Origin: Pseudoxanthomonas suwonensis
Lineage (GTDB): Bacteria > Pseudomonadota > Gammaproteobacteria > Xanthomonadales > Xanthomonadaceae
Direction of reading: 5' to 3'
DNA: 64,000 nt
Assembly (NCBI RefSeq): GCF_000972865.1
Contig: NZ_CP011144.1
Span: 1,116,001-1,180,000 of the forward strand
This document shows, piece by piece, positions 1 through 64,000 of the stretch. Each line of letters starts with the position of its first letter. Positions within the stretch are counted from its first letter, which is position 1. The notes beneath the pieces are model-generated. The model saw only the letters and a program-made list of their open reading frames with translations, ran no database searches and had not been told where the DNA came from. The translations under genes were made by a program, and so were the position numbers.

Positions 1-189
1 GACCTTGCGGATCGCCTCCGGCCGGCGCCGGAACACCGCATCGATCGCGTTCAGTCCGTACAGCCGCAGTTCGTGGCGCGCGGCCGCCGCCGGCGTGTGC
101 GGATCGCGCGGCGCCGACGTCCCGCGCGCGGGACGCGGCGTCGGCGGGCGCGGCCCGCGTGGCGGCCGCTTGTCCCAGGGACCGGCCAT
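1..189 (-). CDS. TrmH/SpoU-family RNA methyltransferase, N-terminal part only
   Basis: Only the first 63 codons lie in the window; the gene runs off the left edge. Reading leftward from ATG at 189, a Pro/Arg-rich basic tail of about 38 residues leads into HELRLYGLNAIDAVFRRRPE. This resembles the substrate-binding start of TrmH-family (YfiF-like) 2'-O-ribose methyltransferases, where a 'YG.NA..A.F..RP' segment opens the L30e-like domain. The catalytic SPOUT domain would lie outside, so activity cannot be judged. The start codon is 1 nt past the stop of the upstream symporter gene, suggesting co-transcription. An rRNA or tRNA target is inference. Confidence 0.65.
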   Translation of the reverse strand, partial: MAGPWDKRPPRGPRPPTPRPARGTSAPRDPHTPAAAARHELRLYGLNAIDAVFRRRPEAIRKV

Positions 190-190
190 G

Positions 191-1681
191 TCAGCGGCGC
201 TGCTTCCAGAAGTCGGCGTTGCGGATGCCCAGCGCGTCCGGGTCGAACACCGGCTCCAGGCCCAGCTTCTTCTGCCGCTCGTAGTCGCGCAGCGCCAGCA
301 GCGCCGGCTTCTGCAGCAGGAAGATGGCGACGATGTTCAGCCACGCCATCAGGCCCACGCCGATGTCGCCCAGGGTCCAGGCCATCTCCGCGGTGCGCAC
401 CGTGCCGTAGATGGTCATGGCGACGATGCCCAAGCGCAGCGCCAGCGTGGCCAGCGGCCGCACCTTGTGGCCGTTGACGTAGGTCAGGTTGGTCTCGGCC
501 ATGTAGTAGTAGGCCATGATCGTGGTGAAGGCGAAGAAGAACAGCGCCGCCGCCACGAAGCCCGCGCCCCAACCCGGCAATACCGACTCGATGCCGGCCT
601 GGGCGAAACCGGCGCCGGCGGCCACGCCAGGCAACGCCTGCTGCAGCAGCGTGCCGTCCGGCAGGACCACGTTGTACATCCCGGTGGACAGCACCAGGAA
701 CGCGGTGGCGGTGCACACCAGCATGGTGTCGAAGTAGATCGCCCAGGCCTGCACATAGCCCTGCTTGGCCGGGTGCGAGACCTCGGCCGCGGCCGCCGCG
801 TGCGGACCGGTGCCCTGGCCGGCCTCGTTGGCGTAGATGCCGCGCTTGACGCCCCACTCCACCGCCAGGCCGAGCATCGCGCCGAAACCGGCGTGCAGGC
901 CGAACGCGCTCTCGAAGATGGTGCGGAACATGGTCGGCAGGAAGTCGAGGTTCAGCAGCATCACCACCACGGCCATCAGGATGTAGCCGACGGCCATGAA
1001 CGGCACCACGACCTCGGCGACCAGCGCGATGCGCTTGAGGCCGCCGAAGATGATCGCCGCCAGCATCAGGCCGACCACGACGCCGATGCCGAGCTTGAAC
1101 GCGAATGCCGCCTGCATGCCCAGCCACTGGCCGGACAGGTCCGGGCAGACGTTGGTGCTGTTGCAGAAGTTGCTGGCGCTGTCGGCGATGGCGTTGGCCT
1201 GCACGCCGGGCATCAGGAAGCCGGTGGCGACGATGGTCGCCAGCGCGAACGTCCAGGCGTACCACTTCAGGCCCAGGCCCTTCTCGATGTAGTAGGCCGG
1301 GCCGCCGCGGTAGCGGCCCTCGTTGTCCTTCTCCTTGTAGATCTGCGCCAGGCAGCACTCGACGAACGAGGTCGAGGCGCCGAGGAAGCCCATCACCCAC
1401 ATCCAGAAGATCGAACCGGGACCGCCGAAGGCGATCGCCGTGGCCACGCCGGCGATGTTGCCGATGCCGATGCGCCCGGACATCGACAGCGCCAGCGCCT
1501 GGAACGAGGACACGCCGGCCTCGGACTTCTGCCCGCTGAAGGTCAGCCGGGTCATCTCGACGAAGCCACGCACCTGCATGAAGCGGGTGCGGAAGGAGAA
1601 CCACAGGCCGGCGCCCAGGCACAGCGCGATCAGCGCCTTGCTCCAGATGATGCCGTTCAACCAGACGAAAATTGCTTCCAC
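191..1681 (-). CDS. Sodium:alanine/glycine symporter, AGCS family
   Basis: Predicted inner-membrane Na+-coupled symporter importing alanine or glycine. The protein (about 496 aa) starts (GTG)EAIFVWLNGIIWS and has many hydrophobic segments. It carries typical AGCS signatures: a conserved 'FQALALSMSGRIGIGNIAGVA' stretch near residue 80 and 'YANEAGQGTGPHAAAAAEVSHP' in the middle, the family's discontinuous-helix region. I chose GTG at 1681 because the frame remains open 67 codons further upstream but that part is Arg/Pro-rich and not membrane-like. Length matches the family (440-550 aa). No obvious Shine-Dalgarno precedes the GTG. The exact substrate (Ala, Gly, D-Ala) cannot be read from sequence. 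Confidence 0.9.
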   Translation of the reverse strand: MEAIFVWLNGIIWSKALIALCLGAGLWFSFRTRFMQVRGFVEMTRLTFSGQKSEAGVSSFQALALSMSGRIGIGNIAGVATAIAFGGPGSIFWMWVMGFLGASTSFVECCLAQIYKEKDNEGRYRGGPAYYIEKGLGLKWYAWTFALATIVATGFLMPGVQANAIADSASNFCNSTNVCPDLSGQWLGMQAAFAFKLGIGVVVGLMLAAIIFGGLKRIALVAEVVVPFMAVGYILMAVVVMLLNLDFLPTMFRTIFESAFGLHAGFGAMLGLAVEWGVKRGIYANEAGQGTGPHAAAAAEVSHPAKQGYVQAWAIYFDTMLVCTATAFLVLSTGMYNVVLPDGTLLQQALPGVAAGAGFAQAGIESVLPGWGAGFVAAALFFFAFTTIMAYYYMAETNLTYVNGHKVRPLATLALRLGIVAMTIYGTVRTAEMAWTLGDIGVGLMAWLNIVAIFLLQKPALLALRDYERQKKLGLEPVFDPDALGIRNADFWKQRR

Positions 1682-1859
1682 GGGGACGGGTCTCCGGCCG
1701 TTGCTGGATCGGGGAATGGGGAATCGCGGCGGCACGGGCCGTCGCGCAGGTGACGGAAAGATAACCGCTAGCGCGGCGGATGCGCAGCGCCCGGTGCTCC
1801 GGCGGTCCTCCCGGCGCGCGGCGCCGGCGCGCGACTTACGGGGCGTCGCCGCCGTTGCG

Positions 1860-1936
1860 GGAGCCGGTCTTGCCGTCGGCACAGGCGACGCCCTAGCAGT
1901 CCCGACGCCCGGGTCGCGGTCATGCCCGCTCCTACA
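1860..1936. repeat. Partial GTAG REP pair
   Basis: Contains the conserved REP interior (CGTCGGCACAGGCGACGCC) and a good right arm ending GTCATGCCCGCTCCTACA; the left arm is degenerate. The right end overlaps the stop codon of the adjacent acetyltransferase gene, whose TAG is read from the GTAG terminus on the minus strand. It fills most of the 250-bp gap between the symporter start and that gene. Confidence 0.75.
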
Positions 1937-2549
1937 ACGGCCAGAGCCGGCCGAACAGCCTCAGGTCGTGCAGCCCGTCCGGCTTGAGGACGGCGCCGCG
2001 GCGCAGCCCCTCCTCCCGGAAGCCGTTCTTCTCCAGCACCCGGGCCGAGGCCGGGTTGGCGTCCAGCACGTTCGCCTCCACCCGGCGCAGCCCCAGCGCC
2101 GGCACCAACCAGTCCAGGTAGGCGGCGACCACCCGCGTCATCCAGCCCTGTCCCCAGTGCGCGCGTCCCAGCCAGTAGCCCAGCTCGGCGCCGTGGGCAC
2201 GCTCGCCGCGGCCGACGCGCGCGCCGATCCCGCCGCAGGCCTCGCCGCCGATCTCGATCGCCAGCACCGGCTGGTCCAGGTCGACCACGCGCCCGGCGAG
2301 GAACGCCTCGCCGTCGGCACGCGTGTACGGATGCGGAAAGCGGTCGCTCAGGCCGCGCGGCACCAGCGGATCATCGGCATGCCGCAGCAGCGCCTCGAGG
2401 TCGTCCTGGCGCCAGGCCCGCAGCACGAAGCCCTCCCCCGCCAGGGCGAAAAAGGGGTCAGAGTGAATTTTCCCGCGTGGAAGGCCGGGTTCCTGGCCAG
2501 GGTCGGCGGAAAATTCACTCTGACCCCTTTTTTGCTTCTCCTCAGTCAT
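1932..2549 (-). CDS. GNAT N-acetyltransferase (RimJ/RimL-like) with in-frame palindrome near its start
   Basis: The C-terminal 175 residues read as a RimJ/RimL-type GNAT: an early 'FVLRAWRQDDLEALLRH' strand-helix, the acetyl-CoA loop region 'ELGYWLGRAHWGQGWMTRVV', and the late 'VEANVLDANPASARVLEKNGFREEG' motif. The likely start is ATG 2549, which overlaps the upstream RND pump stop (ATGACTGA). Codons 6-34 are encoded by a palindromic repeat at 2449-2533, giving an extra N-terminal segment (KQKRGQSEF...DPFFA) that is not part of the fold. The stop TAG comes from a GTAG REP end. Substrate unknown; protein N-terminal or small-molecule amine acetylation is inferred from the family. Translation could instead begin inside the GNAT body at a non-ATG codon. 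Confidence 0.75.
   Translation of the reverse strand: MTEEKQKRGQSEFSADPGQEPGLPRGKIHSDPFFALAGEGFVLRAWRQDDLEALLRHADDPLVPRGLSDRFPHPYTRADGEAFLAGRVVDLDQPVLAIEIGGEACGGIGARVGRGERAHGAELGYWLGRAHWGQGWMTRVVAAYLDWLVPALGLRRVEANVLDANPASARVLEKNGFREEGLRRGAVLKPDGLHDLRLFGRLWPL
2449..2533. repeat. Palindromic element, AAGGGGTCAG family, copy 1
   Basis: A 25-bp left arm (2449-2473, beginning AAAAAGGGGTCAGAGTGA) is perfectly complementary to 2508-2533, with a 34-nt loop. The outer part AAAAGGGGTCAG is shared with the elements at 16987 and 26475, whereas the inner stem (AGTGAATTTTCC here) differs. It lies inside the 5' end of an acetyltransferase gene without breaking its frame. Confidence 0.9.
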
Positions 2550-5500
2550 GCCCGGTGACCGGGGGCGTGGCCGCTTCCAGACGCTCCAGTTCGTGGGCAA
2601 CCGCCTCGGGAGAACGCGTGTACGGCGCCAGCAGCGCGTAGAACGCCGGTACCACGTACAGCGACAGCAGGGTGGAGAAGCTCACGCCGAACATCACCAC
2701 GATGCCGATCGTGGCGCGGCTGGCCGAACCCGGGCCGCCGGCCGCCACCAGCGGGATCGCGCCGGCCACCGTAGCCACCGAGGTCATCAGGATCGGGCGC
2801 AGGCGCACCCGCGCCGAGCCGGCGATCGCCGAGGCCACGCTGGCGCCCTGGTCGCGCAGCTGGTTGGCGAACTCCACGATCAGGATGCCGTTCTTGGCCG
2901 CCAGGCCGATCAGCATGACGATGCCGATCTGGCTGAACAGGTTGAGCGTACCGCCGGTGAGCCACAGCCCGATCAGCGCACCCAGCACCGCCAGCGGCAC
3001 GGTGAGCATGATGATCACCGGATGCAGGAAGCTCTCGAACTGCGCGGCCAGCACCAGGTAGACGATCAGCAGCGCCAGGGCGAAGGTCAGCACGACCGCG
3101 CCGCCGGCCTCCTGGTACTCGCGCGACTCGCCCTTCCAGTCGACCTGGGCGTAGTCGGGCAGCTCCTCGGCCACCATCTCGCGGGTCCATTCCAGCGCCT
3201 CGCCCATCGAGTAGCCCGGCGCCAGGCCCGCGCTGATCGTGATCGCGCGCAGCCGGTTGAAGCGGTTGAGGCTGCCCGGCTCGGCCAGCTCGGACAGGGT
3301 GACCAGGTTGGACAGCGGCACCAGCTCGCCACCGCCGCCGCGCACGTAGGTCCGCGCCAGGTCCGAGGGATCCACGCGCTTCTCGCGGCCGGCCTGGAGC
3401 ATCACCTCGTACTCCTCGCCGTCGTCCACGTAGGTGGTCACCCGGCGCGAGCCCATCATCGTTTCCAGGGTGCGGCCGATCTCCTGCACCGACACGCCCA
3501 GGTCGGCGGCGCGGTCGCGGTCGATGTTCACCCGCATCTGCGGCCGGGTCTCCTTGTAGTCCGAGTCCGGGTCCTGGATGCCGGGGTTGCCCTCCATCCG
3601 CTGCAGGACGCGGTCGCGCCACTGCGCCAGCTCGGCGTAGTCCGGTCCGCCCAGCACCAGCTGGTAGCGCTGGCCGCGGCTGCCGACCAGGCCGCCGGCC
3701 ACGTTCACGCGCGCCTGCACGCCCGGCAGCTTGGCGAACTCGCCGCGCAGCTGGCCGACCACCTCGTCGGTGGTGGCCTTGCGCTCGTGCCAGTCCTGCA
3801 GGAACACCACCACCTGGCCGGTGTGCATGTCCTCGCTGCCGCCCCAGCCGCGCGGCACGCGCGAGTTGGCGCGCTCGATCGGCTGGCCGGGGCCGACCTG
3901 GGACAGGACGACCTCCTCGACCTGCTGCATCTGCCGCACCGTGTAGTCGAAGCCGGCCCCCTCCGGGCCGTCGACCATGACGAAGAAGCGGCCGCGGTCC
4001 TCGGTCGGGGCCAGCTCGCTGGGCACGCGCAGGCCGAGCACGACGATCGCCAGCGCGCACAGGGCCATGGCCGCCAACAGCAGGAGCAGGAGGCGCCTGC
4101 CGGGCAGCGCCACCATCCGCTCCACGTGGCGGCCGTAGCCGTCGCTGACCCGGGTGAGCGTGCGGTGGGTCCAGGCGTTGAGCCCGCGCGGCTTGGTGTG
4201 CGGCCGCACCAGCTTGGACGACATCATCGGGGTGAGCGTCAGCGCGACGAAGGCCGATATCGCCACTGCCGCGGCCAGCGCCACCGACAGCTCGCGGAAC
4301 AGGCGTCCGGTATTGCCCTCCATGAAGCCCACCGGCAGGAACACCGCCACCAGCACGGCGGTGGTGGCGATCACCGCGAAGGCCACCTGCTTGGTGCCCC
4401 GGCGCGCGGCGACCAGCGGCGGCTCGCCCAGGTCGGCACGGCGCTGGATGTTCTCCAGCACCACGATCGCGTCGTCGACCACAAGACCAATGCACAGCAC
4501 CAGCGCCAGCAGGGTCAGCAGGTTGATCGAGAAGCCGAACGCGTACAGGGCGATGAACGCCGACACCAGGCACACCGGCACGGTGACCGCCGGGATCAGC
4601 GCCGCGCGCAGGCTGCCCAGGAACAGCCAGATCACCAGGAACACCAGGAACATGGCCTCGGCCAGGGTCCAGTACACGCGCTCGATCGAGGCCTCGATGA
4701 AGGTGGTGCTGTCGAAGGCGACGAAGATGTCGGTGCCCTCGGGCAAGGTCTGCTGGATCACCGCGGCCTCGGCGCGCGCCGCCCGGGCCACGTCCAGCGC
4801 GTTGGCGGTGGAGGTGCGGACGATGCCCAGGCCCACGTTCGGCACCCCGTTGCTGCGCAGGTAGGAGCGGCGCTCCTCCGGGCCCAGCTCGACCCGGGCC
4901 ACGTCGCCGAGCCGGACCACGTAGCCGTCGGCGCCCTTGCGCAGCGGCAGCTGCGCGAACTGTTCCGGCTGCCGGTAGCCGCGCTCCACGCGCAGGGTGA
5001 AGTCGCGGTTCTCCGATTCGATCCGCCCGGCCGGCAGCTCCACGTTCTCGGCGCGCAGCGCGCTTTCGACGTCGGCGGTGGTGATCCCGCGCGCGGCCAT
5101 CGCGTCGCGGTCCAGCCAGATCCGCATCGCGTAGCGCTGGCCGCCGCCGAGCTGGACCCGGGCCACGCCGTCCAGCGAGGACAGCCGGTCGAGGATGTAG
5201 CGGTCGGCGTAGTCGGTCAGCTCCATCGTGTCCATCACGGTGGAGCGCATGTTGAGCCAGATGATGACGTCGGCGTCGGCCTCGACCTTGGCGATCTCCG
5301 GCGGGTCGGCCTCGTCGGGCAGGCGGTCCATGACCCGGCTCACGCGGTCGCGCACGTCGTTGGCCGCCGCCTCGATGTCGCGGGTCAGGTTGAATTCGAT
5401 GGTGACGTCGGAGCGGCCGTTGCGGCTCTGCGACTGGATGGTCTTGATGCCCTCGATCCCGGCCAGGCCGTCCTCGAGGATCTGGGTGACCCGGGTCTCG

Positions 5501-5676
5501 ACCACCGCCGCCGAGGAGCCCGGGTAGGTGACCTGCACCGACACGATCGGCGGGTCGATGTTGGGCAGCTCGCGCAGGGTCAGGCGCAGGAACGACATCA
5601 CCCCCAGCACCACCAGCAGCAGGCTGACCACCACCGCGAAGACGGGGCGCTTGATCGACAGGTCGGACAGTTTCAT
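2542..5676 (-). CDS. RND multidrug efflux pump, inner-membrane transporter (HAE1/AcrB-like)
   Basis: A 1044-aa protein with the full RND layout: N-terminal helix 'LSIKRPVFAVVVSLLLVV', first porter domain, TM2-TM7, second porter domain, TM8-TM12. The proton-relay Asp pair is visible in 'VLCIGLVVDDAIVVLENIQRR' (TM4). The porter segments carry 'LRELPNIDPPIVSVQVTYPG' and 'EADADVIIWLNM', typical of the MexB/MdtB-like HAE1 group. It would export hydrophobic or amphiphilic compounds from periplasm or membrane across the outer membrane with an adaptor and a TolC-type channel. The adaptor gene lies 3 nt upstream; no outer-membrane factor or local repressor gene is present, so the channel must be encoded elsewhere. 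The stop overlaps the next gene's ATG. Confidence 0.95.
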   Translation of the reverse strand: MKLSDLSIKRPVFAVVVSLLLVVLGVMSFLRLTLRELPNIDPPIVSVQVTYPGSSAAVVETRVTQILEDGLAGIEGIKTIQSQSRNGRSDVTIEFNLTRDIEAAANDVRDRVSRVMDRLPDEADPPEIAKVEADADVIIWLNMRSTVMDTMELTDYADRYILDRLSSLDGVARVQLGGGQRYAMRIWLDRDAMAARGITTADVESALRAENVELPAGRIESENRDFTLRVERGYRQPEQFAQLPLRKGADGYVVRLGDVARVELGPEERRSYLRSNGVPNVGLGIVRTSTANALDVARAARAEAAVIQQTLPEGTDIFVAFDSTTFIEASIERVYWTLAEAMFLVFLVIWLFLGSLRAALIPAVTVPVCLVSAFIALYAFGFSINLLTLLALVLCIGLVVDDAIVVLENIQRRADLGEPPLVAARRGTKQVAFAVIATTAVLVAVFLPVGFMEGNTGRLFRELSVALAAAVAISAFVALTLTPMMSSKLVRPHTKPRGLNAWTHRTLTRVSDGYGRHVERMVALPGRRLLLLLLAAMALCALAIVVLGLRVPSELAPTEDRGRFFVMVDGPEGAGFDYTVRQMQQVEEVVLSQVGPGQPIERANSRVPRGWGGSEDMHTGQVVVFLQDWHERKATTDEVVGQLRGEFAKLPGVQARVNVAGGLVGSRGQRYQLVLGGPDYAELAQWRDRVLQRMEGNPGIQDPDSDYKETRPQMRVNIDRDRAADLGVSVQEIGRTLETMMGSRRVTTYVDDGEEYEVMLQAGREKRVDPSDLARTYVRGGGGELVPLSNLVTLSELAEPGSLNRFNRLRAITISAGLAPGYSMGEALEWTREMVAEELPDYAQVDWKGESREYQEAGGAVVLTFALALLIVYLVLAAQFESFLHPVIIMLTVPLAVLGALIGLWLTGGTLNLFSQIGIVMLIGLAAKNGILIVEFANQLRDQGASVASAIAGSARVRLRPILMTSVATVAGAIPLVAAGGPGSASRATIGIVVMFGVSFSTLLSLYVVPAFYALLAPYTRSPEAVAHELERLEAATPPVTGHD

Positions 5677-5679
5677 GGC

Positions 5680-6783
5680 TCAGTTCCGCGCCGGGACCAC
5701 GGCGTCCTCGCCGGGGGCGTCGTCCTTGGCCGGCGTGCGCGCCGGCCGGGCCTCGACCTCGGCCACGACCACGCCCGGCCGCAGCTTGCCGGTGCCGTCG
5801 ACCACGATCCGGTCGCCGGCCTTGAGTCCCTCGACGATCTCGGCCAGGCCGTCGCGGCGCACGCCGGCCCGGACCGCCGCCTGCTCGACCTTGCCGTCGG
5901 CGTCGACCCGGTAGACGAACGACTCGCGCCCGACCTGCACGACCGCGATCTCCGGCACCACCAGCGCCTGGCGCTCGGGGCGGAACAGGCGCACGTCCAG
6001 CAGCATGCCCGGGCGCAGCTTGCCCTCGGGGTTGTCGAAATTCGCACGCACCGTCACCGCGCGCGTGGTGGGATCCACGCGGGCATCGACCACCTCGACT
6101 TCGCCGGTGAACTGTTCCCCCGGCCAAGCCGTCGTGCCGGCAGTCACGCGCGCACCGGGCACCATCGCCGACAGCGCCGCTTCGGGCACCTGGAAGTCCA
6201 CGTACACGCGCGACAGGTCGTCGAGCGTGGCGATCACCGAATTGGGCGTGAGCAGGGCGCCGGGGCTGATCTGGCGGATGCCGAGCACGCCGGAGAACGG
6301 CGCGCGCACGTGGCGATCGCGGATGTCCGAGCGCATCTGCCGGACCCGGGCCGCGGCGACGTCGCGCAGCGCGCGCTGCGCGTCCAGGGTGGAGCGGGCC
6401 ACCAGTTGCTGGTCGGCCAGGCCCTGCAGGCGCCGGTACTGCTGCTCGGCCTCGGCCAGGGTGGATTCGGCCTCGCCCAGGGCGGCCTCCTGCGCGTCCA
6501 CGCGCAGGGTCACCAGCGGCTGGCCGGCCTGCACATGCTGGCCGCTCTCGAAGTGCACCTGGTCGACGATCTCGCTGATCTTGGCGGTCAGGGTCACCGA
6601 TTCGCGGGCGTGGGCGGTGCCCAGCGCCTGCACGGTGTCGCTCCAGGCCACCGGCTGGACCACGCCCATGGTCACCGGGATCGCCGATGGCGCCGACGGC
6701 CCCGCGGCCGGCTCGCCCTTGCAGGCCGCCAGCCCGAGGACACCCGCCAGGACTACCGCCCGGGCCAGGAAAGGTGACGCCAT
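5680..6783 (-). CDS. RND efflux periplasmic adaptor (membrane fusion protein), lipoprotein
   Basis: Links the RND pump encoded immediately downstream (3-nt gap) to an outer-membrane channel. From ATG 6783 the protein (367 aa) has a signal peptide ending in a lipobox 'LGLAAC', so it is probably an inner-membrane-anchored lipoprotein. Next come a lipoyl half-motif with 'VHFESGQHVQAGQPLVTLRVDAQEA', a coiled-coil hairpin ('LAEAEQQYRRLQGLADQQLVARS'), the second lipoyl half 'VRAPFSGVLGIRQISPGALLTP', then beta-barrel and membrane-proximal domains. An in-frame ATG at 6804 is also possible; 6783 is preferred because a GCGAGGCG stretch precedes it. Two-gene operon with the pump. Confidence 0.93.
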   Translation of the reverse strand: MASPFLARAVVLAGVLGLAACKGEPAAGPSAPSAIPVTMGVVQPVAWSDTVQALGTAHARESVTLTAKISEIVDQVHFESGQHVQAGQPLVTLRVDAQEAALGEAESTLAEAEQQYRRLQGLADQQLVARSTLDAQRALRDVAAARVRQMRSDIRDRHVRAPFSGVLGIRQISPGALLTPNSVIATLDDLSRVYVDFQVPEAALSAMVPGARVTAGTTAWPGEQFTGEVEVVDARVDPTTRAVTVRANFDNPEGKLRPGMLLDVRLFRPERQALVVPEIAVVQVGRESFVYRVDADGKVEQAAVRAGVRRDGLAEIVEGLKAGDRIVVDGTGKLRPGVVVAEVEARPARTPAKDDAPGEDAVVPARN

Positions 6784-6878
6784 CGATCGCCTCGCTGCAT
6801 TCATGCACAAACCGCCGAGTCTAGCGAGCGATTGTTAACGTTCGTATGTGCCGTTGGTTGACTTGGCGCTCCGGCCGC

Positions 6879-8753
6879 TCAGTCGAGCTTCAGCGCGGCC
6901 AGCACCTGCGCGACCTGCGCCTCGACCGGGGTCGCGGCCGCTTCCAGGTGGATCTCCGGCTGCTCGGGCACCTCGTAGGGCGAATCGATGCCGGTGAAGT
7001 TGGGGATCAGCCCCGCCCGGGCCTTGCGGTACAGGCCCTTCACGTCACGCGCCTCGGCCACCGCCAACGGAACGTCGACGTACACCTCGATGAACTCGCC
7101 CGGCGCGAACCGCTCGCGCGCCATCCGCCGCTCGGCGCGGAACGGCGAGATGAAGCTGACCAGCACGATCAGCCCGGCGTCGGCCATCAGCCTGGCCACC
7201 TCGGCCACGCGGCGGATGTTCTCGACCCGGTCCTCGTCGGTGAAGCCCAGGTCGCGGTTCAGGCCGTGGCGGACGTTGTCGCCGTCCAGCACGAAGGTGT
7301 GGTAGCCGAGCGCGTGCAGGCGCTTGTCGACCAGGTTGGCCACGGTCGACTTGCCGGCGCCGGACAGGCCGGTGAACCACAGCACCTTCGGCACCTGGCC
7401 CTTGATCCGCGCCCGCGCCGCCTTGTCCACGTCCAGGTGCTGCCAGTGCACGTTGTCGGCCCGGCGCAGGGCGAAGTCCAGGGTGCCGGCGGCGACGGTA
7501 TCGTTGCTCTGGCGGTCGATCAGGACGAAGCCGCCCAGGGCGCGGTTCTGCGCGTAGGGGGCGAACGCGACCGGCTCCTCCAGGCTGAGGTTGCAGTAGC
7601 CGACCTCGTTCAGTTCCAGGCGCTTGGCCGCCAGGTGCTCCTGGGTGTTCACGTCGACCCGGTGCTTGATCTCGCTGACGCTGGCGGCCACCGTGCGCGC
7701 GCCCACCTTCAGCCAGTACGGGCGGCCGGGCAGCAGCGGCGCGTCGCTCATCCACAGCACGTGGGCGGCGAACTGGTCGGCCACCGCGGGCGGGTCGCCG
7801 GCGGCGGCGATCACGTCGCCGCGGCTGACGTCGACCTCGTCGGCCAGGGTCAGGGTCACCGCCTGCCCGGCGAAGGCGCGTTCGCGCGGACCGTCCGGGC
7901 CGAGCACCGCGGCCACCGTCGAGCGCCGCGCCGACGGCAGCACCACCACCTCGTCGCCGGGCGCCACCTCGCCGGCGGCGATCGTGCCGGCGAAGCCGCG
8001 GAAGTCCTGGTTGGGCCGGTTGACCCACTGCACCGGCAGGCGCAGGCCGCTGGCGGTCTCACCGCTTTCCACCGGCACCGTCTCCAGGTGCTCCAGCAGC
8101 GCCGGGCCCTCGTACCACGGCGTGTTCGGCGAGCGCTGCAGCAGGTTGTCGCCTTCCAGCGCCGACAGCGGGATCGCCTGGACATTCGCTATGCCCAACT
8201 GCGCGGCCAGCGCCCGGTAGCCCTCGGCGATGGCCTCGAACACCCCGCGGTCGTAGCCGACCAGGTCCATCTTGTTCACTGCCAGGACCACGCGCGGGAT
8301 GCCCAGCAGCGAGACGATGTAGCTGTGCCGGCGGGTCTGCGCCAGCAGCCCCTTGCGCGCGTCGACCAGCACCACCGCCAGGTCGGCGGTGGAGGCGCCG
8401 GTGGCCATGTTGCGGGTGTACTGCTCGTGGCCCGGGCAGTCGGCGACGATGAACTTGCGCTTCTCGGTGTCGAAGTAGCGGTAGGCCACGTCGATGGTGA
8501 TGCCCTGCTCGCGCTCGGCGGCCAGGCCGTCGAGCAGCAGCGCGTAGTCGATGCGCTCGCCCTGGGTGCCGTGGCGGCGGCTGTCGGCTTCGAGCGCGGC
8601 CAGCTGGTCGTCGAACAGGCGCCTGCTCTCGACCAGCAGGCGGCCGATCAGGGTGCTCTTGCCGTCGTCGACGCTGCCGCAGGTGATGAAGCGCAGCAGC
8701 GGCTTGTCCTCGTGCGCCTTGAGGTAGGCGGCGATGTCGGCGTCCGTGCCCAT
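6879..8753 (-). CDS. cysNC: Bifunctional sulfate adenylyltransferase GTPase subunit / APS kinase
   Basis: Fusion of CysN and CysC, 624 aa. The N-terminal GTPase part has G1 'GSVDDGKST' (residues 26-34), '[12 protein letters not shown]' (G3) and 'NKMDLVGYD' (G4), followed by EF-Tu-like beta barrels to about residue 430. The C-terminal APS kinase has a P-loop 'GLSGAGKST' near residue 460, '[10 protein letters not shown]' and '[10 protein letters not shown]'. With CysD it makes adenosine 5'-phosphosulfate from ATP and sulfate (driven by GTP, releasing PPi); the CysC domain phosphorylates APS to PAPS. The ATG overlaps the cysD stop (ATGA), indicating translational coupling. The PAPS product matches the CysH-type reductase nearby and possibly the sulfotransferase domain at 58.5 kb. 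Confidence 0.97.
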
Positions 8754-9664
8754 CAGAAGTACCCCTCCAGCTTCTTCTTCTCCATCGACGCGGTCGGGTC
8801 GTGGTCGATGACCCGCCCTTGGCGCTCGGAACTGGTGGCCACCAGCATCTCAGCGATGATCTTCTCCAGCGAGTCGGCCTGCGACTCGATCGCCCCGGTC
8901 AGCGGGTAGCAGCCCAGGGTGCGGAAGCGGACCTTGCGCAGCTGCGGGACCTCGCCCGGCTTCAGCGGCAGGCGCTCGTCGTCGACCAGGATCAGCGCGC
9001 CGTCGCGCTCGACCACCGGGCGTTCGGCGGCGAGGTACAGCGGCACCACCGGGATGTTCTCGCGGTAGATGTAGAGCCACACGTCCAGCTCGGTCCAGTT
9101 GGACAGCGGGAACGCGCGCACGCTCTCGCCCTTGCGGATGCGGGCGTTGTACAGGTTCCACAGTTCCGGGCGCTGGCGCTTGGGATCCCAGCGGTGGTGC
9201 TCGTTGCGGAACGAGAACACCCGCTCCTTGGCCCGCGACTTCTCCTCGTCGCGGCGCGCGCCGCCGATGGCCGCGTCGAACCGCCACAGGTCCAGCGCTT
9301 GCTTCAGGCCCTGGGTCTTCATCACGTCGGTGTGCACGCTGGCGCCGTGGCTGACCGGGCCGATGCCCTGGGCGACGCCGTCGGGGTTGATGTGGACCCG
9401 CAGCTCCACCCCGGTCTCGGCCGCACGGCGGTCGCGGAAGGCGATCATCTCGCGGAACTTCCAGCGCGTGTCCACGTGCAGCAGCGGGATCGGCGGCGGC
9501 GCCGGGGCGAAGGCCTTGAGCAGCAGGTGCAGCAGCACCGAACTGTCCTTGCCGACCGAATACAGCAGCACCGGGTTGCGGAACTCGGCGGCGACCTCGC
9601 GCAGGATGTGGATGCTTTCCGCCTCCAGGCGGTCGAGGTGGGACAGGCGGTCGGCGGGGCTCAT
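8753..9664 (-). CDS. cysD: Sulfate adenylyltransferase subunit 2
   Basis: A 303-aa ATP-pyrophosphatase-fold subunit that performs adenylyl transfer to sulfate, working with CysNC. The PP-loop variant '[18 protein letters not shown]' is near residue 37. Other family marks are '[18 protein letters not shown]', '[18 protein letters not shown]' and '[24 protein letters not shown]', and the C-terminus ends '[10 protein letters not shown]' as in E. coli CysD (302 aa). Start ATG 9664 gives the family length. It heads the leftward cysD-cysNC operon, divergent from cysJ across a 228-bp gap that probably holds shared CysB-controlled promoters. Confidence 0.97.
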
Positions 9665-9779
9665 CGAGTCGGGGGTCTTGGCGGGCGGAGGGCCGGCGGG
9701 CCTTCCGACGGCGGACGCGGCGGGTCCGGGTGCGTGTTCCGGGCCGTCCGGGACGGCGAATGTTCCGGCCGGCGGCCCG

Positions 9780-9840
9780 GGCGACGAAATAATCCCAGAG
9801 CATAAGCGAATAACCACAAGCCGTTTCAGCTGCGCTTTGC
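9780..9840. promoter_or_regulatory. AT-rich candidate control region between cysD and cysJ
   Basis: Within a very GC-rich 228-bp divergent intergenic region, 9786-9818 is distinctly AT-rich (AAATAATCCC...CATAAGCGAATAACCAC). Read leftward it gives GGTTATTCGCTTATGC. The cysB upstream region (about 18142-18162) has a similar TTATTTCCTGCGGTTATG. LysR-type regulators bind loosely conserved AT-rich dyads, so this is a reasonable CysB target, but the match is weak and no firm -35/-10 pair can be assigned. Confidence 0.3.
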
Positions 9841-9892
9841 AAGTTCCTAACATCGGCAATCCGTCGAATCGACGTTCGCCGAGCCTGTCAGG

Positions 9893-11746
9893 ATGACCGC
9901 TGCGCCCACCGCGCTGCCCCCCAGCCCGCTCAACGAGGACCGCAAGGTCCTGCTGGCGCGACTGGTCGAGGGCCTGGACGGCCCCTCGCTGTGGTGGCTG
10001 TCCGGCTACACCGCCGGGTTGGCCCAGGTGCAGGCGCCGCCGCAGCTGGCGGTGCTGCCCGGCGGCGCGACCGCACCGACGGCGCAGGCCGGCCAGCGGC
10101 TCACCGTGCTCTACGGCAGCCAGACCGGCAACGCCCGCCGCGAGGCCGAGAAACTGGCGCAGGCCGCCGAGGCCGGTGGGCTGGCCGTGCGCCTGGTCCG
10201 CGCCGACACCTACCCGACCCGCGAACTGGCCGGCGAACGCCTGCTCTATCTGGTCATCAGCACCCAGGGCGAGGGCGACCCGCCGGATGACTCGATCGGC
10301 TTCACCGAGTTCCTGCTGGGCAAGCGCGCGCCGAAGCTGCCGGAGCTGAAGTTCGCCGTGCTCGGCCTGGGCGACACCAGCTACGCCGACTTCTGCGGCA
10401 TCGCCCGCAAGCTCGACGCGCGCCTGGCCGAGCTCGGTGCCCAGCGCGTGGCCGACGTCGGCCAGGCCGACCTGGACATCGACACCGTCGCCGGCCCCTG
10501 GCGCGAGCACGCGCTGGCCCAGGCCCGGGAGCTGCTCAAGGCCGCCCCCGTGCCGGCCGCCCCCCACCTGGCCACGGTCACCCCGCTGCGCCCGGCCGCG
10601 GCCTGGTCGCACGAGCGGCCGTTCCCGGCCGAGGTGCTGGCCAACCAGCGCGTCAGTGGCCGCGAGTTCAAGGGCCAGGGCTTCCAGCAGTACGGCCGCG
10701 GCGACAAGGACGTGCGCCACCTCGAGCTGTCGCTGGAGGGCTCGGGCCTGGCCTACGAGCCGGGCGACGCGCTCGGCATCCGCCACCGCAACCCGCCGGC
10801 GCTGGTCGAGGCGATGCTGCAGGCGACCCGCCTGGACGGCAATACCGCTGTCACCTCCGGCGAGCAGACTCTGTCCCTGTCCGAGTGGCTGGCGACCCGC
10901 CGCGAGCTGACCCGGCTGTCGCGCCCGTTCCTGGCCGCGCACGCCGAGCGTTCCGGAGCGGCGGCGCTGAAGCAGCTGCTCGACCCGACCCAGTCCGCCG
11001 GCCTGGCCGCGCTGCTGGCCGACCATCAACTGGTGGACGTGCTGCGCCGCTGGCCGGCGGATTGGGACCACGACGCGCTGCTCGCCGCGCTGCGCCCGCA
11101 GGCCCAGCGCCTGTACTCGATCGCCTCCAGCCGCAAGCGCGTGGGCGAAGAGGCGCACCTGACCGTGGACGTGCTCGGCTACCACGCCCACGGCCACGAC
11201 CATGGCGGCGCCGCCAGCGGCTTCCTCGCCGCGCTGGAGGAAGGCGCCCAGGTCCCGGCCTACATCGAGCCGAACGAGCGCTTCCGCGTTCCCGCCGACG
11301 GGTCGCGCGACATCGTGATGATCGGCCCCGGCACCGGCGTGGCCCCATTCCGCGGCTTCGTCCAGGAGCGGGCCGAGACCGGCGCGGCCGGCCGCAACTG
11401 GCTGTTCTTCGGCGCCCAGCATTTCGATACCGGCTTCCTGTACCAGGTCGAATGGCAGGAGGCCCTGCGTCGCCGGGAACTGCACCGCCTCGACCTGGCC
11501 TTCTCCCGCGACCAGGCCGCCAAGGTCTACGTACAGGACCGCCTGCGCGAGCGCGGCGCCGAGCTGTACGCCTGGCTGCAGGGCGGCGCCCACCTGTACG
11601 TGTGCGGCGCCATCGCCATGGGCAAGGACGTGCACGCCGCGCTGCTGGACATCGTGGCCGCGCACCGCGGCGGCAACGCCGAGGCCGCCGCCGAATACGT
11701 CACCGCACTGCAGACCGAGGGCCGCTACAGCCGCGACGTCTACTGA
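9893..11746 (+). CDS. cysJ: Sulfite reductase (NADPH) flavoprotein alpha subunit
   Basis: Supplies electrons from NADPH through FAD and FMN to the CysI hemoprotein, reducing sulfite to sulfide. The protein (617 aa) has an FMN flavodoxin domain at about 65-200 ('[16 protein letters not shown]', '[20 protein letters not shown]'). A connecting and FAD domain follows with 'RLYSIASS' near 405, then an NADPH-binding part with '[18 protein letters not shown]', and it ends 'YSRDVY' as the family does. It is the first gene of the rightward cysJ-cysI-cysH operon; cysI begins 21 nt downstream. Confidence 0.97.
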
Positions 11747-11767
11747 CGCCGCGGCCCAGCCACCGCC

Positions 11768-13495
11768 ATGAGCACGACCACGCATTCCGTCGAAGACATC
11801 AAGGCCGAGAGCCACCGCCTGCGCGGCTCGCTGCTGGAGAGCCTGGCCGACCCGGTCACCGGCGCGCTGCGCGAGGACGACCAGACCCTGATCAAGTACC
11901 ACGGCAGCTACCAGCAGGACGATCGCGACATCCGCGACGAGCGCCGGCGGCAGAAGCTGGAACCGGCCTACCAGTTCATGATCCGCACCCGCACCCCGGG
12001 CGGCGTGGTCACGCCCGAGCAGTGGCTGAAGCTGGATGCCGTGGCCACCCGCTTCGCCAACCACTCGCTGCGCATCACCACCCGCCAGGCGTTCCAGTTC
12101 CATGGCGTGATCAAACGCGAGCTGAAGGCGACGATGCAGGCGATCAACGCCGCGCTGATCGACACCCTGGCCGCCTGCGGCGACGTCAACCGCAACGTCC
12201 AGGTCGCCGCCAACCCGCTGCTGTCGAAGGCCCACACCGACCTGCACGGCGATGCCGCCGCCACTTCCGAGCACCTGCTGCCCAACACCCGCGCCTATTA
12301 CGAGATCTGGCTGGACGAGGAGCGCGTGGCCGGCAGCGGCGAGGAGGAGGAGCCGGTCTACGGCGACAAGTACCTGCCGCGCAAGTTCAAGATCGGCTTC
12401 GCCCTGCCGCCGGTCAACGACGTCGACGTGTACGCCAACGACCTGGGCTTCATCGGCGTGCTCGACGACAACGGCAAGCTGGCCGGCTACGACGTCACCA
12501 TCGGCGGCGGCATGGGCTCGACCCATGGCGATGCCGAGACCTATCCGCGACTGGCCAACAACATCGGCTTCATCCCGCGGCAGGCGCTGCTGGACGTGGC
12601 CACCGCGGTGGTTACCACCCAGCGCGACTTCGGCAACCGCGTGCTGCGCAAGCGCGCGCGCTTCAAGTACACCATCGACGACCACGGCCTGGACTTCGTC
12701 GTCGCCGAGATCGAGCGCCGCGCCGGGGTGAAGTTCGCCGCGCCGCGCGCGGCCGCCTTCGCGCACAACGGCGACCGCTACGGCTGGGTCGAGGGCGAGG
12801 ACGGCCGCTGGCACCTGACCCTGTCGCTGCCGGCCGGGCGCATCGCCGACCGCCCCGGCGCGCCGCACCTGACCGGCCTGCGCGAGATCGCCAACGTGCA
12901 CCGCGGCGATTTCCGCATGACCGGCAACCAGAACCTGGTGATCGCCGGGGTACCCGCCGGCGAGCGCAAGCGGATCGACGCGCTGGTCCGCGACCACGGC
13001 CTGGACGCCGGCAACCGCGCCCCGACCGCGCTGGCCCGCGCGGCCATGGCCTGCGTGGCGCTGCCGACCTGCGGCCTGGCCATGGCCGAAGCCGAGCGCT
13101 ACCTGCCGGACTTCGCGGCCCGACTCGAACCGCTGCTGGACAGGCACGGCCTGCGCGAGGCGCCGATCCTGCTGCGCATCTCCGGCTGTCCGAACGGCTG
13201 CTCGCGCCCCTACCTGGGCGAGATCGCCCTGGTCGGCAAGGCGCCGGGCCGCTACAACCTGATGCTCGGCGCCGACCACCGCGGCCAGCGCCTGAACACC
13301 CTGTACCGCGAGAACATCACCGAGGCCGAGATCGTCGAGGCTCTGGACCCGCTGCTGGCGCGCTACGCCGCCGAGCGCCAGCCCGGCGAAGGCTTCGGCG
13401 ATTTCCTGCACAGCGCAGGCCTCGTCGCGTTGCCGTCCTATCCCACCCATGTCCAGGTCGACGCGGCGTCCGCCGCGCTCGGCGAGGCCGCCTGA
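11768..13495 (+). CDS. cysI: Sulfite reductase (NADPH) hemoprotein beta subunit
   Basis: Siroheme/4Fe-4S subunit that performs the six-electron reduction of sulfite to sulfide with CysJ. 575 aa. The cluster-siroheme cysteines are present: '[13 protein letters not shown]' (C429, C435) and '[10 protein letters not shown]' (C474, C478), spaced as in E. coli. An upstream '[20 protein letters not shown]' is the substrate and siroheme anion-binding region. An acidic insert EEEE near residue 196 is minor. Second gene of the cysJIH operon; the siroheme supply starts with cobA at 18204. Confidence 0.97.
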
Positions 13496-13530
13496 CCCAT
13501 GCCACTGCAGCACCGCGTCCGGAGTTCATG

Positions 13531-14277
13531 ATGAGCCTGACCGCCCCCACCACCCAGCAGGAAGCTGCCACCAGCACCGAGGCCGCGCCCGTGCGCGACC
13601 TGGCCGCACTCAACGCCTGGCTGGAAACGCTCGATGCCGAACGCCGCGTCGAATGGGCGCTGACCCACGGCCACGGCAACCCGGCGCTGTCCTCCAGCTT
13701 CGGCGCGCAGTCGGCGGTGGCCTTGCACCTGCTCACGCAGCAGAAGCCGGACATCCCGGTGATCCTGATCGACACCGGCTATCTGTTCCCGGAGACCTAC
13801 CGCTTCGCCGACGAACTGACCGAGCGCCTGCAGCTCAACCTCAGAATCTATCGTCCGCTGGTCAGCCGCGCCTGGATGGAGGCGCGCCACGGCCGCCTGT
13901 GGGAGCAGGGCATGACCGGCCTGGACAACTACAACCAGCTGCGCAAGGTCGAGCCGATGCGCCGCGCATTGGACGAACTGGGCGTGGGCACCTGGCTCAC
14001 CGGCCTGCGCCGCAACCAGTCGGCCAGCCGCGCCGACACCCCGATCGTGCAGCAGCGCGGCGAGCGGCTGAAGGTCAGCCCGATCGCCGACTGGAGCGAC
14101 CGCGACGTGTGGCAATACCTGAAGAAGCACAACCTGCCCTACCACCCGCTGTGGCACGAGGGCTACGTCTCGATCGGCGACTTCCACACCACCACCCGCT
14201 GGGAACCAGGCATGCGCGACGAGGACACCCGCTTCTTCGGGCTCAAGCGCGAGTGCGGGATCCACGAGGACATCTGA
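13531..14277 (+). CDS. cysH: Phosphoadenylyl-sulfate (PAPS) reductase
   Basis: Reduces PAPS to sulfite with thioredoxin. 248 aa from ATG 13531, which has GGAG at 13521-13524 at good spacing; an ATG directly before it (13528) is too close. Motifs: '[15 protein letters not shown]' (PP-loop-like), '[16 protein letters not shown]', '[12 protein letters not shown]' and a C-terminal '[10 protein letters not shown]' with the catalytic Cys242. The extra Cys pairs of 4Fe-4S APS reductases are absent, so PAPS rather than APS is the expected substrate, agreeing with the APS kinase domain of CysNC. Third gene of the operon. Confidence 0.96.
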
Positions 14278-14383
14278 TCGCGTCGCGATCGCCGGGCCGC
14301 GTCTTGCCCTATCTTCGCAAGCACGGGTGACCGGTCCGCGTGGGCCGCGCCACCCGCCTGTGGCGCACCGGGACGACAGGCCG

Positions 14384-14632
14384 ATGAAGCACGAGAACGA
14401 GATCGTCGATGCGCACCGGGTGCTCAGGGCCCTGTGCGGCGTGCTGGCGGCGACGGGCCTGCTGGTGGCCGGGATCGGCCTGGTGAAGTACGCGCTCGCA
14501 GGCGACTGGATCGAAGTCCTTTTCCGGCTCGGCCCGCTCTTCGGCAGCGGGTTCTTCGGGTACTTCGCGATCACCGGCAGGCTTCCGCTCCCGGACAGGT
14601 CCGCCGCTTCCCGCTCGGACGACGGGACGTAG
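14384..14632 (+). CDS. Small two-helix membrane protein, unknown function
   Basis: An 82-aa open frame starting MKHENEIVDAHRVLRALCGV. Two hydrophobic segments ('VLAATGLLVAGIGLVKYAL' and 'LGPLFGSGFFGYFAIT') suggest an inner-membrane hairpin, with a polar Ser/Asp tail. I do not recognise a family. It lies 106 nt after cysH on the same strand, so it may be a tail gene of the operon. The start was chosen at ATG 14384, where the compact protein begins; the frame upstream is Pro/Arg-rich. Coding status is plausible but not certain. Confidence 0.5.
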   Translation: MKHENEIVDAHRVLRALCGVLAATGLLVAGIGLVKYALAGDWIEVLFRLGPLFGSGFFGYFAITGRLPLPDRSAASRSDDGT

Positions 14633-14683
14633 CGACGCGGGCATCCGAATATGATGGCGAACCTTCTTCGGCAGATTCCGTCC

Positions 14684-15262
14684 ATGTCCGCGGCCTCCCC
14701 GTTCCGCCGACGGATCGCGTTGCTCCTGGTCCTGTCCACGATGCTGCCGCTGGCCGGCTGTTCGTCGATGGGCACCCTGCGGGCATTCCTGGGCGGCACG
14801 GTCGTGGTCACCGATGCGGAGCTGCAGCAGCGTTTCGACCGGCGCTTCCCGCGCGACTTCGAGCTCGGGGGCGGCATCGCGACGCTGACCCTGGAACAGC
14901 CGCAGTCCAGGCTCCAGGACGACCAGTTGTGGCTGGCCTTCGACGTACAGGCCACGGTCGCCGGGCTGCGCGTGGGGCCGCGCGGCCACTTCGCCCTCGT
15001 CTCCGGACTGCGCTTCGACCCCGACAGCCAGGCCCTGTACCTGCACGAGCCCAGGCTCACCCGGCTGGACCTGCCGCGGATGCCGGGCCTGCCGGCCGGC
15101 GAGGAACTGCTCGCGCTCGGCGACGCGCTGCTGGCCGAGTACGCGCGCAACGAACCGGTCTACGTGCTGAGCGAGCGGCGCCAGTCGCAGGTGCCGCTCG
15201 GGCGCAGCGTCTACCGGGTCGACATCGAAAACGGCCGCATCGTCATCGGCGTCACGCGCTGA
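14684..15262 (+). CDS. DUF1439 family outer-membrane-type lipoprotein
   Basis: About 192 aa with a signal peptide 'RRRIALLLVLSTMLPLAGC' ending in a lipobox, so it should be lipidated at the Cys. The remainder resembles the DUF1439 (YceB-like) fold: 'VTDAELQQRFDRRFPRDFEL', 'WLAFDVQATVAGLR', 'YRVDIENGRIVIGV'. Role unknown; the family is periplasmic and may bind hydrophobic ligands. ATG 14684 is preferred to 14651 because it puts the positively charged signal-peptide start at residue 1. TATGAT at 14650-14655 could be a -10 element for a separate promoter. Confidence 0.75.
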   Translation: MSAASPFRRRIALLLVLSTMLPLAGCSSMGTLRAFLGGTVVVTDAELQQRFDRRFPRDFELGGGIATLTLEQPQSRLQDDQLWLAFDVQATVAGLRVGPRGHFALVSGLRFDPDSQALYLHEPRLTRLDLPRMPGLPAGEELLALGDALLAEYARNEPVYVLSERRQSQVPLGRSVYRVDIENGRIVIGVTR

Positions 15263-15341
15263 GCGCTCCTTCCAGGAACCGGTGTTGCCGGCGACATCCC
15301 GCGCTGGCAAACGCGGCTCCTGCATCAGACTGGCGGCATGC

Positions 15342-15725
15342 TTACCGGTACTGCTTCTCCTCGACGAACTGCGAACCGGCCAGCCGGTTGATCGCGTTCT
15401 TGATGCCTATCCGCTCGCCGTTGCGCGCGGCCACCGCGCGCGCCAGCTCGATGAACTCCCCGCCGAAATCCTGCGCGGCCTCCTTGGCCCGCAGCGCGTC
15501 CTGCACGTCCCACATGCGCTCGTTCACCACGCGCAGCTGCACCTTCAGGTCCGCCAGCTCCGCCGAACCGGCCGCCAGCCCTTCCCACAGCGGCAGCAGT
15601 CCCTCCAGCTCCACCACCACGTTGCGGCGCTTGGCCTCGTCGCCGATCCGCTCGGCCTTGATCTCGAGGATGGTGATCTTGTCGATGAGCTCCCCGACCG
15701 AAACGGGAACCATGATCGTGTTCAT
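15342..15725 (-). CDS. DUF6165 family protein
   Basis: A 127-aa cytoplasmic protein starting MNTIMVPVSVGELIDKITIL, rich in helix, ending 'RLAGSQFVEEKQYR'. It matches my memory of the DUF6165 family, often found near sugar or LPS genes in pseudomonads and xanthomonads. Typical segments are 'KAERIGDEAKRRNV' and 'LWDVQDALRAKEA'-like ('MWDVQDALRAKEAAQDF'). No enzyme motif is visible and the function is unknown. It is convergent with the DUF1439 gene (79-nt gap) and follows the glycosylase-like gene on the minus strand. Confidence 0.7.
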   Translation of the reverse strand: MNTIMVPVSVGELIDKITILEIKAERIGDEAKRRNVVVELEGLLPLWEGLAAGSAELADLKVQLRVVNERMWDVQDALRAKEAAQDFGGEFIELARAVAARNGERIGIKNAINRLAGSQFVEEKQYR

Positions 15726-15760
15726 GCCGGCGTCCTGGTGGCCTATTGCAGGGGCGGAGT

Positions 15761-16933
15761 TTACCGGCCCGGGTCGGCGGCTCCCAGATCGGCGGCCCGG
15801 GCCGGCCCGCTGCCGGTGCGGCGCTGCCTTCGGTCGTCGCTGCCGAGGAAGCACGCCATGCGCTGCAGCTCGTCATCGAGCGCATTGCGGAATGCGGTGC
15901 CTTTCGGCGTCGCGCCGACGTAGCCGAAGTCGGGTTGCAACCGTCCCTCGCGCACTACGAGGTTGGCCCAGCCGACGACGTGCTCGCGCCACAGCATGGG
16001 CAGGGCGTAGTAGCCGAGCCTGCGCTTCGGTTCGGGCGTGTAGGCCTCGAACCGGTACGTCCAATCCCAAAGCAGCGTGAAACGGCGGCGGTCCCAGACC
16101 ACCGGATCGAAGGGGGCGAGCAGGCGCAGCGCGGCATCGGGTGCATGGCGGCGCGAGGCCGGGTCCTCGTCGGCGGGCCAGTACCAGACCGTGCCGTCGA
16201 TGCGGTGGCTGGCGAGCCGCTCGCGCGCCAGGCGCAGGGCCGCCCGGGTCTGCACCGACAGCTGCGGAGCGCCGTAGTCGAGCAGGCGGACCAGGTAAGT
16301 CAGGCTCGCCGCCGGCAGCGGCGCATACTTGCGCACCACCAGTTCCACCAGCGCGGCGGCGCAACGCGCGCGGCCCGCCGGGCTGTCGTCGGCCGGCGGA
16401 TGCGCCGCCACCTCGTATATGCGCGTGCCGCTTTCGCGCCGCTGCACGCGCAGCATCCCGCGGTAGTGCATGCCGTCGAGCAGGTGGGTACTGGCGTTGC
16501 TGGATCCGCCCCAGTAGTTCGTGACCCGGCCATGCGCGAAATGCCGCTGCACGTCGCGCGGATGCACCGGCCCGTGCTCTCGCACGAAGGCCAGCACGTC
16601 GGCGGCCCTGCGGCGGGTCCCGGCATCCCAGGCACGGCTGGGCCGGCGCGGGTGCATCAGGCCCAGGTGCTCGCGCGGCAGGAAGCCGTAGTTGACCAGG
16701 CAGTCCTCCTCCACCGCGAGCCGGGGATAGCGGCGCTCCAGGTCGCCGGCGCAGTAGTCCCTGACGCGGTGGCGCAGGGTCAGATCCTGCGCGCGCGCCG
16801 GGGCACGGATGGGATCGGCCTGCACGAAGCCCAGCCGCTGGATCGCGCGCGGCAGCGTGGTCGGGGCGAAGAGGGTGCGCGCCACCGCATAGCGGCGCAA
16901 TGCGTCGAGGGTCGGTGCGGACATGTGGACCAT
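15761..16933 (-). CDS. YcaQ/AlkX-type winged-helix DNA glycosylase
   Basis: 390-aa member of the HTH_42/YcaQ family, whose characterised members unhook interstrand DNA cross-links or remove alkylated bases. The family's catalytic Gln-x-Asp motif is visible near the N-terminus in 'LGFVQADPIRAPARAQDL'. Further marks are 'EEDCLVNYGFLPREHL', 'NYWGGSSNASTHLLDGMHYRGMLRV' (winged helix) and 'LLAPFDPVVWDRRRF'. No SD is evident; ATG 16933 and 16924 are both possible. A DNA-repair role is inferred from the family only. The upstream gap to cysB holds a long palindrome. Confidence 0.85.
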   Translation of the reverse strand: MVHMSAPTLDALRRYAVARTLFAPTTLPRAIQRLGFVQADPIRAPARAQDLTLRHRVRDYCAGDLERRYPRLAVEEDCLVNYGFLPREHLGLMHPRRPSRAWDAGTRRRAADVLAFVREHGPVHPRDVQRHFAHGRVTNYWGGSSNASTHLLDGMHYRGMLRVQRRESGTRIYEVAAHPPADDSPAGRARCAAALVELVVRKYAPLPAASLTYLVRLLDYGAPQLSVQTRAALRLARERLASHRIDGTVWYWPADEDPASRRHAPDAALRLLAPFDPVVWDRRRFTLLWDWTYRFEAYTPEPKRRLGYYALPMLWREHVVGWANLVVREGRLQPDFGYVGATPKGTAFRNALDDELQRMACFLGSDDRRQRRTGSGPARAADLGAADPGR

Positions 16934-16967
16934 TGCAGCACAGCGCCGGGCGACACGCCGCAGCGTC

Positions 16968-17034
16968 TAAAAGGGGTCCGTCTAATAAGGGGTCAGAGTC
17001 AATTAATCGTGATTAATTGACTCTGACCCCTTTT
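16968..17034. repeat. Palindromic element, AAGGGGTCAG family, copy 2, with duplicated left end
   Basis: Perfect palindrome: left arm 16987-17008 (AAGGGGTCAGAGTCAATTAA then TC), 2-nt loop, right arm 17011-17034. The left end is tandemly duplicated: GTCTAAAAGGGGTCC (16965-16979) is followed by GTCTAATAAGGGGTCA (16980-16995). It lies 13 nt after the cysB stop and 53 nt before the ycaQ-like start, so it could also act as a transcription stop for cysB. Confidence 0.9.
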
Positions 17035-17047
17035 AAGCAAAGGCGCC

Positions 17048-18031
17048 TCAGCTGGTGATGGTCTGGGTCAGCGATTCCCAGGTCGGCGGCTCGGGCCAGT
17101 CCGGGTCCTGGTTGCCGTCGAGGACGCGGCGCAGGTCGCGCTTGTCGATCTGCGGGGCCAGCACGTTGACCAGTTCCAGCGCGTAGTCGCGCAGCACCCG
17201 CTCGCGCGGCAGCACCGCCCAGGCGATGCACTCGCTGATCTCCTTCGGCGCCGGCCAGCCGCGCAGGTCGGTGTCGCTGGTGCTCACCGCCATCTCGGCC
17301 AGCAGGCCCACGCCCAGGCCGGCGCGCACGTAGGTCTTGATCAGGTCGGCGTCCAGCGCGGTCAGGGCCAGGTTCGGCTCCAGGCCGACGCCGGTGAAGG
17401 CGCGCTGCAGCGAGGACTCCGGGCGGGTCGAGGACTCGTAGCTGATCAGCGGGTGGCGCGACAGCTCCTGGATGTCCGGCGCCCGGCCGGCGCGGTCCAG
17501 TTCGTGACCGCGCGGCACCAGCGCCAGCCGCCGCCAGCGGTACAGCGGCACCGCCACCCCGCCCTGCGGCTCGCCGCCGGCGGTGCTGACCACGGCCATG
17601 TCGGCTTCGCCGCTGCTCAGCAGGTCCAGCGCCGCGCCCTCGGTCGACTGCTGCAGGTGCACGCTGACTTGCGGGAACTCGCGCTTGATCCGCGCGATCG
17701 CCGGCGGCAACACGAAGCGGGCCTGGGTATGGGTGGTGGTGATGGTCAGCTGGCCGTGGCTCTCGCGGCGCTGGTTGGCGGCGTAGGCACGGATGTTGGC
17801 GGTCTCGGCCAGGATCACCCGGGCCCGCTCCAGCACCTCGCTGCCGGCCGGGGTGATCGCCTCCAGGCTGCGGCCCTTGCGCACGAACAGCAGGAAGCCC
17901 AGCTCGTCCTCCAGCTGCTTGAGTTGCTTGGACAGCCCCGGCTGGGTCGCGTGCACGCGCGCCGCGGCCAGGGTGATGTTGAGCCCGGCATCGGCGATGG
18001 CGACGAGGTAGCGCAGCTGGGTAAGCGTCAT
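17048..18031 (-). CDS. cysB: LysR-type regulator of cysteine biosynthesis
   Basis: 327-aa LysR-family activator. N-terminal winged HTH: 'MTLTQLRYLVAIADAGLNITLAAARVHATQPGLSKQLKQLEDELG' (about residues 1-45). The effector domain contains 'LTITTTHTQARFVLPPAIARIKREFPQV' and 'TALDADLIKTYVRAGLGVGLLAEMAV', both strongly CysB-like (ligand site for N-acetylserine/sulfate). Family role: activates cysDNC, cysJIH and sulfate uptake when sulfur is scarce and represses itself. Its position, divergent from cobA and between cysJIH and cysK, supports control of this whole region. Confidence 0.95.
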   Translation of the reverse strand: MTLTQLRYLVAIADAGLNITLAAARVHATQPGLSKQLKQLEDELGFLLFVRKGRSLEAITPAGSEVLERARVILAETANIRAYAANQRRESHGQLTITTTHTQARFVLPPAIARIKREFPQVSVHLQQSTEGAALDLLSSGEADMAVVSTAGGEPQGGVAVPLYRWRRLALVPRGHELDRAGRAPDIQELSRHPLISYESSTRPESSLQRAFTGVGLEPNLALTALDADLIKTYVRAGLGVGLLAEMAVSTSDTDLRGWPAPKEISECIAWAVLPRERVLRDYALELVNVLAPQIDKRDLRRVLDGNQDPDWPEPPTWESLTQTITS

Positions 18032-18203
18032 TCGGTAGGAGCCGGGCGACCACGGGGCCGGACGGAGGGATCAGGCCATGGACTGTAGTCAGGAATCCAT
18101 GGCCGATCTTATAACCCGAATGCATGAGCAAGGTCCGGCAAGTTATTTCCTGCGGTTATGAGCCGGCGCTACGGTCGGTTTCCCCGACTTCTCCCGCCCC
18201 GCC

Positions 18204-19034
18204 GTGAGCCAGCCGTCCGCCCCCGCCAGCGCGAGCTTCGATCTGCCTCCGGGCGGCGTCGCCCTGGTCGGCGCCGGCCCGGGCGACCCCGGCCTGCTGA
18301 CCCTGCATGCGCTGCGTGCGCTGGAATCGGCCGAGGTGGTCCTGTACGACCGCCTGGTCGGGGCCGGCGTGCTGGCCCTGGCCAATCCCGGGGCGCTGCT
18401 GCAGGAAGTCGGCAAGTCCGCCGGCCGCCACAGCATGTCCCAGGAAGAGATCCACGCCCTGATGCTGGCGCACGCCCGCGCCGGGCGCCGCGTGGTCCGG
18501 CTCAAGGGCGGCGACCCGTTCGTGTTCGGCCGCGGCGGCGAGGAACTGGAGTTCCTGCGCGCGCACGCGATCCCGTTCCGGGTCGTGCCCGGCATCACCG
18601 CGGCGGTGGCCTGCGCGGCGTACGCCGGCATCCCGCTGACCCACCGCGACCACGCCCAGTCGGTGCGCCTGCTGACCGCGCACTACCGCGACTCGGTCGA
18701 CACCCTGGACTGGGACGCGCTGGCGCAGGAACGCCAGACCCTGGCGGTCTACATGGGCGTGGCCGGGCTGGAGCGGCTGCGCGAGCGCCTGCTGGCCGCC
18801 GGCCGCGACCCGGCCACGCCGTTCGCCCTGGTCGAGAACGGCTCGCGCCCGGAACAGCGGGTGGTCACCGGCACCCTGGACGACCTGGCCGATACCGCGT
18901 CGGCGCACGGCGTGGCCTCGCCTGCGCTGCTGATCCTGGGCGAGGTCGCCGCGCTGGCCACGCAGCTGCACTGGTTCGGCGCCGCGCCGTTCGGCCCGCC
19001 GACGGCTGAACCGGCCTTGGCCCGGGCCGCCTGA
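18204..19034 (+). CDS. cobA: Uroporphyrinogen-III C-methyltransferase
   Basis: SAM-dependent enzyme converting uroporphyrinogen III to precorrin-2, the first step to siroheme needed by CysI. 276 aa, single-domain SUMT, not the trifunctional CysG. Motifs: '[22 protein letters not shown]', '[16 protein letters not shown]', '[25 protein letters not shown]', 'VYMGVAGL'. The start is GTG 18204 with no clear SD. It is divergent from cysB and 52 nt upstream of cysK, so all three probably share sulfur control. The dehydrogenase/ferrochelatase for the later siroheme steps is not in this window. Confidence 0.94.
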
Positions 19035-19086
19035 ATCCCGCGTACTTCCACCACTTCCCCGACTTCCAGGAACCACGGAACGCCCC

Positions 19087-20046
19087 ATGGCCATCTACGA
19101 CAGCATCCTCGACACCATCGGCCGCACCCCGGTCGTCAAGCTGCACCGCGTCGCGCCCTCGCACGTGGAGCTGTACGCCAAGGTCGAGGCGTTCAACCCG
19201 GCCGGCTCGGTCAAGGACCGCCTCGCCATCGCGATCGTGCTCGACGCCGAGGCCAAGGGCCTGCTCAAGCCCGGCGACACGATCATCGAGGCGACTTCCG
19301 GCAACACCGGCGTGGCCCTGGCCGCGGTGGCCGCCGCGCGCGGCTACAAGTTCGTGGCGACCATGGTCGAGACCTTCTCGATCGAGCGCCGCAAGCTGAT
19401 CCGCGCCTACGGCGGCAAGGTCATCCTGACCCCGGCGGCCGAGCGCGGCAGCGGCATGGTGCGCAAGGCCGAGGAACTGGCGAAGAAGCACGGCTGGTTC
19501 CTGGCCCGCCAGTTCGAGAACCCGGCCAACCCGGCCTACCACCGCCAGACCACCGCCGCCGAGATCCTGCGCGACTTCGCCGGCCGCCGCCTGGACCACT
19601 TCGTCACCGGCTGGGGTACCGGCGGCACCCTGACCGGCGTGGGCGAAGTGCTGCGCGTGGCCCGCCCAGAGGTGAAGATCACCGCGGCCGAGCCGGCCAA
19701 CGCCTCGCTGCTGGCCGGCAACGAGTGGAAGCCACACAAGGTGCAGGGCTGGACCCCGGACTTCATCCCGGCCGTGCTCAACCGCGAGGTGGCCGACCAG
19801 ATCCTGGGCATCGCCGACGAGGACGCGATCGCGACCTCGCGCCGGCTGGCGGCCGAGGAAGGCATCTTCGTCGGCATCTCCGCTGGCGCCACCGTCGCCG
19901 CCGCGCTGAAGGTGGCGGCCGACGCGCCGGCCGGCTCGGTGCTGCTGGCGGTGCTGCCGGACACCGGCGAGCGCTACTTCTCCACGCCGCTGTTCGAGGG
20001 CGTCAACGAGGGCTCGGACGACGAGTGGCTGGCGTCGCTGGGCTGA
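19087..20046 (+). CDS. cysK: Cysteine synthase (O-acetylserine sulfhydrylase A)
   Basis: PLP enzyme joining O-acetylserine and sulfide to give cysteine. 319 aa. The PLP lysine is K43 in 'FNPAGSVKDR'. The substrate loop is 'EATSGNTGVALA' (about 68-79), the phosphate-binding loop 'GWGTGGTLTGVGE', and the late loop 'VGISAGATVAAALKVA' contains the Ser that contacts the pyridine nitrogen. Length and motifs favour CysK over CysM. It follows cobA by 52 nt and is followed by a strong intrinsic terminator. Confidence 0.95.
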   Translation: MAIYDSILDTIGRTPVVKLHRVAPSHVELYAKVEAFNPAGSVKDRLAIAIVLDAEAKGLLKPGDTIIEATSGNTGVALAAVAAARGYKFVATMVETFSIERRKLIRAYGGKVILTPAAERGSGMVRKAEELAKKHGWFLARQFENPANPAYHRQTTAAEILRDFAGRRLDHFVTGWGTGGTLTGVGEVLRVARPEVKITAAEPANASLLAGNEWKPHKVQGWTPDFIPAVLNREVADQILGIADEDAIATSRRLAAEEGIFVGISAGATVAAALKVAADAPAGSVLLAVLPDTGERYFSTPLFEGVNEGSDDEWLASLG

Positions 20047-20067
20047 ACCTTCCCTGGAGCGGTACCG

Positions 20068-20093
20068 GGCGGCACGCAAGTGCCGCCTTTTTT
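20068..20093 (+). terminator. Intrinsic terminator after cysK
   Basis: Perfect 8-bp stem GGCGGCAC / GTGCCGCC with a GCAA tetraloop followed by TTTTTT, 22 nt after the cysK stop. Confidence 0.9.
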
Positions 20094-20162
20094 GTTCGTC
20101 ATCCCCGCGGAGCCGAGGCGGCCGCTTTTTTTCTTCGCCGATTCGAGGGATACGCCCGCAAC

Positions 20163-20361
20163 GCAACAGCAATGGCAATGGCAACGGCGACAGCAACATC
20201 AACAGCAACATCAACAGCCAGAGCGCCGGGCGTGCCCGGCTTCGGGCTGAGCCGCGGCAGGCCAGGTGTGTTGCGGTCGTCTCGGCGGCACATCCCTGTG
20301 CCGACTCGCCGACGCGGCCATCCCTGGCCGCTGCCGCAACACACCTGGCCTGCCACGTCTT
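20163..20361 (-). repeat. Composite structured element A (hexamer tract + inverted repeat with two internal hairpins)
   Basis: Hexanucleotide-like tract at 20163-20218 (units related to CAACAG/CAATGG). Then comes a conserved spacer, then 21-bp inverted-repeat arms at 20256-20276 and 20334-20354, perfectly complementary, around a 57-nt core. The core holds hairpins GGCACA-TCCC-TGTGCC-like and CGGCCA-TCCC-TGGCCG. Related copies lie at 39030 (B), 50890 (C) and 50465 (D); A is inverted relative to B and C. No coding potential is evident. It occupies part of the 844-bp gene-free stretch between cysK and pepP. Confidence 0.85.
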
Positions 20362-20438
20362 CGGCGCGCGTCCAGGTCGTGGCTTCGTCATCGCCAACGG
20401 CCTGCCGGCTCCGTTCGTCGCCCGACGACCTGCTCTTG

Positions 20439-20535
20439 TGTAGGAGCCGGGCTTGCCCGCGTCGCGACGCCGTAGGCACAGGCGACACCTTCATGATTCC
20501 GACGCCCGTGTCGCCGACTGAAGTCAGCTCCTACA
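20439..20535. repeat. GTAG REP pair
   Basis: 97-bp unit beginning TGTAGGAGCCGGGCTTGCCC and ending GAAGTCAGCTCCTACA, with the shared interior GGCACAGGCGACACC. Left and right arms belong to different arm types and pair only near the ends. Confidence 0.9.
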
Positions 20536-20558
20536 GAAGAGCGGCGGCGGCGCGGCTG

Positions 20559-20660
20559 TTGTAGGAGCCGGGTTCAGCCGGCAACCCGACGCCGTCGGCA
20601 CAGGCGTCGTCCTCCGCTGTTCGATGCCCGCACGACGGCCTCCGGTCGCGGGAGCCAATG
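20559..20660. repeat. Degenerate GTAG REP pair; remainder of the cysK-pepP gap
   Basis: Left half TTGTAGGAGCCGGGTTCAGC and interior GACGCCGTCGGCACAGGCG are good; the right half is eroded (ends CGCGGGAGCC). From 20660 to 20890 I see no gene, RNA or clear terminator, only a T-rich run (20851-20858). Confidence 0.65.
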
Positions 20661-20890
20661 AGCCTTTCGGGGCCTGGTGCTTCCATGCCAGCCAATAGAA
20701 GCCGCGACCTGGAAGCCACCCGAGGCCGAAGCGATGCTCTTGCCTGACAGGCGACGGCTTCACGCCAAGCCAATGCCCTGCCTCGCAGTGGCAGCGGCCA
20801 TCGACCGCAGAAACCGGGTTGCCTTCCCACGCAGTTGGGCGAAGAACCTTCTTTTTTTTCCTACAAGCAAAAGGAGGGCCAGGCGGGCGC

Positions 20891-22219
20891 TCAGCGCGCC
20901 GCCATGAACGCCTCGATCTCGTCGGCCGAGCGCGCCAGGCCGTCGGTCAGCACCCGGTGGCCGTCGCCGGTGACCAGCACGTCGTCCTCGGTGCGGATGC
21001 CGATGCCGCGCCATTTGGCCGCCACCGACTTGTCGTCGGCGCCCACATACAGGCCCGGCTCGATGGTCAGGACCATGCCCGGCTCCAGCAGTCGCGGCTC
21101 GCCGTCGATCCGGTAGTCGCCCACGTCGTGCACGTCCAAGCCCAACCAGTGTCCGCTCTTGTGCCGGTAGAAGCGCTTGTAGTGCTCTTCGGCGATGTTC
21201 TTCTCCAGCGAGCCCTTGAGCAGCCCAAGCCGCAGCAGGCCCTCGGTCAGGGCCTCCACCGCCGCGCCATGGATCGCCGAATAGGCCACCCCCGGGCGGG
21301 CGCAGGCCAGGGCCGCGGCCTGCGCGGCGCCGACCAGGTCGTGCAGCGCCCGCTGCTCCTTGCCGAAGCGGCCGTTGACCGGGAAGGTGCGGGTGATGTC
21401 GGCGGCGTAGTTGCGGTATTCGGCGCCGGCGTCGATCAGGACCAGGTCGCCATCCTTCGCCTGCGCACTGTTGGCCACGTAGTGCAGCACGCAGCCGTTG
21501 GCGCCGGCGCCGACGATGCTGCCGTAGGCCGGACAGGCGTCGGCGGCGCGGAACACGCGCTCGACCTCGGCCTGCAGCTCGTACTCGTGGATGCCCGGGC
21601 GCGCGGCGCGCATCGCCGCCTGGTGCGCGTGCACGCTGATGTCGGCGGCGCGCTGCATCAGCCGGATCTCGTCCTTGGACTTGAACAGGCGCTGCTCGTG
21701 CAGCAGGTGGCCCAGTTCCAGGAACTCGTGCGGCGGCTGCGCGCCGTGCCGGACCTGGGCGCGAACGCGGTTGACCCAGCCGATCAGCTTGAGGTCGAAC
21801 TCGGCGTCGCGGCCGAAGTGGTAGTAGACCCGCGAACGGCCTTCCAGCAGGCCGGGCAGGATCTCGTCGAGGTCGTCGATCGGGTAGGCGTCATCCATGC
21901 CGTAGTCGGCGACGGCGCCTTCCTGGCCGGCTCGCGGCCCGTCCCAGCCCTCGCGCTCGGGATCGCGCTCGCGGCAGAACAGCAGCGCCTCGCCGTGCTT
22001 GCGGCCTGGCACCAGCACCAGCACCGCCTCCGGCTCGGGGAAGCCGCACAGGTACCCGAAGTCCGAGTCCTGCCGGTACGGGTAGTGGGTGTCATGGCTG
22101 CGCACCCGCACCGGCGCGGCCGGCAGCACCAGGATCGCGTCGTCGCCGGCCATGCGCATCAGCTGGCGGCGGCGGCGCGCGTACTCGCCCGCGGAGATGC
22201 CGGTAAGCGAGCGCAACAT
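20891..22219 (-). CDS. pepP: Xaa-Pro aminopeptidase
   Basis: Dinuclear-metal aminopeptidase releasing N-terminal residues before proline. 442 aa. N-terminal domain with 'DTHYPYRQDSDFGYLCGFPEPEAVLVL'. The C-terminal pita-bread domain has all metal ligands: Asp in 'VLIDAGAEYRNYAADITRTF' (two Asp), His in 'SGHWLGLDVHDVG', Glu in 'LTIEPGLYV' and 'GIGIRTEDDVLV'. It starts 1 nt after the UPF0149 gene stop; the ygfB-pepP pairing is the same in E. coli, where ubiH follows, but here a repeat-filled gap follows instead. Confidence 0.95.
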   Translation of the reverse strand: MLRSLTGISAGEYARRRRQLMRMAGDDAILVLPAAPVRVRSHDTHYPYRQDSDFGYLCGFPEPEAVLVLVPGRKHGEALLFCRERDPEREGWDGPRAGQEGAVADYGMDDAYPIDDLDEILPGLLEGRSRVYYHFGRDAEFDLKLIGWVNRVRAQVRHGAQPPHEFLELGHLLHEQRLFKSKDEIRLMQRAADISVHAHQAAMRAARPGIHEYELQAEVERVFRAADACPAYGSIVGAGANGCVLHYVANSAQAKDGDLVLIDAGAEYRNYAADITRTFPVNGRFGKEQRALHDLVGAAQAAALACARPGVAYSAIHGAAVEALTEGLLRLGLLKGSLEKNIAEEHYKRFYRHKSGHWLGLDVHDVGDYRIDGEPRLLEPGMVLTIEPGLYVGADDKSVAAKWRGIGIRTEDDVLVTGDGHRVLTDGLARSADEIEAFMAAR

Positions 22220-22220
22220 G

Positions 22221-22769
22221 TCAGTTCAGGGTGCGGCGGTGGCGCGGGCCGAGCACGCAGTCGCCGTGCAGCAGCAGCGCGGCGACGCGGACGAACTCCT
22301 CCAGCTCGGACAGGGCGGACTCGTCCTCCTCCTCGTCCTCGTCGATCTCCTGCACGCTGGCCCCGGCCAGGCGGGCCAGGTCCTGCAGTGCCTCGGCGCC
22401 CTCCTCCGACAGCGGCGGCTGCGCGCCGGCGGCCAGGCCGAAGCCGCCGAGGAAGCTGCGGCACCAGTCGAACAGGCCCTGCGCCCGCTGGCGCAGCGGC
22501 TGGTCGTCGTCGCCCAGCAGCAACTGGAAGGAGAATTCGCCGTCGGCCAGCTGGGTCGCGGTGGCCTGGCGCAGGCGGTCCAGCGCGCTGCCGGAGGGCG
22601 GCGCCGGCGCCGCCGGATCGGCCAGCACCCGCGCCAGCCAGGCGGCCGTATCCTCGCCGCCGCCGGCGAGCCAGCCGCAGAGACTGCCGTGCAATTCCGG
22701 GACGGTCGCGCCCAGTTCCAGCGCGCGGCTGGCTTCGGCGACCTCATCGGCGGTGGGGAGTTGGGGCAT
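22221..22769 (-). CDS. UPF0149 family protein (YgfB-like)
   Basis: 182-aa all-helical protein from ATG 22769 (MPQLPTADEVAEASRALEL). Family features: 'ELHGSLCGWLAGGGED' near residue 30, 'FLGGFGLA' in the middle, a strongly acidic run 'EIDEDEEEDESALSELEEFVRVAALLLH' and a short basic end. YgfB-type proteins are small and poorly characterised; in some gammaproteobacteria they affect antibiotic tolerance or ribosome-related stress. It is directly upstream of pepP, the conserved gammaproteobacterial arrangement. Confidence 0.85.
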   Translation of the reverse strand: MPQLPTADEVAEASRALELGATVPELHGSLCGWLAGGGEDTAAWLARVLADPAAPAPPSGSALDRLRQATATQLADGEFSFQLLLGDDDQPLRQRAQGLFDWCRSFLGGFGLAAGAQPPLSEEGAEALQDLARLAGASVQEIDEDEEEDESALSELEEFVRVAALLLHGDCVLGPRHRRTLN

Positions 22770-22952
22770 GCGGATCCGGGAAGTGCGACGGAGGACCCGG
22801 CCGATTGTAGCAACCGCAACCCTCGCCACCGCTTGTCGGCGTTCCCCGGCCATGCCTACACTCGCGTGGATCGCCCATCACGACCCGCATCCCATGCCGT
22901 CCGACGTCGCTGCGCGATACCGCAAGACAGGACCCCGCCGGACCGGCTGCCG

Positions 22953-25115
22953 ATGACTGCCGCACTCATGGCCATCGCCGCGGGACTGACGATAGCGGTC
23001 CTGCTGCTGCTTTGGCGCTGGCGCAACAGCCACCTGCGGCAACACGAAGCGCTGCGGGCGCGCGAGGAACACCTGACGGTGGCGCTGTGGGGCTCGGGCG
23101 AGCAGTTCTGGGACTTCGACCTGGCCCGGCGCGAACTGCACCTGCTGCACGCCGACGAGTCCGAACCGCACCTCGGGCTCGGCCTGACCGTGACCAGCCG
23201 GTTGGCCTCGCTGCCGCTGGTCCACCCGCACGACCGCCCCAGCCTGCGCCGGCGCCTGCGCGCGCACCTGCGCGGCCGCGACCCGCTGTTCACCTCCGAG
23301 CACCGGGTCGATCCGGACGGCGACGGTAACTGGGTCTGGATCCGTGTCCACGGCCGCACCGTCGAGCGCGACGCCCGCGGCCACCCGCGGCGCCTGGCCG
23401 GCACCGCGCGCGACACCACCGCCAACCGCCACGCCGAGGCCGAGCGGCGCATCGCCAGCGAGGTGCTGCGCAGCATGAGCGAGGCGGTGGCGGTGCTGGA
23501 CCGCGAGCTGCATTTCGTCGCGGTCAACCCGGCCTTCAGCCAGATCACCGGCTACAGCGACGTGGAGGCGCTGGGCCGCCCTTTCACCATGCTCGACAGC
23601 GACCACAGCGAGGGCCGCGGCAGCACACTGGGCCAGGACCTGGGGCGCCAGCACTGGCAGGGCAACGTCTGGATGACCCGCCGCGACGGCGAGGAGATCC
23701 TCTGCCACGTCAAGCACAACGCCATCCCCGACGCCGGCGGCGAGATCAATTTCCACGTGGTGGTGCTGAGCGACATCACCGAGCAGAAGCGCGCCGAACA
23801 GGAACTGCGCTACCTGGCCAACTACGACGCGCTGACCAGCCTGCCCAACCGCTCGCTGCTGTCCGAGCGCCTGGCCCGGGCGATCGTGCGGGCGCGTCGC
23901 GAGGGCGGCCACGTGGCCGTGCTGTTCCTGGACCTGGACCGGTTCAAGGACGTCAACGACTCGCTCGGCCACGCCACCGGCGACCGGGTCCTGCGCGCGG
24001 CAGCCGAGCGGGTGCAGCACGCGGTGGGCCCGCAGCACACGGTCGCGCGCCTCGGCGGCGACGAGTTCACCGTGGTCCTGGAAGGGCTGGCCACCGCGCA
24101 GGAGGCCGAGCACGTGGCGCAGCGGGTGATCGAGTCGTTCTCGCTGCCGCTGACCCTGGACGAGCACCACGAGATCACCGTGTCGCCGTCGATCGGCATC
24201 AGCCTGTTCCCCGACCACGCGCAGGTGCCGACCGAACTGCTCAAGCACGCCGACACCGCGATGTACCAGGCCAAGGCCGCCGGCCGCCGCACCTGGCAGG
24301 TGTACTCGGCCAGCATGGACGAGGCCACCCGCCGCCGCGCCACCCTGGCCGGCCTGCTGCGCCGGGTGGTCGAGCGCGACGAGCTGACCCTGGTCTACCA
24401 GCCGCGCTATTCGCTGCACGAGCAGCGGGTGGTCGGCGCCGAGGCACTGCTGCGCTGGCGCCACCCGGAGTTCGGCCTGGTCCCGCCGGACCAGTTCATC
24501 CCGCTGGCCGAGGACACCGGGCTGATCCTGGAGATCGGCGAATGGGTGCTCAAGGAAGCCTGCACCACCCTGCGGCAGTGGCAGAGCGCAGGCCTGGACG
24601 GCATGCGGATGTCGGTGAATGTCTCGGCGATCCAGCTGCTGCGCGGCGACCTGGCCAGCACCCTGGCCCGGATCCTGGCCGAGACCGGGGTGGCCTCCGG
24701 CCAGCTGGAGCTGGAACTGACCGAGAGCGCGATCATGGCCAACGTCGGCCGCAGTGCCAGCGTGCTGCATGCCTGCCGCGCCCTCGGCGTGGGTGTGGCG
24801 GTGGACGATTTCGGCACCGGCTACTCCTCGCTGGCCTACCTGAAGCGGCTGCCGCTGACCACGCTGAAGATCGACCAGGAGTTCGTCGGCGACCTGACCC
24901 GCGACCCGGACGACGAGGCCATCACCAGCACGGTGATCGCCATGGGCCACTCGCTTTCGCTGACGGTGGTGGCCGAGGGCGTGGAGACCGCCGGCCAGCT
25001 CAAGTTCCTGCGCGACCATGGCTGCGACGAGGTCCAGGGCCATTACATCGCCGCGGCGATGGACCGCGATGCATGCATGGCCTTCCTGTCGCGCCCGGCG
25101 ATGGTGCCGGCGTAG
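22953..25115 (+). CDS. PAS-GGDEF-EAL c-di-GMP signalling protein
   Basis: 720 aa from ATG 22953. Layout: one N-terminal membrane helix ('LMAIAAGLTIAVLLLLW', 6-22), a PAS_3-like sensor (about 40-165), a second PAS (about 170-285; 'AVLDRELHFVAVNPAFSQITGYSD'), GGDEF (about 290-450) and EAL (about 470-715). The cyclase A-site is intact ('RLGGDEF', 366-372), but no RxxD inhibitory site lies five residues before it. The EAL part keeps 'EALLRW', 'NVSAIQL', 'ELTES', 'DDFGTGYSSL', 'KIDQEF' and 'VAEGVET', so phosphodiesterase activity is expected. Both activities look possible; the PAS domains probably decide the balance. It is not part of an operon and is divergent from the UPF0149 gene. Confidence 0.93.
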   Translation: MTAALMAIAAGLTIAVLLLLWRWRNSHLRQHEALRAREEHLTVALWGSGEQFWDFDLARRELHLLHADESEPHLGLGLTVTSRLASLPLVHPHDRPSLRRRLRAHLRGRDPLFTSEHRVDPDGDGNWVWIRVHGRTVERDARGHPRRLAGTARDTTANRHAEAERRIASEVLRSMSEAVAVLDRELHFVAVNPAFSQITGYSDVEALGRPFTMLDSDHSEGRGSTLGQDLGRQHWQGNVWMTRRDGEEILCHVKHNAIPDAGGEINFHVVVLSDITEQKRAEQELRYLANYDALTSLPNRSLLSERLARAIVRARREGGHVAVLFLDLDRFKDVNDSLGHATGDRVLRAAAERVQHAVGPQHTVARLGGDEFTVVLEGLATAQEAEHVAQRVIESFSLPLTLDEHHEITVSPSIGISLFPDHAQVPTELLKHADTAMYQAKAAGRRTWQVYSASMDEATRRRATLAGLLRRVVERDELTLVYQPRYSLHEQRVVGAEALLRWRHPEFGLVPPDQFIPLAEDTGLILEIGEWVLKEACTTLRQWQSAGLDGMRMSVNVSAIQLLRGDLASTLARILAETGVASGQLELELTESAIMANVGRSASVLHACRALGVGVAVDDFGTGYSSLAYLKRLPLTTLKIDQEFVGDLTRDPDDEAITSTVIAMGHSLSLTVVAEGVETAGQLKFLRDHGCDEVQGHYIAAAMDRDACMAFLSRPAMVPA

Positions 25116-25135
25116 CCACCCCGGCCGCTGTTCTT

Positions 25136-25230
25136 GTGAGGCAGGCGGCCTTGCGACACGACGCCGTCGGCACAGGCGACGACCTCACCACCCCGAAGCC
25201 CGGGTCGCCAGCAAGCTGGGGTGCTACAGA
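25136..25230. repeat. Degenerate GTAG REP pair
   Basis: Starts with an eroded end (TGAGGCAGGCGGCCTTGCGA), keeps the interior GACGCCGTCGGCACAGGCGA, and ends AGCTGGGGTGCTACA. First of three consecutive copies filling the gap between the c-di-GMP gene and the ZapB-like gene. Confidence 0.7.
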
Positions 25231-25250
25231 AGGCGGCCGCGCCAAGTTGC

Positions 25251-25347
25251 TGTAGGAGCCGGGTTCAGCCGGCGACCCGACGCCGTCGGCACAGGCGACG
25301 ACCTCCTGATCCCGACGCCCGTGTCGCCGGCAAACTGGGCTCCTACA
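25251..25347. repeat. GTAG REP pair
   Basis: TGTAGGAGCCGGGTTCAGCC at the left, interior GTCGGCACAGGCGACGACC, right end AAACTGGGCTCCTACA. Second of three consecutive copies. Confidence 0.9.
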
Positions 25348-25367
25348 AGAGCTTGCGCCGCTGCGTC

Positions 25368-25461
25368 GTAGGAGCCGGGTTTGCCCGCGACCCGAGTGTC
25401 GGCGCAAGCCACGCCCCCCGTCATCCCGACGCCCGTGTCGCCAGCGAGCTAGGCTCCTACA
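25368..25461. repeat. GTAG REP pair
   Basis: GTAGGAGCCGGGTTTGCCCG at the left, a diverged interior (GTGTCGGCGCAAGCCACG), right end GAGCTAGGCTCCTAC. Third of three; nothing else is seen between 25116 and 25604. Confidence 0.88.
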
Positions 25462-25604
25462 CGGGGAAACCGCCGCCGTCGCAGGGACCGGTCCTGCCGG
25501 CGCACACCGCGCCGGTGCCTCCGGCGGCGGCCGTGACGCCGGCACCGGCACGCGCCGGCCGCGCCGCTTGACCGGGCAACCGGGCGCTGCCTATCGTGGC
25601 CGCC

Positions 25605-25829
25605 ATGGACGCCCCCTCCGAAGCCATCGCCCAGCTCCGCGCCCTCGCCGCGCGGGTCGAGGCGCTGGCCGAACGCTGCCAGCGGCTGGCGGACGAGAAC
25701 CGCAGCCTGCGCCAGCAGCAGGAACAGCTGTTCGCCGAACGCGCCCAGCTGCTCGGCAAGAACGAGCAGGCGCGCTCGCGGGTGGAGGCGATGATCGCGC
25801 GGCTGAAGTCGCTGGAGCAGCACACGTGA
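25605..25829 (+). CDS. ZapB-like small coiled-coil protein (TIGR02449 type)
   Basis: 74 aa from ATG 25605: MDAPSEAIAQLRALAARVEALAERCQ... It is a continuous coiled coil with heptad-spaced Leu/Ala and many Gln/Glu/Arg, ending 'MIARLKSLEQHT'. Matches the TIGR02449 family of small coiled-coil proteins found directly upstream of zapA in xanthomonads. A role in cell division is inferred from this context and the ZapB-like build. Its stop overlaps the zapA start (GTGA), indicating translational coupling. Confidence 0.8.
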   Translation: MDAPSEAIAQLRALAARVEALAERCQRLADENRSLRQQQEQLFAERAQLLGKNEQARSRVEAMIARLKSLEQHT

Positions 25830-26131
25830 GCAACCACAGCGAGCCGGTCGGCGTCCGCGTCCTCGACCGCGAGTACACCGTCGGCGTCAGCGCCGAGGAA
25901 CGCGACGGCCTGCTCGCCGCCGCGCGCCTGCTCGACGCGCGCATGCGCGAAGTGCGCGGCAACAACCGCATGGTCGCACTCGACCGGGTCGCGGTGCTGG
26001 CCGCGCTCAACCTGGCCCACGAGCTCCAGCAGCTGCGCCAGGAGCGCGACGCGCAGCAACGCGAACTGGCCGTCACCCTGGAAACGCTGAACCAGCGCCT
26101 CGACGGCCTGCTCGGCACCACCGCCGGCTGA
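25826..26131 (+). CDS. zapA: Cell division protein ZapA
   Basis: 101-aa FtsZ-ring stabiliser. N-terminal beta part 'EPVGVRVLDREYTVGVSAEERDGLLAAARLLDARMREVR', then a long C-terminal helix for dimer/tetramer coiled coil ('LAALNLAHELQQLRQERDAQQREL...'). GTG start at 25826 overlaps the preceding stop. The following 6S RNA and fau genes reproduce the widely conserved zapA-ssrS-fau order. Confidence 0.92.
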   Translation: MSNHSEPVGVRVLDREYTVGVSAEERDGLLAAARLLDARMREVRGNNRMVALDRVAVLAALNLAHELQQLRQERDAQQRELAVTLETLNQRLDGLLGTTAG

Positions 26132-26233
26132 ATGCGCGACAACCCATAGACGCCGTCTTGCGACGCTGAACCGGGCATTGCCGATTTCTTCTCCCGCACC
26201 GACGGACGGGCTAGGCAGTCGCAATGCGGGCGC

Positions 26234-26239
26234 TATAAT
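26234..26239 (+). promoter_or_regulatory. -10 box of the 6S RNA promoter
   Basis: A perfect TATAAT lies 8-10 nt before the inferred 5' end of 6S RNA. No good -35 hexamer is seen at 17 bp (CTAGGC). Confidence 0.75.
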
Positions 26240-26246
26240 CCGCCTG

Positions 26247-26429
26247 CGTTCTCTGCCGTGTGCGACAGCTGGCAAAACATTCGCCTTGTCCCTTAAAAAC
26301 GACACCGGGGAAGCGACGACGCCGGGGGTGCATGTCCGCCACGCAGCGGAAAGCCCGATGGTTTCCCAGCTTTCCCACTTGGACCTCGGGTTCAAGGTCG
26401 TTTCGCCGCATCGGCATGGTGGAGAATGC
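26247..26429 (+). ncRNA. ssrS: 6S RNA
   Basis: About 183 nt, located between zapA and fau, the standard place for ssrS. The 5' end TTCTCTGCCGTGTGCG (from 26249) can pair with the 3' end GCATGGTGGAGAATGCC (to about 26430), forming the closing stem. Near the 3' end, CCTCGGGTTCAAGGTCGTTT and CGCCGCATC match conserved gammaproteobacterial 6S segments. 6S RNA mimics an open promoter and sequesters sigma70-RNA polymerase in stationary phase. Exact ends are estimates based on the promoter and closing stem. Confidence 0.9.
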
Positions 26430-26430
26430 C

Positions 26431-26470
26431 TTTTTTCCGACGACGCCTCCCCCGGGAGGCGTCGTCGTTT
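26431..26470 (+). terminator. T-run and strong hairpin after 6S RNA
   Basis: TTTTTT at 26431-26436 directly follows the 6S closing stem. It is followed by a 13-14 bp nearly perfect hairpin (arms 26438-26451 and 26454-26467, CGACGACGCCTCCC type) and TTT. Either may end or process the 6S transcript before fau. Confidence 0.65.
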
Positions 26471-26474
26471 CCAA

Positions 26475-26544
26475 GGGCATCTAAAAAGGGGTCAGGTACA
26501 TTTTCCTTTGTGGGAAAATGTACCTGACCCCTTTTTAGATGCCC
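26475..26544. repeat. Palindromic element, AAGGGGTCAG family, copy 3
   Basis: 32-bp arms (26475-26506 and 26513-26544) are perfectly complementary with a 6-nt loop TTTGTG. Shared outer part AAAAAGGGGTCAG; inner stem GTACATTTTCC. The symmetry extends outward (GGGCATCT / AGATGCCC). The right arm ends 2 nt before the fau ATG, so the region where its ribosome-binding site should be lies inside the stem. Confidence 0.92.
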
Positions 26545-26546
26545 CG

Positions 26547-27149
26547 ATGACCCAGGACCGCGCCACGCTGCGCCGCGAACTGCGCCAACGCCGCCGCGAG
26601 TTGCCCGCCGCCGCGCGCATCGCCGCGGCCGAATCGCTGGCGCAGCGGATCCTCGCCCTGCCGTTCCTGCCACGCGAGGGCTACGTCGCCGGCTACTGGG
26701 CGCTGGACGGCGAGATCGGCCTGCACGTACTGCAACTGCGCCTGCCGCCCGGGCTGGTGTACTGCCTGCCGGTGCTGCACGGCGACGACACCCTGCGCTT
26801 CGCGCCGTGGCGCGCGGGCGATCCGCTGGTGACCAACCGCTACGGCATCCCCGAGCCTGACGTCGAACCGGCCTCGGGACTGCGCGCGGAGGAACTGGCG
26901 CTGGCGGTGATGCCGCTGGTGGGTTTCGACGCGCGCGGCCAGCGGCTGGGCATGGGCGGCGGTTGGTATGATCGCAGCTTCGCGTTCCGCAGCGGCCGCG
27001 CCGCGCCGCCCTGGCTGGTCGGCGCCGGGTTCGCGGTGCAGCAGGTGCCGGCGCTGGAAGCGGCCGCCTGGGACATCGTGCCGGACGCGATCTGCACCGA
27101 GGACGCCACCCTGCTCCGCGCCCCCCACCGCGAGACCGATCCCGCATGA
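26547..27149 (+). CDS. fau: 5-formyltetrahydrofolate cyclo-ligase
   Basis: Converts 5-formyl-THF to 5,10-methenyl-THF using ATP. 200 aa from ATG 26547. N-terminal 'RATLRRELRQRRRELPAAARIAAAESLAQRIL'; substrate and ATP segments 'GYWALDGEIGLHVL', 'YGIPEP', and the Mg-ATP loop 'GFDARGQRLGMGGGWYDRSF', the family signature. A perfect palindrome occupies the immediate upstream region, so translation initiation may be unusual. The stop overlaps the next gene's ATG. Confidence 0.93.
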   Translation: MTQDRATLRRELRQRRRELPAAARIAAAESLAQRILALPFLPREGYVAGYWALDGEIGLHVLQLRLPPGLVYCLPVLHGDDTLRFAPWRAGDPLVTNRYGIPEPDVEPASGLRAEELALAVMPLVGFDARGQRLGMGGGWYDRSFAFRSGRAAPPWLVGAGFAVQQVPALEAAAWDIVPDAICTEDATLLRAPHRETDPA

Positions 27150-27616
27150 GTCCACGCAAGCGCTACTGGCTGATGAAGTCCGAGCCGGACGCCTTCTCCA
27201 TCGACGACCTGCAGCGGGTCGGTACCGAGCCGTGGAACGGCGTGCGCAACTACCAGGCACGCAACTTCATGCGCGACGGCATGAAGGTCGGCGACGGCGT
27301 GCTGTTCTACCACTCCAACACCGCCGTGCCTGGCATCGTCGGTGTGGCCAGCGTGGCCAGTCCGGCCTACCCGGACGAGACCCAGTTCGACCGCAAGTCG
27401 CACTACTTCGATCCCAAGGCGACCCGCGAGCAGCCGCGCTGGTTCCTGGTCGACGTGAAGTTCGAGCGCAAGCTCGAGCGCACCATTCCGCTGGAGGAGA
27501 TCAAGCAGCACGCCGATGAACTCGGCGAGGCTTTCCCACTGGTCGCGCGCGGCAGCCGCCTGTCGGTGTTCCCCGTGACCGCCGCGCAGTGGAAGCTGCT
27601 GCTGTCGCTGGAATGA
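27146..27616 (+). CDS. EVE-domain protein
   Basis: 156 aa, almost entirely one EVE (PUA-like) domain: 'YWLMKSEPDAFSIDDLQRVGTEPWNGVRNYQARNFMRDGMKVGDGVLFYHSN' and 'VPGIVGVASVASPAYPD'. EVE domains bind modified bases in DNA or RNA. Stand-alone bacterial members next to zapA/fau are common, with no assigned enzymatic role. ATG overlaps the fau stop by 4 nt, so it is translationally coupled. Confidence 0.9.
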   Translation: MSPRKRYWLMKSEPDAFSIDDLQRVGTEPWNGVRNYQARNFMRDGMKVGDGVLFYHSNTAVPGIVGVASVASPAYPDETQFDRKSHYFDPKATREQPRWFLVDVKFERKLERTIPLEEIKQHADELGEAFPLVARGSRLSVFPVTAAQWKLLLSLE

Positions 27617-27625
27617 GCATCACCT

Positions 27626-27771
27626 CGTCGTTCCGGCGAACGCCGGAAGCGCTTTACAGCAGCCGAAGGGCTGACCAACCAGCGACCTGCCGCACCGGTG
27701 GAGACGCGACCCGTCGCCAGCGGAGCGATGGCGCAAAGGCACCGGGTCCCGGCGTTCGCCGGGACGACGGC
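27626..27771. repeat. Inverted repeat with CCGGCGAACGCCGG-type ends
   Basis: Left arm 27626-27646 (CGTCGTTCCGGCGAACGCCG) is nearly complementary to 27751-27771 (CCGGCGTTCGCCGGGACGAC). The 100-bp interior has no coding signal. It fills the 207-bp gap between the EVE gene and rpiA. The pattern resembles dispersed genomic repeats in high-GC proteobacteria. Confidence 0.65.
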
Positions 27772-27823
27772 GGGATAGGATCGCCGGCAACCCAGCACAC
27801 GAACAACCACAGCAGACTGACCC

Positions 27824-28471
27824 ATGAGCGAAGCGAAGCGCCTGGCCGGCGAGAAGGCCATCGACTACGTCGAGGACGGCATGATCGTCGGCGTCGGCAC
27901 CGGCTCAACCGTGGCCTACTTCATCGACGCGCTGGGCCGGATCCGGGACCGCATCGCCGGTGCCGTCTCCAGTTCCGAACAGAGCACCGCGCGGCTGAAG
28001 GCGCTGGGCATCGAGGTGCTCGACGCCAACGCCGCCGGCCCGCTCAGGCTGTACGTGGACGGCGCCGACGAATGCGACCCGCACAAGCGCCTGATCAAGG
28101 GCGGCGGCGCCGCGCTGACCCGCGAGAAGATCATCGCCGAGGCCAGCGAGACCTTCGTCTGCATCGTCGACCCGGCCAAGCGGGTGCCAGTGCTCGGCAG
28201 GTTCCCGCTGCCGGTGGAAGTGATCCCGATGGCGCGCAGCCTGGTCGCCCGCCGCATCCTCGGCCTGACCGGCGGCCAGCCGGTATGGCGCGACGGCGTG
28301 GTCACCGACAACGGCAACTGGATCCTGGACGTGCACAACCTGTCGATCACCGACCCGGTGGCGCTGGAGACCGAGCTCAACCAGATTCCCGGCGTGGTCA
28401 GCGTCGGCCTGTTCGCGCGCCGCCCGGCCGACGTCGTCATCGTCGGTGGCGAGCCGCCGCAGGTGCTGTGA
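27824..28471 (+). CDS. rpiA: Ribose-5-phosphate isomerase A
   Basis: Interconverts ribose 5-phosphate and ribulose 5-phosphate in the pentose phosphate pathway. 215 aa. Motifs: '[16 protein letters not shown]' (phosphate loop), '[26 protein letters not shown]' (catalytic Asp and general-base Glu region), '[14 protein letters not shown]'. Length matches E. coli RpiA (219 aa). In E. coli, rpiA is also near fau and zapA, so the neighbourhood is conserved. Confidence 0.96.
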
Positions 28472-28692
28472 CACAGGGAGCGGCAGCCGGGCCGGCCGCC
28501 GCTCCTGTTCGTGGGCAGGCGGACCCGCCGCCAACTCCCGGCCCGCAGCCCGACCCGCGCAAGCCGGCTTCAGCCGACGACACAAGCCTCGAAGCCACCG
28601 GGAAACAAGCGTCCCGCCACCCGGCCGGCCGGCTTGACCTTGGCGGCGGGTATATCAGAAGGTGCGCCTGCATCTTCCAGAAAGCCCTCGCC

Positions 28693-29151
28693 ATGTCCCG
28701 CTCGCTGCGCCTGCTCGCCCTGCCGCTCCTGCTCCTGCTCAGCGCCTGCGCCTCGGCGCGCACGCCTTGGGTGGAACTGGGCGGGGAGCGTTTCCAGGTG
28801 GAGATCGCCGACGACGACGACGAGCGCGCGCGCGGGCTGATGTTCCGCGACGTGCTGCCCGAGGGCCACGGCATGCTGTTCATCCACGACCGCCAGGAAC
28901 CGCAGGCGTACTGGATGAAGAACACCCGGATCGCGCTCGACATCCTCTACTTCGACAACGAGCGGCGGCTGGTGGCGCAGCAGCGCGACGTGCCGCCGTG
29001 CTCGGCCGGCGACCGCTGCCCGGCCTACCCCAGCCGCCGCCCGGCGCGCTACGTGCTGGAGCTCAACGCCGGCCAGGCCGCGCGGCTGGGCCTGGAGAAC
29101 GGCACCGAGCTGCGCTTCGGTCCGGGAATCCCCGACGCGCCCGGCCGCTGA
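28693..29151 (+). CDS. DUF192 family lipoprotein
   Basis: 152 aa. Signal peptide 'LRLLALPLLLLLSAC' with a lipobox at residue 19, then a DUF192 domain: 'FQVEIADDDDERARGLMFRDVLPEGHGMLFIHDRQEPQAYWMKNTRIALDILYFD', with the typical 'F...W.KN..I.LD..F' core. Function unknown; the fold may bind a small ligand in the periplasm. It begins 222 nt after rpiA; that gap shows nothing recognisable. Confidence 0.85.
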   Translation: MSRSLRLLALPLLLLLSACASARTPWVELGGERFQVEIADDDDERARGLMFRDVLPEGHGMLFIHDRQEPQAYWMKNTRIALDILYFDNERRLVAQQRDVPPCSAGDRCPAYPSRRPARYVLELNAGQAARLGLENGTELRFGPGIPDAPGR

Positions 29152-29251
29152 ACACCGCTCAACCCGCGCCCGCGCCCGCCGATACCGGAACTGGACGGGA
29201 CTTGATTGCCGCGCGCGCCAGCCCCAGTCTTGCCGCATGGGGAATCGAAGT

Positions 29252-30088
29252 ATGCAAACGCACCTGCCCGACTGGAACACGCTGGCCACGCTCGACGACG
29301 AATCGCTGCCGCTGCTGCCGGCGGCGCTGCTGATCGCCCGCGACGAGTACCCCGACTTGGACCCGCTTCCCTACGAGGCGCTGGTCCAGGCCCATGCCGA
29401 CCACCTGCGCGAGGAGGTCGCCGCGATCGGCCAGCAGCCACTGAAGATGGCGGCGATCAACCGGCACCTGTTCGAGGAGCTGGGCTACAGCGGCAACCAC
29501 GACGAGTACTACGACCCGCGCAACAGCTACCTCAACCAGGTGCTGGACCGGCGCCTGGGCAACCCGATCTCGCTGGCGATGGTGCAGATGGAGGTGGCGC
29601 GGCGGCTGGACATCCCGCTGGACGGCGTCTCCTTCCCGGGCCACTTCCTGGTGCGCCTGCCGGTGGACGGCGGCCTGCTGGTGATGGACCCGTTCAACGG
29701 CGGCCGCCCGCTGGCGGTGGAAGAACTGCGCGAACGGGCCAAACCGCACCTGGGCGAGACCCCGGACGACAGCGTGCTGCTGCAGATCCTCAGCCCGGCG
29801 CCGCACCGCGCGATCCTGGTGCGGGTGCTGCGCAACCTGCATGGCCTGTACGCCGAGACCGGACAGTGGGACCGCGCCGCGCGCAGCGCCGACCGGGTGC
29901 TGAGGCTGATGCCCACGCAGGCCGAGGCGCTGCGCGACCGCGGCCTGGCCTACCTGGAGCTGGACTACCTCACCGGCGCCCGCCAGGACCTGGGCCGCTA
30001 CCTGGAGCTGGCGCCGGAGGCGAGCGACGCCGAACAGATCCGCGAGCGGCTGATCGACGCCGGCGGCACGCGCGCGGTGGTGCACTGA
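29252..30088 (+). CDS. SirB1 family protein (transglutaminase-like plus TPR)
   Basis: 278 aa. The N-terminal half matches the SirB1 transglutaminase-like domain ('NRHLFEELGYSGNHDEYYDPRNSYLNQVLDRRLGNPISLAMV', 'VSFPGHFLVRL'). The typical catalytic Cys is not obvious in 'GNPISLAMVQ', so it is probably non-enzymatic. The C-terminal 80 residues form about two TPR-like helix pairs ('LYAETGQWDRAARSADRVLRLMPTQAEALRDRGLAYLELDY'). ATG 29252 has GGGGA about 8 nt upstream; ATG 29237 is an alternative. Role unknown. Confidence 0.85.
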   Translation: MQTHLPDWNTLATLDDESLPLLPAALLIARDEYPDLDPLPYEALVQAHADHLREEVAAIGQQPLKMAAINRHLFEELGYSGNHDEYYDPRNSYLNQVLDRRLGNPISLAMVQMEVARRLDIPLDGVSFPGHFLVRLPVDGGLLVMDPFNGGRPLAVEELRERAKPHLGETPDDSVLLQILSPAPHRAILVRVLRNLHGLYAETGQWDRAARSADRVLRLMPTQAEALRDRGLAYLELDYLTGARQDLGRYLELAPEASDAEQIRERLIDAGGTRAVVH

Positions 30089-30187
30089 GGCTGTGTGGCG
30101 GCGGCGGTGGCAGCAGGCCCTCGCGCTTCCGGCGTCCTGCGTCCCGCAAGGCAGGCTCCTGCATCGGTGCCGGGGTGCTGTCGCTGT

Positions 30188-30285
30188 TGTAGGAGCTGGC
30201 TTCAGCCGGCGACACGGCGCCGTCGGCACAGGCGACGCCTTCATGATCCCGACGCCCGTGTCGACCACTGAAGTGGGCTCCTACA
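30188..30285. repeat. GTAG REP pair
   Basis: TGTAGGAGCTGGCTTCAGCC to GAAGTGGGCTCCTACA. Almost identical over its whole length to the copy at 30341, 55 bp away, suggesting recent duplication. Confidence 0.92.
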
Positions 30286-30340
30286 CGGAAGCGGGTCGCC
30301 CTGCCGGTGCATGCAGGGAAGCCGGAGCGCTGTCACTGTC

Positions 30341-30437
30341 GTAGGAGCTGGCTTCAGCCGGCGACACGGCGCCGTCGGCACAGGCGACGCCTTCATGATC
30401 CCGACGCCCGTGTCGACCACTGAGGTGGGCTCCTACA
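30341..30437. repeat. GTAG REP pair
   Basis: GTAGGAGCTGGCTTCAGCCG to GAGGTGGGCTCCTACA. Near-identical twin of 30188. The two copies fill most of the 371-bp gap between the SirB1 gene and rubredoxin. Confidence 0.92.
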
Positions 30438-30459
30438 CCGGGCAGGCGCAGCGGGCCGG

Positions 30460-30648
30460 TTACAGCTCGACCATCTCGAAGTCGTCCTTGGTCACGCCGC
30501 AGTCCGGGCAGGTCCAGGTGTCGGGGATATCCTCCCAGCGCGTGCCCGGGGCGATGCCTTCCTCGGGCAGTCCATCGGCCTCGTGGTAGATGAAGCCGCA
30601 GACCACGCACATCCAGCTGCGGTAGGTGGTGGCGTCGGGTGGGCTCAT
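30460..30648 (-). CDS. Rubredoxin
   Basis: 62-aa iron-only electron carrier. Both Cys knuckles are present: 'CVVCG' (C14, C17) and 'CPDCG' (C47, C50), with conserved '[26 protein letters not shown]' between and 'DFEMVEL' at the end. ATG 30648 gives a typical rubredoxin length. It is divergent from thiE (74 nt between starts). The partner reductase or oxygenase is not in the window. Confidence 0.95.
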
Positions 30649-30722
30649 CGGATAATGCGGGCTTCGGCACGGGCGCGGGACTGCATTGTCCCACCGCCAC
30701 CGCCGCACCGGAAACCCCGCCG

Positions 30723-31358
30723 ATGAACGCGCAGCCCGGCCCGCCCCCGCGCGGCCTGTACCTGATCACCCCCGACGAAGCCGACACCGCGCGCCTGCTG
30801 GCGCGGGTGGCGCCGCTGCTCGGCGAGGGCGTGGCCTGGCTGCAGTACCGCAACAAGGCCGCCGGCGCGGCACTGCGGCGTGAACAGGCGACCGCGCTGC
30901 AGGCGCTGTGCGCCGGCGCCGGCGCCGGCGTACCGCTGCTGGTCAACGACGATGCCGCACTGGCCGGCGAAATCGGCGCCGCCGGTGCCCACCTGGGCGA
31001 GGACGACGGCGACATCGCCGCCGCGCGTGCGCTGCTCGGCCCGGGCGCGTTGCTCGGCGCGTCGTGCTACGACAGCCTGGAACTGGCCCGGCACGCGGTC
31101 GCCACGGGCGCCGGTTACGTCGCCTTCGGCGCTTTTTTCCCCACCGCCAGCAAGGCCACCACCCGCCGGGCCACGCCCGGCCTGCTGCGCGAGGCGGCGG
31201 CGCTGGGCGTGCCGCGCGTGGCCATCGGCGGCATCACCCCGGGCAACGCCGGTGCGCTGGTCGCCGCCGGCGCCGACCTGGTCGCGGTGATCGGCGGCGT
31301 GTTCGACGCGCCCGACCCGGTTGCCGCCGTGCGCGCCTACCAGCACTGCTTTTTGTAG
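30723..31358 (+). CDS. thiE: Thiamine-phosphate synthase
   Basis: Joins HMP-PP and thiazole phosphate to thiamine phosphate. 211 aa from ATG 30723. TIM-barrel marks: 'GLYLITPDE', 'WLQYRNKAA' (substrate PPi-binding K), '[26 protein letters not shown]', '[12 protein letters not shown]', '[10 protein letters not shown]', 'VIGGVF'. The C-terminus ends HCFL and the TAG stop is the TAG of an abutting GTAG REP, so the original end may have been altered. thiC at the right edge of the window makes the HMP precursor. Confidence 0.94.
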
Positions 31359-31447
31359 GAGCGGGCATGACCGCGACGCGACGCCATCGGCACAAGCGAC
31401 ACCCTCGGGACCCCGACGCCCAGGTCGCGGTCATGCCCGCTCCTACA
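31354..31447. repeat. GTAG REP pair overlapping the thiE stop
   Basis: Fully matched arms: TGTAGGAGCGGGCATGACCG and GCGGTCATGCCCGCTCCTACA-type. The TAG at 31356-31358 is the thiE stop codon. The element lies between thiE and hemL. Confidence 0.93.
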
Positions 31448-31479
31448 ATGTCCCTTTTCGCCGTACAGGAAATCCCCCG

Positions 31480-32772
31480 ATGAACCACGACCGCTCCCAT
31501 GCCCTGTTTTCCCGCGCGCAGCAGCTGCTGCCGGGCGGGGTCAATTCGCCGGTGCGCGCGTTCAAGTCGGTCGGCGGCGAGCCGTTCTTCGTGCAGCGCG
31601 CCGACGGGCCGTACCTGTACGACGTCGACGGCAACCGCCACATCGACTACGTCGGCTCCTGGGGCCCGATGATCGTCGGCCACAACCACCCGGCGGTACG
31701 CGCGGCGGTGGAAAAGGCGATCGGCGACGGGCTGTCGTTCGGCGCGCCGTGCCCGGCCGAAGTGACCATGGCCGAGACCATCACCCGACTGGTGCCCTCG
31801 TGCGAGATGGTGCGCATGGTCAACTCGGGCACCGAGGCCACGCTGTCGGCGATCCGCCTGGCGCGCGGCGCCACCGGCCGCCAGCGCATCGTCAAGTTCG
31901 AGGGCTGCTACCACGGCCACGGCGACTCGTTCCTGGTCAAGGCCGGCAGCGGCATGCTGACCCTGGGCGTGCCGACCTCGCCGGGCGTGCCGGCCGGGCT
32001 GAGCGAGCTGACCGCCACCCTCAGCTACAACGACTTCGAGGGCGCGACCCGGCTGTTCGAGGAGATCGGCCACGAGATCGCCGCGCTGATCATCGAGCCG
32101 GTGGTGGGCAATGCCAACTGCATCCCGCCTCGCGAAGGCTACCTGCAGCATCTGCGCGAGCTGTGCACGAAGCACGGCGCGCTGCTGATCTTCGACGAAG
32201 TGATGACCGGCTTCCGCGTCGCCCTGGGCGGTGCGCAGGCGCACTACGGGATCACCCCGGACCTGACCACCTTCGGCAAGATCATCGGCGGCGGCATGCC
32301 GGTGGGTGCCTATGGCGGCCGCCGTGAACTGATGTTGCAGATCGCGCCGGCCGGCCCGATCTACCAGGCCGGCACGCTGTCGGGCAATCCGGTGGCGATG
32401 GCCGCCGGCCTGGCGATGCTGGAACTGGTCCAGGCGCCGGGCTTCCACGAGCGCCTGTCCGAGGCCACCGCATCGCTGTGCGAGGGCCTGGAATCGGCCG
32501 CGCGCGAGGCCGGCGTACCCGTCACCACCAACCGCGTCGGCGCGATGTTCGGGCTGTTCTTCACCGATCAGAAAGTTGAAACCTACGCCCAGGCGACCGC
32601 CTGCGACATCGCCGCGTTCAACCGGTTCTTCCACGCCATGCTCGAGCGCGGGGTGTTCCTGGCGCCGTCAGCGTACGAGGCCGGGTTCCTGTCCAGCGCG
32701 CACGACGCGGCGGTGATCGCCGCCACGATCGAGGCCGCGCGCGGCGCGTTCGGGGCCGTCGCCCGCGGATGA
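31480..32772 (+). CDS. hemL: Glutamate-1-semialdehyde 2,1-aminomutase
   Basis: PLP enzyme making 5-aminolevulinate from glutamate-1-semialdehyde in the C5 heme pathway. 430 aa. The PLP lysine is K267 in '[18 protein letters not shown]'. Other family marks are '[20 protein letters not shown]', '[17 protein letters not shown]', '[15 protein letters not shown]', '[18 protein letters not shown]'. It supplies the tetrapyrrole precursor also used by cobA/siroheme. The stop overlaps the next gene's ATG. Confidence 0.96.
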
Positions 32773-33407
32773 GCGCCCGGGCGCGGCCGCGGCTGTTGCT
32801 GCTGGACTTCGACGGAGTCCTGGCCCGTTACTCGCACCAGGACCGCATCGCCCACCTGGCCGCCACCGCCGGCTGCGAGCAGGCACGCGTGGCCGAGGTG
32901 CTGTTCGCCTCGGGCCTGGAAACCGAGTACGACAGCGGCCGCCTCGACACCGCAACCTACCTGCGCCGGCTCGGCGACGGGCTGGGCCGGCCGATCGACG
33001 AGGCCAGCTGGATCGCCTCGCGCGCTGCAGGCAACCGCGCCGATCCGCGCGTGCTCGAGCAGGTGCTGGCAGTGACCGCGCATACGCCGATCGGCGTGCT
33101 GAGCAACAACGGCGCGCTGATGGCAGAGGCCATGCGCACGATCGTGGCGCCGTTGTTCCCGGCGCTGGAAGGCCGCGTGCTGTGCAGCGGTGCACTCGGC
33201 GTGCGCAAGCCCGACGCGGCGATCTTCGCCAAGGCTCTGGAACGTTTCGAAGTGCCGGCCGCGCAGGTGCTGTTCGTCGACGACGTGTTCGCCAACGTCC
33301 AGGGCGCGCGCGCCGCCGGCCTGCAGGCCGACACCGTCGACGACGCCCGTTCGCTGCGCCGGGTGCTGGCGCGCCACGGCCTGGCGCCGGGCGCCGCGCC
33401 TCTGTAG
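32769..33407 (+). CDS. HAD-superfamily hydrolase
   Basis: 212 aa. HAD motif I '[12 protein letters not shown]' (Asp13/Asp15), motif II 'IGVLSNN', motif III Lys in '[10 protein letters not shown]' and motif IV '[14 protein letters not shown]': all four are present, so it should be an active phosphatase or dehalogenase-like enzyme with a small helical cap. Substrate unknown. It is coupled to hemL (ATGA overlap). Its TAG stop is the TAG of the first REP in the downstream array. Confidence 0.88.
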
Positions 33408-33859
33408 GAGCACAGCTTGCTGGCGACATGGGCGTCGGGAACACTGGGCCGTCGCCTGCCGACGGCGTCGGGTCGCCGGCTGAACCCGGCTCCTACAACA
33501 GCCGCGGCGCAGTGCTTTTCTGTAGGAGCTGACTTCAGTCGGCGACACGAGCGTCGGGACCACGAGGGCGTCGCCTGTGCCGACGGCGTCGGGTCGCCGG
33601 CTGAACCCGGCTCCTACAACAGCAGCGTCACGGCCGCTCTCCTGTAGGAGCTGACTTCAGTCGGCGACACGAGCGTCGGGACCACGAGGGCGTCGCCTGT
33701 GCCGGCGGCGTCGGGTCGCCGGCTGAACCCGGCTCCTACAACAGCCACGGCGCAGCCGCTCTTCTGTAGGAGCTGACTTCAGTCGGCGACACGGGCGTTG
33801 GAACCACGAGGGCGTCGCCTGTGCCGGCGGTGCCCGTTCGCCGATGAATCGCCTCCTAC
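33403..33859. repeat. Tandem array of four GTAG REP pairs
   Basis: Units at 33403-33497, 33521-33618, 33643-33740 and 33765-33859, period about 122 bp, separated by 23-24 bp spacers that resemble each other (ACAGCC.CGGCGCAG..CTTTTC type). Units 2 and 3 are nearly identical; the last is eroded at its right arm. Both ends overlap stop codons: the HAD gene (TAG 33405-33407, plus strand) and the FMN dehydrogenase gene (TAG read from 33858-33856, minus strand). No gene is seen inside. Confidence 0.95.
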
Positions 33860-34974
33860 GGCTGGCGCACGGCGCTCCAGAGCACCTCCGGGCCGATGTC
33901 GGCCAGGGTCCTGCAACCGGTGAGCGCCATGGCCACTTCCAGTTCGGCGCGCAGCAGGTGCAGCACATGGGCCACGCCGGGTGCGCCGGCCGCCGCCAAC
34001 GCATATACGTAAGGGCGTCCAACCAGCACCGCATCGGCACCCAGCGCCAACGCCTTGAGCACGTCGCTGCCGCGCCGCACGCCGCCGTCCAGCAGCACCG
34101 GGATCCGCCCGGCCACCGCGGCGGCCACGGCGGGCAACGCGTCGATCGTCGCCGGCAGCGTGTCCAGCGTGCGCCCGCCGTGGTTGGACACGATCAGCCC
34201 GGCAATGCCTGCATCGACCGCCGCTTCGGCGTCGGCGGCGGCCAGCACGCCCTTGAGCACGACCGGCAGGCGGGTGATCGAACGCAGCCAGGCCACGTCG
34301 TCCCAGGTCGGCGCATGCGCGAGCAGTCCGCTGCCGAACAGTGGACTGCCGCCCGGCGCGCCGGCGCGGTGGGCCGCCGGTGGCGGCATGCCGCGCAGGT
34401 TGGCCGCCTCCACGCCGGGCGGCAGCGCGAACCCGGCGCGCTGCTCGCGGTTGCGCACGCCGTTGACCGGCGCATCCACGGTCAGCACCAGCGCGCGGCA
34501 GCCGGCCGCCTCGGCGCGCGCGACCAGGGCCGCGGTGAAGTCCCGGTCCGGCTGCAGGTACAGCTGGAACCACAGCGACGTCTGCGCGGCGCGCGCGATC
34601 TCTTCCAGGGCGATGCCGGACTCGGTGCTGACCACCATGCCCGCGCGCATCGCCGAGGCGCCGAGCACCGTGGCCAGTTCGCCGTCGCGGTGGGCCAGGG
34701 TCTGCAGCGCCACCGGCGCCAGCAGCACCGGATAGTCGAAAGTGTCGCCGAACAGCGTGACCCGGGTGTCGCCACCGTCCAGCGGCCGCAGCACGCGGCC
34801 CTGCAGCTTCAGGCGGGCGAAGGCGGCGCTGTTGTCGGCCAGGGTGAGTTCGTCGGCCGCACCACCGCTCAGGTAGGCCCAGGCCGCCCCGCCCATGCGC
34901 TCGCGCGCCTCGGCCTCGTAGTCGGCCACCGCCGCGATCCGCGCGGGGATCGACGCCATCGGCGGCAGGGTCAT
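33856..34974 (-). CDS. FMN-dependent 2-hydroxy-acid dehydrogenase/oxidase (LldD-like)
   Basis: 372-aa TIM-barrel flavoenzyme of the lactate dehydrogenase/glycolate oxidase family. Catalytic His265 lies in '[16 protein letters not shown]' followed by Arg; other marks are '[19 protein letters not shown]', '[18 protein letters not shown]', '[12 protein letters not shown]', '[36 protein letters not shown]'. It would oxidise an L-2-hydroxy acid; which one is not readable. No membrane segment is seen. The ATG overlaps the upstream PiuC-type gene's stop. The stop codon comes from the REP array. Confidence 0.9.
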
Positions 34975-35651
34975 GTCTGCGCCCAGCGCCGCAGCAGGTT
35001 GTGGTACACGCCGGTCAGGCGCTGCAGCTCGGGGCTGTCGGGCACCTGCACCGCCAGCGCCTGGATCGCGTCGTCCAGTTCCAGCAGCAGCGCGCGCTGG
35101 CTGTCCTCGCGCACCAGGCTCTGGGTCCAGAAGAACGCGGCGTAGCGGGTGCCGCGGGTCACCGGGGTGACCCGGTGCAGGCTGGTGCCGGGGTACAGCA
35201 GCATGTGCCCGGCCGGCAGGCGCACGCGGTGCTCGCCGTAGGTGTCCTGCACCATCAGTTCGCCGCCGTCGTATTCGTCCGGATCGCTGAAGAACAGGGT
35301 GGAGGAAACATCGCTGCGGATCCGGTGCGGCGTGCCCGGCACGCTGAACACCGCGTTGTCGATGTGGTCGCCGTACTCGCCGCCGCCTTCGTAGCGGTTG
35401 AACCGGGGCGGCACCACCTTCAGCGGCAACGCGGCGGCCAAGTAGCGCGGATGGCGCGACAGCGCCTCGAGGATGGCCTCGCCCAGTTGCGCCGCCAGCG
35501 GGCTGTCCGATGGCAGCTGCAGGTTGCGCTTGGCCCGCACCGCCTGGTGGCCGGCGGTGGCGCGGCCATCGGTCCATTCGGCCTGCTCGAGCGCCTGCCG
35601 GCATTGCCGCAACCGCTGCGGGTCGAGCACGTCGGGGATGGTCAACATCAT
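34971..35651 (-). CDS. Fe(II)/2-oxoglutarate-dependent dioxygenase, PiuC/YbiX (PKHD-type hydroxylase)
   Basis: 226 aa, double-stranded beta-helix fold. Metal ligands: His and Asp in '[13 protein letters not shown]' and the distal His in '[27 protein letters not shown]', where the following Arg binds 2-oxoglutarate. '[24 protein letters not shown]' is characteristic of PiuC/YbiX. Such genes usually sit beside Fur-regulated catecholate siderophore receptors (fiu-ybiX, piuA-piuC), as here with a Fur box and the divergent TonB receptor. The substrate is not established. Adjacent ATGs at 35651 and 35648. Confidence 0.93.
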
Positions 35652-35755
35652 GTCGTTGCGTGCTCCTCGCCGTCGTCGCGGCCGGATCGGGCCAAGCCTA
35701 CGTCCGTGCGGACGCGCGGCGGTAGTGGCAGAGGGCGGGACCGGCATCGTCCAGT

Positions 35756-35774
35756 GGCAATGATAATCTTTATC
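35756..35774. promoter_or_regulatory. Fur box
   Basis: GGCAATGATAATCTTTATC matches the 19-bp Fur consensus GATAATGATAATCATTATC at 16 of 19 positions. It lies 105 bp upstream of the piuC-type start (leftward) and upstream of the TonB receptor (rightward), so it can repress both directions under iron sufficiency. Confidence 0.85.
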
Positions 35775-35813
35775 AAATAAGATGCGCTCTCAACAACACC
35801 GTGCCCTTGCCCG

Positions 35814-36209
35814 ATGTCGCCCGGTTTCGGTAGTACCGCCTGCGCACTCGCCAACGGACCGTCGCCGGTCCGGCGCGCACGCGCGTGGCTGTTGCTGGTC
35901 GGGTTGCTGCTGGCCGGCCTCGCGACACCCGCGCTGGCGGCCGGTTCTACCCTGCAGGGGTGGGAACAGGGCGGCGCGGTAGCCGGCGAGCAGGCCGCGG
36001 CGGCCACGCCCGAGTCCCGATCGCAGCGCCAGCGCAGCCCGGTGGCCGCAACCGCACAGGTACCGCTGCGTCGCCCCGACGCCGACCAAGGCTCCACCGC
36101 GCTTGCCGTGGGCGATAGCGCGGTTCCCCAGCATCCGCACGGTCCGGCCCTCAAACCCTTGCGCACCGGCTGGGGCAGCCGGGCGCCGCCCGGCCCGCGC
36201 CACAGCTGA
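35814..36209 (+). CDS. Possible small secreted protein in front of the siderophore receptor
   Basis: 131-aa frame starting 40 nt after the Fur box. The N-terminus has a basic region, a hydrophobic core 'AWLLLVGLLLAGLATPALA' and a plausible signal-peptidase site ALA-AG. The rest is low-complexity, Gln/Arg/Pro-rich ('ESRSQRQRSPVAATAQ'). I recognise no family. Evidence for coding is limited to the signal peptide, the placement between a Fur box and the receptor, and the open frame in high-GC DNA. No SD is visible. It may be a leader or simply untranslated. Confidence 0.35.
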   Translation: MSPGFGSTACALANGPSPVRRARAWLLLVGLLLAGLATPALAAGSTLQGWEQGGAVAGEQAAAATPESRSQRQRSPVAATAQVPLRRPDADQGSTALAVGDSAVPQHPHGPALKPLRTGWGSRAPPGPRHS

Positions 36210-36305
36210 CTCCGGCCACCCGGCCGACGCACCGCGCAGCCCGGCTGCGCCGCCGCAAGCGGCCAATCGCCATTCCCGCCTCCCCATCCTCCCGAGGAAG
36301 ATGCC

Positions 36306-38663
36306 GTGACCTCCCGCACCGCCCGTCCCGCCCGTACCGGGCAGTTCCACACCCGTCCGCTGACCACCGCCCTGCTGCTCGCCCTGGCCCTCCCCGCGGC
36401 CGCGGAAACCGCCGCCGACGCCGCCGGCCAGCCCCAGTCGGACACCACCACGTTCGACCCGGTCGAGGTCACCGGCGAGCGGGTGGAACGGGCCTCCTCG
36501 CCCAAGTTCACCGCGCCGCTGCTGGACACGCCGCAGACCCTGAGCGTGGTGCCGTCCGATGTGTTCAATGCGCAGGGCGCGCAGAACCTGACCGACGTGC
36601 TGCGCAACACCCCCGGCATCAGCTTCAACGCCGGCGAGAACGGCTTCTCGACCAACACCAACAACTTCAGCCTGCGCGGCTTCGACACCAGCGGCAGCAT
36701 CTTCATCGACGGCGTGCGCGACTCGGGCAACTACGCCCGCGACGTGTTCAACGTCGACCGGGTGGAAGTGGCCAAGGGTCCGGCCGCCGACAACGGCCGC
36801 GGCGGCCTGGCCGGCTACGTCAACATGGTCAGCAAGACCCCGCAGCTGGGCTACTTCGCGCGCGGCACCGCCAGCTTCGGCGCCGACGGCACCGATGCCG
36901 ACAGCCGCCTGCGCGCGACTGTCGACCTGAACAACCAGCTGGGCGAGCACAGCGCCCTGCGCCTGAACCTGATGGCGACCAACGGCGGCGTGCCCGGTCG
37001 CGAGCACGCGTCGAACGACGCGGTCGGCATCGCCCCGTCGCTGGCCTTCGGCCTGGGTACCGACACCCGCTTCATCCTGGCCGCCGAGCACGTGAGCCAG
37101 AGCGGCCGCCCGGACTGGGGCGTGCCGGGGGCGTTCATCCCCGGCACCATCAACCACAACGCCGACGCCGAACGTGCCAGCACCGACAACTTCTACGGCC
37201 TGGCCTCGGACTTCGACGAGAACACCTCCAGTTCGGTCAGCGCCCGCTTCGAGCACGACTTCTCGCCGGCGCTGACCCTGAGCAACTTCACCCGCTGGTC
37301 GCAGACCAGCCGCGACGCCGTCTACACGGTCCCGACCAACTACGTGCCGGCCACCCAACTGGTCACCACCCAGGCGCAGGCCTTCCGCCGCGACAACGAC
37401 GGCATCGCCAACCTGACCAACCTCACCGCCAGGTTCCGGACCGGCGGCTGGGCGCACACCCTGTCGACCGGCCTGGACCTGTCGCGCGAGGAGAGCGAGA
37501 GCGACCGCTTCCCGACGCCCAACCAGCCGTCGACCAGCGTGTTCGCCCCGGACTTCCGCCGCGCGACGCTGCGCAGGATCGCTCCGACCCAGAGCAGCCG
37601 CGTGCGTATCGACAGCGTGGCCGCCTACGCCTACGACACCATCGAGTTCGGCGAGCGCTGGCAGCTGACCGGCGGCCTGCGCGCCGAGCGCTACGAGGTG
37701 AGCATCGACAGCCGCACCATCGCCGGCGCGCCGCAGGGTCCGGACGGCTATGAGGTCAGCGACACCACCGTCAGCGGCAAGCTGGGCCTGGTCTACAAGC
37801 CGGCCGAGAACGGCAGCCTCTACGCCTCGGTCAACATGGCCGCGCTGCCGCCGGGCAACTTCCTGTCCAACCCGGACATCTCGCGCGACGGCAACAACGC
37901 CTTCCCCGGCCTGGTCGGCCAGAACAACGAGGCGGCCAAGACCCAGCGCGCGGTCAGCCACGAGCTGGGCGTGAAGTGGGACTTCTTCGACGACAAGCTG
38001 AGCACGTCCGCCGCGCTGTTCAACACCACCCGGCGCAGCGTGGCCATCACCGGCAGGGAGCCGGGCGTGGCCAGCAGCCCGGAAGTGCTGCGCGGCTACG
38101 GCCAGCAGGTGGTGCGCGGCCTGGAACTGAGCGCGACCGGCAGCATCACCGAGGCCTGGACGGTGTTCGCCGGCGCGGTGTTCCTCGACAGCGAGCGCAA
38201 GCTCGACGCCTACCTGGACGCGGCCCGCTGCACCGCCGCGCCGACCGACTACCGCGCCAACGCCACGGTCGCCGACTGCGCCGCGATCATCGCCGCCGGC
38301 GAGGGCGTGGCCGGCGACGAGCTGGCGTTCACCCCGCGGCGGTCGGCCAGCCTGTGGACCACCTATGCCTTCGGCAACGGCCTGACCGTGGGCGGCGGCC
38401 TGCAGTACGTCGGCAATTCCTGGGCCGGCCGGCCCGACGACGCCGACCGCCTGATTCCGAACGGCCGCTGGGGCAAGTTGCCGGGCTACACCGTCGGCAA
38501 CCTCATGGCGTCGTACGCGTTCAGCGATCGCTTCTCGCTGCGCCTGAACATCGACAACGTCACCGACGAGACCTACGCGACCTCGGGCAACTGGGCGATG
38601 TCGCGGGTGTTCCTCGGCCCGCCGCGCAACTACCTGCTCAGCGCCGATTTCCGCTTCTGGTAA
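36306..38663 (+). CDS. TonB-dependent siderophore receptor (Fiu/PiuA-like)
   Basis: 785-aa outer-membrane receptor for ferric, probably catecholate, siderophores. It has a signal peptide ('LTTALLLALALPAAAETA'), an N-terminal 'TTTFDPVEVTGER' TonB-box region and a plug domain of about 50-165 ('TPQTLSVVPSDVFNAQGAQNLTDVLRNTPGISFNAGEN', 'FIDGVRDSGNYARDVFNVDRVEVAKGP'). A 22-strand barrel follows, ending in an aromatic residue ('LLSADFRFW'). GTG start at 36306 with GAGGAAG close upstream. Iron control is expected through the Fur box at 35756; the divergent piuC-type gene is its usual partner. Confidence 0.95.
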   Translation: MTSRTARPARTGQFHTRPLTTALLLALALPAAAETAADAAGQPQSDTTTFDPVEVTGERVERASSPKFTAPLLDTPQTLSVVPSDVFNAQGAQNLTDVLRNTPGISFNAGENGFSTNTNNFSLRGFDTSGSIFIDGVRDSGNYARDVFNVDRVEVAKGPAADNGRGGLAGYVNMVSKTPQLGYFARGTASFGADGTDADSRLRATVDLNNQLGEHSALRLNLMATNGGVPGREHASNDAVGIAPSLAFGLGTDTRFILAAEHVSQSGRPDWGVPGAFIPGTINHNADAERASTDNFYGLASDFDENTSSSVSARFEHDFSPALTLSNFTRWSQTSRDAVYTVPTNYVPATQLVTTQAQAFRRDNDGIANLTNLTARFRTGGWAHTLSTGLDLSREESESDRFPTPNQPSTSVFAPDFRRATLRRIAPTQSSRVRIDSVAAYAYDTIEFGERWQLTGGLRAERYEVSIDSRTIAGAPQGPDGYEVSDTTVSGKLGLVYKPAENGSLYASVNMAALPPGNFLSNPDISRDGNNAFPGLVGQNNEAAKTQRAVSHELGVKWDFFDDKLSTSAALFNTTRRSVAITGREPGVASSPEVLRGYGQQVVRGLELSATGSITEAWTVFAGAVFLDSERKLDAYLDAARCTAAPTDYRANATVADCAAIIAAGEGVAGDELAFTPRRSASLWTTYAFGNGLTVGGGLQYVGNSWAGRPDDADRLIPNGRWGKLPGYTVGNLMASYAFSDRFSLRLNIDNVTDETYATSGNWAMSRVFLGPPRNYLLSADFRFW

Positions 38664-38698
38664 GACGGCGGCGCGTCATCCCGCCACGCGCTGCACCC

Positions 38699-38738
38699 AC
38701 GCCCCGGATGCGCAAGCATCCGGGGCGTCTTGTTTCTT
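38699..38738 (+). terminator. Intrinsic terminator after the TonB receptor
   Basis: 13-bp perfect stem ACGCCCCGGATGC / GCATCCGGGGCGT with a GCAA loop, followed by the T-rich CTTGTTTCTT. It lies 36 nt after the receptor stop. Confidence 0.88.
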
Positions 38739-38858
38739 GCTCTTCGCCCAATCCCGGAGAAGGCAACGCGATTCCCGGGTAGAAGGCAGTTGCCACCGCA
38801 GGCGGGGTGTGGGCTTCTGCGCGGCGAAAAGCCGCCGCGCCCGGTGGCTCGGGCTTCC

Positions 38859-38956
38859 TGCAGGAGCCGGGTTCAGCCGGCGACACGGGCGTCGGGATCG
38901 TGAGGGCGTCGCCTGGGCCGACGGCGTCGGGTCGCCGGCTGAACCCGGCTCCTACA
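38859..38956. repeat. GTAG REP pair
   Basis: Left end GCAGGAGCCGGGTTCAGCCG (GTAG changed to GCAG), matched right arm GGCTGAACCCGGCTCCTACA, interior with GGGCGTCGCCTGGGCCGACG. One of two repeats in the 581-bp gap between the receptor and the HIT gene. Confidence 0.9.
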
Positions 38957-39029
38957 GAGCGGCGCGGGCGGCGCAACGACGGCTGTTGCTCGTGGCGGTG
39001 AACGGAGCTACGGCCAAGAAGCGCCCCTA

Positions 39030-39189
39030 AGACGTGGCAGGCCGGGTGTGTTGCGGCAGCGGCCAGGGATGGCCGCGTCGGCGAGTCGGCACACGGATGT
39101 GCCGCCGAGACGACCGCAACACACCCGGCCTGCCGCAGCTCAGCCCGAAGCCGAACACCCCACACGCTCTGGCCGTTGCCGTTGCCGCT
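39030..39189 (+). repeat. Composite structured element B
   Basis: Perfect 21-bp arms at 39036-39056 (GGCAGGCCGGGTGTGTTGCG plus G) and 39114-39134. The 57-nt core has hairpins CGGCCA-GGGA-TGGCCG and GGCACA-CGGA-TGTGCC. The shared tail CAGCTCAGCCCGAAGCC is followed by a short hexamer tract (GTTGCC units, 39171-39187). Same orientation as copy C, inverted relative to A and D. Confidence 0.87.
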
Positions 39190-39244
39190 ACGGTGTGGCA
39201 CATCCCTCGTATCGCGAACAACCCCAGCTTTCCCCGACGCACCG

Positions 39245-39670
39245 TCAGGCCAGGTGCCCACGCAGGTGCAACGCCAGCGCATCCAGTTGCGCACGGGCTG
39301 CCGGCGCGGGCACCCGCTCCGGGTAGATCCGCAGCAAGCCATCGCCCACCTGCCGCGGCTGCACGTGCAGGTGCACGTGCGGTACTTCCTGCCCGCCGGC
39401 GTGGCCGTTGGACTGCCACAGGTTGAGTCCCGCCGGGGCGAACGCACGGCCGGCCGCCTGCGCCACGCGCACGGCCATGCGCATCAGCGCGCCGGCGGTG
39501 TCCTCGTCCAGTTCGAAGATCGTCTCCACGTGCCGGCGTGGCACCACCAGCACGTGGCCGGGCACGGCCTGGCGCAGGTCCATGAAGGCGATGGCGTGTG
39601 CGTCCTCGCAGACGACACTGGCCGGCAAATCGCCGGCCAGGATCGCGCAGAACGGGCAAGCGCCGGCCAC
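39245..39670 (-). CDS. HIT family protein (nucleotide hydrolase/transferase)
   Basis: 141 aa from GTG 39670, which follows a TGAGG Shine-Dalgarno formed by the stop of the preceding argD gene. N-terminal zinc-type Cys pair 'CPFCAIL', histidine triad 'EVPHVHLHVQPR', and 'VPGHVLVVPRRHVETIFELDEDT'. HIT proteins hydrolyse AMP-linked dinucleotides or nucleoside phosphoramidates. A longer frame upstream would overlap argD by about 65 nt and adds only Arg-rich sequence, so it is rejected. Confidence 0.9.
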   Translation of the reverse strand: MAGACPFCAILAGDLPASVVCEDAHAIAFMDLRQAVPGHVLVVPRRHVETIFELDEDTAGALMRMAVRVAQAAGRAFAPAGLNLWQSNGHAGGQEVPHVHLHVQPRQVGDGLLRIYPERVPAPAARAQLDALALHLRGHLA

Positions 39671-39677
39671 CAAGGCC

Positions 39678-40898
39678 TCAGCGGCCGGCGAACGCGGCCA
39701 CCGCCGCGCGCAACCTCTGCAACCCCTCGGCCACGTCGGCATCCCCGATGTTCAGCGCCGGCACCAGGCGCAGCACGTCCGGGCCGGCCTGCAGCAGCAG
39801 CAGGCCCTGCGCGGCGGCATGGTCGAGGATCTCGCCGGCGCGGCCGGCGAAGGCCGGCTTGAGCACCGCGCCGAGCATCAGCCCGCGGCCGCGCACCTGC
39901 TCGAACAGGTCGAACTCCGCGCCGATCGCCAGCAGGCCCTCGCGCAGCGCATGCGACTGCCGCGACACGTTCGCCGCGACCTGCGGCGAGGCGAGCTTGC
40001 GCAGCGCGACCCGCGCCACCGCCGCGGCCAGCGGGTTGCCGCCGAAGGTGGTGCCGTGCGCGCCGAACTGCATCGCCTGCGCCACTTTCGGCCCGGCCAG
40101 CATCGCCCCGATCGGGAAGCCGCCGCCCAGCGCCTTGGCCAGGGTCACGATGTCCGGCACCACTTCGTCCTGCCAGTGCGCGAACAGGGTGCCGGTGCGG
40201 CCCATGCCGGCCTGGATCTCGTCCAGCACCAGCAGCGCGCCGTGGTGGTCGCACAGCTCGCGCACCCGGCGCAGGAAGCCGGACGCGGCCGGCATCACCC
40301 CGCCCTCGCCCTGCACCGGCTCGACCATCACCGCGGCCACGTCGCCGGCGGCCATCGCCGTCTCCAGCTGGGTCAGGTCGTTGAAGTCGACGTAGCGGAA
40401 GCCGCCGGGCAGCGGCTCGTAGCCTTCCTGGTACTTGGGCTGGGCGGTGGCGGTGACCGCGGCCAGGGTGCGGCCGTGGAAGCTGCCGCGGAAGGTGACG
40501 ATCACCCGCTGCTGCGGCGGCCGGCCCTGGGCCGTGGCCCACTTGCGCACCAGCTTGATCGCCGCCTCGTTGGCCTCGGTGCCGGAGTTGCACAGGAACA
40601 CGCGTTCGGCGAAGCGGCTGGCGGTCACCAGTTCCTCGGCCAGGCGCAGCGGCGGTTCGCTGTAGAAGATGTTGCTGGTGTGCCACAGCTTGCCGGCCTG
40701 TTCGACCAGCGCCGCGTGCAGGTCCGGGTCGTTGTGGCCCAGGCCGCAGACCGCGATGCCGGCGGCGAAGTCGACGTACTCGCGGCCCTCGCTGTCCCAC
40801 AGGCGCGCGCCCTGGCCGCGCTCCAGCACCAGCTCGCGCGGGCGGTAGACCGGCAGGTAGTAGCGGGCGAGCGGGAGGACGGGATCGGCGGCGGCCAT
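39678..40898 (-). CDS. argD: Acetylornithine/succinyldiaminopimelate aminotransferase (class III)
   Basis: 406-aa PLP aminotransferase from ATG 40898. Motifs: 'GREYVDFAAGIAVCGLGHNDPDL', 'FLCNSGTEANEAAIKLVRKW', 'FRGSFHGRTLAAVTATAQPKYQEGYEPL', Asp-PLP 'LLVLDEIQAGMGRTGTLFAHW', and the PLP lysine in 'VTLAKALGGGFPIGAMLAG'. It best fits ArgD/AstC enzymes acting on N-acetylornithine (and N-succinyl-DAP). No other arg or ast gene is nearby, so biosynthetic and catabolic roles cannot be separated. Confidence 0.9.
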   Translation of the reverse strand: MAAADPVLPLARYYLPVYRPRELVLERGQGARLWDSEGREYVDFAAGIAVCGLGHNDPDLHAALVEQAGKLWHTSNIFYSEPPLRLAEELVTASRFAERVFLCNSGTEANEAAIKLVRKWATAQGRPPQQRVIVTFRGSFHGRTLAAVTATAQPKYQEGYEPLPGGFRYVDFNDLTQLETAMAAGDVAAVMVEPVQGEGGVMPAASGFLRRVRELCDHHGALLVLDEIQAGMGRTGTLFAHWQDEVVPDIVTLAKALGGGFPIGAMLAGPKVAQAMQFGAHGTTFGGNPLAAAVARVALRKLASPQVAANVSRQSHALREGLLAIGAEFDLFEQVRGRGLMLGAVLKPAFAGRAGEILDHAAAQGLLLLQAGPDVLRLVPALNIGDADVAEGLQRLRAAVAAFAGR

Positions 40899-40997
40899 GG
40901 GCGGGTCGTCGGGAAGCGGCGGGAAGGCCGGCATTCTCCCCGATCGCCGCGGCCGCCGCACGGTGGCCGCGGCGGGCGGCCACCGTGCGCGTCCGGG

Positions 40998-41663
40998 TCA
41001 GGGCGAGATCAGGCCGATGTTCAAGGCCAGCAGGCGATCGCCTTCGGCCCCGGCCCGCGCCCGTTGTGCGTGGGCGGCGCCGGCGCCGGCGCGCTGGTCG
41101 GCGCGGGCGACCAGCGCCGCGGCGAACCGCATCGACGGATCGTCCGGGCGCAGGGCCAGCGCGCGGTCGATGCGCGCGCTGCCATCCTCCTGCGCCAGCA
41201 GGGCACGCAGGGCGGCGGTATCGACCGGGCCGACGCCGGGCATGTCGTAGCTCTGCAGGCGCACGACTTCCTGCAGGGTTTCGAGGAAGTAGCCGGAATC
41301 GAACAGCGCCAGCGCCTTCGCGTCGCCGCTCCCGGCCGCGGCGATGCGCGCGTCGAGGCGCGAGGCCAGCTGGCGCGCAATCCGACCATCGCGGCTGGCG
41401 TAGATCGCGGCGCGGCGCAGGGTCTCCATCCGCGCGATGACCGGCGTGTCCGCCGCCAGCAGCGCCTCGGTGCGGGTGGCCAGCCGGTCCAGGTCGTAGT
41501 CGGCCAGCGGCTGGTTCCAGCGGTCGCCGCCCCAGGCCAGCGACGGCGCGCCGGCGGTGTCGAACGGATCGCACAGCAGCGGCGGGCCGGCCCAGGCCGG
41601 CATGGCGAGCAGCAGGGCGGCGGCGAATCCGAAAAGCCACGTTCTGGTCGTTGCGGTCTTCAT
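40998..41663 (-). CDS. Secreted protein of unknown function in the ECF sigma/FecR operon
   Basis: 221 aa with a clear signal peptide 'TWLFGFAAALLLAMPAWA' cleaved before GPPLLC. The mature part is alpha-helical and Ala/Arg/Asp-rich, with repeated segments that look like helical hairpins ('RMETLRRAAIYASRDGRIARQLASRLDARIAAAG', 'IDRALALRPDDPSMRFAAALVARAD'), loosely TPR-like. I do not recognise a family. It lies 128 nt downstream of the FecR-like gene and is probably co-transcribed with it, hence a likely periplasmic component or target of that signalling unit. Confidence 0.7.
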   Translation of the reverse strand: MKTATTRTWLFGFAAALLLAMPAWAGPPLLCDPFDTAGAPSLAWGGDRWNQPLADYDLDRLATRTEALLAADTPVIARMETLRRAAIYASRDGRIARQLASRLDARIAAAGSGDAKALALFDSGYFLETLQEVVRLQSYDMPGVGPVDTAALRALLAQEDGSARIDRALALRPDDPSMRFAAALVARADQRAGAGAAHAQRARAGAEGDRLLALNIGLISP

Positions 41664-41791
41664 GCGGAACTCCTCCTGGTGCGGTGGGCCGCGCCGGAAC
41701 CGGGGCGGCCGCGACACGGATGTGCGCAGCAGGAGGACGGAGGCGACGCCGGTGGTGTTAACCAGCCGGCGATGCCGCGGCGCGGGACCGC

Positions 41792-42892
41792 TCAGTTTCC
41801 GGACGGCTCGGCGTCCAGCAGCGTCGCCACCTCGCCGCGCGCGGCGAAGGCGTCCGGCCATTGCAGCCACCAGCGCTTGATGCCCGGGTACGGCAACGCG
41901 TCCCACCACGGCGACAACGCGTGCGCGCCGCGCTCGCGCAGCGCGGCGCGGGTGACCCGCGCGTCGGCGGGCATGAGCGCGGCCATGCGCTCGAACACCG
42001 GGCCGTCGGCCAGCTGCGGATAGGCCTGCAGCAGCATCAGCAGGCTGATCGCGTCCTGCGGCCGCGACGCGGCCACCAGCGCGCGCGCCGCATCGCCGTC
42101 GGCGGCGGCGCGGCGGCCCTGTGCGTCCAGTTCGCGCAGCGCGGCGAGGAAGTCGACGCTGGCGCCGAGGTCGTAGGGCGTGCCCGGTTCGCCGTGCACG
42201 CCGAACTCGACCCGCGCACCCTGCGGCACCAGCACTTCGCGCCAGCCGTTGTCGACCTGGACCCAGCCGCTGCGCACCGTCAGCGAGCCGCTGCCGTCGG
42301 GGCGCGCATGCATCACGAACTCGCAGCCCAGGTCGAACAGCTCGCCCGACGGCGAGGACACGCCGAAGGAGCCGGGCGGCGCCCAGATCCGCGCCCACAG
42401 GCGGCCGTGCTGCAGCTGCGTGCGGTGGCGGCCGCTGCGGGTCTCGGTCACCACGAAGCGTGAATCCTCGCCGAGCGCCATCTCGCCGATGCGTGCCACG
42501 CGCATCCGCACCGTGCCGCCGCGTCCGGTTTCCAGAACACTGCCGGGCGCCAGCGCCGCCGCCGCATCGGCGGCGCGTCCGTCGATGCTCACTGCGCCTT
42601 CGACCCGGGTCAGCTGCCATGCCTGCGCGGCCGGCCACTGCAGGCGGTGCACATGCGCGCCGCACAGGCCCAGCGCGATCGCCGCCACCGCGGCGGCACT
42701 GGCCAGCGCGACGCGCCAGCGGGACCTGCGTCGGCGCGGTATCGATGCCTGCTGCCCGGCGCCGGACTCCATCCGGGGACGCCCATCCCAGGCCAGTGGC
42801 GCCAACAGGCGCTCGAACCGGGCGACCTCGGCATCGACCGGACCGCTGCGGTCCCACAGGTAGTCGTCATCGCGGTTCGGTCCGCCGCTCAT
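41792..42892 (-). CDS. FecR-domain anti-sigma/transmembrane protein
   Basis: 366 aa. A short cytoplasmic N-terminus (about 60 residues) precedes one transmembrane helix ('WRVALASAAAVAAIALGLCGAHV'). A periplasmic FecR domain follows ('LTRVEGAVSIDGRAADAAAALAPGSVLETGRGGTVRMRV', 'TQLQHGRLWARIWAPPGSFGVSSPSGELFDLGCEFVMHA'), then a helical C-terminal extension. It should control the ECF sigma factor encoded just upstream (ATGA overlap). Unlike classic FecR systems there is no TonB receptor next to it. Confidence 0.88.
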   Translation of the reverse strand: MSGGPNRDDDYLWDRSGPVDAEVARFERLLAPLAWDGRPRMESGAGQQASIPRRRRSRWRVALASAAAVAAIALGLCGAHVHRLQWPAAQAWQLTRVEGAVSIDGRAADAAAALAPGSVLETGRGGTVRMRVARIGEMALGEDSRFVVTETRSGRHRTQLQHGRLWARIWAPPGSFGVSSPSGELFDLGCEFVMHARPDGSGSLTVRSGWVQVDNGWREVLVPQGARVEFGVHGEPGTPYDLGASVDFLAALRELDAQGRRAAADGDAARALVAASRPQDAISLLMLLQAYPQLADGPVFERMAALMPADARVTRAALRERGAHALSPWWDALPYPGIKRWWLQWPDAFAARGEVATLLDAEPSGN

Positions 42893-43425
42893 GTTCCGGT
42901 TCCTCGTGGATTGCCCGCGAGCGCCGCGCGCAGCAGCGCCATGCCGCGATGCAGGTTGACCCGCACACTGCCGGAGGTCAGCCCGGTGCGCGCGGCGATC
43001 TCCGGGCCGGTCAGTCCTTCGGCCAGGCGCAGCAGCAGCGTCTCGCGGTACGCCTCCGGCAGCGCCCGGATCGCGTCCAGCAGGCGCTCGGCCTCGACCC
43101 GGTCCTCGACGCCGCCGGGCGCCGTCGCCGGTTCGGGCGCCACCCCGGTGAACGGCGTGCGCCGGCGCCTGGCATCCAGCGCCGCGCGCCGGGCGATGCT
43201 GACGACCCAGCCCGGGAAGGCCGCGTCCTCGCGCAGCTCGTGCAGGCGCCGCAACGCGGTCTCGAACACGTCCTGGGTCAGGTCGTCGGCATCGGCCCGC
43301 TGCACGTAGCCCAGCAGGACGCCGTGCACCACCGGGGCGAAACGGCGGTACAGCCGGTCCATCGCGTCGCCGTCGCCGGCACGCGCCGCCTGCACCATCC
43401 CTGCCGTGGCGTCCTCCCGCTCCAT
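42889..43425 (-). CDS. ECF-family RNA polymerase sigma factor
   Basis: 178 aa. Region 2: 'DAMDRLYRRFAPVVHGVLLGYVQRADADDLTQDVFETALRRLHELREDAAFPGWVVSIARRAALDARRR'. Region 4: 'AIRALPEAYRETLLLRLAEGLTGPEIAARTGLTSGSVRVNLHRGMALLRAAL', both complete. It should direct transcription of a small regulon, probably including its own operon with the FecR protein and the secreted protein. The input signal is not evident. Confidence 0.92.
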   Translation of the reverse strand: MEREDATAGMVQAARAGDGDAMDRLYRRFAPVVHGVLLGYVQRADADDLTQDVFETALRRLHELREDAAFPGWVVSIARRAALDARRRRTPFTGVAPEPATAPGGVEDRVEAERLLDAIRALPEAYRETLLLRLAEGLTGPEIAARTGLTSGSVRVNLHRGMALLRAALAGNPRGTGT

Positions 43426-43510
43426 CCGTCCGCAGTTTCCGGGTCCCGGAGTCAGGACGCCGGCGCGAGGCCGGGCGTTAACACGGTCCGCGACCGTCCG
43501 CGGCCCGTGC

Positions 43511-43948
43511 CTACCAGCTGCCGGTGTTGGGCATCGACGCCCACGGCTCGGCCGGCGGCAGCGCGCCGCCCTTCTGCAGCAGCTCGATCGAGATCAGGTC
43601 CGGGGTGCGGACGAAGGCCATGCGGCCGTCGCGCGGCGGGCGGTTGATGGTCACGCCCAGCGACTGCAGGTGGGCGCAGAGCGCGTAGATGTCGTCGACC
43701 TGGAAGGCCAGGTGGCCGAAGTTGCGCGCGTTGCCGTAGTCCTCCGCCGGCGCGCCGTCGGCCGGCGGCCAGTTGTACGTCAGCTCGACTTCCGCCTCCG
43801 GGTTCTCCGGCGCGCCGAAATAGACCAGGGTGAAGCGGCCGGCCTCGTTGTCCATGCGCCGGGTCTGCACCAGTCCCAGGCCCTCGGTGAGGAAGCGGCT
43901 GGTCCTGTCCAGGTCGTGGACGCGGATCATGGCGTGCAGGTATTTCAT
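43511..43948 (-). CDS. gloA: Lactoylglutathione lyase (glyoxalase I)
   Basis: 145-aa VOC-fold metalloenzyme that isomerises the methylglyoxal-glutathione hemithioacetal. Metal ligands in the four expected places: His5 ('KYLHAMIRV'), Glu in 'EAEVELTYNW', His in 'FGHLAFQVDDIY' and Glu in 'DLISIELLQKG'. 'HDLDRTSRFLTEGLGL' and 'PRDGRMAFVRTPD' are typical. Length fits the short Ni-type bacterial class. The ATG overlaps the upstream DoxX gene stop. Confidence 0.92.
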   Translation of the reverse strand: MKYLHAMIRVHDLDRTSRFLTEGLGLVQTRRMDNEAGRFTLVYFGAPENPEAEVELTYNWPPADGAPAEDYGNARNFGHLAFQVDDIYALCAHLQSLGVTINRPPRDGRMAFVRTPDLISIELLQKGGALPPAEPWASMPNTGSW

Positions 43949-44361
43949 GGAAGTCCTCCGTCGCGGGAAAGGGCGCGCGGGCGGTGCGCCCACGCAATGG
44001 CCAGCAGGCAGGCGATGATCAGCACGGAGTACTCGGCGCCGTTGCGGCCCAGGCCGACGACGAACCAGCCCGCGGGCGCGTGCACCAGCCAGATGCCGCA
44101 GGCATAGATGGCGCTGAAGACCAGCGCGATCGGCGCCACCGCGCGTCCCCAGGCGAACAACGGCGCGGCCGCCAGTTCGAACACGGTGACCAGCCACGCC
44201 AGGCCCAGGCCGAACGGGAAGCCGCGCGTCTCCAGGAACGCGCCGAACGGCACCACCCCGTCCGCCGCCACGCGCGCCACGCCGTGGATGAAGATCAATG
44301 CCGCCAGTACCCAGCGGACCAGGGCCAGGCCCTGCTGCGCCGGTATCGGTGTGGTCGCCAT
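43945..44361 (-). CDS. DoxX family membrane protein
   Basis: 138 aa with four hydrophobic helices: 'GLALVRWVLAALIFIHGVARV', 'FGLGLAWLVTVFELAAAPLF', 'AVAPIALVFSAIYACGIWLV' and 'YSVLIIACLLAIAWAHR'. The first helix with 'IFIHGVAR' and 'GAFLETRGFP' is DoxX-like. DoxX proteins are linked to thiol/redox stress or quinone functions; the gloA coupling (overlapping start/stop) would fit an electrophile-stress unit, which is inference. Confidence 0.82.
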   Translation of the reverse strand: MATTPIPAQQGLALVRWVLAALIFIHGVARVAADGVVPFGAFLETRGFPFGLGLAWLVTVFELAAAPLFAWGRAVAPIALVFSAIYACGIWLVHAPAGWFVVGLGRNGAEYSVLIIACLLAIAWAHRPRALSRDGGLP

Positions 44362-44479
44362 CGTCGTGTCTCCCGGCGGTCGTCAGGTGGCGGCCAGCAT
44401 AGCCGGGTCGCCGGGCAGGGCCCGCCGTCCAGGTGGCGGTTTTGCATCCGGCCGGATCCTGACCTGGCGCCTTGCTGTT

Positions 44480-44616
44480 TGTAGGAGCGGGCATGACCGC
44501 GACCCGACGACATCGGCACAGGCGACGCCCTCATGGTTCCGACACCCGGGTCGCGGTCATGCCCGCTCCTACAAACACCGCGATACGACGGCGTCGGCAC
44601 AGGCAACACCCCCTAC
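44480..44616. repeat. GTAG REP pair plus a half copy
   Basis: 44480-44573 is a matched-arm copy of the same subtype as 31354 and 50760 (TGTAGGAGCGGGCATGACCG ... GCTCCTACA). A half unit follows at 44580-44616 (CGACGGCGTCGGCACAGGCA) joined to CCCCCTAC, which provides the TAG stop of the SDR gene. Confidence 0.85.
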
Positions 44617-45434
44617 CCGTCCAGGAACAGGTCCGGCAGCAGTGGCTGGGAGGGATCGACGGCGTAGCCGGACAGGTCGGTCACGCCGGCCTCGGCCAGC
44701 ACCTCGTCGTCGATCAGGAAGCGGCCGCTGAAGCCGGGCGCCGGCCGCACCAGCACCGCGTGCGCGGCGTCGGCCATGATCTCCGGGCGGCGGCCGTTGG
44801 CGGTGCTCACGCCCGGGATCATGTTCAGCGCGTCGGTGCCGATCAGCGTGCGCGGCCACAGCGCGTTGACCGCCACACCCTGCGCGCCGAACTCGGCGGC
44901 CAGGCCCAGGGTCACGAAGCTCATGCCCATCTTGGCCAGGGTGTAGCCGGTGTGCGGGCCCCACCACTTCGGGTCCAGCGACGGCGGCGGCGCCAGGGTC
45001 AGGATGTGCGGGTTGGGCGCGGCCAGCAGGTGCGGCAGGCAGGCCTGCGCGCACAGGAAGCTGCCGCGCGCGTTGACCTGCTGCATCAGGTCGAAGCGCT
45101 TCATCGGCGTGTCCAGGGTGCCGCGCAGCCAGATCGCGCTGGCGTTGTTGACCAGGATGTCGATCCCGCCGAAGGCGTCGACCGTGGCCGCCACCGCCGC
45201 GCGCACCTGGTCTTCCTCGCGGATGTCGCACTTCAGCGCCAAGCCCTGGCCGCCGGCGGCGTTCACCGCCTCGGCCGCGCTGTGGATGGTGCCGGGCAGC
45301 CTCGGGTTGGGCACCGAGGACTTGGCGGCGATGGCCACGTTGGCACCGTCGCGCGCCGCGCGCAGGGCGATGGCCAGGCCGATGCCGCGCGAGGCGCCGG
45401 TGATGAACAGGGTCTTGCCGGCCAGGGACGTCAT
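44613..45434 (-). CDS. Short-chain dehydrogenase/reductase (HSDL2-like)
   Basis: 273 aa. NAD(P)-binding 'FITGASRGIGLAIALRAARDGANVAIAAKSS', 'DILVNNASAIWLRGTLDTPMKRFDLMQQVNARG', and a catalytic Tyr-x3-Lys 'GYTLAKMGM' preceded by a region ('ILTLAPPPSLDPKWWGPHTGYT') typical of the HSDL2/'SDR with SCP2' branch. A substrate such as a fatty or steroid-like alcohol is not readable. The stop TAG lies in a degenerate REP end. Confidence 0.9.
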   Translation of the reverse strand: MTSLAGKTLFITGASRGIGLAIALRAARDGANVAIAAKSSVPNPRLPGTIHSAAEAVNAAGGQGLALKCDIREEDQVRAAVAATVDAFGGIDILVNNASAIWLRGTLDTPMKRFDLMQQVNARGSFLCAQACLPHLLAAPNPHILTLAPPPSLDPKWWGPHTGYTLAKMGMSFVTLGLAAEFGAQGVAVNALWPRTLIGTDALNMIPGVSTANGRRPEIMADAAHAVLVRPAPGFSGRFLIDDEVLAEAGVTDLSGYAVDPSQPLLPDLFLDG

Positions 45435-45516
45435 GCTTCCACCTCGTTCTCCACCACGGGCGCGTCCTCCGGACACGGAGGCCGCGTGGCATTGTCGGCG
45501 CGATCCTCGCCCACGC

Positions 45517-46176
45517 TCAAGGCTGTGGCCCGCGGCCCTCGTTGTCCTCCCAGCCCAGCAGGCGCCGGGTGACGAAGCGGTAGACCGGCTTGCCGGTGGC
45601 GAACCACAGTCCGCGCACCCACGAAGGACGCGCCAGCAGGCGGCGCTCCACCGGCGTGAGCGATCCGCCGCAATAGGTGCGCTTGTGCTTGAGCAGGTGG
45701 CGCAGGTCCTCGCGCGCGAGCAGGCGCATCCAGCGCGAACGCGGATCGCCGCGCACGGCCAGCTGGAAGTCGATCAGTGCCGGGGTGCCGTCGTCCAGCA
45801 CCAGCCAGTTGGCTTCCTTGGCCAGGTCGTTGTGGACGATGCCGCGGCGATGCACCTGCTGCAGCAGGCGGCGCGCGGCATGGAAGTAGGCCGGGTCGCG
45901 GTGCGGCGGCCGCTGGTAGAGGACGTGTCCGCCCAGGAAACTGCGGTCCAGCCGCGCGCCGTCCCAGGCGAGCAGGTCGGGGGTCGCCGGCAGCCCGGCC
46001 AGCGCACGCAGGGCCGCCGCCTCGCGCCTGGCCAGCGAACGCGCGATGGGCCGCGTCCACCACGGGGACGCCGTCCAATCCCGGCGGATGTAGGCGCGTC
46101 CGGCTTCGCGCACCAGCAGGATGGCCCCGAACGTGTCGGATTTCAGCGGCTCGATGGTCTGTTCGTATTCGGGCAT
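45517..46176 (-). CDS. RIO/lipopolysaccharide-kinase-like small protein kinase
   Basis: 219 aa from ATG 46176. It has a compact kinase fold with catalytic loop 'GIVHNDLAKEANWLVLDDG' (Asp and Asn in place) and metal-binding 'ALIDFQLAVRGDPRS' (IDF instead of DFG). The N-lobe is short, 'FGAILLVREAGRAYIRRDW'. Similar proteins are annotated as RIO1-like or LPS core/3-deoxy-manno-octulosonate kinase relatives; phosphorylation of a lipid-linked sugar is possible but not shown. It is divergent from the DedA-PAP2 gene. Confidence 0.75.
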   Translation of the reverse strand: MPEYEQTIEPLKSDTFGAILLVREAGRAYIRRDWTASPWWTRPIARSLARREAAALRALAGLPATPDLLAWDGARLDRSFLGGHVLYQRPPHRDPAYFHAARRLLQQVHRRGIVHNDLAKEANWLVLDDGTPALIDFQLAVRGDPRSRWMRLLAREDLRHLLKHKRTYCGGSLTPVERRLLARPSWVRGLWFATGKPVYRFVTRRLLGWEDNEGRGPQP

Positions 46177-46318
46177 CGCGCAATTGTAGGTCCCGCGGCG
46201 AGGACACGAGCGGCCGGCGGCCCATGCCGGCCACCGCGAACGGCGAAGCGCCTGCGCGGCTCGCCGCGCTGCGGGGATCCCGGCCGGTGGTTTAGTCGGG
46301 ATCCATGGGTGGGCCACC

Positions 46319-46324
46319 TATAAT
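46319..46324 (+). promoter_or_regulatory. -10 box for a nearly leaderless mRNA
   Basis: TATAAT ends 8 nt before the ATG at 46333, so the transcript would start at or within a few bases of the start codon. No SD fits between. The -35 region is weak (TTTAGTC/TCGGGA). Confidence 0.65.
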
Positions 46325-46332
46325 CCACACCC

Positions 46333-48333
46333 ATGGAATCCTCCTGGATGGACGCCGTACTGGCCTGGATCGGGAACCACCCCGTCCTCGCCGGCGCGGT
46401 GATCTTCGCCATCGCCTTCTGTGACGCGCTGATCGTGGTCGGCGCGATCGTGCCCGCGTTGCCGCTGCTGTTCGCGGTGGGCGTGCTGATCGGCATGGGC
46501 GAGATCTCCGGCCCGTACGCGGTGGCCTGCGCCACCCTGGGCGCGTTCCTCGGCGACGGGCTGAGCTTCTGGGTCGGGCGACGCTGGGGCAACCGGCTGT
46601 ACGGGGTGTGGCCCTTCAGCCGCTACCCGCAGCTGCTCGGCCGCGGCGAGATCCTGTTCCGGCGCAACGCCTTCACCAGCATCCTGGCGGCCCGCTACGT
46701 CGGCGCGGTCCGCCCCTTCGTCCCGGCGATCGCCGGCATGGCGGGGATGCCGCTGCGCCGCTACGCCTTCGCCAGCGGCCTGGCCTGCCTGTCCTGGGGC
46801 GTGCTGTTCCTGGCGCCGGGCTGGGTGCTGGGCCGCGCCTACGACGCGGTGGCCGCGGTGGCCGGCCACCTGGTGATCGTGCTCGGCCTGCTGCTGGCGG
46901 TGCTGGCGCTGGCCTGGGCCTGGGTGCTCTACACCTACCGCTGGTTCGCCGACCACGCCGACTCGCTGCTGGCGCGCGCGCTGGACTGGTCGCACCGGCA
47001 CCCGGTGCTGGGCCGGCATTCGGCCGCGGTGTTCGACCCGACCCATCGCGAGTCGGCCTCGCTGGCCCTGCTCGCGGTGCTGCTGCTGGCGATCGGCTGG
47101 GCCTGGTTCGCGCTGCTGGTGGCGGTGGTCGGCCACGGCGAGCCGCTGGCGATGGACCTGGCCGTGCACCAGATGATGCTGGCGCTGCGCAATCCGCTGG
47201 CCGACTACCCGCTGGCGGCGCTGGCCTCGCTCGGCGACTGGCCGGTGCTGGCCCCGGCCTGCCTGGCGGTGCTGGGGTATTTCCTGTGGCGGCAGCGCTG
47301 GATGGCCGCGGCGCACTGGCTGGCCGCGCTGGCCTTCGGCTTGGCCCTGACCTGGCTGCTGGGCAACACCGTCGAGGTGGTGCGTCCGCCCGGGGCCAGC
47401 AGCGGCTTCGGCTTCCCCTCGATCGCGGTGACCATGACCACCATCGCGTTCGGCTTCTTCGCGGTGCTGATCGCGCGCGAGTTGCCCGGCCGCGACCGGG
47501 TCTGGCCCTACCTGGTCTCGGGCGTGACCGTGGCGGTCATTGGTTTTGCCCGCCTGTACCTGGGCGCGCACTGGCTCAGCGACGTGGTCGGCGGGATGCT
47601 GCTGGGCATCGTCTGGCTGCTGGTGCTGGGGATCGCCTACCGGCGGCGCTTCAACCGCTCGTTCTGGGTCAAGCCGGTGGCGTGGATCTTCTACGGCACC
47701 TTCGTCGTGGCGGCGCTGTGGTACGCGCCGCGCAACATCGAGGCCAAGCTCGACAAGTTCGAACCGCCGCCGCCACTGCCGGTCGTGCAGGACCTGGAGG
47801 ACTGGTGGAGCCACGAATGGATGCTGCAGCCGGCGCGGCGCAACGAGTTCGACGACGCGTTGCGCTGGCCGCTGGACGTGCAGGTGGCCGGCCCGCTGGC
47901 GCCGCTGCGCGCGCGGCTGGAGGCGGACGGCTGGCGGGTGCAGCCGCAGGCGCGCTGGGAGCAGGCGATCAGCCTGTTCGACACCGACAGCGAGCCGGCG
48001 CAGGTGCCGGTGCTGCCGGCCACCCTGGAGGCGCGCACCGAGGCCCTGCTGATGGTCCGCGATGAAGCGGGCGGCGACCTGCGCCACGTGTTGCGGCTGT
48101 GGCCCACCCCGGTGCACCTGCAGCCGGGCGGCGTGCCGCTGTGGGTGGGCACCGCGCAGACCCTGCAGTTCCGGCACGATTTCGGGCTGCTGGTGACATG
48201 GCGCCCGCTGTCGGGTGCCGACCCGGCGCTGGAACAGGTGCTGGCCCCGCTGCGCGACCTGCCGCACGCGGTCGCACCGCACCCGGAATCGGGGCTGCCG
48301 GTGCTGCGCGTGCGCAGCGACGGCATCGAATAG
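46333..48333 (+). CDS. DedA-PAP2-LssY three-domain membrane protein
   Basis: 666 aa. Residues 1-200 are a DedA/SNARE-associated domain ('LGAFLGDGLSFWVGRRWGNRLYGVWPF', 'RYVGAVRPFVPAIAGMAGMPLRRY'). Residues 245-445 are a PAP2-like membrane phosphatase domain. Residues 460-666 are a soluble LssY-type C-terminal domain. PAP2 motif C3 is intact ('RLYLGAHWLSDVVGG', about 407-421). C1 lacks the usual Lys ('NTVEVVRPP') and C2 reads 'GFPSIAVTM' without the catalytic His. DedA proteins flip undecaprenyl or other phospholipids, so lipid-carrier recycling is a reasonable role; hydrolysis is doubtful. Probably transcribed without a leader. Confidence 0.87.
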   Translation: MESSWMDAVLAWIGNHPVLAGAVIFAIAFCDALIVVGAIVPALPLLFAVGVLIGMGEISGPYAVACATLGAFLGDGLSFWVGRRWGNRLYGVWPFSRYPQLLGRGEILFRRNAFTSILAARYVGAVRPFVPAIAGMAGMPLRRYAFASGLACLSWGVLFLAPGWVLGRAYDAVAAVAGHLVIVLGLLLAVLALAWAWVLYTYRWFADHADSLLARALDWSHRHPVLGRHSAAVFDPTHRESASLALLAVLLLAIGWAWFALLVAVVGHGEPLAMDLAVHQMMLALRNPLADYPLAALASLGDWPVLAPACLAVLGYFLWRQRWMAAAHWLAALAFGLALTWLLGNTVEVVRPPGASSGFGFPSIAVTMTTIAFGFFAVLIARELPGRDRVWPYLVSGVTVAVIGFARLYLGAHWLSDVVGGMLLGIVWLLVLGIAYRRRFNRSFWVKPVAWIFYGTFVVAALWYAPRNIEAKLDKFEPPPPLPVVQDLEDWWSHEWMLQPARRNEFDDALRWPLDVQVAGPLAPLRARLEADGWRVQPQARWEQAISLFDTDSEPAQVPVLPATLEARTEALLMVRDEAGGDLRHVLRLWPTPVHLQPGGVPLWVGTAQTLQFRHDFGLLVTWRPLSGADPALEQVLAPLRDLPHAVAPHPESGLPVLRVRSDGIE

Positions 48334-48343
48334 CCGGCGCCGG

Positions 48344-48949
48344 CTATTCCTCGTCCAGCCACTCCAGTACCCGGTCCAGGCGCCGGTGCGGATCGTCCTC
48401 CTGCAGCAGCGCCAGGCGCTGCTCGTCGGTGACCGGCAGCAGCTCGGCCAGGCGCCAGCCGACCCAGGACGCATCCTCGAGCTGGCGCAGGTTGGCGCTG
48501 GCATGCCCCAAAACGGGATGCACGCCGCCGACCTTCTCCAGCAGCTCGCCCAGCAGCGTGGCCAGCATCGCGTGCTGCGGCTGCAGCGGCGCGGCGGCCG
48601 GTCCGTCGCACCACTGCACTTCGCCGACCAGCAAGCCGTTGTCGCGCACCCGCGTGCGCGCCACGCGGAAGCGGCGCACGCCGCGCACCTGCAGGGTCAG
48701 CAGGCCGTTGCGGTCGTTGCCGAAGTCCTCGATCCGCGCCTCCACGCCGAACGCCGCCGGCGTCGCCGGCACGCCGACCTCCTCGCCCTCCAGGATCAGG
48801 CAGACGCCGAAGCCGCGGCCGCTACGGCCGCACTCGGCGACCAGGTCCAGGTAGCGGCGCTCGAACACGCGCAGGCCCAGCGGCGCGCCGGGCAACAGCA
48901 CGGTGTGCAGGGGGAACAGCGGCAGCGCTTCGGTGGCGGTCACGGGCAT
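48344..48949 (-). CDS. Lon N-terminal (substrate-binding) domain protein
   Basis: 201 aa, stand-alone LON/PUA-like domain without ATPase or protease parts: 'LPLFPLHTVLLPGAPLGLRVFERRYLDLVAECGRSGRGFGVCLIL' and 'GNDRNGLLTLQVRGVRRFRV'. The C-terminal half is helical ('LLGELLEKVGGVHPVLGHASANLRQLEDASWVGWRLAELLPV'). Such proteins are common next to cell-wall and adk genes in xanthomonads; function unknown. Convergent with the DedA-PAP2 gene (10-nt gap). Confidence 0.88.
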   Translation of the reverse strand: MPVTATEALPLFPLHTVLLPGAPLGLRVFERRYLDLVAECGRSGRGFGVCLILEGEEVGVPATPAAFGVEARIEDFGNDRNGLLTLQVRGVRRFRVARTRVRDNGLLVGEVQWCDGPAAAPLQPQHAMLATLLGELLEKVGGVHPVLGHASANLRQLEDASWVGWRLAELLPVTDEQRLALLQEDDPHRRLDRVLEWLDEE

Positions 48950-49011
48950 GCGCGGGCGGCGGGTTCTACTTCAGGTTAGCGCGCCGCGCCCGGCCGTGGG
49001 TCATGGCGCCG

Positions 49012-50421
49012 TCAAACGGCGGACCGGCCGGCGAGCATGGCCACGAACCGGCGCGGCGCGCCGTCGAAGCCGCCGTTGGACATGAACACGACATGGTCAC
49101 CGGGCCGCACCGCCTCGCGCAGCGCGTCCAGCAGCGCGCCGGTGTCGGACGCGGTGCGCGCCTGGCCGCGCACCGCGGCGACCACCTTGCCGGCGTCCCA
49201 GGCCAGTTCCGGCCGGTGCAGGAACACCACCGCATCGGCCAGGTCCAGCGACGGCGCCAGCGCCCCGGCGTGCGCGCCCAGCCGCATCGAATTGCTGCGC
49301 GGCTCCATCGCCACCACGATCCGCGCATCGCCGACCCTGGCACGCAGGCCCTCCAGCGTGGTGCGGATCGCGGTGGGGTGGTGGGCGAAATCGTCGTACA
49401 CGGTCACCCCGCCCTGCGTGCCCAGCACCTCCAGCCGGCGCTTGACGCTGGCGAAGCCGGCCAGCGCCGGGATCACCTGCGCCGGCTCCACCCCGACCGC
49501 ATGCGCGGCGGCCAGCGCGGCCAGCGCGTTCATGACGTTGTGGCGGCCCACCAGCGGCCAGCGCAGCGTGCCCACGTCCTGTCCGCGATGCAGCACGATG
49601 AAGGCGCTGCCGTCGGCCTCGAGCAGGCGCGCGCTCCAGTCGAAGCCCGCGCCGCCGTCGGCGCGCGGGATCGCCACCGCCGCATCGTCCAGACCAAAGG
49701 TTTCCACCGGCGTCCAGCAGCCCATCGCCAATACTTCGGCCAGGTGCGCGTCCTCGCCGTTGACGAGCAGCCGGCCGCGGCGCGGCACCGTGCGCACCAG
49801 GTGGTGGAACTGGCGCTGGATCGCGGCCAGGTCCGGGAAGATATCGGCGTGGTCGTACTCGAGGTTGTTGAGGATCGCCACCGTCGGCCGGTAGTGGACG
49901 AACTTGCTGCGCTTGTCGAAGAACGCGGTGTCGTACTCGTCGGCTTCGACCACGAACTCGCGCCCGCCGCCCAGCCGCGCGGAGGTGCCGAAGTCCTCGG
50001 CCACCCCGCCGATCAGGAAGCCCGGCTCGCGTCCGGCCGCCTGCAGCAGGAACGCGAGGATGGTCGTGGTGGTGGTCTTGCCGTGGGTGCCGGCCACCGC
50101 CAGGGTGGTACGCCCGGGCAGCACGCGCTCGGCCAGCCACTGCGCGCCGGAGGTGTAGCGGCGGCCGTCATCCAGCACCTGCTCGACGGCGGGGTTGCCA
50201 CGCGAGAGGGCGTTGCCGACGACGACCTCTTCCGCGTCGGCGGAGATATTCTCCGGCAGGTAGCCCTGCCTCAGCTCGATGCCCAGCTGCTCCAGCTGGG
50301 TGGACATCGGCGGGTACACCGCCTGGTCGCTGCCCTCGACCTCGAAGCCCAGCTCGCGCGCCAGCGCGGCGACGCCACCCATGAAGGTCCCGGCGATGCC
50401 GAGGATGTGGATCTTGCTCAT
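49012..50421 (-). CDS. mpl: UDP-N-acetylmuramate:L-Ala-gamma-D-Glu-meso-DAP ligase
   Basis: Murein recycling ligase attaching the recovered tripeptide to UDP-MurNAc. 469 aa, Mur-ligase fold: N-terminal 'KIHILGIAGTFMGGVAALARELGFEVEGSD' (UDP binding), P-loop 'VAGTHGKTTTTTILAFLL', 'VVEADEYDTAFFDKRSKFVHYRP' (Mpl-specific), 'AILNNLEYDHADIFPD', 'VYDDFAHHPTAI' and 'EPRSNSMRLG'. The 'DEYDTAFFDKRSKF' stretch separates Mpl from MurC. The upstream gap of 741 bp is full of repeats. Confidence 0.95.
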   Translation of the reverse strand: MSKIHILGIAGTFMGGVAALARELGFEVEGSDQAVYPPMSTQLEQLGIELRQGYLPENISADAEEVVVGNALSRGNPAVEQVLDDGRRYTSGAQWLAERVLPGRTTLAVAGTHGKTTTTTILAFLLQAAGREPGFLIGGVAEDFGTSARLGGGREFVVEADEYDTAFFDKRSKFVHYRPTVAILNNLEYDHADIFPDLAAIQRQFHHLVRTVPRRGRLLVNGEDAHLAEVLAMGCWTPVETFGLDDAAVAIPRADGGAGFDWSARLLEADGSAFIVLHRGQDVGTLRWPLVGRHNVMNALAALAAAHAVGVEPAQVIPALAGFASVKRRLEVLGTQGGVTVYDDFAHHPTAIRTTLEGLRARVGDARIVVAMEPRSNSMRLGAHAGALAPSLDLADAVVFLHRPELAWDAGKVVAAVRGQARTASDTGALLDALREAVRPGDHVVFMSNGGFDGAPRRFVAMLAGRSAV

Positions 50422-50464
50422 GCGGCGATTGTCGCTGATGCGGTGTGGGTTTGGCAGGCGGGGG

Positions 50465-50670
50465 CGGAGCAGGAGCGGGAGCGGGAGCAAGGGCAAGGCC
50501 AAGGGCGCTGGCTTCGGCCGGGGCCGCCGTGCCCAGGGGGTCTGGCGCATCGCTCCGCTGCGGCGTCCTGCCTCCGAGTCGCGAACGCAGCACATCCCTG
50601 TGCTGCTTGCGCCAGACCCCCTGGACACGACGGCCTCGGGAGCTTTGGGGGCATGGCTTCGATTAGTGGA
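50465..50670 (-). repeat. Composite structured element D (divergent relative)
   Basis: Same architecture as A-C with a different stem. Hexamer-like tract 50465-50506 (GGGAGC/GGCAAG units), spacer with GCTTCGGCCGGGGC, perfect 17-bp arms at 50533-50549 (CCAGGGGGTCTGGCGCA) and 50608-50624, and a 58-nt core with an AGCACA-TCCC-TGTGCT hairpin. Beyond the arms, CTCGGGAGCTTTGGGGG matches, in reverse, the outer flank of copy C (CCCCAAAGCTCCCGA). C and D face each other around a REP in the mpl-adk gap. Confidence 0.75.
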
Positions 50671-50759
50671 GCAACGGCAACCGCAAAAGCACTCCTCCCC
50701 GGCCCTCCCCTTCGCCTGCGGCAAACGGGAGGGAGCAAGCCCGCGACGGCGCCGCTTTC

Positions 50760-50853
50760 TGTAGGAGCGGGCATGACCGCGACACGGGCGTCGGAATCAC
50801 GGGGGCGTCGCCTGGACCGACGGCGTCGGGTCGCGGTCATGCCCGCTCCTACA
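50760..50853. repeat. GTAG REP pair
   Basis: Matched arms TGTAGGAGCGGGCATGACCG and GGTCATGCCCGCTCCTACA. It lies between the two composite elements C and D. Confidence 0.92.
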
Positions 50854-50889
50854 AAAAGCCGTTCGCTGCTCAACGCCTGCGAACGGAGC

Positions 50890-51090
50890 CACGACCCCAA
50901 AGCTCCCGAAGACGTGGCGGGCCGGGAGTATTGCGGCAGCGGCCAGGGATGGCCGCGTCGGCGAGTCGGCACATGGATGTGCCGTCGAGACGACCGCAAT
51001 ACTCCCGGCCCGCCGCGGCTCAGCCCGAAGCCAACCACATCCGGCGCTCTTGACCTTGCGGTTGCGGTTGCGGTTGCGGTTGCGGTTGCC
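50890..51090 (+). repeat. Composite structured element C
   Basis: Perfect 21-bp arms 50916-50936 (GGCGGGCCGGGAGTATTGCG plus G) and 50994-51014. The 57-nt core is almost identical to that of B. The shared tail CGGCTCAGCCCGAAGCC is followed by six near-perfect hexamers (GTTGCG) at 51055-51090. Relative to B, four arm positions differ and each is compensated on the opposite arm. The hexamer tract ends 15 nt before the adk terminator. Confidence 0.88.
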
Positions 51091-51104
51091 GAAGTTTCGG
51101 TCAA

Positions 51105-51139
51105 CAAAAAACGCGCGCCGCCACGAGGGCGACGCGCGT
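51105..51139 (-). terminator. Intrinsic terminator after adk
   Basis: On the minus strand, stem ACGCGCGTCGCC / GGCGGCGCGCGT (12 bp with one G-U) and a 5-nt loop, followed by TTTTTT, 24 nt after the adk stop. Confidence 0.88.
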
Positions 51140-51162
51140 CTGTTTCGACGGATCTTCGGGGG

Positions 51163-51729
51163 TCAGGAGGCCTTGAGGGCCACCAGGATCCGCGCGGTGA
51201 TCTCGTCCATGCTGCCGACGCCGTCGATCCGGGTCAGCGTGCCGCGGTTCTCGTAGAAACCGATCACCGGCGCGGTGGAATCGTTGTAGACCTGCAGGCG
51301 CTTGCGCACCGACTCGGGGTTGTCGTCGGCGCGGCCTTCGGCCTGCGCACGACCGGCGATGCGCTCGACCAGCAGGTCGGTGCCCACGTCCAGCTGCACC
51401 ACCGCGTCCAGCGGCTGGCCGATCTTGGCCAGCAGCCCGTCCAGCGCACCGGCCTGGACCAGGTTGCGCGGATAACCGTCGAGGATGAAACCGCCGACCA
51501 CATCGTCGCGACCCAGCCGCGACTCGAGCATGCCCAGCAGGATCTCGTCGGAGACCAGGTCGCCGCGCGCCATCACTTCCTTGGCCTGCAGCCCCAGCGG
51601 CGTGCCGGCGGCCACCTCGGCACGCAGCAGGTCGCCGGTGGAGATGTGGGGGACGCCGAGGGTTTCCTTCAGGCGCGCGGCCTGCGTGCCCTTGCCCGAA
51701 CCGGGCGGGCCCAGTAGTACCAGTCGCAT
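51163..51729 (-). CDS. adk: Adenylate kinase (short form)
   Basis: ATP + AMP = 2 ADP. 188 aa. P-loop 'LLGPPGSGKGTQAARL' (4-19), AMP site 'HISTGDLLRAEVAAGTPLG', 'GFILDGYPRNLVQAGALD', and a short loop 'RAQAEGRADDNPESVRKRL' in place of the 30-residue LID found in E. coli; the short LID-less form is usual in xanthomonads. Its own terminator follows. Divergent from pfp. Confidence 0.96.
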   Translation of the reverse strand: MRLVLLGPPGSGKGTQAARLKETLGVPHISTGDLLRAEVAAGTPLGLQAKEVMARGDLVSDEILLGMLESRLGRDDVVGGFILDGYPRNLVQAGALDGLLAKIGQPLDAVVQLDVGTDLLVERIAGRAQAEGRADDNPESVRKRLQVYNDSTAPVIGFYENRGTLTRIDGVGSMDEITARILVALKAS

Positions 51730-51880
51730 CGATTGCTCCCTGGAGAAATGTTCCGTGGCGGCCGGGGGCGCTAGACTTCCGTCCCTGCGCACCGCCGCAT
51801 TGCACCGCACCATCGCGGTGCAGCTTACCCCATCCGGCAGTGCTGTCCCAAGAATGTCCCGCTCCCGAGGAACTTCGACC

Positions 51881-53149
51881 ATGGTCCAAGGCACCCAGTC
51901 CGGCACGCTGCTCTACGCCCAGTCCGGCGGCGTCACCGCCGTCATCAACGCCACTGCCAGCGGCGTCATCGCCGAGGCGCGAGCGCGCAAGATCAAGGTC
52001 CTGGCAGCCCGCAACGGCATCCTCGGCGCGCTGCGCGAGGAACTGGTCGACACCTCGAAGGAGTCGGCCGCGGCCATCGCCGCGCTGGCCCACACCCCGG
52101 GCGGCGCGTTCGGCTCCTGCCGCTACAAGCTCAAGTCGCTGGAAGCGGACCGGGCCAAGTACGAGCGCCTGCTGGACGTGCTCAAGGCGCACGACGTGCG
52201 CTGGTTCCTCTACAACGGCGGCAACGACTCGGCCGACACCGCCTGGAAGGTCTCGCAGCTCGCCCAGGCCTTCGGCTACCCGCTGCACTGCATCGGCGTG
52301 CCCAAGACCATCGACAACGACTTGGCGGTGACCGATACCTGCCCGGGCTTCGGCTCGGCGGCCAAGTACACCGCCGTGTCCGTGCGCGAAGCCGCGCTGG
52401 ACGTGGCCGCGATGGCCGAGACCTCGACCAAGGTGTTCGTCTACGAGGCCATGGGTCGCCACGCCGGCTGGCTGGCCGCCGCCGCCGGACTCGCCGGGCA
52501 GTCGCCGGACGACGCCCCGCAGATCATCCTGTTCCCCGAGCGCGCCTACGACGAGGCCGCGTTCCTGGCCCAGGTCGACAAGGTGGTGAAGAAGGTCGGC
52601 TGGTGCGTGGTGGTGGCCAGCGAGGGCATCCGCGACGCCGACGGGAAATTCGTCGCCGACGCCGGCGGCGGCAAGGACGCCTTCGGCCATGCCCAGCTCG
52701 GCGGCGTGTCCTCCTACCTGGCCGGCAAGGTCAAGGACCGGCTCGGCTACAAGGTGCACTGGACCCTGCCCGACTACCTGCAGCGCTCGGCGCGCCACCT
52801 CGCCAGCAAGACCGACTGGGAACAGGCACAGGCGGTCGGCAAGGCCGCGGTGCAGTACGCGCTCAAGGGCATGAACGCGGTGATGCCGGTGATCGTGCGC
52901 ACTTCCTCGACGCCCTACCGCTGGAAGATCGAGCCGGCGCCGCTGCACAAGGTCGCCAACCACGAGAAGACCATGCCGGCCAGCTTCCTGCGCAAGGACG
53001 GCTATGGCATCACGGCGAAGGCGCGCGAATACTTGGAGCCGCTGATCCGCGGCGAGGCGCCGCTGCCCTATGGCCGCGACGGCCTGCCGAAGTACGTGAC
53101 CCTGAAGAACGTGCCGGTGAAGAAGAAGCTGCCGGCCTGGGAAGGCTGA
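51881..53149 (+). CDS. pfp: Pyrophosphate-dependent 6-phosphofructokinase
   Basis: 422 aa from ATG 51881, preceded by GAGG at 51867. It interconverts fructose 6-phosphate and fructose 1,6-bisphosphate using PPi. The phosphoryl-donor loop reads 'LYNGGNDSADTAWKV' and the adjacent motif 'GVPKTIDNDLAVTDTCPGFGSAAK'; Lys in PKTIDND (Gly in ATP enzymes) is the family's marker for PPi use. Also 'YEAMGRHAGWLAAAAGLA'. PPi use agrees with the hppA and ppa genes nearby and with the lack of an ATP-PFK in many xanthomonads. Confidence 0.92.
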   Translation: MVQGTQSGTLLYAQSGGVTAVINATASGVIAEARARKIKVLAARNGILGALREELVDTSKESAAAIAALAHTPGGAFGSCRYKLKSLEADRAKYERLLDVLKAHDVRWFLYNGGNDSADTAWKVSQLAQAFGYPLHCIGVPKTIDNDLAVTDTCPGFGSAAKYTAVSVREAALDVAAMAETSTKVFVYEAMGRHAGWLAAAAGLAGQSPDDAPQIILFPERAYDEAAFLAQVDKVVKKVGWCVVVASEGIRDADGKFVADAGGGKDAFGHAQLGGVSSYLAGKVKDRLGYKVHWTLPDYLQRSARHLASKTDWEQAQAVGKAAVQYALKGMNAVMPVIVRTSSTPYRWKIEPAPLHKVANHEKTMPASFLRKDGYGITAKAREYLEPLIRGEAPLPYGRDGLPKYVTLKNVPVKKKLPAWEG

Positions 53150-53165
53150 GCGACTAGTCGCCTCC

Positions 53166-53534
53166 ATGGACGAACTGCTGGCGGAACTGACCGCGCTGGA
53201 GTCAGAACTGCACCACCCCGGCCGCGCGTTCGCGCGCCCGCGGCTGGAGCGGCTGCTGCATCCGGAGTTCCACGAGGTCGGCAGGTCCGGTCGGCGTTAC
53301 GCGCGCGAGGTGGTGATCGACTTCCTGGCTTCCGCAGCGGCACGGCCTGCAGTCGTCGCCAGCGGCCATCGCCTGCAGCCGCTGGCCGACGGCTGGGCGC
53401 TGCTGCACTACCGTTCCGAGGAAGTCGCCGCGGATGGTGTCCGGCTCAATCCCGCGCTGCGCTGTTCGCTGTGGGCCCGCACCGGCGAAGGCTGGCAGCT
53501 GTACTACCACCAGGGCACGCCGGAAGCCGGTTGA
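53166..53534 (+). CDS. DUF4440/NTF2-like protein
   Basis: 122 aa, small alpha+beta cone fold: 'LLAELTALESELHHPGRAFARPRLERLLHPEFHEVGRSGRRYAREVVIDFL', then strands 'GWALLHYRSEEV', 'ALRCSLWARTGEGWQLYYHQGTP'. Matches stand-alone DUF4440 proteins of the NTF2-like superfamily; ligand and function unknown. It begins 16 nt after pfp, so it is probably co-transcribed. Confidence 0.8.
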   Translation: MDELLAELTALESELHHPGRAFARPRLERLLHPEFHEVGRSGRRYAREVVIDFLASAAARPAVVASGHRLQPLADGWALLHYRSEEVAADGVRLNPALRCSLWARTGEGWQLYYHQGTPEAG

Positions 53535-54155
53535 TCAGCGGCACGGCGTTCCCTCGACCTCCAGCTGCGCGCCGAACTGCGGCAGCGGCCGCATGTCGCC
53601 CGCTGCGGCCTGCTTCTGCGCGTCCTGCAGGTAGATCCGCACCTGGCCCTGGCCGTCGCGCTCGAGCGTCTGCTCGACCGGCTGGTGCCAGACCCGAACC
53701 ACTGCCTGCCGCGAGGGACACGACGCGTCGGGGATCCGGATTGCGTCCTTGAGGACCCAGCCCTGGCTCTCCGAAGGCGCGGCCTCGGCGAAGTCGACGT
53801 AGCGGGCGCGCGGCTGGCAAGCCGGCGCCGTCCGCACCGCGTCCAGCCGGTACGGCTGCGCTCGATCGCCGGTGAACACGCCCTCCAGCCGGGTGCAGGC
53901 TTCCGGGATGGTGCGCACGGTATGCACCGCGCCGACCGCCTGCGGCGTGCCAGTCCGCTCGCGCTCGGGCGTGTCCGGCTGCGCCAGCAGCGGAGCGGCC
54001 ACCGCGGCGACAGCCACCAGCACCGCCAGCAGCACGGCCTGGCGGAAGATCTCGGCCTGGCGCCGCTGCGCGCGGGCCACGGCCATGGCCCGGGCCCAGT
54101 GTTCGCCGGACGTGGAAGGGGTGATCGGGTTCACGAACCGGGACATCCATCGCAT
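53535..54155 (-). CDS. Membrane-anchored periplasmic protein, unknown function
   Basis: 206 aa. After a basic cytoplasmic start comes one transmembrane helix ('AVLLAVLVAVAAVAAPLLA', about 40-58), then a mostly beta periplasmic domain with four or five Cys residues ('EACTRLEG', 'APACQPRARY', 'DASCPSRQAVV', 'EGTPCR') that could form disulfides. No family is recognised. It is convergent with the DUF4440 gene; the two stop codons are directly adjacent (53534/53535). Confidence 0.65.
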   Translation of the reverse strand: MRWMSRFVNPITPSTSGEHWARAMAVARAQRRQAEIFRQAVLLAVLVAVAAVAAPLLAQPDTPERERTGTPQAVGAVHTVRTIPEACTRLEGVFTGDRAQPYRLDAVRTAPACQPRARYVDFAEAAPSESQGWVLKDAIRIPDASCPSRQAVVRVWHQPVEQTLERDGQGQVRIYLQDAQKQAAAGDMRPLPQFGAQLEVEGTPCR

Positions 54156-54363
54156 GGGGGAGCCCCGATCCTGTCATCGCCTCCATGAACGCCGTGTGGC
54201 CTTCGGGCCGGCGCTGCGGTCATACTCGGCCCACATCCAGGGATGTTGAACACGGTATACGCGCCTCGGTTTCGAGTCCGTTCCAGTGCTTCACGGCTCG
54301 CCCGGCGCGGTACCTCTGTTCGTCCATCTCCTGGGCGACATAGACCAACCTTGGGAGGGGTTC

Positions 54364-56415
<2,052 letters not shown>

Positions 56416-56436
56416 CTCATTGATACGGAAGGAAGC

Positions 56437-56469
56437 GAAGCCCCGGCCCTTGCCGGGGCTTCGTCTTTT
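56437..56469 (+). terminator. Intrinsic terminator after hppA
   Basis: 11-bp perfect stem GAAGCCCCGGC / GCCGGGGCTTC with loop CCTT and a following GTCTTTT. Confidence 0.88.
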
Positions 56470-56558
56470 CCGGGCCCGACGAAAGTCGTTTGTGCGCCGC
56501 AGCACCCAAGAGCGTAAAATGCCCGCCCTCTTCAACCGCGTTCCCACGGAGCAGCAAG

Positions 56559-57092
56559 ATGGGCCTCGACCAGGTCAATGCCGGGCGCAACCCGCCGGAC
56601 GAAATCAACGTCATCATCGAGATCCCGAAGGACTCCGAGCCGGTCAAGTACGAAGTGGACAAGGAAAGCGGCGCGATCTTCGTCGACCGCATCCTCTCCA
56701 CCCCGATGCGCTACCCGTGCAACTACGGCTACGTGCCCAACACCCTGTGCGGCGACGGCGACCCGGCCGACGTGCTGGTGGTGCTGCCGCTGCCGCTGAT
56801 CCCCGGCTCGGTGGTGCGCTGCCGCCCGGTCGGCGTGCTGAAGATGACCGATGAGGCCGGCGGCGACGAGAAGATCCTCGCCGTGCCGGTGGCCAAAGTG
56901 TTCTCCGGCTATGCCCACGTCGAGGACATCGAGCAGGTCTCGCAGCACTGGCTGGAGCGCATCGGCCACTTCTTCGAGCACTACAAGGACCTGGAGAAGG
57001 GCAAGTGGGTCAAGCTCGACGGCTGGGGCAACGCCGAGGAAGCGAAGCGGATCCTGCGCGATTCCATGCAGCGCGCGGCCGACCAGGCCTGA
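56559..57092 (+). CDS. ppa: Inorganic pyrophosphatase (soluble, family I)
   Basis: 177 aa. Hydrolyses cytosolic PPi. Active-site residues: Glu in 'NVIIEIPKDSEPVKYEVDKESG' (Lys and Glu), Tyr/Arg in 'RILSTPMRYPCNYGYVPNTLCGDGDPADVLVVL' with the Asp triad D-x-D-P-x-D. Length fits the bacterial family (about 175). ATG 56559 is preceded by GGAG 7 nt upstream; TAAAAT at 56515-56520 is a possible -10. It is separated from hppA by a terminator, so it is independently expressed. Confidence 0.96.
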   Translation: MGLDQVNAGRNPPDEINVIIEIPKDSEPVKYEVDKESGAIFVDRILSTPMRYPCNYGYVPNTLCGDGDPADVLVVLPLPLIPGSVVRCRPVGVLKMTDEAGGDEKILAVPVAKVFSGYAHVEDIEQVSQHWLERIGHFFEHYKDLEKGKWVKLDGWGNAEEAKRILRDSMQRAADQA

Positions 57093-57105
57093 CCGCGCCG
57101 TGACC

Positions 57106-57129
57106 GGCGCCGGCCGCATGGCCGGCGCC
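57106..57129 (+). other. GC-rich hairpin after ppa (possible terminator)
   Basis: 10-bp perfect stem GGCGCCGGCC / GGCCGGCGCC with GCAT loop, followed by CTTCCCTTCC rather than a T run. It lies 14 nt after the ppa stop. The remaining 57130-57356 shows nothing else recognisable except the SD of the next gene. Confidence 0.45.
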
Positions 57130-57356
57130 CTTCCCTTCCGGGCACCCTTTCCAGGCAGCCGCCCGGGAGCCGCGAGCGGGCCCGGATTCCGGCGTCCCGC
57201 GCACAGGCAAAGCGGAACTGGCGCACAGATCCGCATGCCCGCCGCACCACGTCCTCCCACCGCACTCAACTTCCGGCCAACCTGACCGATACCGGGACAC
57301 GAGCGTCCGGCATCCGCCGGTGCACGCCAGTTCCCGAGTCCCCCAGGGAGGTTTAC

Positions 57357-58463
57357 GTGCGCATTCTGTTCGTCGGCGATGAAGCCGTGTTCCCGACCAC
57401 CCTGGTCGAGCTGGTGTCCGAACTGGGACAGGACTGGGAGGTGGAACGGTCCGACGACGCCGGCAGCGCCATGGCGCGCGTGGCGGCCGTCCCGGTCGAC
57501 GTGATCCTGGTCGCGCCGTCGCTGCCCGACATGCCGCCGGCCACCCTGCTCGGCCAGGTCCGCACCCTGCGCGCCGAAGCCTCGCGCGTGGCGGTGATCG
57601 ACGGCAGCCAGAACCCGCCGGCGCGGATCATCGGCCTGGCCCACCGCTTCCTGCCCGCGCCACTCGCACCCGAGCTGCTGCTGGAGGCGATCGGCAGCCT
57701 GGAGGAACTGCGCGAGCTGCTCGACAACCCGGCCCTGCGCCAGCGCATCGGCCGGGTCGAACAGCTGCCTTCCCCGCCGCAGCTGTACCTGCGCCTGATG
57801 AGCGCGCTGGAAACCGACGAGCACACCAGCGCCGCCGACATCGCCGGCCTGGTCGCCGGCGACCCGGCGATCGCGGCCAAGGTGCTGCAGCTGTGCAACT
57901 CGGCCTACTTCTCCAACGGCCGCACCATCACCGACCTGCGCGCCGCGGTGACCCGCCTGGGCATCGCCACCCTGCGCGACCTGGTCCTGGCCAGCGAGGT
58001 GTTCTCGCTGCCGGGCGCGGCCGGCATCGACCGTGCCGCCCTGCAGCAGCGCGCGCTGCTGGCCTCGCGGCTGGCCAAGCGCATGCTGCCCGAATCCAGC
58101 GCCGAGCTCGGCGCCACCGCCGCGCTGCTGGCCGACATCGGCCTGCTGCTGCCCGGCGTGCGCGACGAACGCCAGCCGGTGGCCGAGGGCGACGAGCGCC
58201 CCGGCCATGCCGAAGCCGGCGCCTACCTGCTGGGCCTGTGGGGCCTGCCGATGCCGATCATCGAGGCGGTGGCCTTCCACCGCACGCCGTCGCGCTCGAG
58301 CACCCGCAGCTTCTGGGTCACCGGCGCGGTGCACGTGGCGATGGCGCTGGCCGCCGGCGAGGAACCGGACGAGGCCTACCTGGGCCGCACCGGCGCAATG
58401 GCGCGACTGGGCGAATGGCGCGACTACGCCGAGTCGCTGACCGCCGTGCCGGTCGCTGCCTGA
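57357..58463 (+). CDS. HDOD-domain protein with a receiver-like N-terminus
   Basis: 368 aa, GTG start with a strong SD (GGGAGG, about 6 nt upstream). Residues 1-115 have a response-regulator fold ('MRILFVGDEAVFPTTLVELVSELG'), but the expected phospho-acceptor position in 'VPVDVILVAPSLPDMP' is Ala, so it is a pseudo-receiver. Residues 125-330 form an HDOD domain ('VEQLPSPPQLYLRLMSALETDEHTSAADIAGLVAGDPAIAAKVLQLCNSAYF', 'AVTRLGIATLRDLVLASEVF'). HDOD proteins tie c-di-GMP, motility or virulence responses together in xanthomonads; the partner is unknown here. Confidence 0.88.
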   Translation: MRILFVGDEAVFPTTLVELVSELGQDWEVERSDDAGSAMARVAAVPVDVILVAPSLPDMPPATLLGQVRTLRAEASRVAVIDGSQNPPARIIGLAHRFLPAPLAPELLLEAIGSLEELRELLDNPALRQRIGRVEQLPSPPQLYLRLMSALETDEHTSAADIAGLVAGDPAIAAKVLQLCNSAYFSNGRTITDLRAAVTRLGIATLRDLVLASEVFSLPGAAGIDRAALQQRALLASRLAKRMLPESSAELGATAALLADIGLLLPGVRDERQPVAEGDERPGHAEAGAYLLGLWGLPMPIIEAVAFHRTPSRSSTRSFWVTGAVHVAMALAAGEEPDEAYLGRTGAMARLGEWRDYAESLTAVPVAA

Positions 58464-58497
58464 TCCGATCCAACCGCCGCCGCGCCGCGGCTGGCAA

Positions 58498-60387
58498 TCA
58501 GCCGTCCAGCAGCGCTTCGGCGCGTCGCGCCACCGGGTCCCACAACGCCCGCTGCGCCTCGATCGCCGCTTCGTGGCGGCGCCATTTCTGCGGATCCGGC
58601 GGAGTCAGCGTGTAGCGCGACAGCGGCAGCGCCGCATCCAGGCGGCGGTCCCAGCCGAGTCCGGCCCACCCGCACAGGCGCTCGGCGCCCGCCTGCGGGT
58701 CGGCGACGAAAGCCTCGTGCCGGATCGTGGTCCAGCTGCCGGACGGCAACCCCCGCAGGTCGTCGAGCAGCACGCGCGTGGCGCTGGCCCATTGCCGTGC
58801 CACCACCTCCTCCAGCGGCCGGCCGCTGCCCTCGCGCCAGCCCGGCGTGAGCAGGAACGACCAGGTCGGCCCCTCCCAGCCAGGCAGCCGCGGATACATG
58901 GCGAAATCGCCCGAACGCCAGCCGTCGATCATGCTGCCCAGCACCTGGCGCGGATCCCGGTACAGGAACACGAACCGGGCCTCAGGGAAGATCGCACGCA
59001 GGAACGGGATGCGCAGCGAATTCTTCGGCGTCTTCTCCAGCACCCGCACCGGTGCGCCGGCGGCGGCCCGGCCTTCGCGGTCGCGCAGCTGGCGGAACAG
59101 ACGCTCGCGCAGGGCCGTCGCCACCGCGGCGGTGGCATCTTCGGCGAGCAGCCGGTTGGAATCGTAGCCGCGGGCGGAAGGCGCCAGTCCAAGGATGCCT
59201 TCGATCAGCGCGTGGCTCTCGTCGCCCGGCGAATACAGACCCGGCGCGGTGGCCAGGGTCTCGAACAGCAGGGTCGAACCCGAGCGCGGCGGACTGACGA
59301 TGAACAGCGGCCGCTCGAACAGCGGATCGCGCGCCCCTTCGACCGCCGTGGCCTCCGTGGCGCGCAGCGGCACCGCTGCCGCACCGGCGTGCACGCCGGT
59401 GCCCGGGTCGCCATGGCGGTCCATCCGCGATTCGTCGCCCGCCTCGGCCGGCGTGGCCACCGCCATGTCGAACACGTGCGCGGCCAGCGCCTGGAGCAAG
59501 CCGAGTTCGTTCTTGAGGCCGATCTGGCCGGCGCCCAGCGCCTCCAGTTCGCCACGGATGCCGTCGAGCAGGCGCCGGTAGCGCGGCAGGCCCTCGTCAC
59601 CGTCGGCGTATGCGGCCCACAGCGCCTGCCAACGCCTGGCGAAGCGCAGCAGTGCCTGCTGGATCGCCGCCAGGCGCGGATCGGGCACGGCCTCGCCGAG
59701 CAGGAACACGATGTGCTCGCGCAGTTCCCACGGCGACATCACCTTCGGCGCGTTGAAACTCTCGAACTCCAGCACTGGCGCTGCCAGACCCGGCCGCGGC
59801 GCGATCCGCGCCGGCCGCCAGTCCGGTCCACGCGCGCCCGGCGGGCGCGCCTGCGCCAGCAGGTCCCAGAAGCGTTCGCCGCCGACGGTGTCGGCGACCA
59901 GGTGGATGCGGGTGTCGTCGCCGCCGTTGAGCACGCGGTGGCGTCGCCAAGTATCGAAGATCCAGCATTCGCCCGCGGCCATGTTGATCTCGCCCTCGCC
60001 GCACTGGAAACGCACCGGGGGCGTGGTCACGATCGGCACGTGCACGCGCATCCGCTCGCGCCAGTAGTAGTTGATGTCCACGTGCGCGCGCACCTCGGCC
60101 TGGCCGGACAGGCGCATCAGCCGCGCCCGTCCCCAGATCGCGCCCAGCGCTTCCAGCACCTGCATCAGGTACGGGCACTGCGCCAGCACCGGGGTCGGCC
60201 GCATCGGGCCGCCGAGCTCGTCGCTGTCGGGGTCGCCGTGGGTGGTAATCAGGGTCAGTGCGCTGTTGCCGTCATCGCGCTGCGTGCGGCCGCGCCACCA
60301 GCGCGTGTCCACCGCAGCCACCTCCGCGGCCAGCGCGGGGGCGTCGAACAGGATGGGCAACTGGAGGAACGGAACCTGCAGCTTCAT
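58498..60387 (-). CDS. Fusion of aspartyl/asparaginyl beta-hydroxylase and sulfotransferase domains
   Basis: 629 aa from ATG 60387. Residues about 25-190 look like an AspH-type Fe(II)/2-oxoglutarate dioxygenase: His102-Val-Asp104 in 'RAHVDINYYWRERMRVHVPI', distal His150 in 'DTWRRHRVLN' and Arg160 in 'DTRIHLV'. A helical linker of about 170 residues follows. Residues about 360-629 are a sulfotransferase: the 5'-phosphosulfate loop 'FIVSPPRSGSTLLFETLA' (about 362), 'LEKTPKNSLRIPFLRAIFPEARFVFLYRDPRQVLGSMIDGW' with the 3'-phosphate Arg/Ser (about 475-482). Both active sites look complete. It would hydroxylate and/or sulfate the same target, using PAPS made by cysDNC; substrate unknown. Confidence 0.85.
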   Translation of the reverse strand: MKLQVPFLQLPILFDAPALAAEVAAVDTRWWRGRTQRDDGNSALTLITTHGDPDSDELGGPMRPTPVLAQCPYLMQVLEALGAIWGRARLMRLSGQAEVRAHVDINYYWRERMRVHVPIVTTPPVRFQCGEGEINMAAGECWIFDTWRRHRVLNGGDDTRIHLVADTVGGERFWDLLAQARPPGARGPDWRPARIAPRPGLAAPVLEFESFNAPKVMSPWELREHIVFLLGEAVPDPRLAAIQQALLRFARRWQALWAAYADGDEGLPRYRRLLDGIRGELEALGAGQIGLKNELGLLQALAAHVFDMAVATPAEAGDESRMDRHGDPGTGVHAGAAAVPLRATEATAVEGARDPLFERPLFIVSPPRSGSTLLFETLATAPGLYSPGDESHALIEGILGLAPSARGYDSNRLLAEDATAAVATALRERLFRQLRDREGRAAAGAPVRVLEKTPKNSLRIPFLRAIFPEARFVFLYRDPRQVLGSMIDGWRSGDFAMYPRLPGWEGPTWSFLLTPGWREGSGRPLEEVVARQWASATRVLLDDLRGLPSGSWTTIRHEAFVADPQAGAERLCGWAGLGWDRRLDAALPLSRYTLTPPDPQKWRRHEAAIEAQRALWDPVARRAEALLDG

Positions 60388-60466
60388 GGGCGGGCATCGG
60401 GGACGGCAGGCGCGCCAGTGTGGCAAAGGTCGTCGTCACGACACAGTGCCGGTCGGCACGGCCCGT

Positions 60467-61153
60467 TCAGGAAGGTCGGCGGGTCTGCCTAAGGATGCTC
60501 AGCCCGATCAGCCGCGACACCACCAGGGCGATGTACATCACCCCGACGAACTGCGCGAGCATGACCAGCGCCCGCGCCTGCGGCCGCACCGGCATGATGT
60601 CGCTCAGGCCCACGCCAGAGAGCATGCTGAAGCTCAGCGACAGCAGTTCCATCCAGCTGCGCTGCGTCTCCGGATGCAGCGCGGCGGTGAAGCTGCCCGG
60701 ATACCAGATCTGGCAGACCGAGAAGGCGAAAGCGAACGCCCAGGCCAGCAAGGTGAAGGTGGCGCCGGCGGCGAACAGCTCGTCGCTGGTCACTTCGTGG
60801 TCCTGCAGCATGTAGGCGATCAGGCCCAGCGCGGTGTACAGGTACAGCGCGCCCTCCAGCACCAGGCCGATCGCCAGCAAGCGCCCGTCCCAGAACCCCA
60901 CCGCCAGCAGGATGAGCACCGCGGCGGGCACCGCCAGGCACCATGCGATCCAGTTGAGCACCGGGCTGCGGTTGACCACCCACAGCGCCAGCGCCAGCAC
61001 GCCCATGCCGAACACGCTCAGCAGCACCGATCCCCAGGCGATGCCGTCCAGCGCCGGGTAGAGCAGCAGCCCGAGCAGCTGCGCCAGCAGCAGCCACGCC
61101 GAGGGATGGCGCCTGGCGTGCACCATCCAGCGCCGGCGCAGGAATACGCGCAT
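60467..61153 (-). CDS. Ion-channel-like membrane protein
   Basis: 228 aa with about six to seven hydrophobic helices. The last two flank a pore-loop-like segment 'MELLSLSFSMLSGVGLSDIMPVRPQARALVMLAQFVGVMYIALVVSRLIG', which looks like the Ion_trans_2 pore of two-helix K+ channels, but the filter reads SGVGLSD (about 178-184) instead of T-V-G-Y-G-D. Selectivity is therefore uncertain. No cytoplasmic RCK domain is seen. It begins 3 nt after the 53-aa membrane protein gene, in one operon with the DUF4136 lipoprotein. Confidence 0.75.
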   Translation of the reverse strand: MRVFLRRRWMVHARRHPSAWLLLAQLLGLLLYPALDGIAWGSVLLSVFGMGVLALALWVVNRSPVLNWIAWCLAVPAAVLILLAVGFWDGRLLAIGLVLEGALYLYTALGLIAYMLQDHEVTSDELFAAGATFTLLAWAFAFAFSVCQIWYPGSFTAALHPETQRSWMELLSLSFSMLSGVGLSDIMPVRPQARALVMLAQFVGVMYIALVVSRLIGLSILRQTRRPS

Positions 61154-61156
61154 GGC

Positions 61157-61318
61157 TCAGCCGAAGTGGTGGACCAGCGCGTAGTAGACGACGTAGATCC
61201 AGCCGAGGATGCCGTGGATGATCACCCACAGCAGCGACTTGTTCGCCGTCCAGGAAATGGTGATGGCCAGGGCCGTGCCGAAGCCCACGCCCGCCTTGAC
61301 TACGCCGGTGCCGCTCAT
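61157..61318 (-). CDS. 53-residue membrane protein
   Basis: MSGTGVVKAGVGFGTALAIT... has two hydrophobic stretches ('VGFGTALAITISW' and 'LLWVIIHGILGWIYVVYYALV') around a short polar turn with Lys. The ATG overlaps the upstream DUF4136 stop and the channel-like gene follows by 3 nt, so it is clearly part of a coupled three-gene unit. Too short for family assignment, but the coupling makes it very likely real; I recall similar small proteins in relatives. Possibly an accessory subunit of the channel-like protein. Confidence 0.75.
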   Translation of the reverse strand: MSGTGVVKAGVGFGTALAITISWTANKSLLWVIIHGILGWIYVVYYALVHHFG

Positions 61319-61899
61319 GGTGTCCGCCCCGTTGCCTGGTAGGGATACTGCGCGAAGATCGCCGCCACCGCCGCGTCGATCTCGGTCGCGCGTTCCTCCG
61401 GCGTCTTCCTGGTGACGCGGCCGACCGCCGAGCCGGTCCACACCAGGCGGTTGAGCCCGGCATCGACCAGATCCACGGTCAGGGTGCCCTGCCGGTAGCG
61501 GCTGACCTGCGCCTCGTCGTACCACACCGGCACGGCGACATAGCTGCGCGCCCGGTAGCTGTAGTAGTACTGGAAGTCGGTGCGCGGCACCGTGTAGACG
61601 TCGGTCTTCTCCTCGACGATGCCCTGGAAATTGACCCGCAGGCCGGGCGACGCCGGATCGTAGGCATAACCCCGCGCGTCCATCTCGCGGCGGATCGCCG
61701 CGCGCACGCGTTCGGTGGTGTAGCTGGAGTAACCGTGGGCCTCCATCGCGATGGGCTCGTAGAACGCCCAGCTGCGGTAGCGGCTGAAGTCCGCTTCCGG
61801 ATCGGTATCGACGCGGACGGTGGGTCCGCTGGCGCAGCCGGCCAGCAGCAGCGCCAGCACGGCCAGCCAGGCCAGAACGGGGGTTCGGATCGTGCGCAT
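61315..61899 (-). CDS. DUF4136 family lipoprotein
   Basis: 194 aa. Signal peptide with lipobox 'LAVLALLLAGCASGP', then a DUF4136 domain: 'VRVDTDPEADFSRYRSWAFYEP', 'TTERVRAAIRREMDARGYAYDPASPGLRVNFQGIVEEKTDVY', 'GTLTVDLVDAGLNRLVWTGSAVGRV'. Probably outer-membrane anchored; function unknown. First gene of the three-gene membrane operon, with stop/start overlap to the next. Confidence 0.88.
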   Translation of the reverse strand: MRTIRTPVLAWLAVLALLLAGCASGPTVRVDTDPEADFSRYRSWAFYEPIAMEAHGYSSYTTERVRAAIRREMDARGYAYDPASPGLRVNFQGIVEEKTDVYTVPRTDFQYYYSYRARSYVAVPVWYDEAQVSRYRQGTLTVDLVDAGLNRLVWTGSAVGRVTRKTPEERATEIDAAVAAIFAQYPYQATGRTP

Positions 61900-62036
61900 G
61901 CCGCCTCCCTAGACCGGTAGCCTCTCGAGGGTCGATCAACGCTAGCACGGCCTTGTCTACGCCGCGTGTCCTGTACTGGCGGACACCCCCTCCCGACCGC
62001 GGCGGGCCAGGCGGGGAGACGCGCCTGCTCCTGGAT

Positions 62037-62166
62037 GCCGTCATCCCCGCGCAGGCAGGTGGCGCATCTCAGCCGCCGCATGGCGGATCATCCAGTGCAG
62101 CCGTGTGCAGGTCGCCGGGGACCGGCCGTCGGGCTGCGGCGCCTCCCGCCTGTGCGGGATGACGGC
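62037..62166. repeat. Inverted repeat with CGTCATCCC-type ends
   Basis: Left arm 62037-62056 (GCCGTCATCCCCGCGCAGGC) and right arm 62148-62166 (GCCTGTGCGGGATGACGGC) are complementary with one bulge and one wobble. It fills half of the 284-bp gap between the DUF4136 gene start and the thiC stop. Confidence 0.7.
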
Positions 62167-62183
62167 TGCAGCCCCGACCATTC

Positions 62184-64000
<1,817 letters not shown>

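Follow-up and report, generated by a model that had tools for sequence, protein, structure and literature searches.

A new, high-copy, dispersed and divergently paired repeat form of a TwoAYGGAY-like RNA is present in the genome of Pseudoxanthomonas suwonensis. In the 64,000 nt of its DNA analysed here (contig NZ_CP011144.1; hereafter the window, to which all positions refer), four copies named A, B, C and D form one structured family, and a single covariance model, R1, recovers all of them, D included. In each module a long stem closes a three-way junction from which two hairpins with A(N)GGA loops extend, and the stem of one of these hairpins contains a tandem G-A step. The copies were located by sequence inspection where an earlier note on this DNA had claimed them, and its proposal of two inner hairpins at a three-way junction was correct. 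The features are as follows.

20238..20362, minus strand: copy A, a C-type module with arms GTGTGTTG and the same fold as B and C (R1 132.0 bits, E 1.2e-26)
39028..39152, plus strand: copy B, a C-type module with arms GTGTGTTG and the same fold as A and C (R1 131.1 bits, E 1.9e-26)
50465..50495, unstranded: repeat tract, degenerate, flanking D on its outer side (sequence)
50510..50637, minus strand: copy D, which shares the fold of C but lies on the other strand as its divergent partner, with loops CAGGGATG and AGGAC (R1 69.8 bits, E 8.4e-13)
50761..50852, unstranded: inverted REP pair, REPIN-like, GTAGGAGC ... GCTCCTAC, at the centre of the D/C unit (sequence; a centre of this kind occurs in 44 of 46 host pairs)
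50908..51032, plus strand: copy C, a long stem, three-way junction and two GGA hairpins with the conserved tail CCGAAGCC (R1 133.1 bits, E 6.9e-27)
50945..50950, plus strand: loop of C hairpin 1, AGGGAT, of the A(N)GGA type (sequence)
50973..50978, plus strand: loop of C hairpin 2, ATGGAT, of the A(N)GGA type (sequence)
51056..51089, plus strand: (TTGCGG)n hexanucleotide tract flanking C on its outer side (sequence)

Copies A, B and C were included in the alignment behind R1 and D was not; D is nevertheless the same fold as C on the other strand, as a model without any D detects it with an E value of 8e-13. The earlier note had described D as a distant copy, which is right as far as the family goes, but D is in fact the opposite-strand partner of C, the two together spanning a single unit about 600 bp long. 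The common plan given for A, B and C is indeed shared, with the orientation of A corrected to reverse, whereas of the hexanucleotide tracts ascribed to the copies only that of C is clear; B has a short one, A a mixed one and D a degenerate one. The folding energy of the 201 nt C stretch was -113.8 kcal/mol (z -5.4), a value that none of 200 shuffles reached, and that of its reverse complement was almost equal (-113.9); D folded at -95.8 kcal/mol (z -8.7).

Further copies in the genome, whose scarcity would have spoken against the family, proved to be numerous: a whole-genome pattern search allowing up to 3 mismatches found 79 C-type copies in the host, with none for the reversed-pattern control, and 40 D-type copies were found by pattern. 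Within the stretches around the host copies there were 132 modules, 79 of them C and 53 D-like. A divergent pair with a C was formed by 46 of these 53, and 44 of the 46 pairs enclosed a REP pair. The GGA loops, the C/D pairing and the central REP pair are additions to what was first described for this DNA.

Compensated differences between the arms were seen again in the host C copies, 70 of 79 of which were tallied, the other nine being left out for indels or replaced tails. The paired cells comprised 2920 Watson-Crick, 98 G.T, 45 A.C and 17 other combinations, and 34 of the 45 A.C cells came from one position, which is probably not a true pair. Pairs were swapped at one arm site between TA (40), AT (20), GC (8) and CG (1), and at another between GC (40) and AT (30). 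The arms are exactly complementary in A to C, but not in all of the additional copies. In the sequence-based alignment A2, 82.8% of cells were paired, against a mean of 70.2 when shuffled and a maximum of 46.6 when slid, and both partners had changed in 29 of 42 pairs. Alignment A4, with 68 modules from several genera, reached 91.5% paired cells and had 39 of 41 pairs changed on both sides, although it was fitted to the model and is hence biased towards it. Five repeated sequences were dropped among the first 98 rows, and one set of relatives used 45 of the 59 sources of the R1 search, excluding matches weaker than E 1e-6. On the GGA strand, G.U was more frequent than A.C (44 vs 20 in A2, 119 vs 38 in A4, with one doubtful pair column removed per alignment). 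This excess was almost gone in host C copies when counted by pair type per site (13 vs 11), and strand-biased mutation could be an alternative source of it.

Selection for the fold and arm-to-arm copying had both been offered as readings of these compensated changes. Selection is supported by covariation across genera together with the near-invariant loop letters and the conserved tandem G-A step. The alternative is that complementarity was kept by template switching or gene conversion, whether between arms or between copies, with no selection on the fold, and the adk site lends it some weight: in the host (0.92) and in two relatives, G203 (0.95) and G113 (0.87), the copy there is closer to other copies in its own genome than to its orthologues, the values between species being 0.60-0.81, with a third relative, G215, departing from this pattern. 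Homogenisation or re-insertion therefore occurs. However, copying alone is insufficient, because the GGA loops are fixed while nearly all pairs in A4 change on both sides, and it leaves unexplained the tandem GA, the compensation in the short inner hairpins and the plan shared by many genera; we consider it very improbable.

All 68 modules in A4 kept GGA in both hairpin loops and 65 of them had A(N)GGA in both, and 54 had the tandem GA, in which GA faces GA where the stem of hairpin 2 begins at its base. In the host, GGA was found in both loops of 125 of the 132 modules and 7 had lost a GGA. The modules therefore present ANGGA in a hairpin loop at two sites per RNA. ANGGAN in a hairpin loop is given as the RsmE site, and the CsrA SELEX consensus as RUACARGGAUGU on hairpins of mostly 4 base pairs or fewer (PMC7652899); module stems are longer than those of most of these SELEX hairpins, a point against CsrA binding. 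The modules are candidate CsrA/RsmA-binding RNAs, for which we infer transcription and binding. The regulator gene csrA was present in 58 of the 60 family genomes searched, and the host has one copy, with L4 and R44 present. One of the host's C-type copies lies approximately 340-390 nt downstream of its csrA; this is probably chance, as 0 of 29 csrA loci in relatives had a module in the flanks retrieved.

The absence of a name for the element, as first remarked, holds for the dispersed paired repeat, for which none was found, but the fold matches Rfam TwoAYGGAY (RF01731), which shares the clan CL00106 with CsrB. RF01731 matched modules from relatives, and two of these exceeded its gathering cut-off of 43 bits (L138 with 46.1 and L272 with 46.0), and L138 was also an R1 match with 109.9 bits. 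With these two matches and the GGA-loop fold, the kind of RNA is probably one already known, TwoAYGGAY, although the window copies and the host genome were below the cut-off and host copies missed E 0.01. Both have two A(Y)GGA(Y)-loop hairpins on a closing stem and a tandem GA in a stem, the latter being given as a TwoAYGGAY feature by Gardner and Eldai 2014, who proposed CsrA binding for it (PMC4333381). In contrast to TwoAYGGAY, the letter before GGA is free here (T, G, C or A), so that AGGGAT in C hairpin 1 breaks the strict Y, and the high-copy, dispersed divergent pairs go without mention in the excerpts of TwoAYGGAY descriptions available. No Csr sRNA family, CsrB/RsmB (RF00018) included, matched the window at gathering level and only 6S was found; an E. 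coli csrB control scored 380 bits. Weak Rfam matches to sX6, Ysr224, naRNA4, STnc40 and plant miRNAs were judged to be chance or adjoining sequence.

We favour, with moderate confidence, the explanation that dispersed TwoAYGGAY-related modules dock RsmA/CsrA and together form a distributed sponge, transcription and binding both being inferred. The strand carrying GGA would be transcribed, for instance when transcription of a neighbouring gene continues past its end, and the transcribed module would bind one RsmA/CsrA dimer across both hairpins. Since a unit's two modules are divergently oriented, a transcript arriving from whichever side would contain one of them with its GGA presented. Taken over all copies, the transcripts would form the sponge, and modules would also tether RsmA to the untranslated regions of many mRNAs. 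The genome may hold such a spread-out sponge, since more than 100 GGA-loop modules are scattered in it, mostly in pairs between genes. Similar GGA hairpin loops occur in CsrB, CsrC, RsmX, RsmY and RsmZ, for which CsrA/RsmA binding is known. Those RNAs are encoded by a handful of dedicated genes and carry many GGA sites apiece, unlike the family here with its two GGA sites per module, many scattered copies and no promoter found for C/D.

In Xanthomonas, rsmA is present and a CsrB/RsmXYZ homologue is absent by BLAST, according to a study of RsmU, an RsmA-binding RNA of 77 and 117 nt from the comEA 3'-UTR of Xanthomonas campestris that is described as limited to Xanthomonas (PMC7694677). RsmU with all four GGA changed retained RsmA binding and its overexpression effect (PMC7694677), therefore GGA is not the whole story in Xanthomonas. 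Like the putative role of the modules, RsmU is an RsmA-binding RNA, and it is from the same bacterial family as the host; as far as its description goes, it differs in being reported from one locus. No dispersed CsrA-binding repeat in this bacterial family was found in searches of open-licence PMC papers. The modules may bear on what titrates RsmA in this family, and provide more than 100 natural variants in one genome of TwoAYGGAY, an orphan candidate RNA by the accounts available, for which CsrA binding has been proposed.

Gene contexts were taken from a simple codon-usage gene finder rather than annotation. The modules are intergenic, enriched between convergent genes and depleted between divergent genes, and are found in tandem gaps as well, where C was antisense in 28 cases and sense in 18. 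Read-through at C/D is an assumption, as no sigma-70-like promoter was found in the unit and the terminator of the upstream gene (51109-51141, minus strand) precedes it. This distribution, with few modules in divergent gaps, and the very stable stems would also suit REP-like 3'-end elements working independently of CsrA as transcript-end stabilisers, terminator helpers or sources of nucleoid RNA. Stability, however, needs neither GGA fixed in both loops nor a conserved tandem GA. In the window copies the modules are not followed by a T tract, and the one terminator detected at C/D is that of the neighbouring gene. We consider this explanation improbable.

Another possibility is a DNA-level mobile element, in which inverted hairpins near the unit ends are the single-stranded substrate of a transposase (RAYT/Y1 or other) and any RNA is functionless. 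It would account for the high copy number and dispersal, for the adk-mpl site, where the module is present in some and absent in other genomes of the same genus, and for the orientation of C, which varies with the replichore (57 of 79, p 1e-4) as in elements using single-stranded DNA at forks; the host also has a Y1 gene flanked by REPs resembling those of the unit centre. No transposase gene was seen inside the units, the GTAG tag is present in the central REP pair but absent from the modules in the window copies, and relatives have module pairs with centres of 56-60 nt. In addition, CsrA-site loops occur on one strand only and are kept while the stems change. We therefore regard a functionless DNA element as rather unlikely. 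The modules are like REP and REPIN sequences with RAYT in being high-copy intergenic palindromes, and unlike them in being larger, and they were not assigned to REP/REPIN as they contain no GTAG-tagged palindrome themselves.

Under the favoured sponge explanation, the units would spread as mobile or hitchhiking repeats; most paired units of the host hold a REP pair. A bolder and rather unlikely reading is that bacteria of this family have, instead of a CsrB-like sRNA gene, a self-spreading, genome-wide CsrA sponge of back-to-back modules located behind genes: read-through arriving from each side would produce one RNA that docks RsmA, and the total RsmA titration would report transcription past gene ends across the genome. 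If the modules bind, a regulator would have a dispersed repeat for its sponge, and the number of repeat copies would set the level of a global post-transcriptional control.

An ISL3-type MITE was considered for units with GGTTCTTCGCC-like ends and rejected, as PF01610 matched nothing in the host and a clear target duplication was lacking; the flanks of these units show A or T tracts. An ISL3 transposase could be missing from a host that retains old copies. The C/D unit had no match among plasmid and phage records. In named genomes, a search of 32 of 80 mpl loci yielded a single weak match (E 0.03), and a weak model match of 23.6 bits beside a Y1 gene is probably REP structure.

The four copies of the structured module that the earlier note had marked, A to D, are all present in the window (1116001-1180000 on a single 3.89-Mb contig), with structured cores as follows:

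20238-20362, minus strand: core of A
39028-39152, plus strand: core of B
50908-51032, plus strand: core of C
50510-50637, minus strand: core of D

The 201-nt stretch of C was predicted to fold at -113.8 kcal/mol, an energy reached by 0 of 200 shuffled sequences, and the fold of D has a z of -8.7. The opposite strand of the C stretch folds nearly equally (-113.9), so folding energy does not decide the strand. The module tail, CCGAAGCC, is conserved, and the outer ends of the units carry hexanucleotide tracts. Outside some D modules (D-type copies such as L040, L041 and L045) the D tail (CACGGC...CCGAAGCC...GCGCTTTTGC) occurs in tandem repeats. The protein of the gene adjoining D has its top two named relatives in Lysobacter (84 and 81% identity), followed by other Lysobacteraceae.

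The stems covary, as had been claimed. Counting covarying pairs, we found changes on both sides at 29 of 42 pairs in the sequence-based alignment, where standard pairs filled 82.8% of cells, against a mean of 70.2 after shuffling and a maximum of 46.6 after sliding. The covariation score was 0.342, compared with 0.147 for shuffled and no more than 0.111 for slid alignments. In the 68 modules (E <= 1e-6) fitted to a covariance model (R1), an alignment therefore biased towards it, the values were 39 of 41 pairs, 91.5% of cells and a score of 0.680, with 0.167 after shuffling and 0.088 as the highest value after sliding. On the GGA strand, G.U cells outnumbered A.C cells by 44 to 20 and 119 to 38 in these two alignments, and by 13 to 11 in host C copies when counted as pair types per site. 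The excess leans towards the GGA strand being the folding strand, and strand-biased mutation could contribute to it.

A search of the host genome for further copies, also proposed in the earlier note, returned 79 places for the C-type hairpin 2 pattern (up to 3 mismatches), none for the reversed pattern and 40 for the D-type hairpin 1 pattern. At 4 mismatches, the fetched stretches yielded 6 more D-type copies with the stem swapped from GCAGC to GTGGC with GCCAC, which is a compensated change. R1 at E <= 1e-4 detected 132 host modules, 79 C and 53 non-C, in 474 kb made up of the window plus 78 copy-containing stretches, which is the scope of the D-like count. R1 was trained on C-type sequences alone, 20 in all, of which the host supplied 4 and relatives 16; it matched the window's D (E 8.4e-13), a third module type in the host (L099, E 1.3e-12) and modules in other genera. 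Judged by this model, A to D and the relatives' modules are a single predicted fold family. R1 matches (E <= 0.001) were found in 14 of 60 family genomes, sampled mostly one per genus, with 57 in the host (all that were scored there), 23 in G057, 16 in G044, 11 in G005, 9 in G055 and others elsewhere. Among 297 family genomes, a DNA search with C, in which two candidates from each genome were scored, was positive in 57; its weaker matches are in many cases a GGA hairpin alone and a few (such as L147 and L160) resemble coding sequence.

The sole gathering-level Rfam match in the window was 6S RNA (RF00013; 26247-26429, plus strand, 95.2 bits), with no TwoAYGGAY (RF01731), a candidate CsrA-binding RNA. 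At looser thresholds, the relatives' modules do match RF01731, which was reported in 5 of 27 sources scanned (28 sources including one E. coli control).

RF01731 scores at loci of relatives (cut-off 43 bits)
L138: 46.1 bits, above cut-off; R1 score there 109.9
L138, second copy: 39.1 bits
L272: 46.0 bits, above cut-off
L275: 42.0 bits
L164: 37.5 bits
L143: 35.3 bits

At E <= 0.01, RF01731 was found in 23 of 99 family genomes (2 above cut-off), in 0 of 14 control genomes and not in the host genome. A scan of E. coli csrB placed RF01731 and CsrB in one clan. Weinberg et al., in their entry on TwoAYGGAY, class it as a probable RNA and give human gut, gamma-proteobacteria and Clostridiales as its sources (PMC2864571), and Gardner and Eldai, where they discuss it, mention its tandem GA and propose CsrA binding as a testable hypothesis (PMC4333381). 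These matches and the published listing mean that the kind of RNA was already known, and the earlier suggestion of an undescribed element holds for the dispersed variant only. We conclude that the modules are real and strongly structured, and that they represent a dispersed variant, itself new, of a candidate RNA whose kind is known.

In known CsrA biology, hairpins of the A(N)GGA type are binding sites for CsrA/RsmA, and an RNA with two of them can hold a single dimer. Both loops contain GGA in 68/68 of the fitted modules and A(N)GGA in 65/68, and the loops are near-constant across modules while the stems vary. In the host, 125 of 132 modules have GGA in both loops, and among the 70 aligned C copies 67 have an unaltered GGA in hairpin 1 and all 70 in hairpin 2. 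The preceding letter in these copies is T in 33, G in 35 and A in 2 for hairpin 1, and C in 30, G in 23, T in 16 and A in 1 for hairpin 2. In the C/D unit, the divergent pair formed by C and D, three of the four hairpins carry CANGGATG and D hairpin 2 has CAGGAC. A G-A step opposite G-A lies at the base of hairpin 2 in 54/68 modules. The passages of PMC7652899 on binding sites give ANGGAN within a hairpin loop for RsmE and RUACARGGAUGU as the CsrA SELEX consensus.

Divergent pairing is the rule for host non-C modules: 46 of 53 have an opposite-strand C within 1 kb in divergent arrangement, 1 shares the strand of its C and 6 lack a C within that distance; convergent arrangements did not occur. 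For some of the 79 C copies a partner module was not found. In relatives (E <= 1e-3), manual reading of the table, leaving out L178 and L189 as repeat sites of L164 and L179, gave divergent pairs at 20 distinct loci, none convergent and two same-strand modules at 3 loci (L138, L148 and L183). With this geometry, one module is read in the GGA sense whichever side transcription enters from. Pair centres span 142-517 nt in the host and down to 56-60 nt in relatives, and 44 of 46 host centres hold an inverted REP pair. One of the two host Y1 transposase genes (L052, contig 2795476-2795802, plus strand) has several REP pairs on each side resembling those in the units, which makes it a RAYT candidate for them.

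By a simple codon-usage gene finder, all 79 host C copies are intergenic, 30 in convergent, 46 in tandem (18 sense, 28 antisense) and 3 in divergent gaps. Compared with element-free gaps from the same stretches (at least 100 nt), convergent gaps are enriched (33/85 vs 12/102, Fisher 3e-5) and divergent gaps depleted (4/85 vs 33/102, Fisher 9e-7); when the minimum gap length is raised to 250 nt, these become 0.016 and 0.011. The orientation of C varies with the replichore (57/79, p 1e-4), assuming a split at half contig; the skew changes sign near 2 Mb, so that the end holding the origin, and with it the sense relative to the fork, is not fixed. The bias is 30/35 in the GTATTG-arm subfamily and 27/44 in the remainder, and predicted genes of the same stretches have none (173/353). 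Several units of GTGTGTTG-arm C copies (e.g. window A; L075, L104, L115, L117) have inverted GGTTCTTC[GT]CC...GGC[CG]AAGAACC-like ends adjoining A or T tracts, as though inserted at terminators; no ISL3 transposase was found in the host. Host csrA is followed, about 340-390 nt downstream, by a C copy (L051 2044-2168, minus strand), and 0 of 29 csrA loci in relatives had a module beside the gene.

Given the fold, loops, pairs and positions observed, we infer that modules may be transcribed by read-through, that RsmA/CsrA could dock on the transcripts and that they would titrate RsmA as a distributed sponge. Several points count against this. No promoter was found at the C/D unit, where a terminator sits in between; C copies in tandem gaps are more often antisense than sense; and the stems are long. 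A further point is RsmU, reported from one 3'-UTR, whose GGA letters were dispensable for binding and effect (PMC7694677). For Xanthomonas, the same source reports rsmA and no CsrB/RsmXYZ homologue (PMC7694677), a gap that a distributed sponge, if it exists, would fit.

Gain and loss were followed in 15 same-genus genomes at the site between two genes which, from their sequence, we take to be adk and mpl. Among the 11 loci extending to adk, 3 (G203, G215, G113) have the divergent pair in the same orientation, 1 (L293) has tail remnants and 7 have module-free gaps of 57-272 nt; of the 4 that stop short of adk, one match (G155) is cut by the locus end and the other 3 have none. Copies at this site are closer to another copy of their own genome than to the orthologous copy (host 0.92, G203 0.95, G113 0.87; between species 0.60-0.81), pointing to re-insertion of units behind the adk terminator or to homogenisation of copies. 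G215 is an exception: its similarity is 0.77 to its own other copy, while the host and G203 copies stand at 0.78-0.81.

Another dispersed element, distinct from these modules but likewise bearing GGA hairpins, was seen at L149, L158 and L161 (genomes of genus g7, about 3.5-4.8 Mb), where R1 matches weakly (E 5e-5 to 0.03). It has a TTGCCG-like tract and hairpin loops AGGAA and ATGGAT at L161, and may be a further branch of the kind to which the modules belong.
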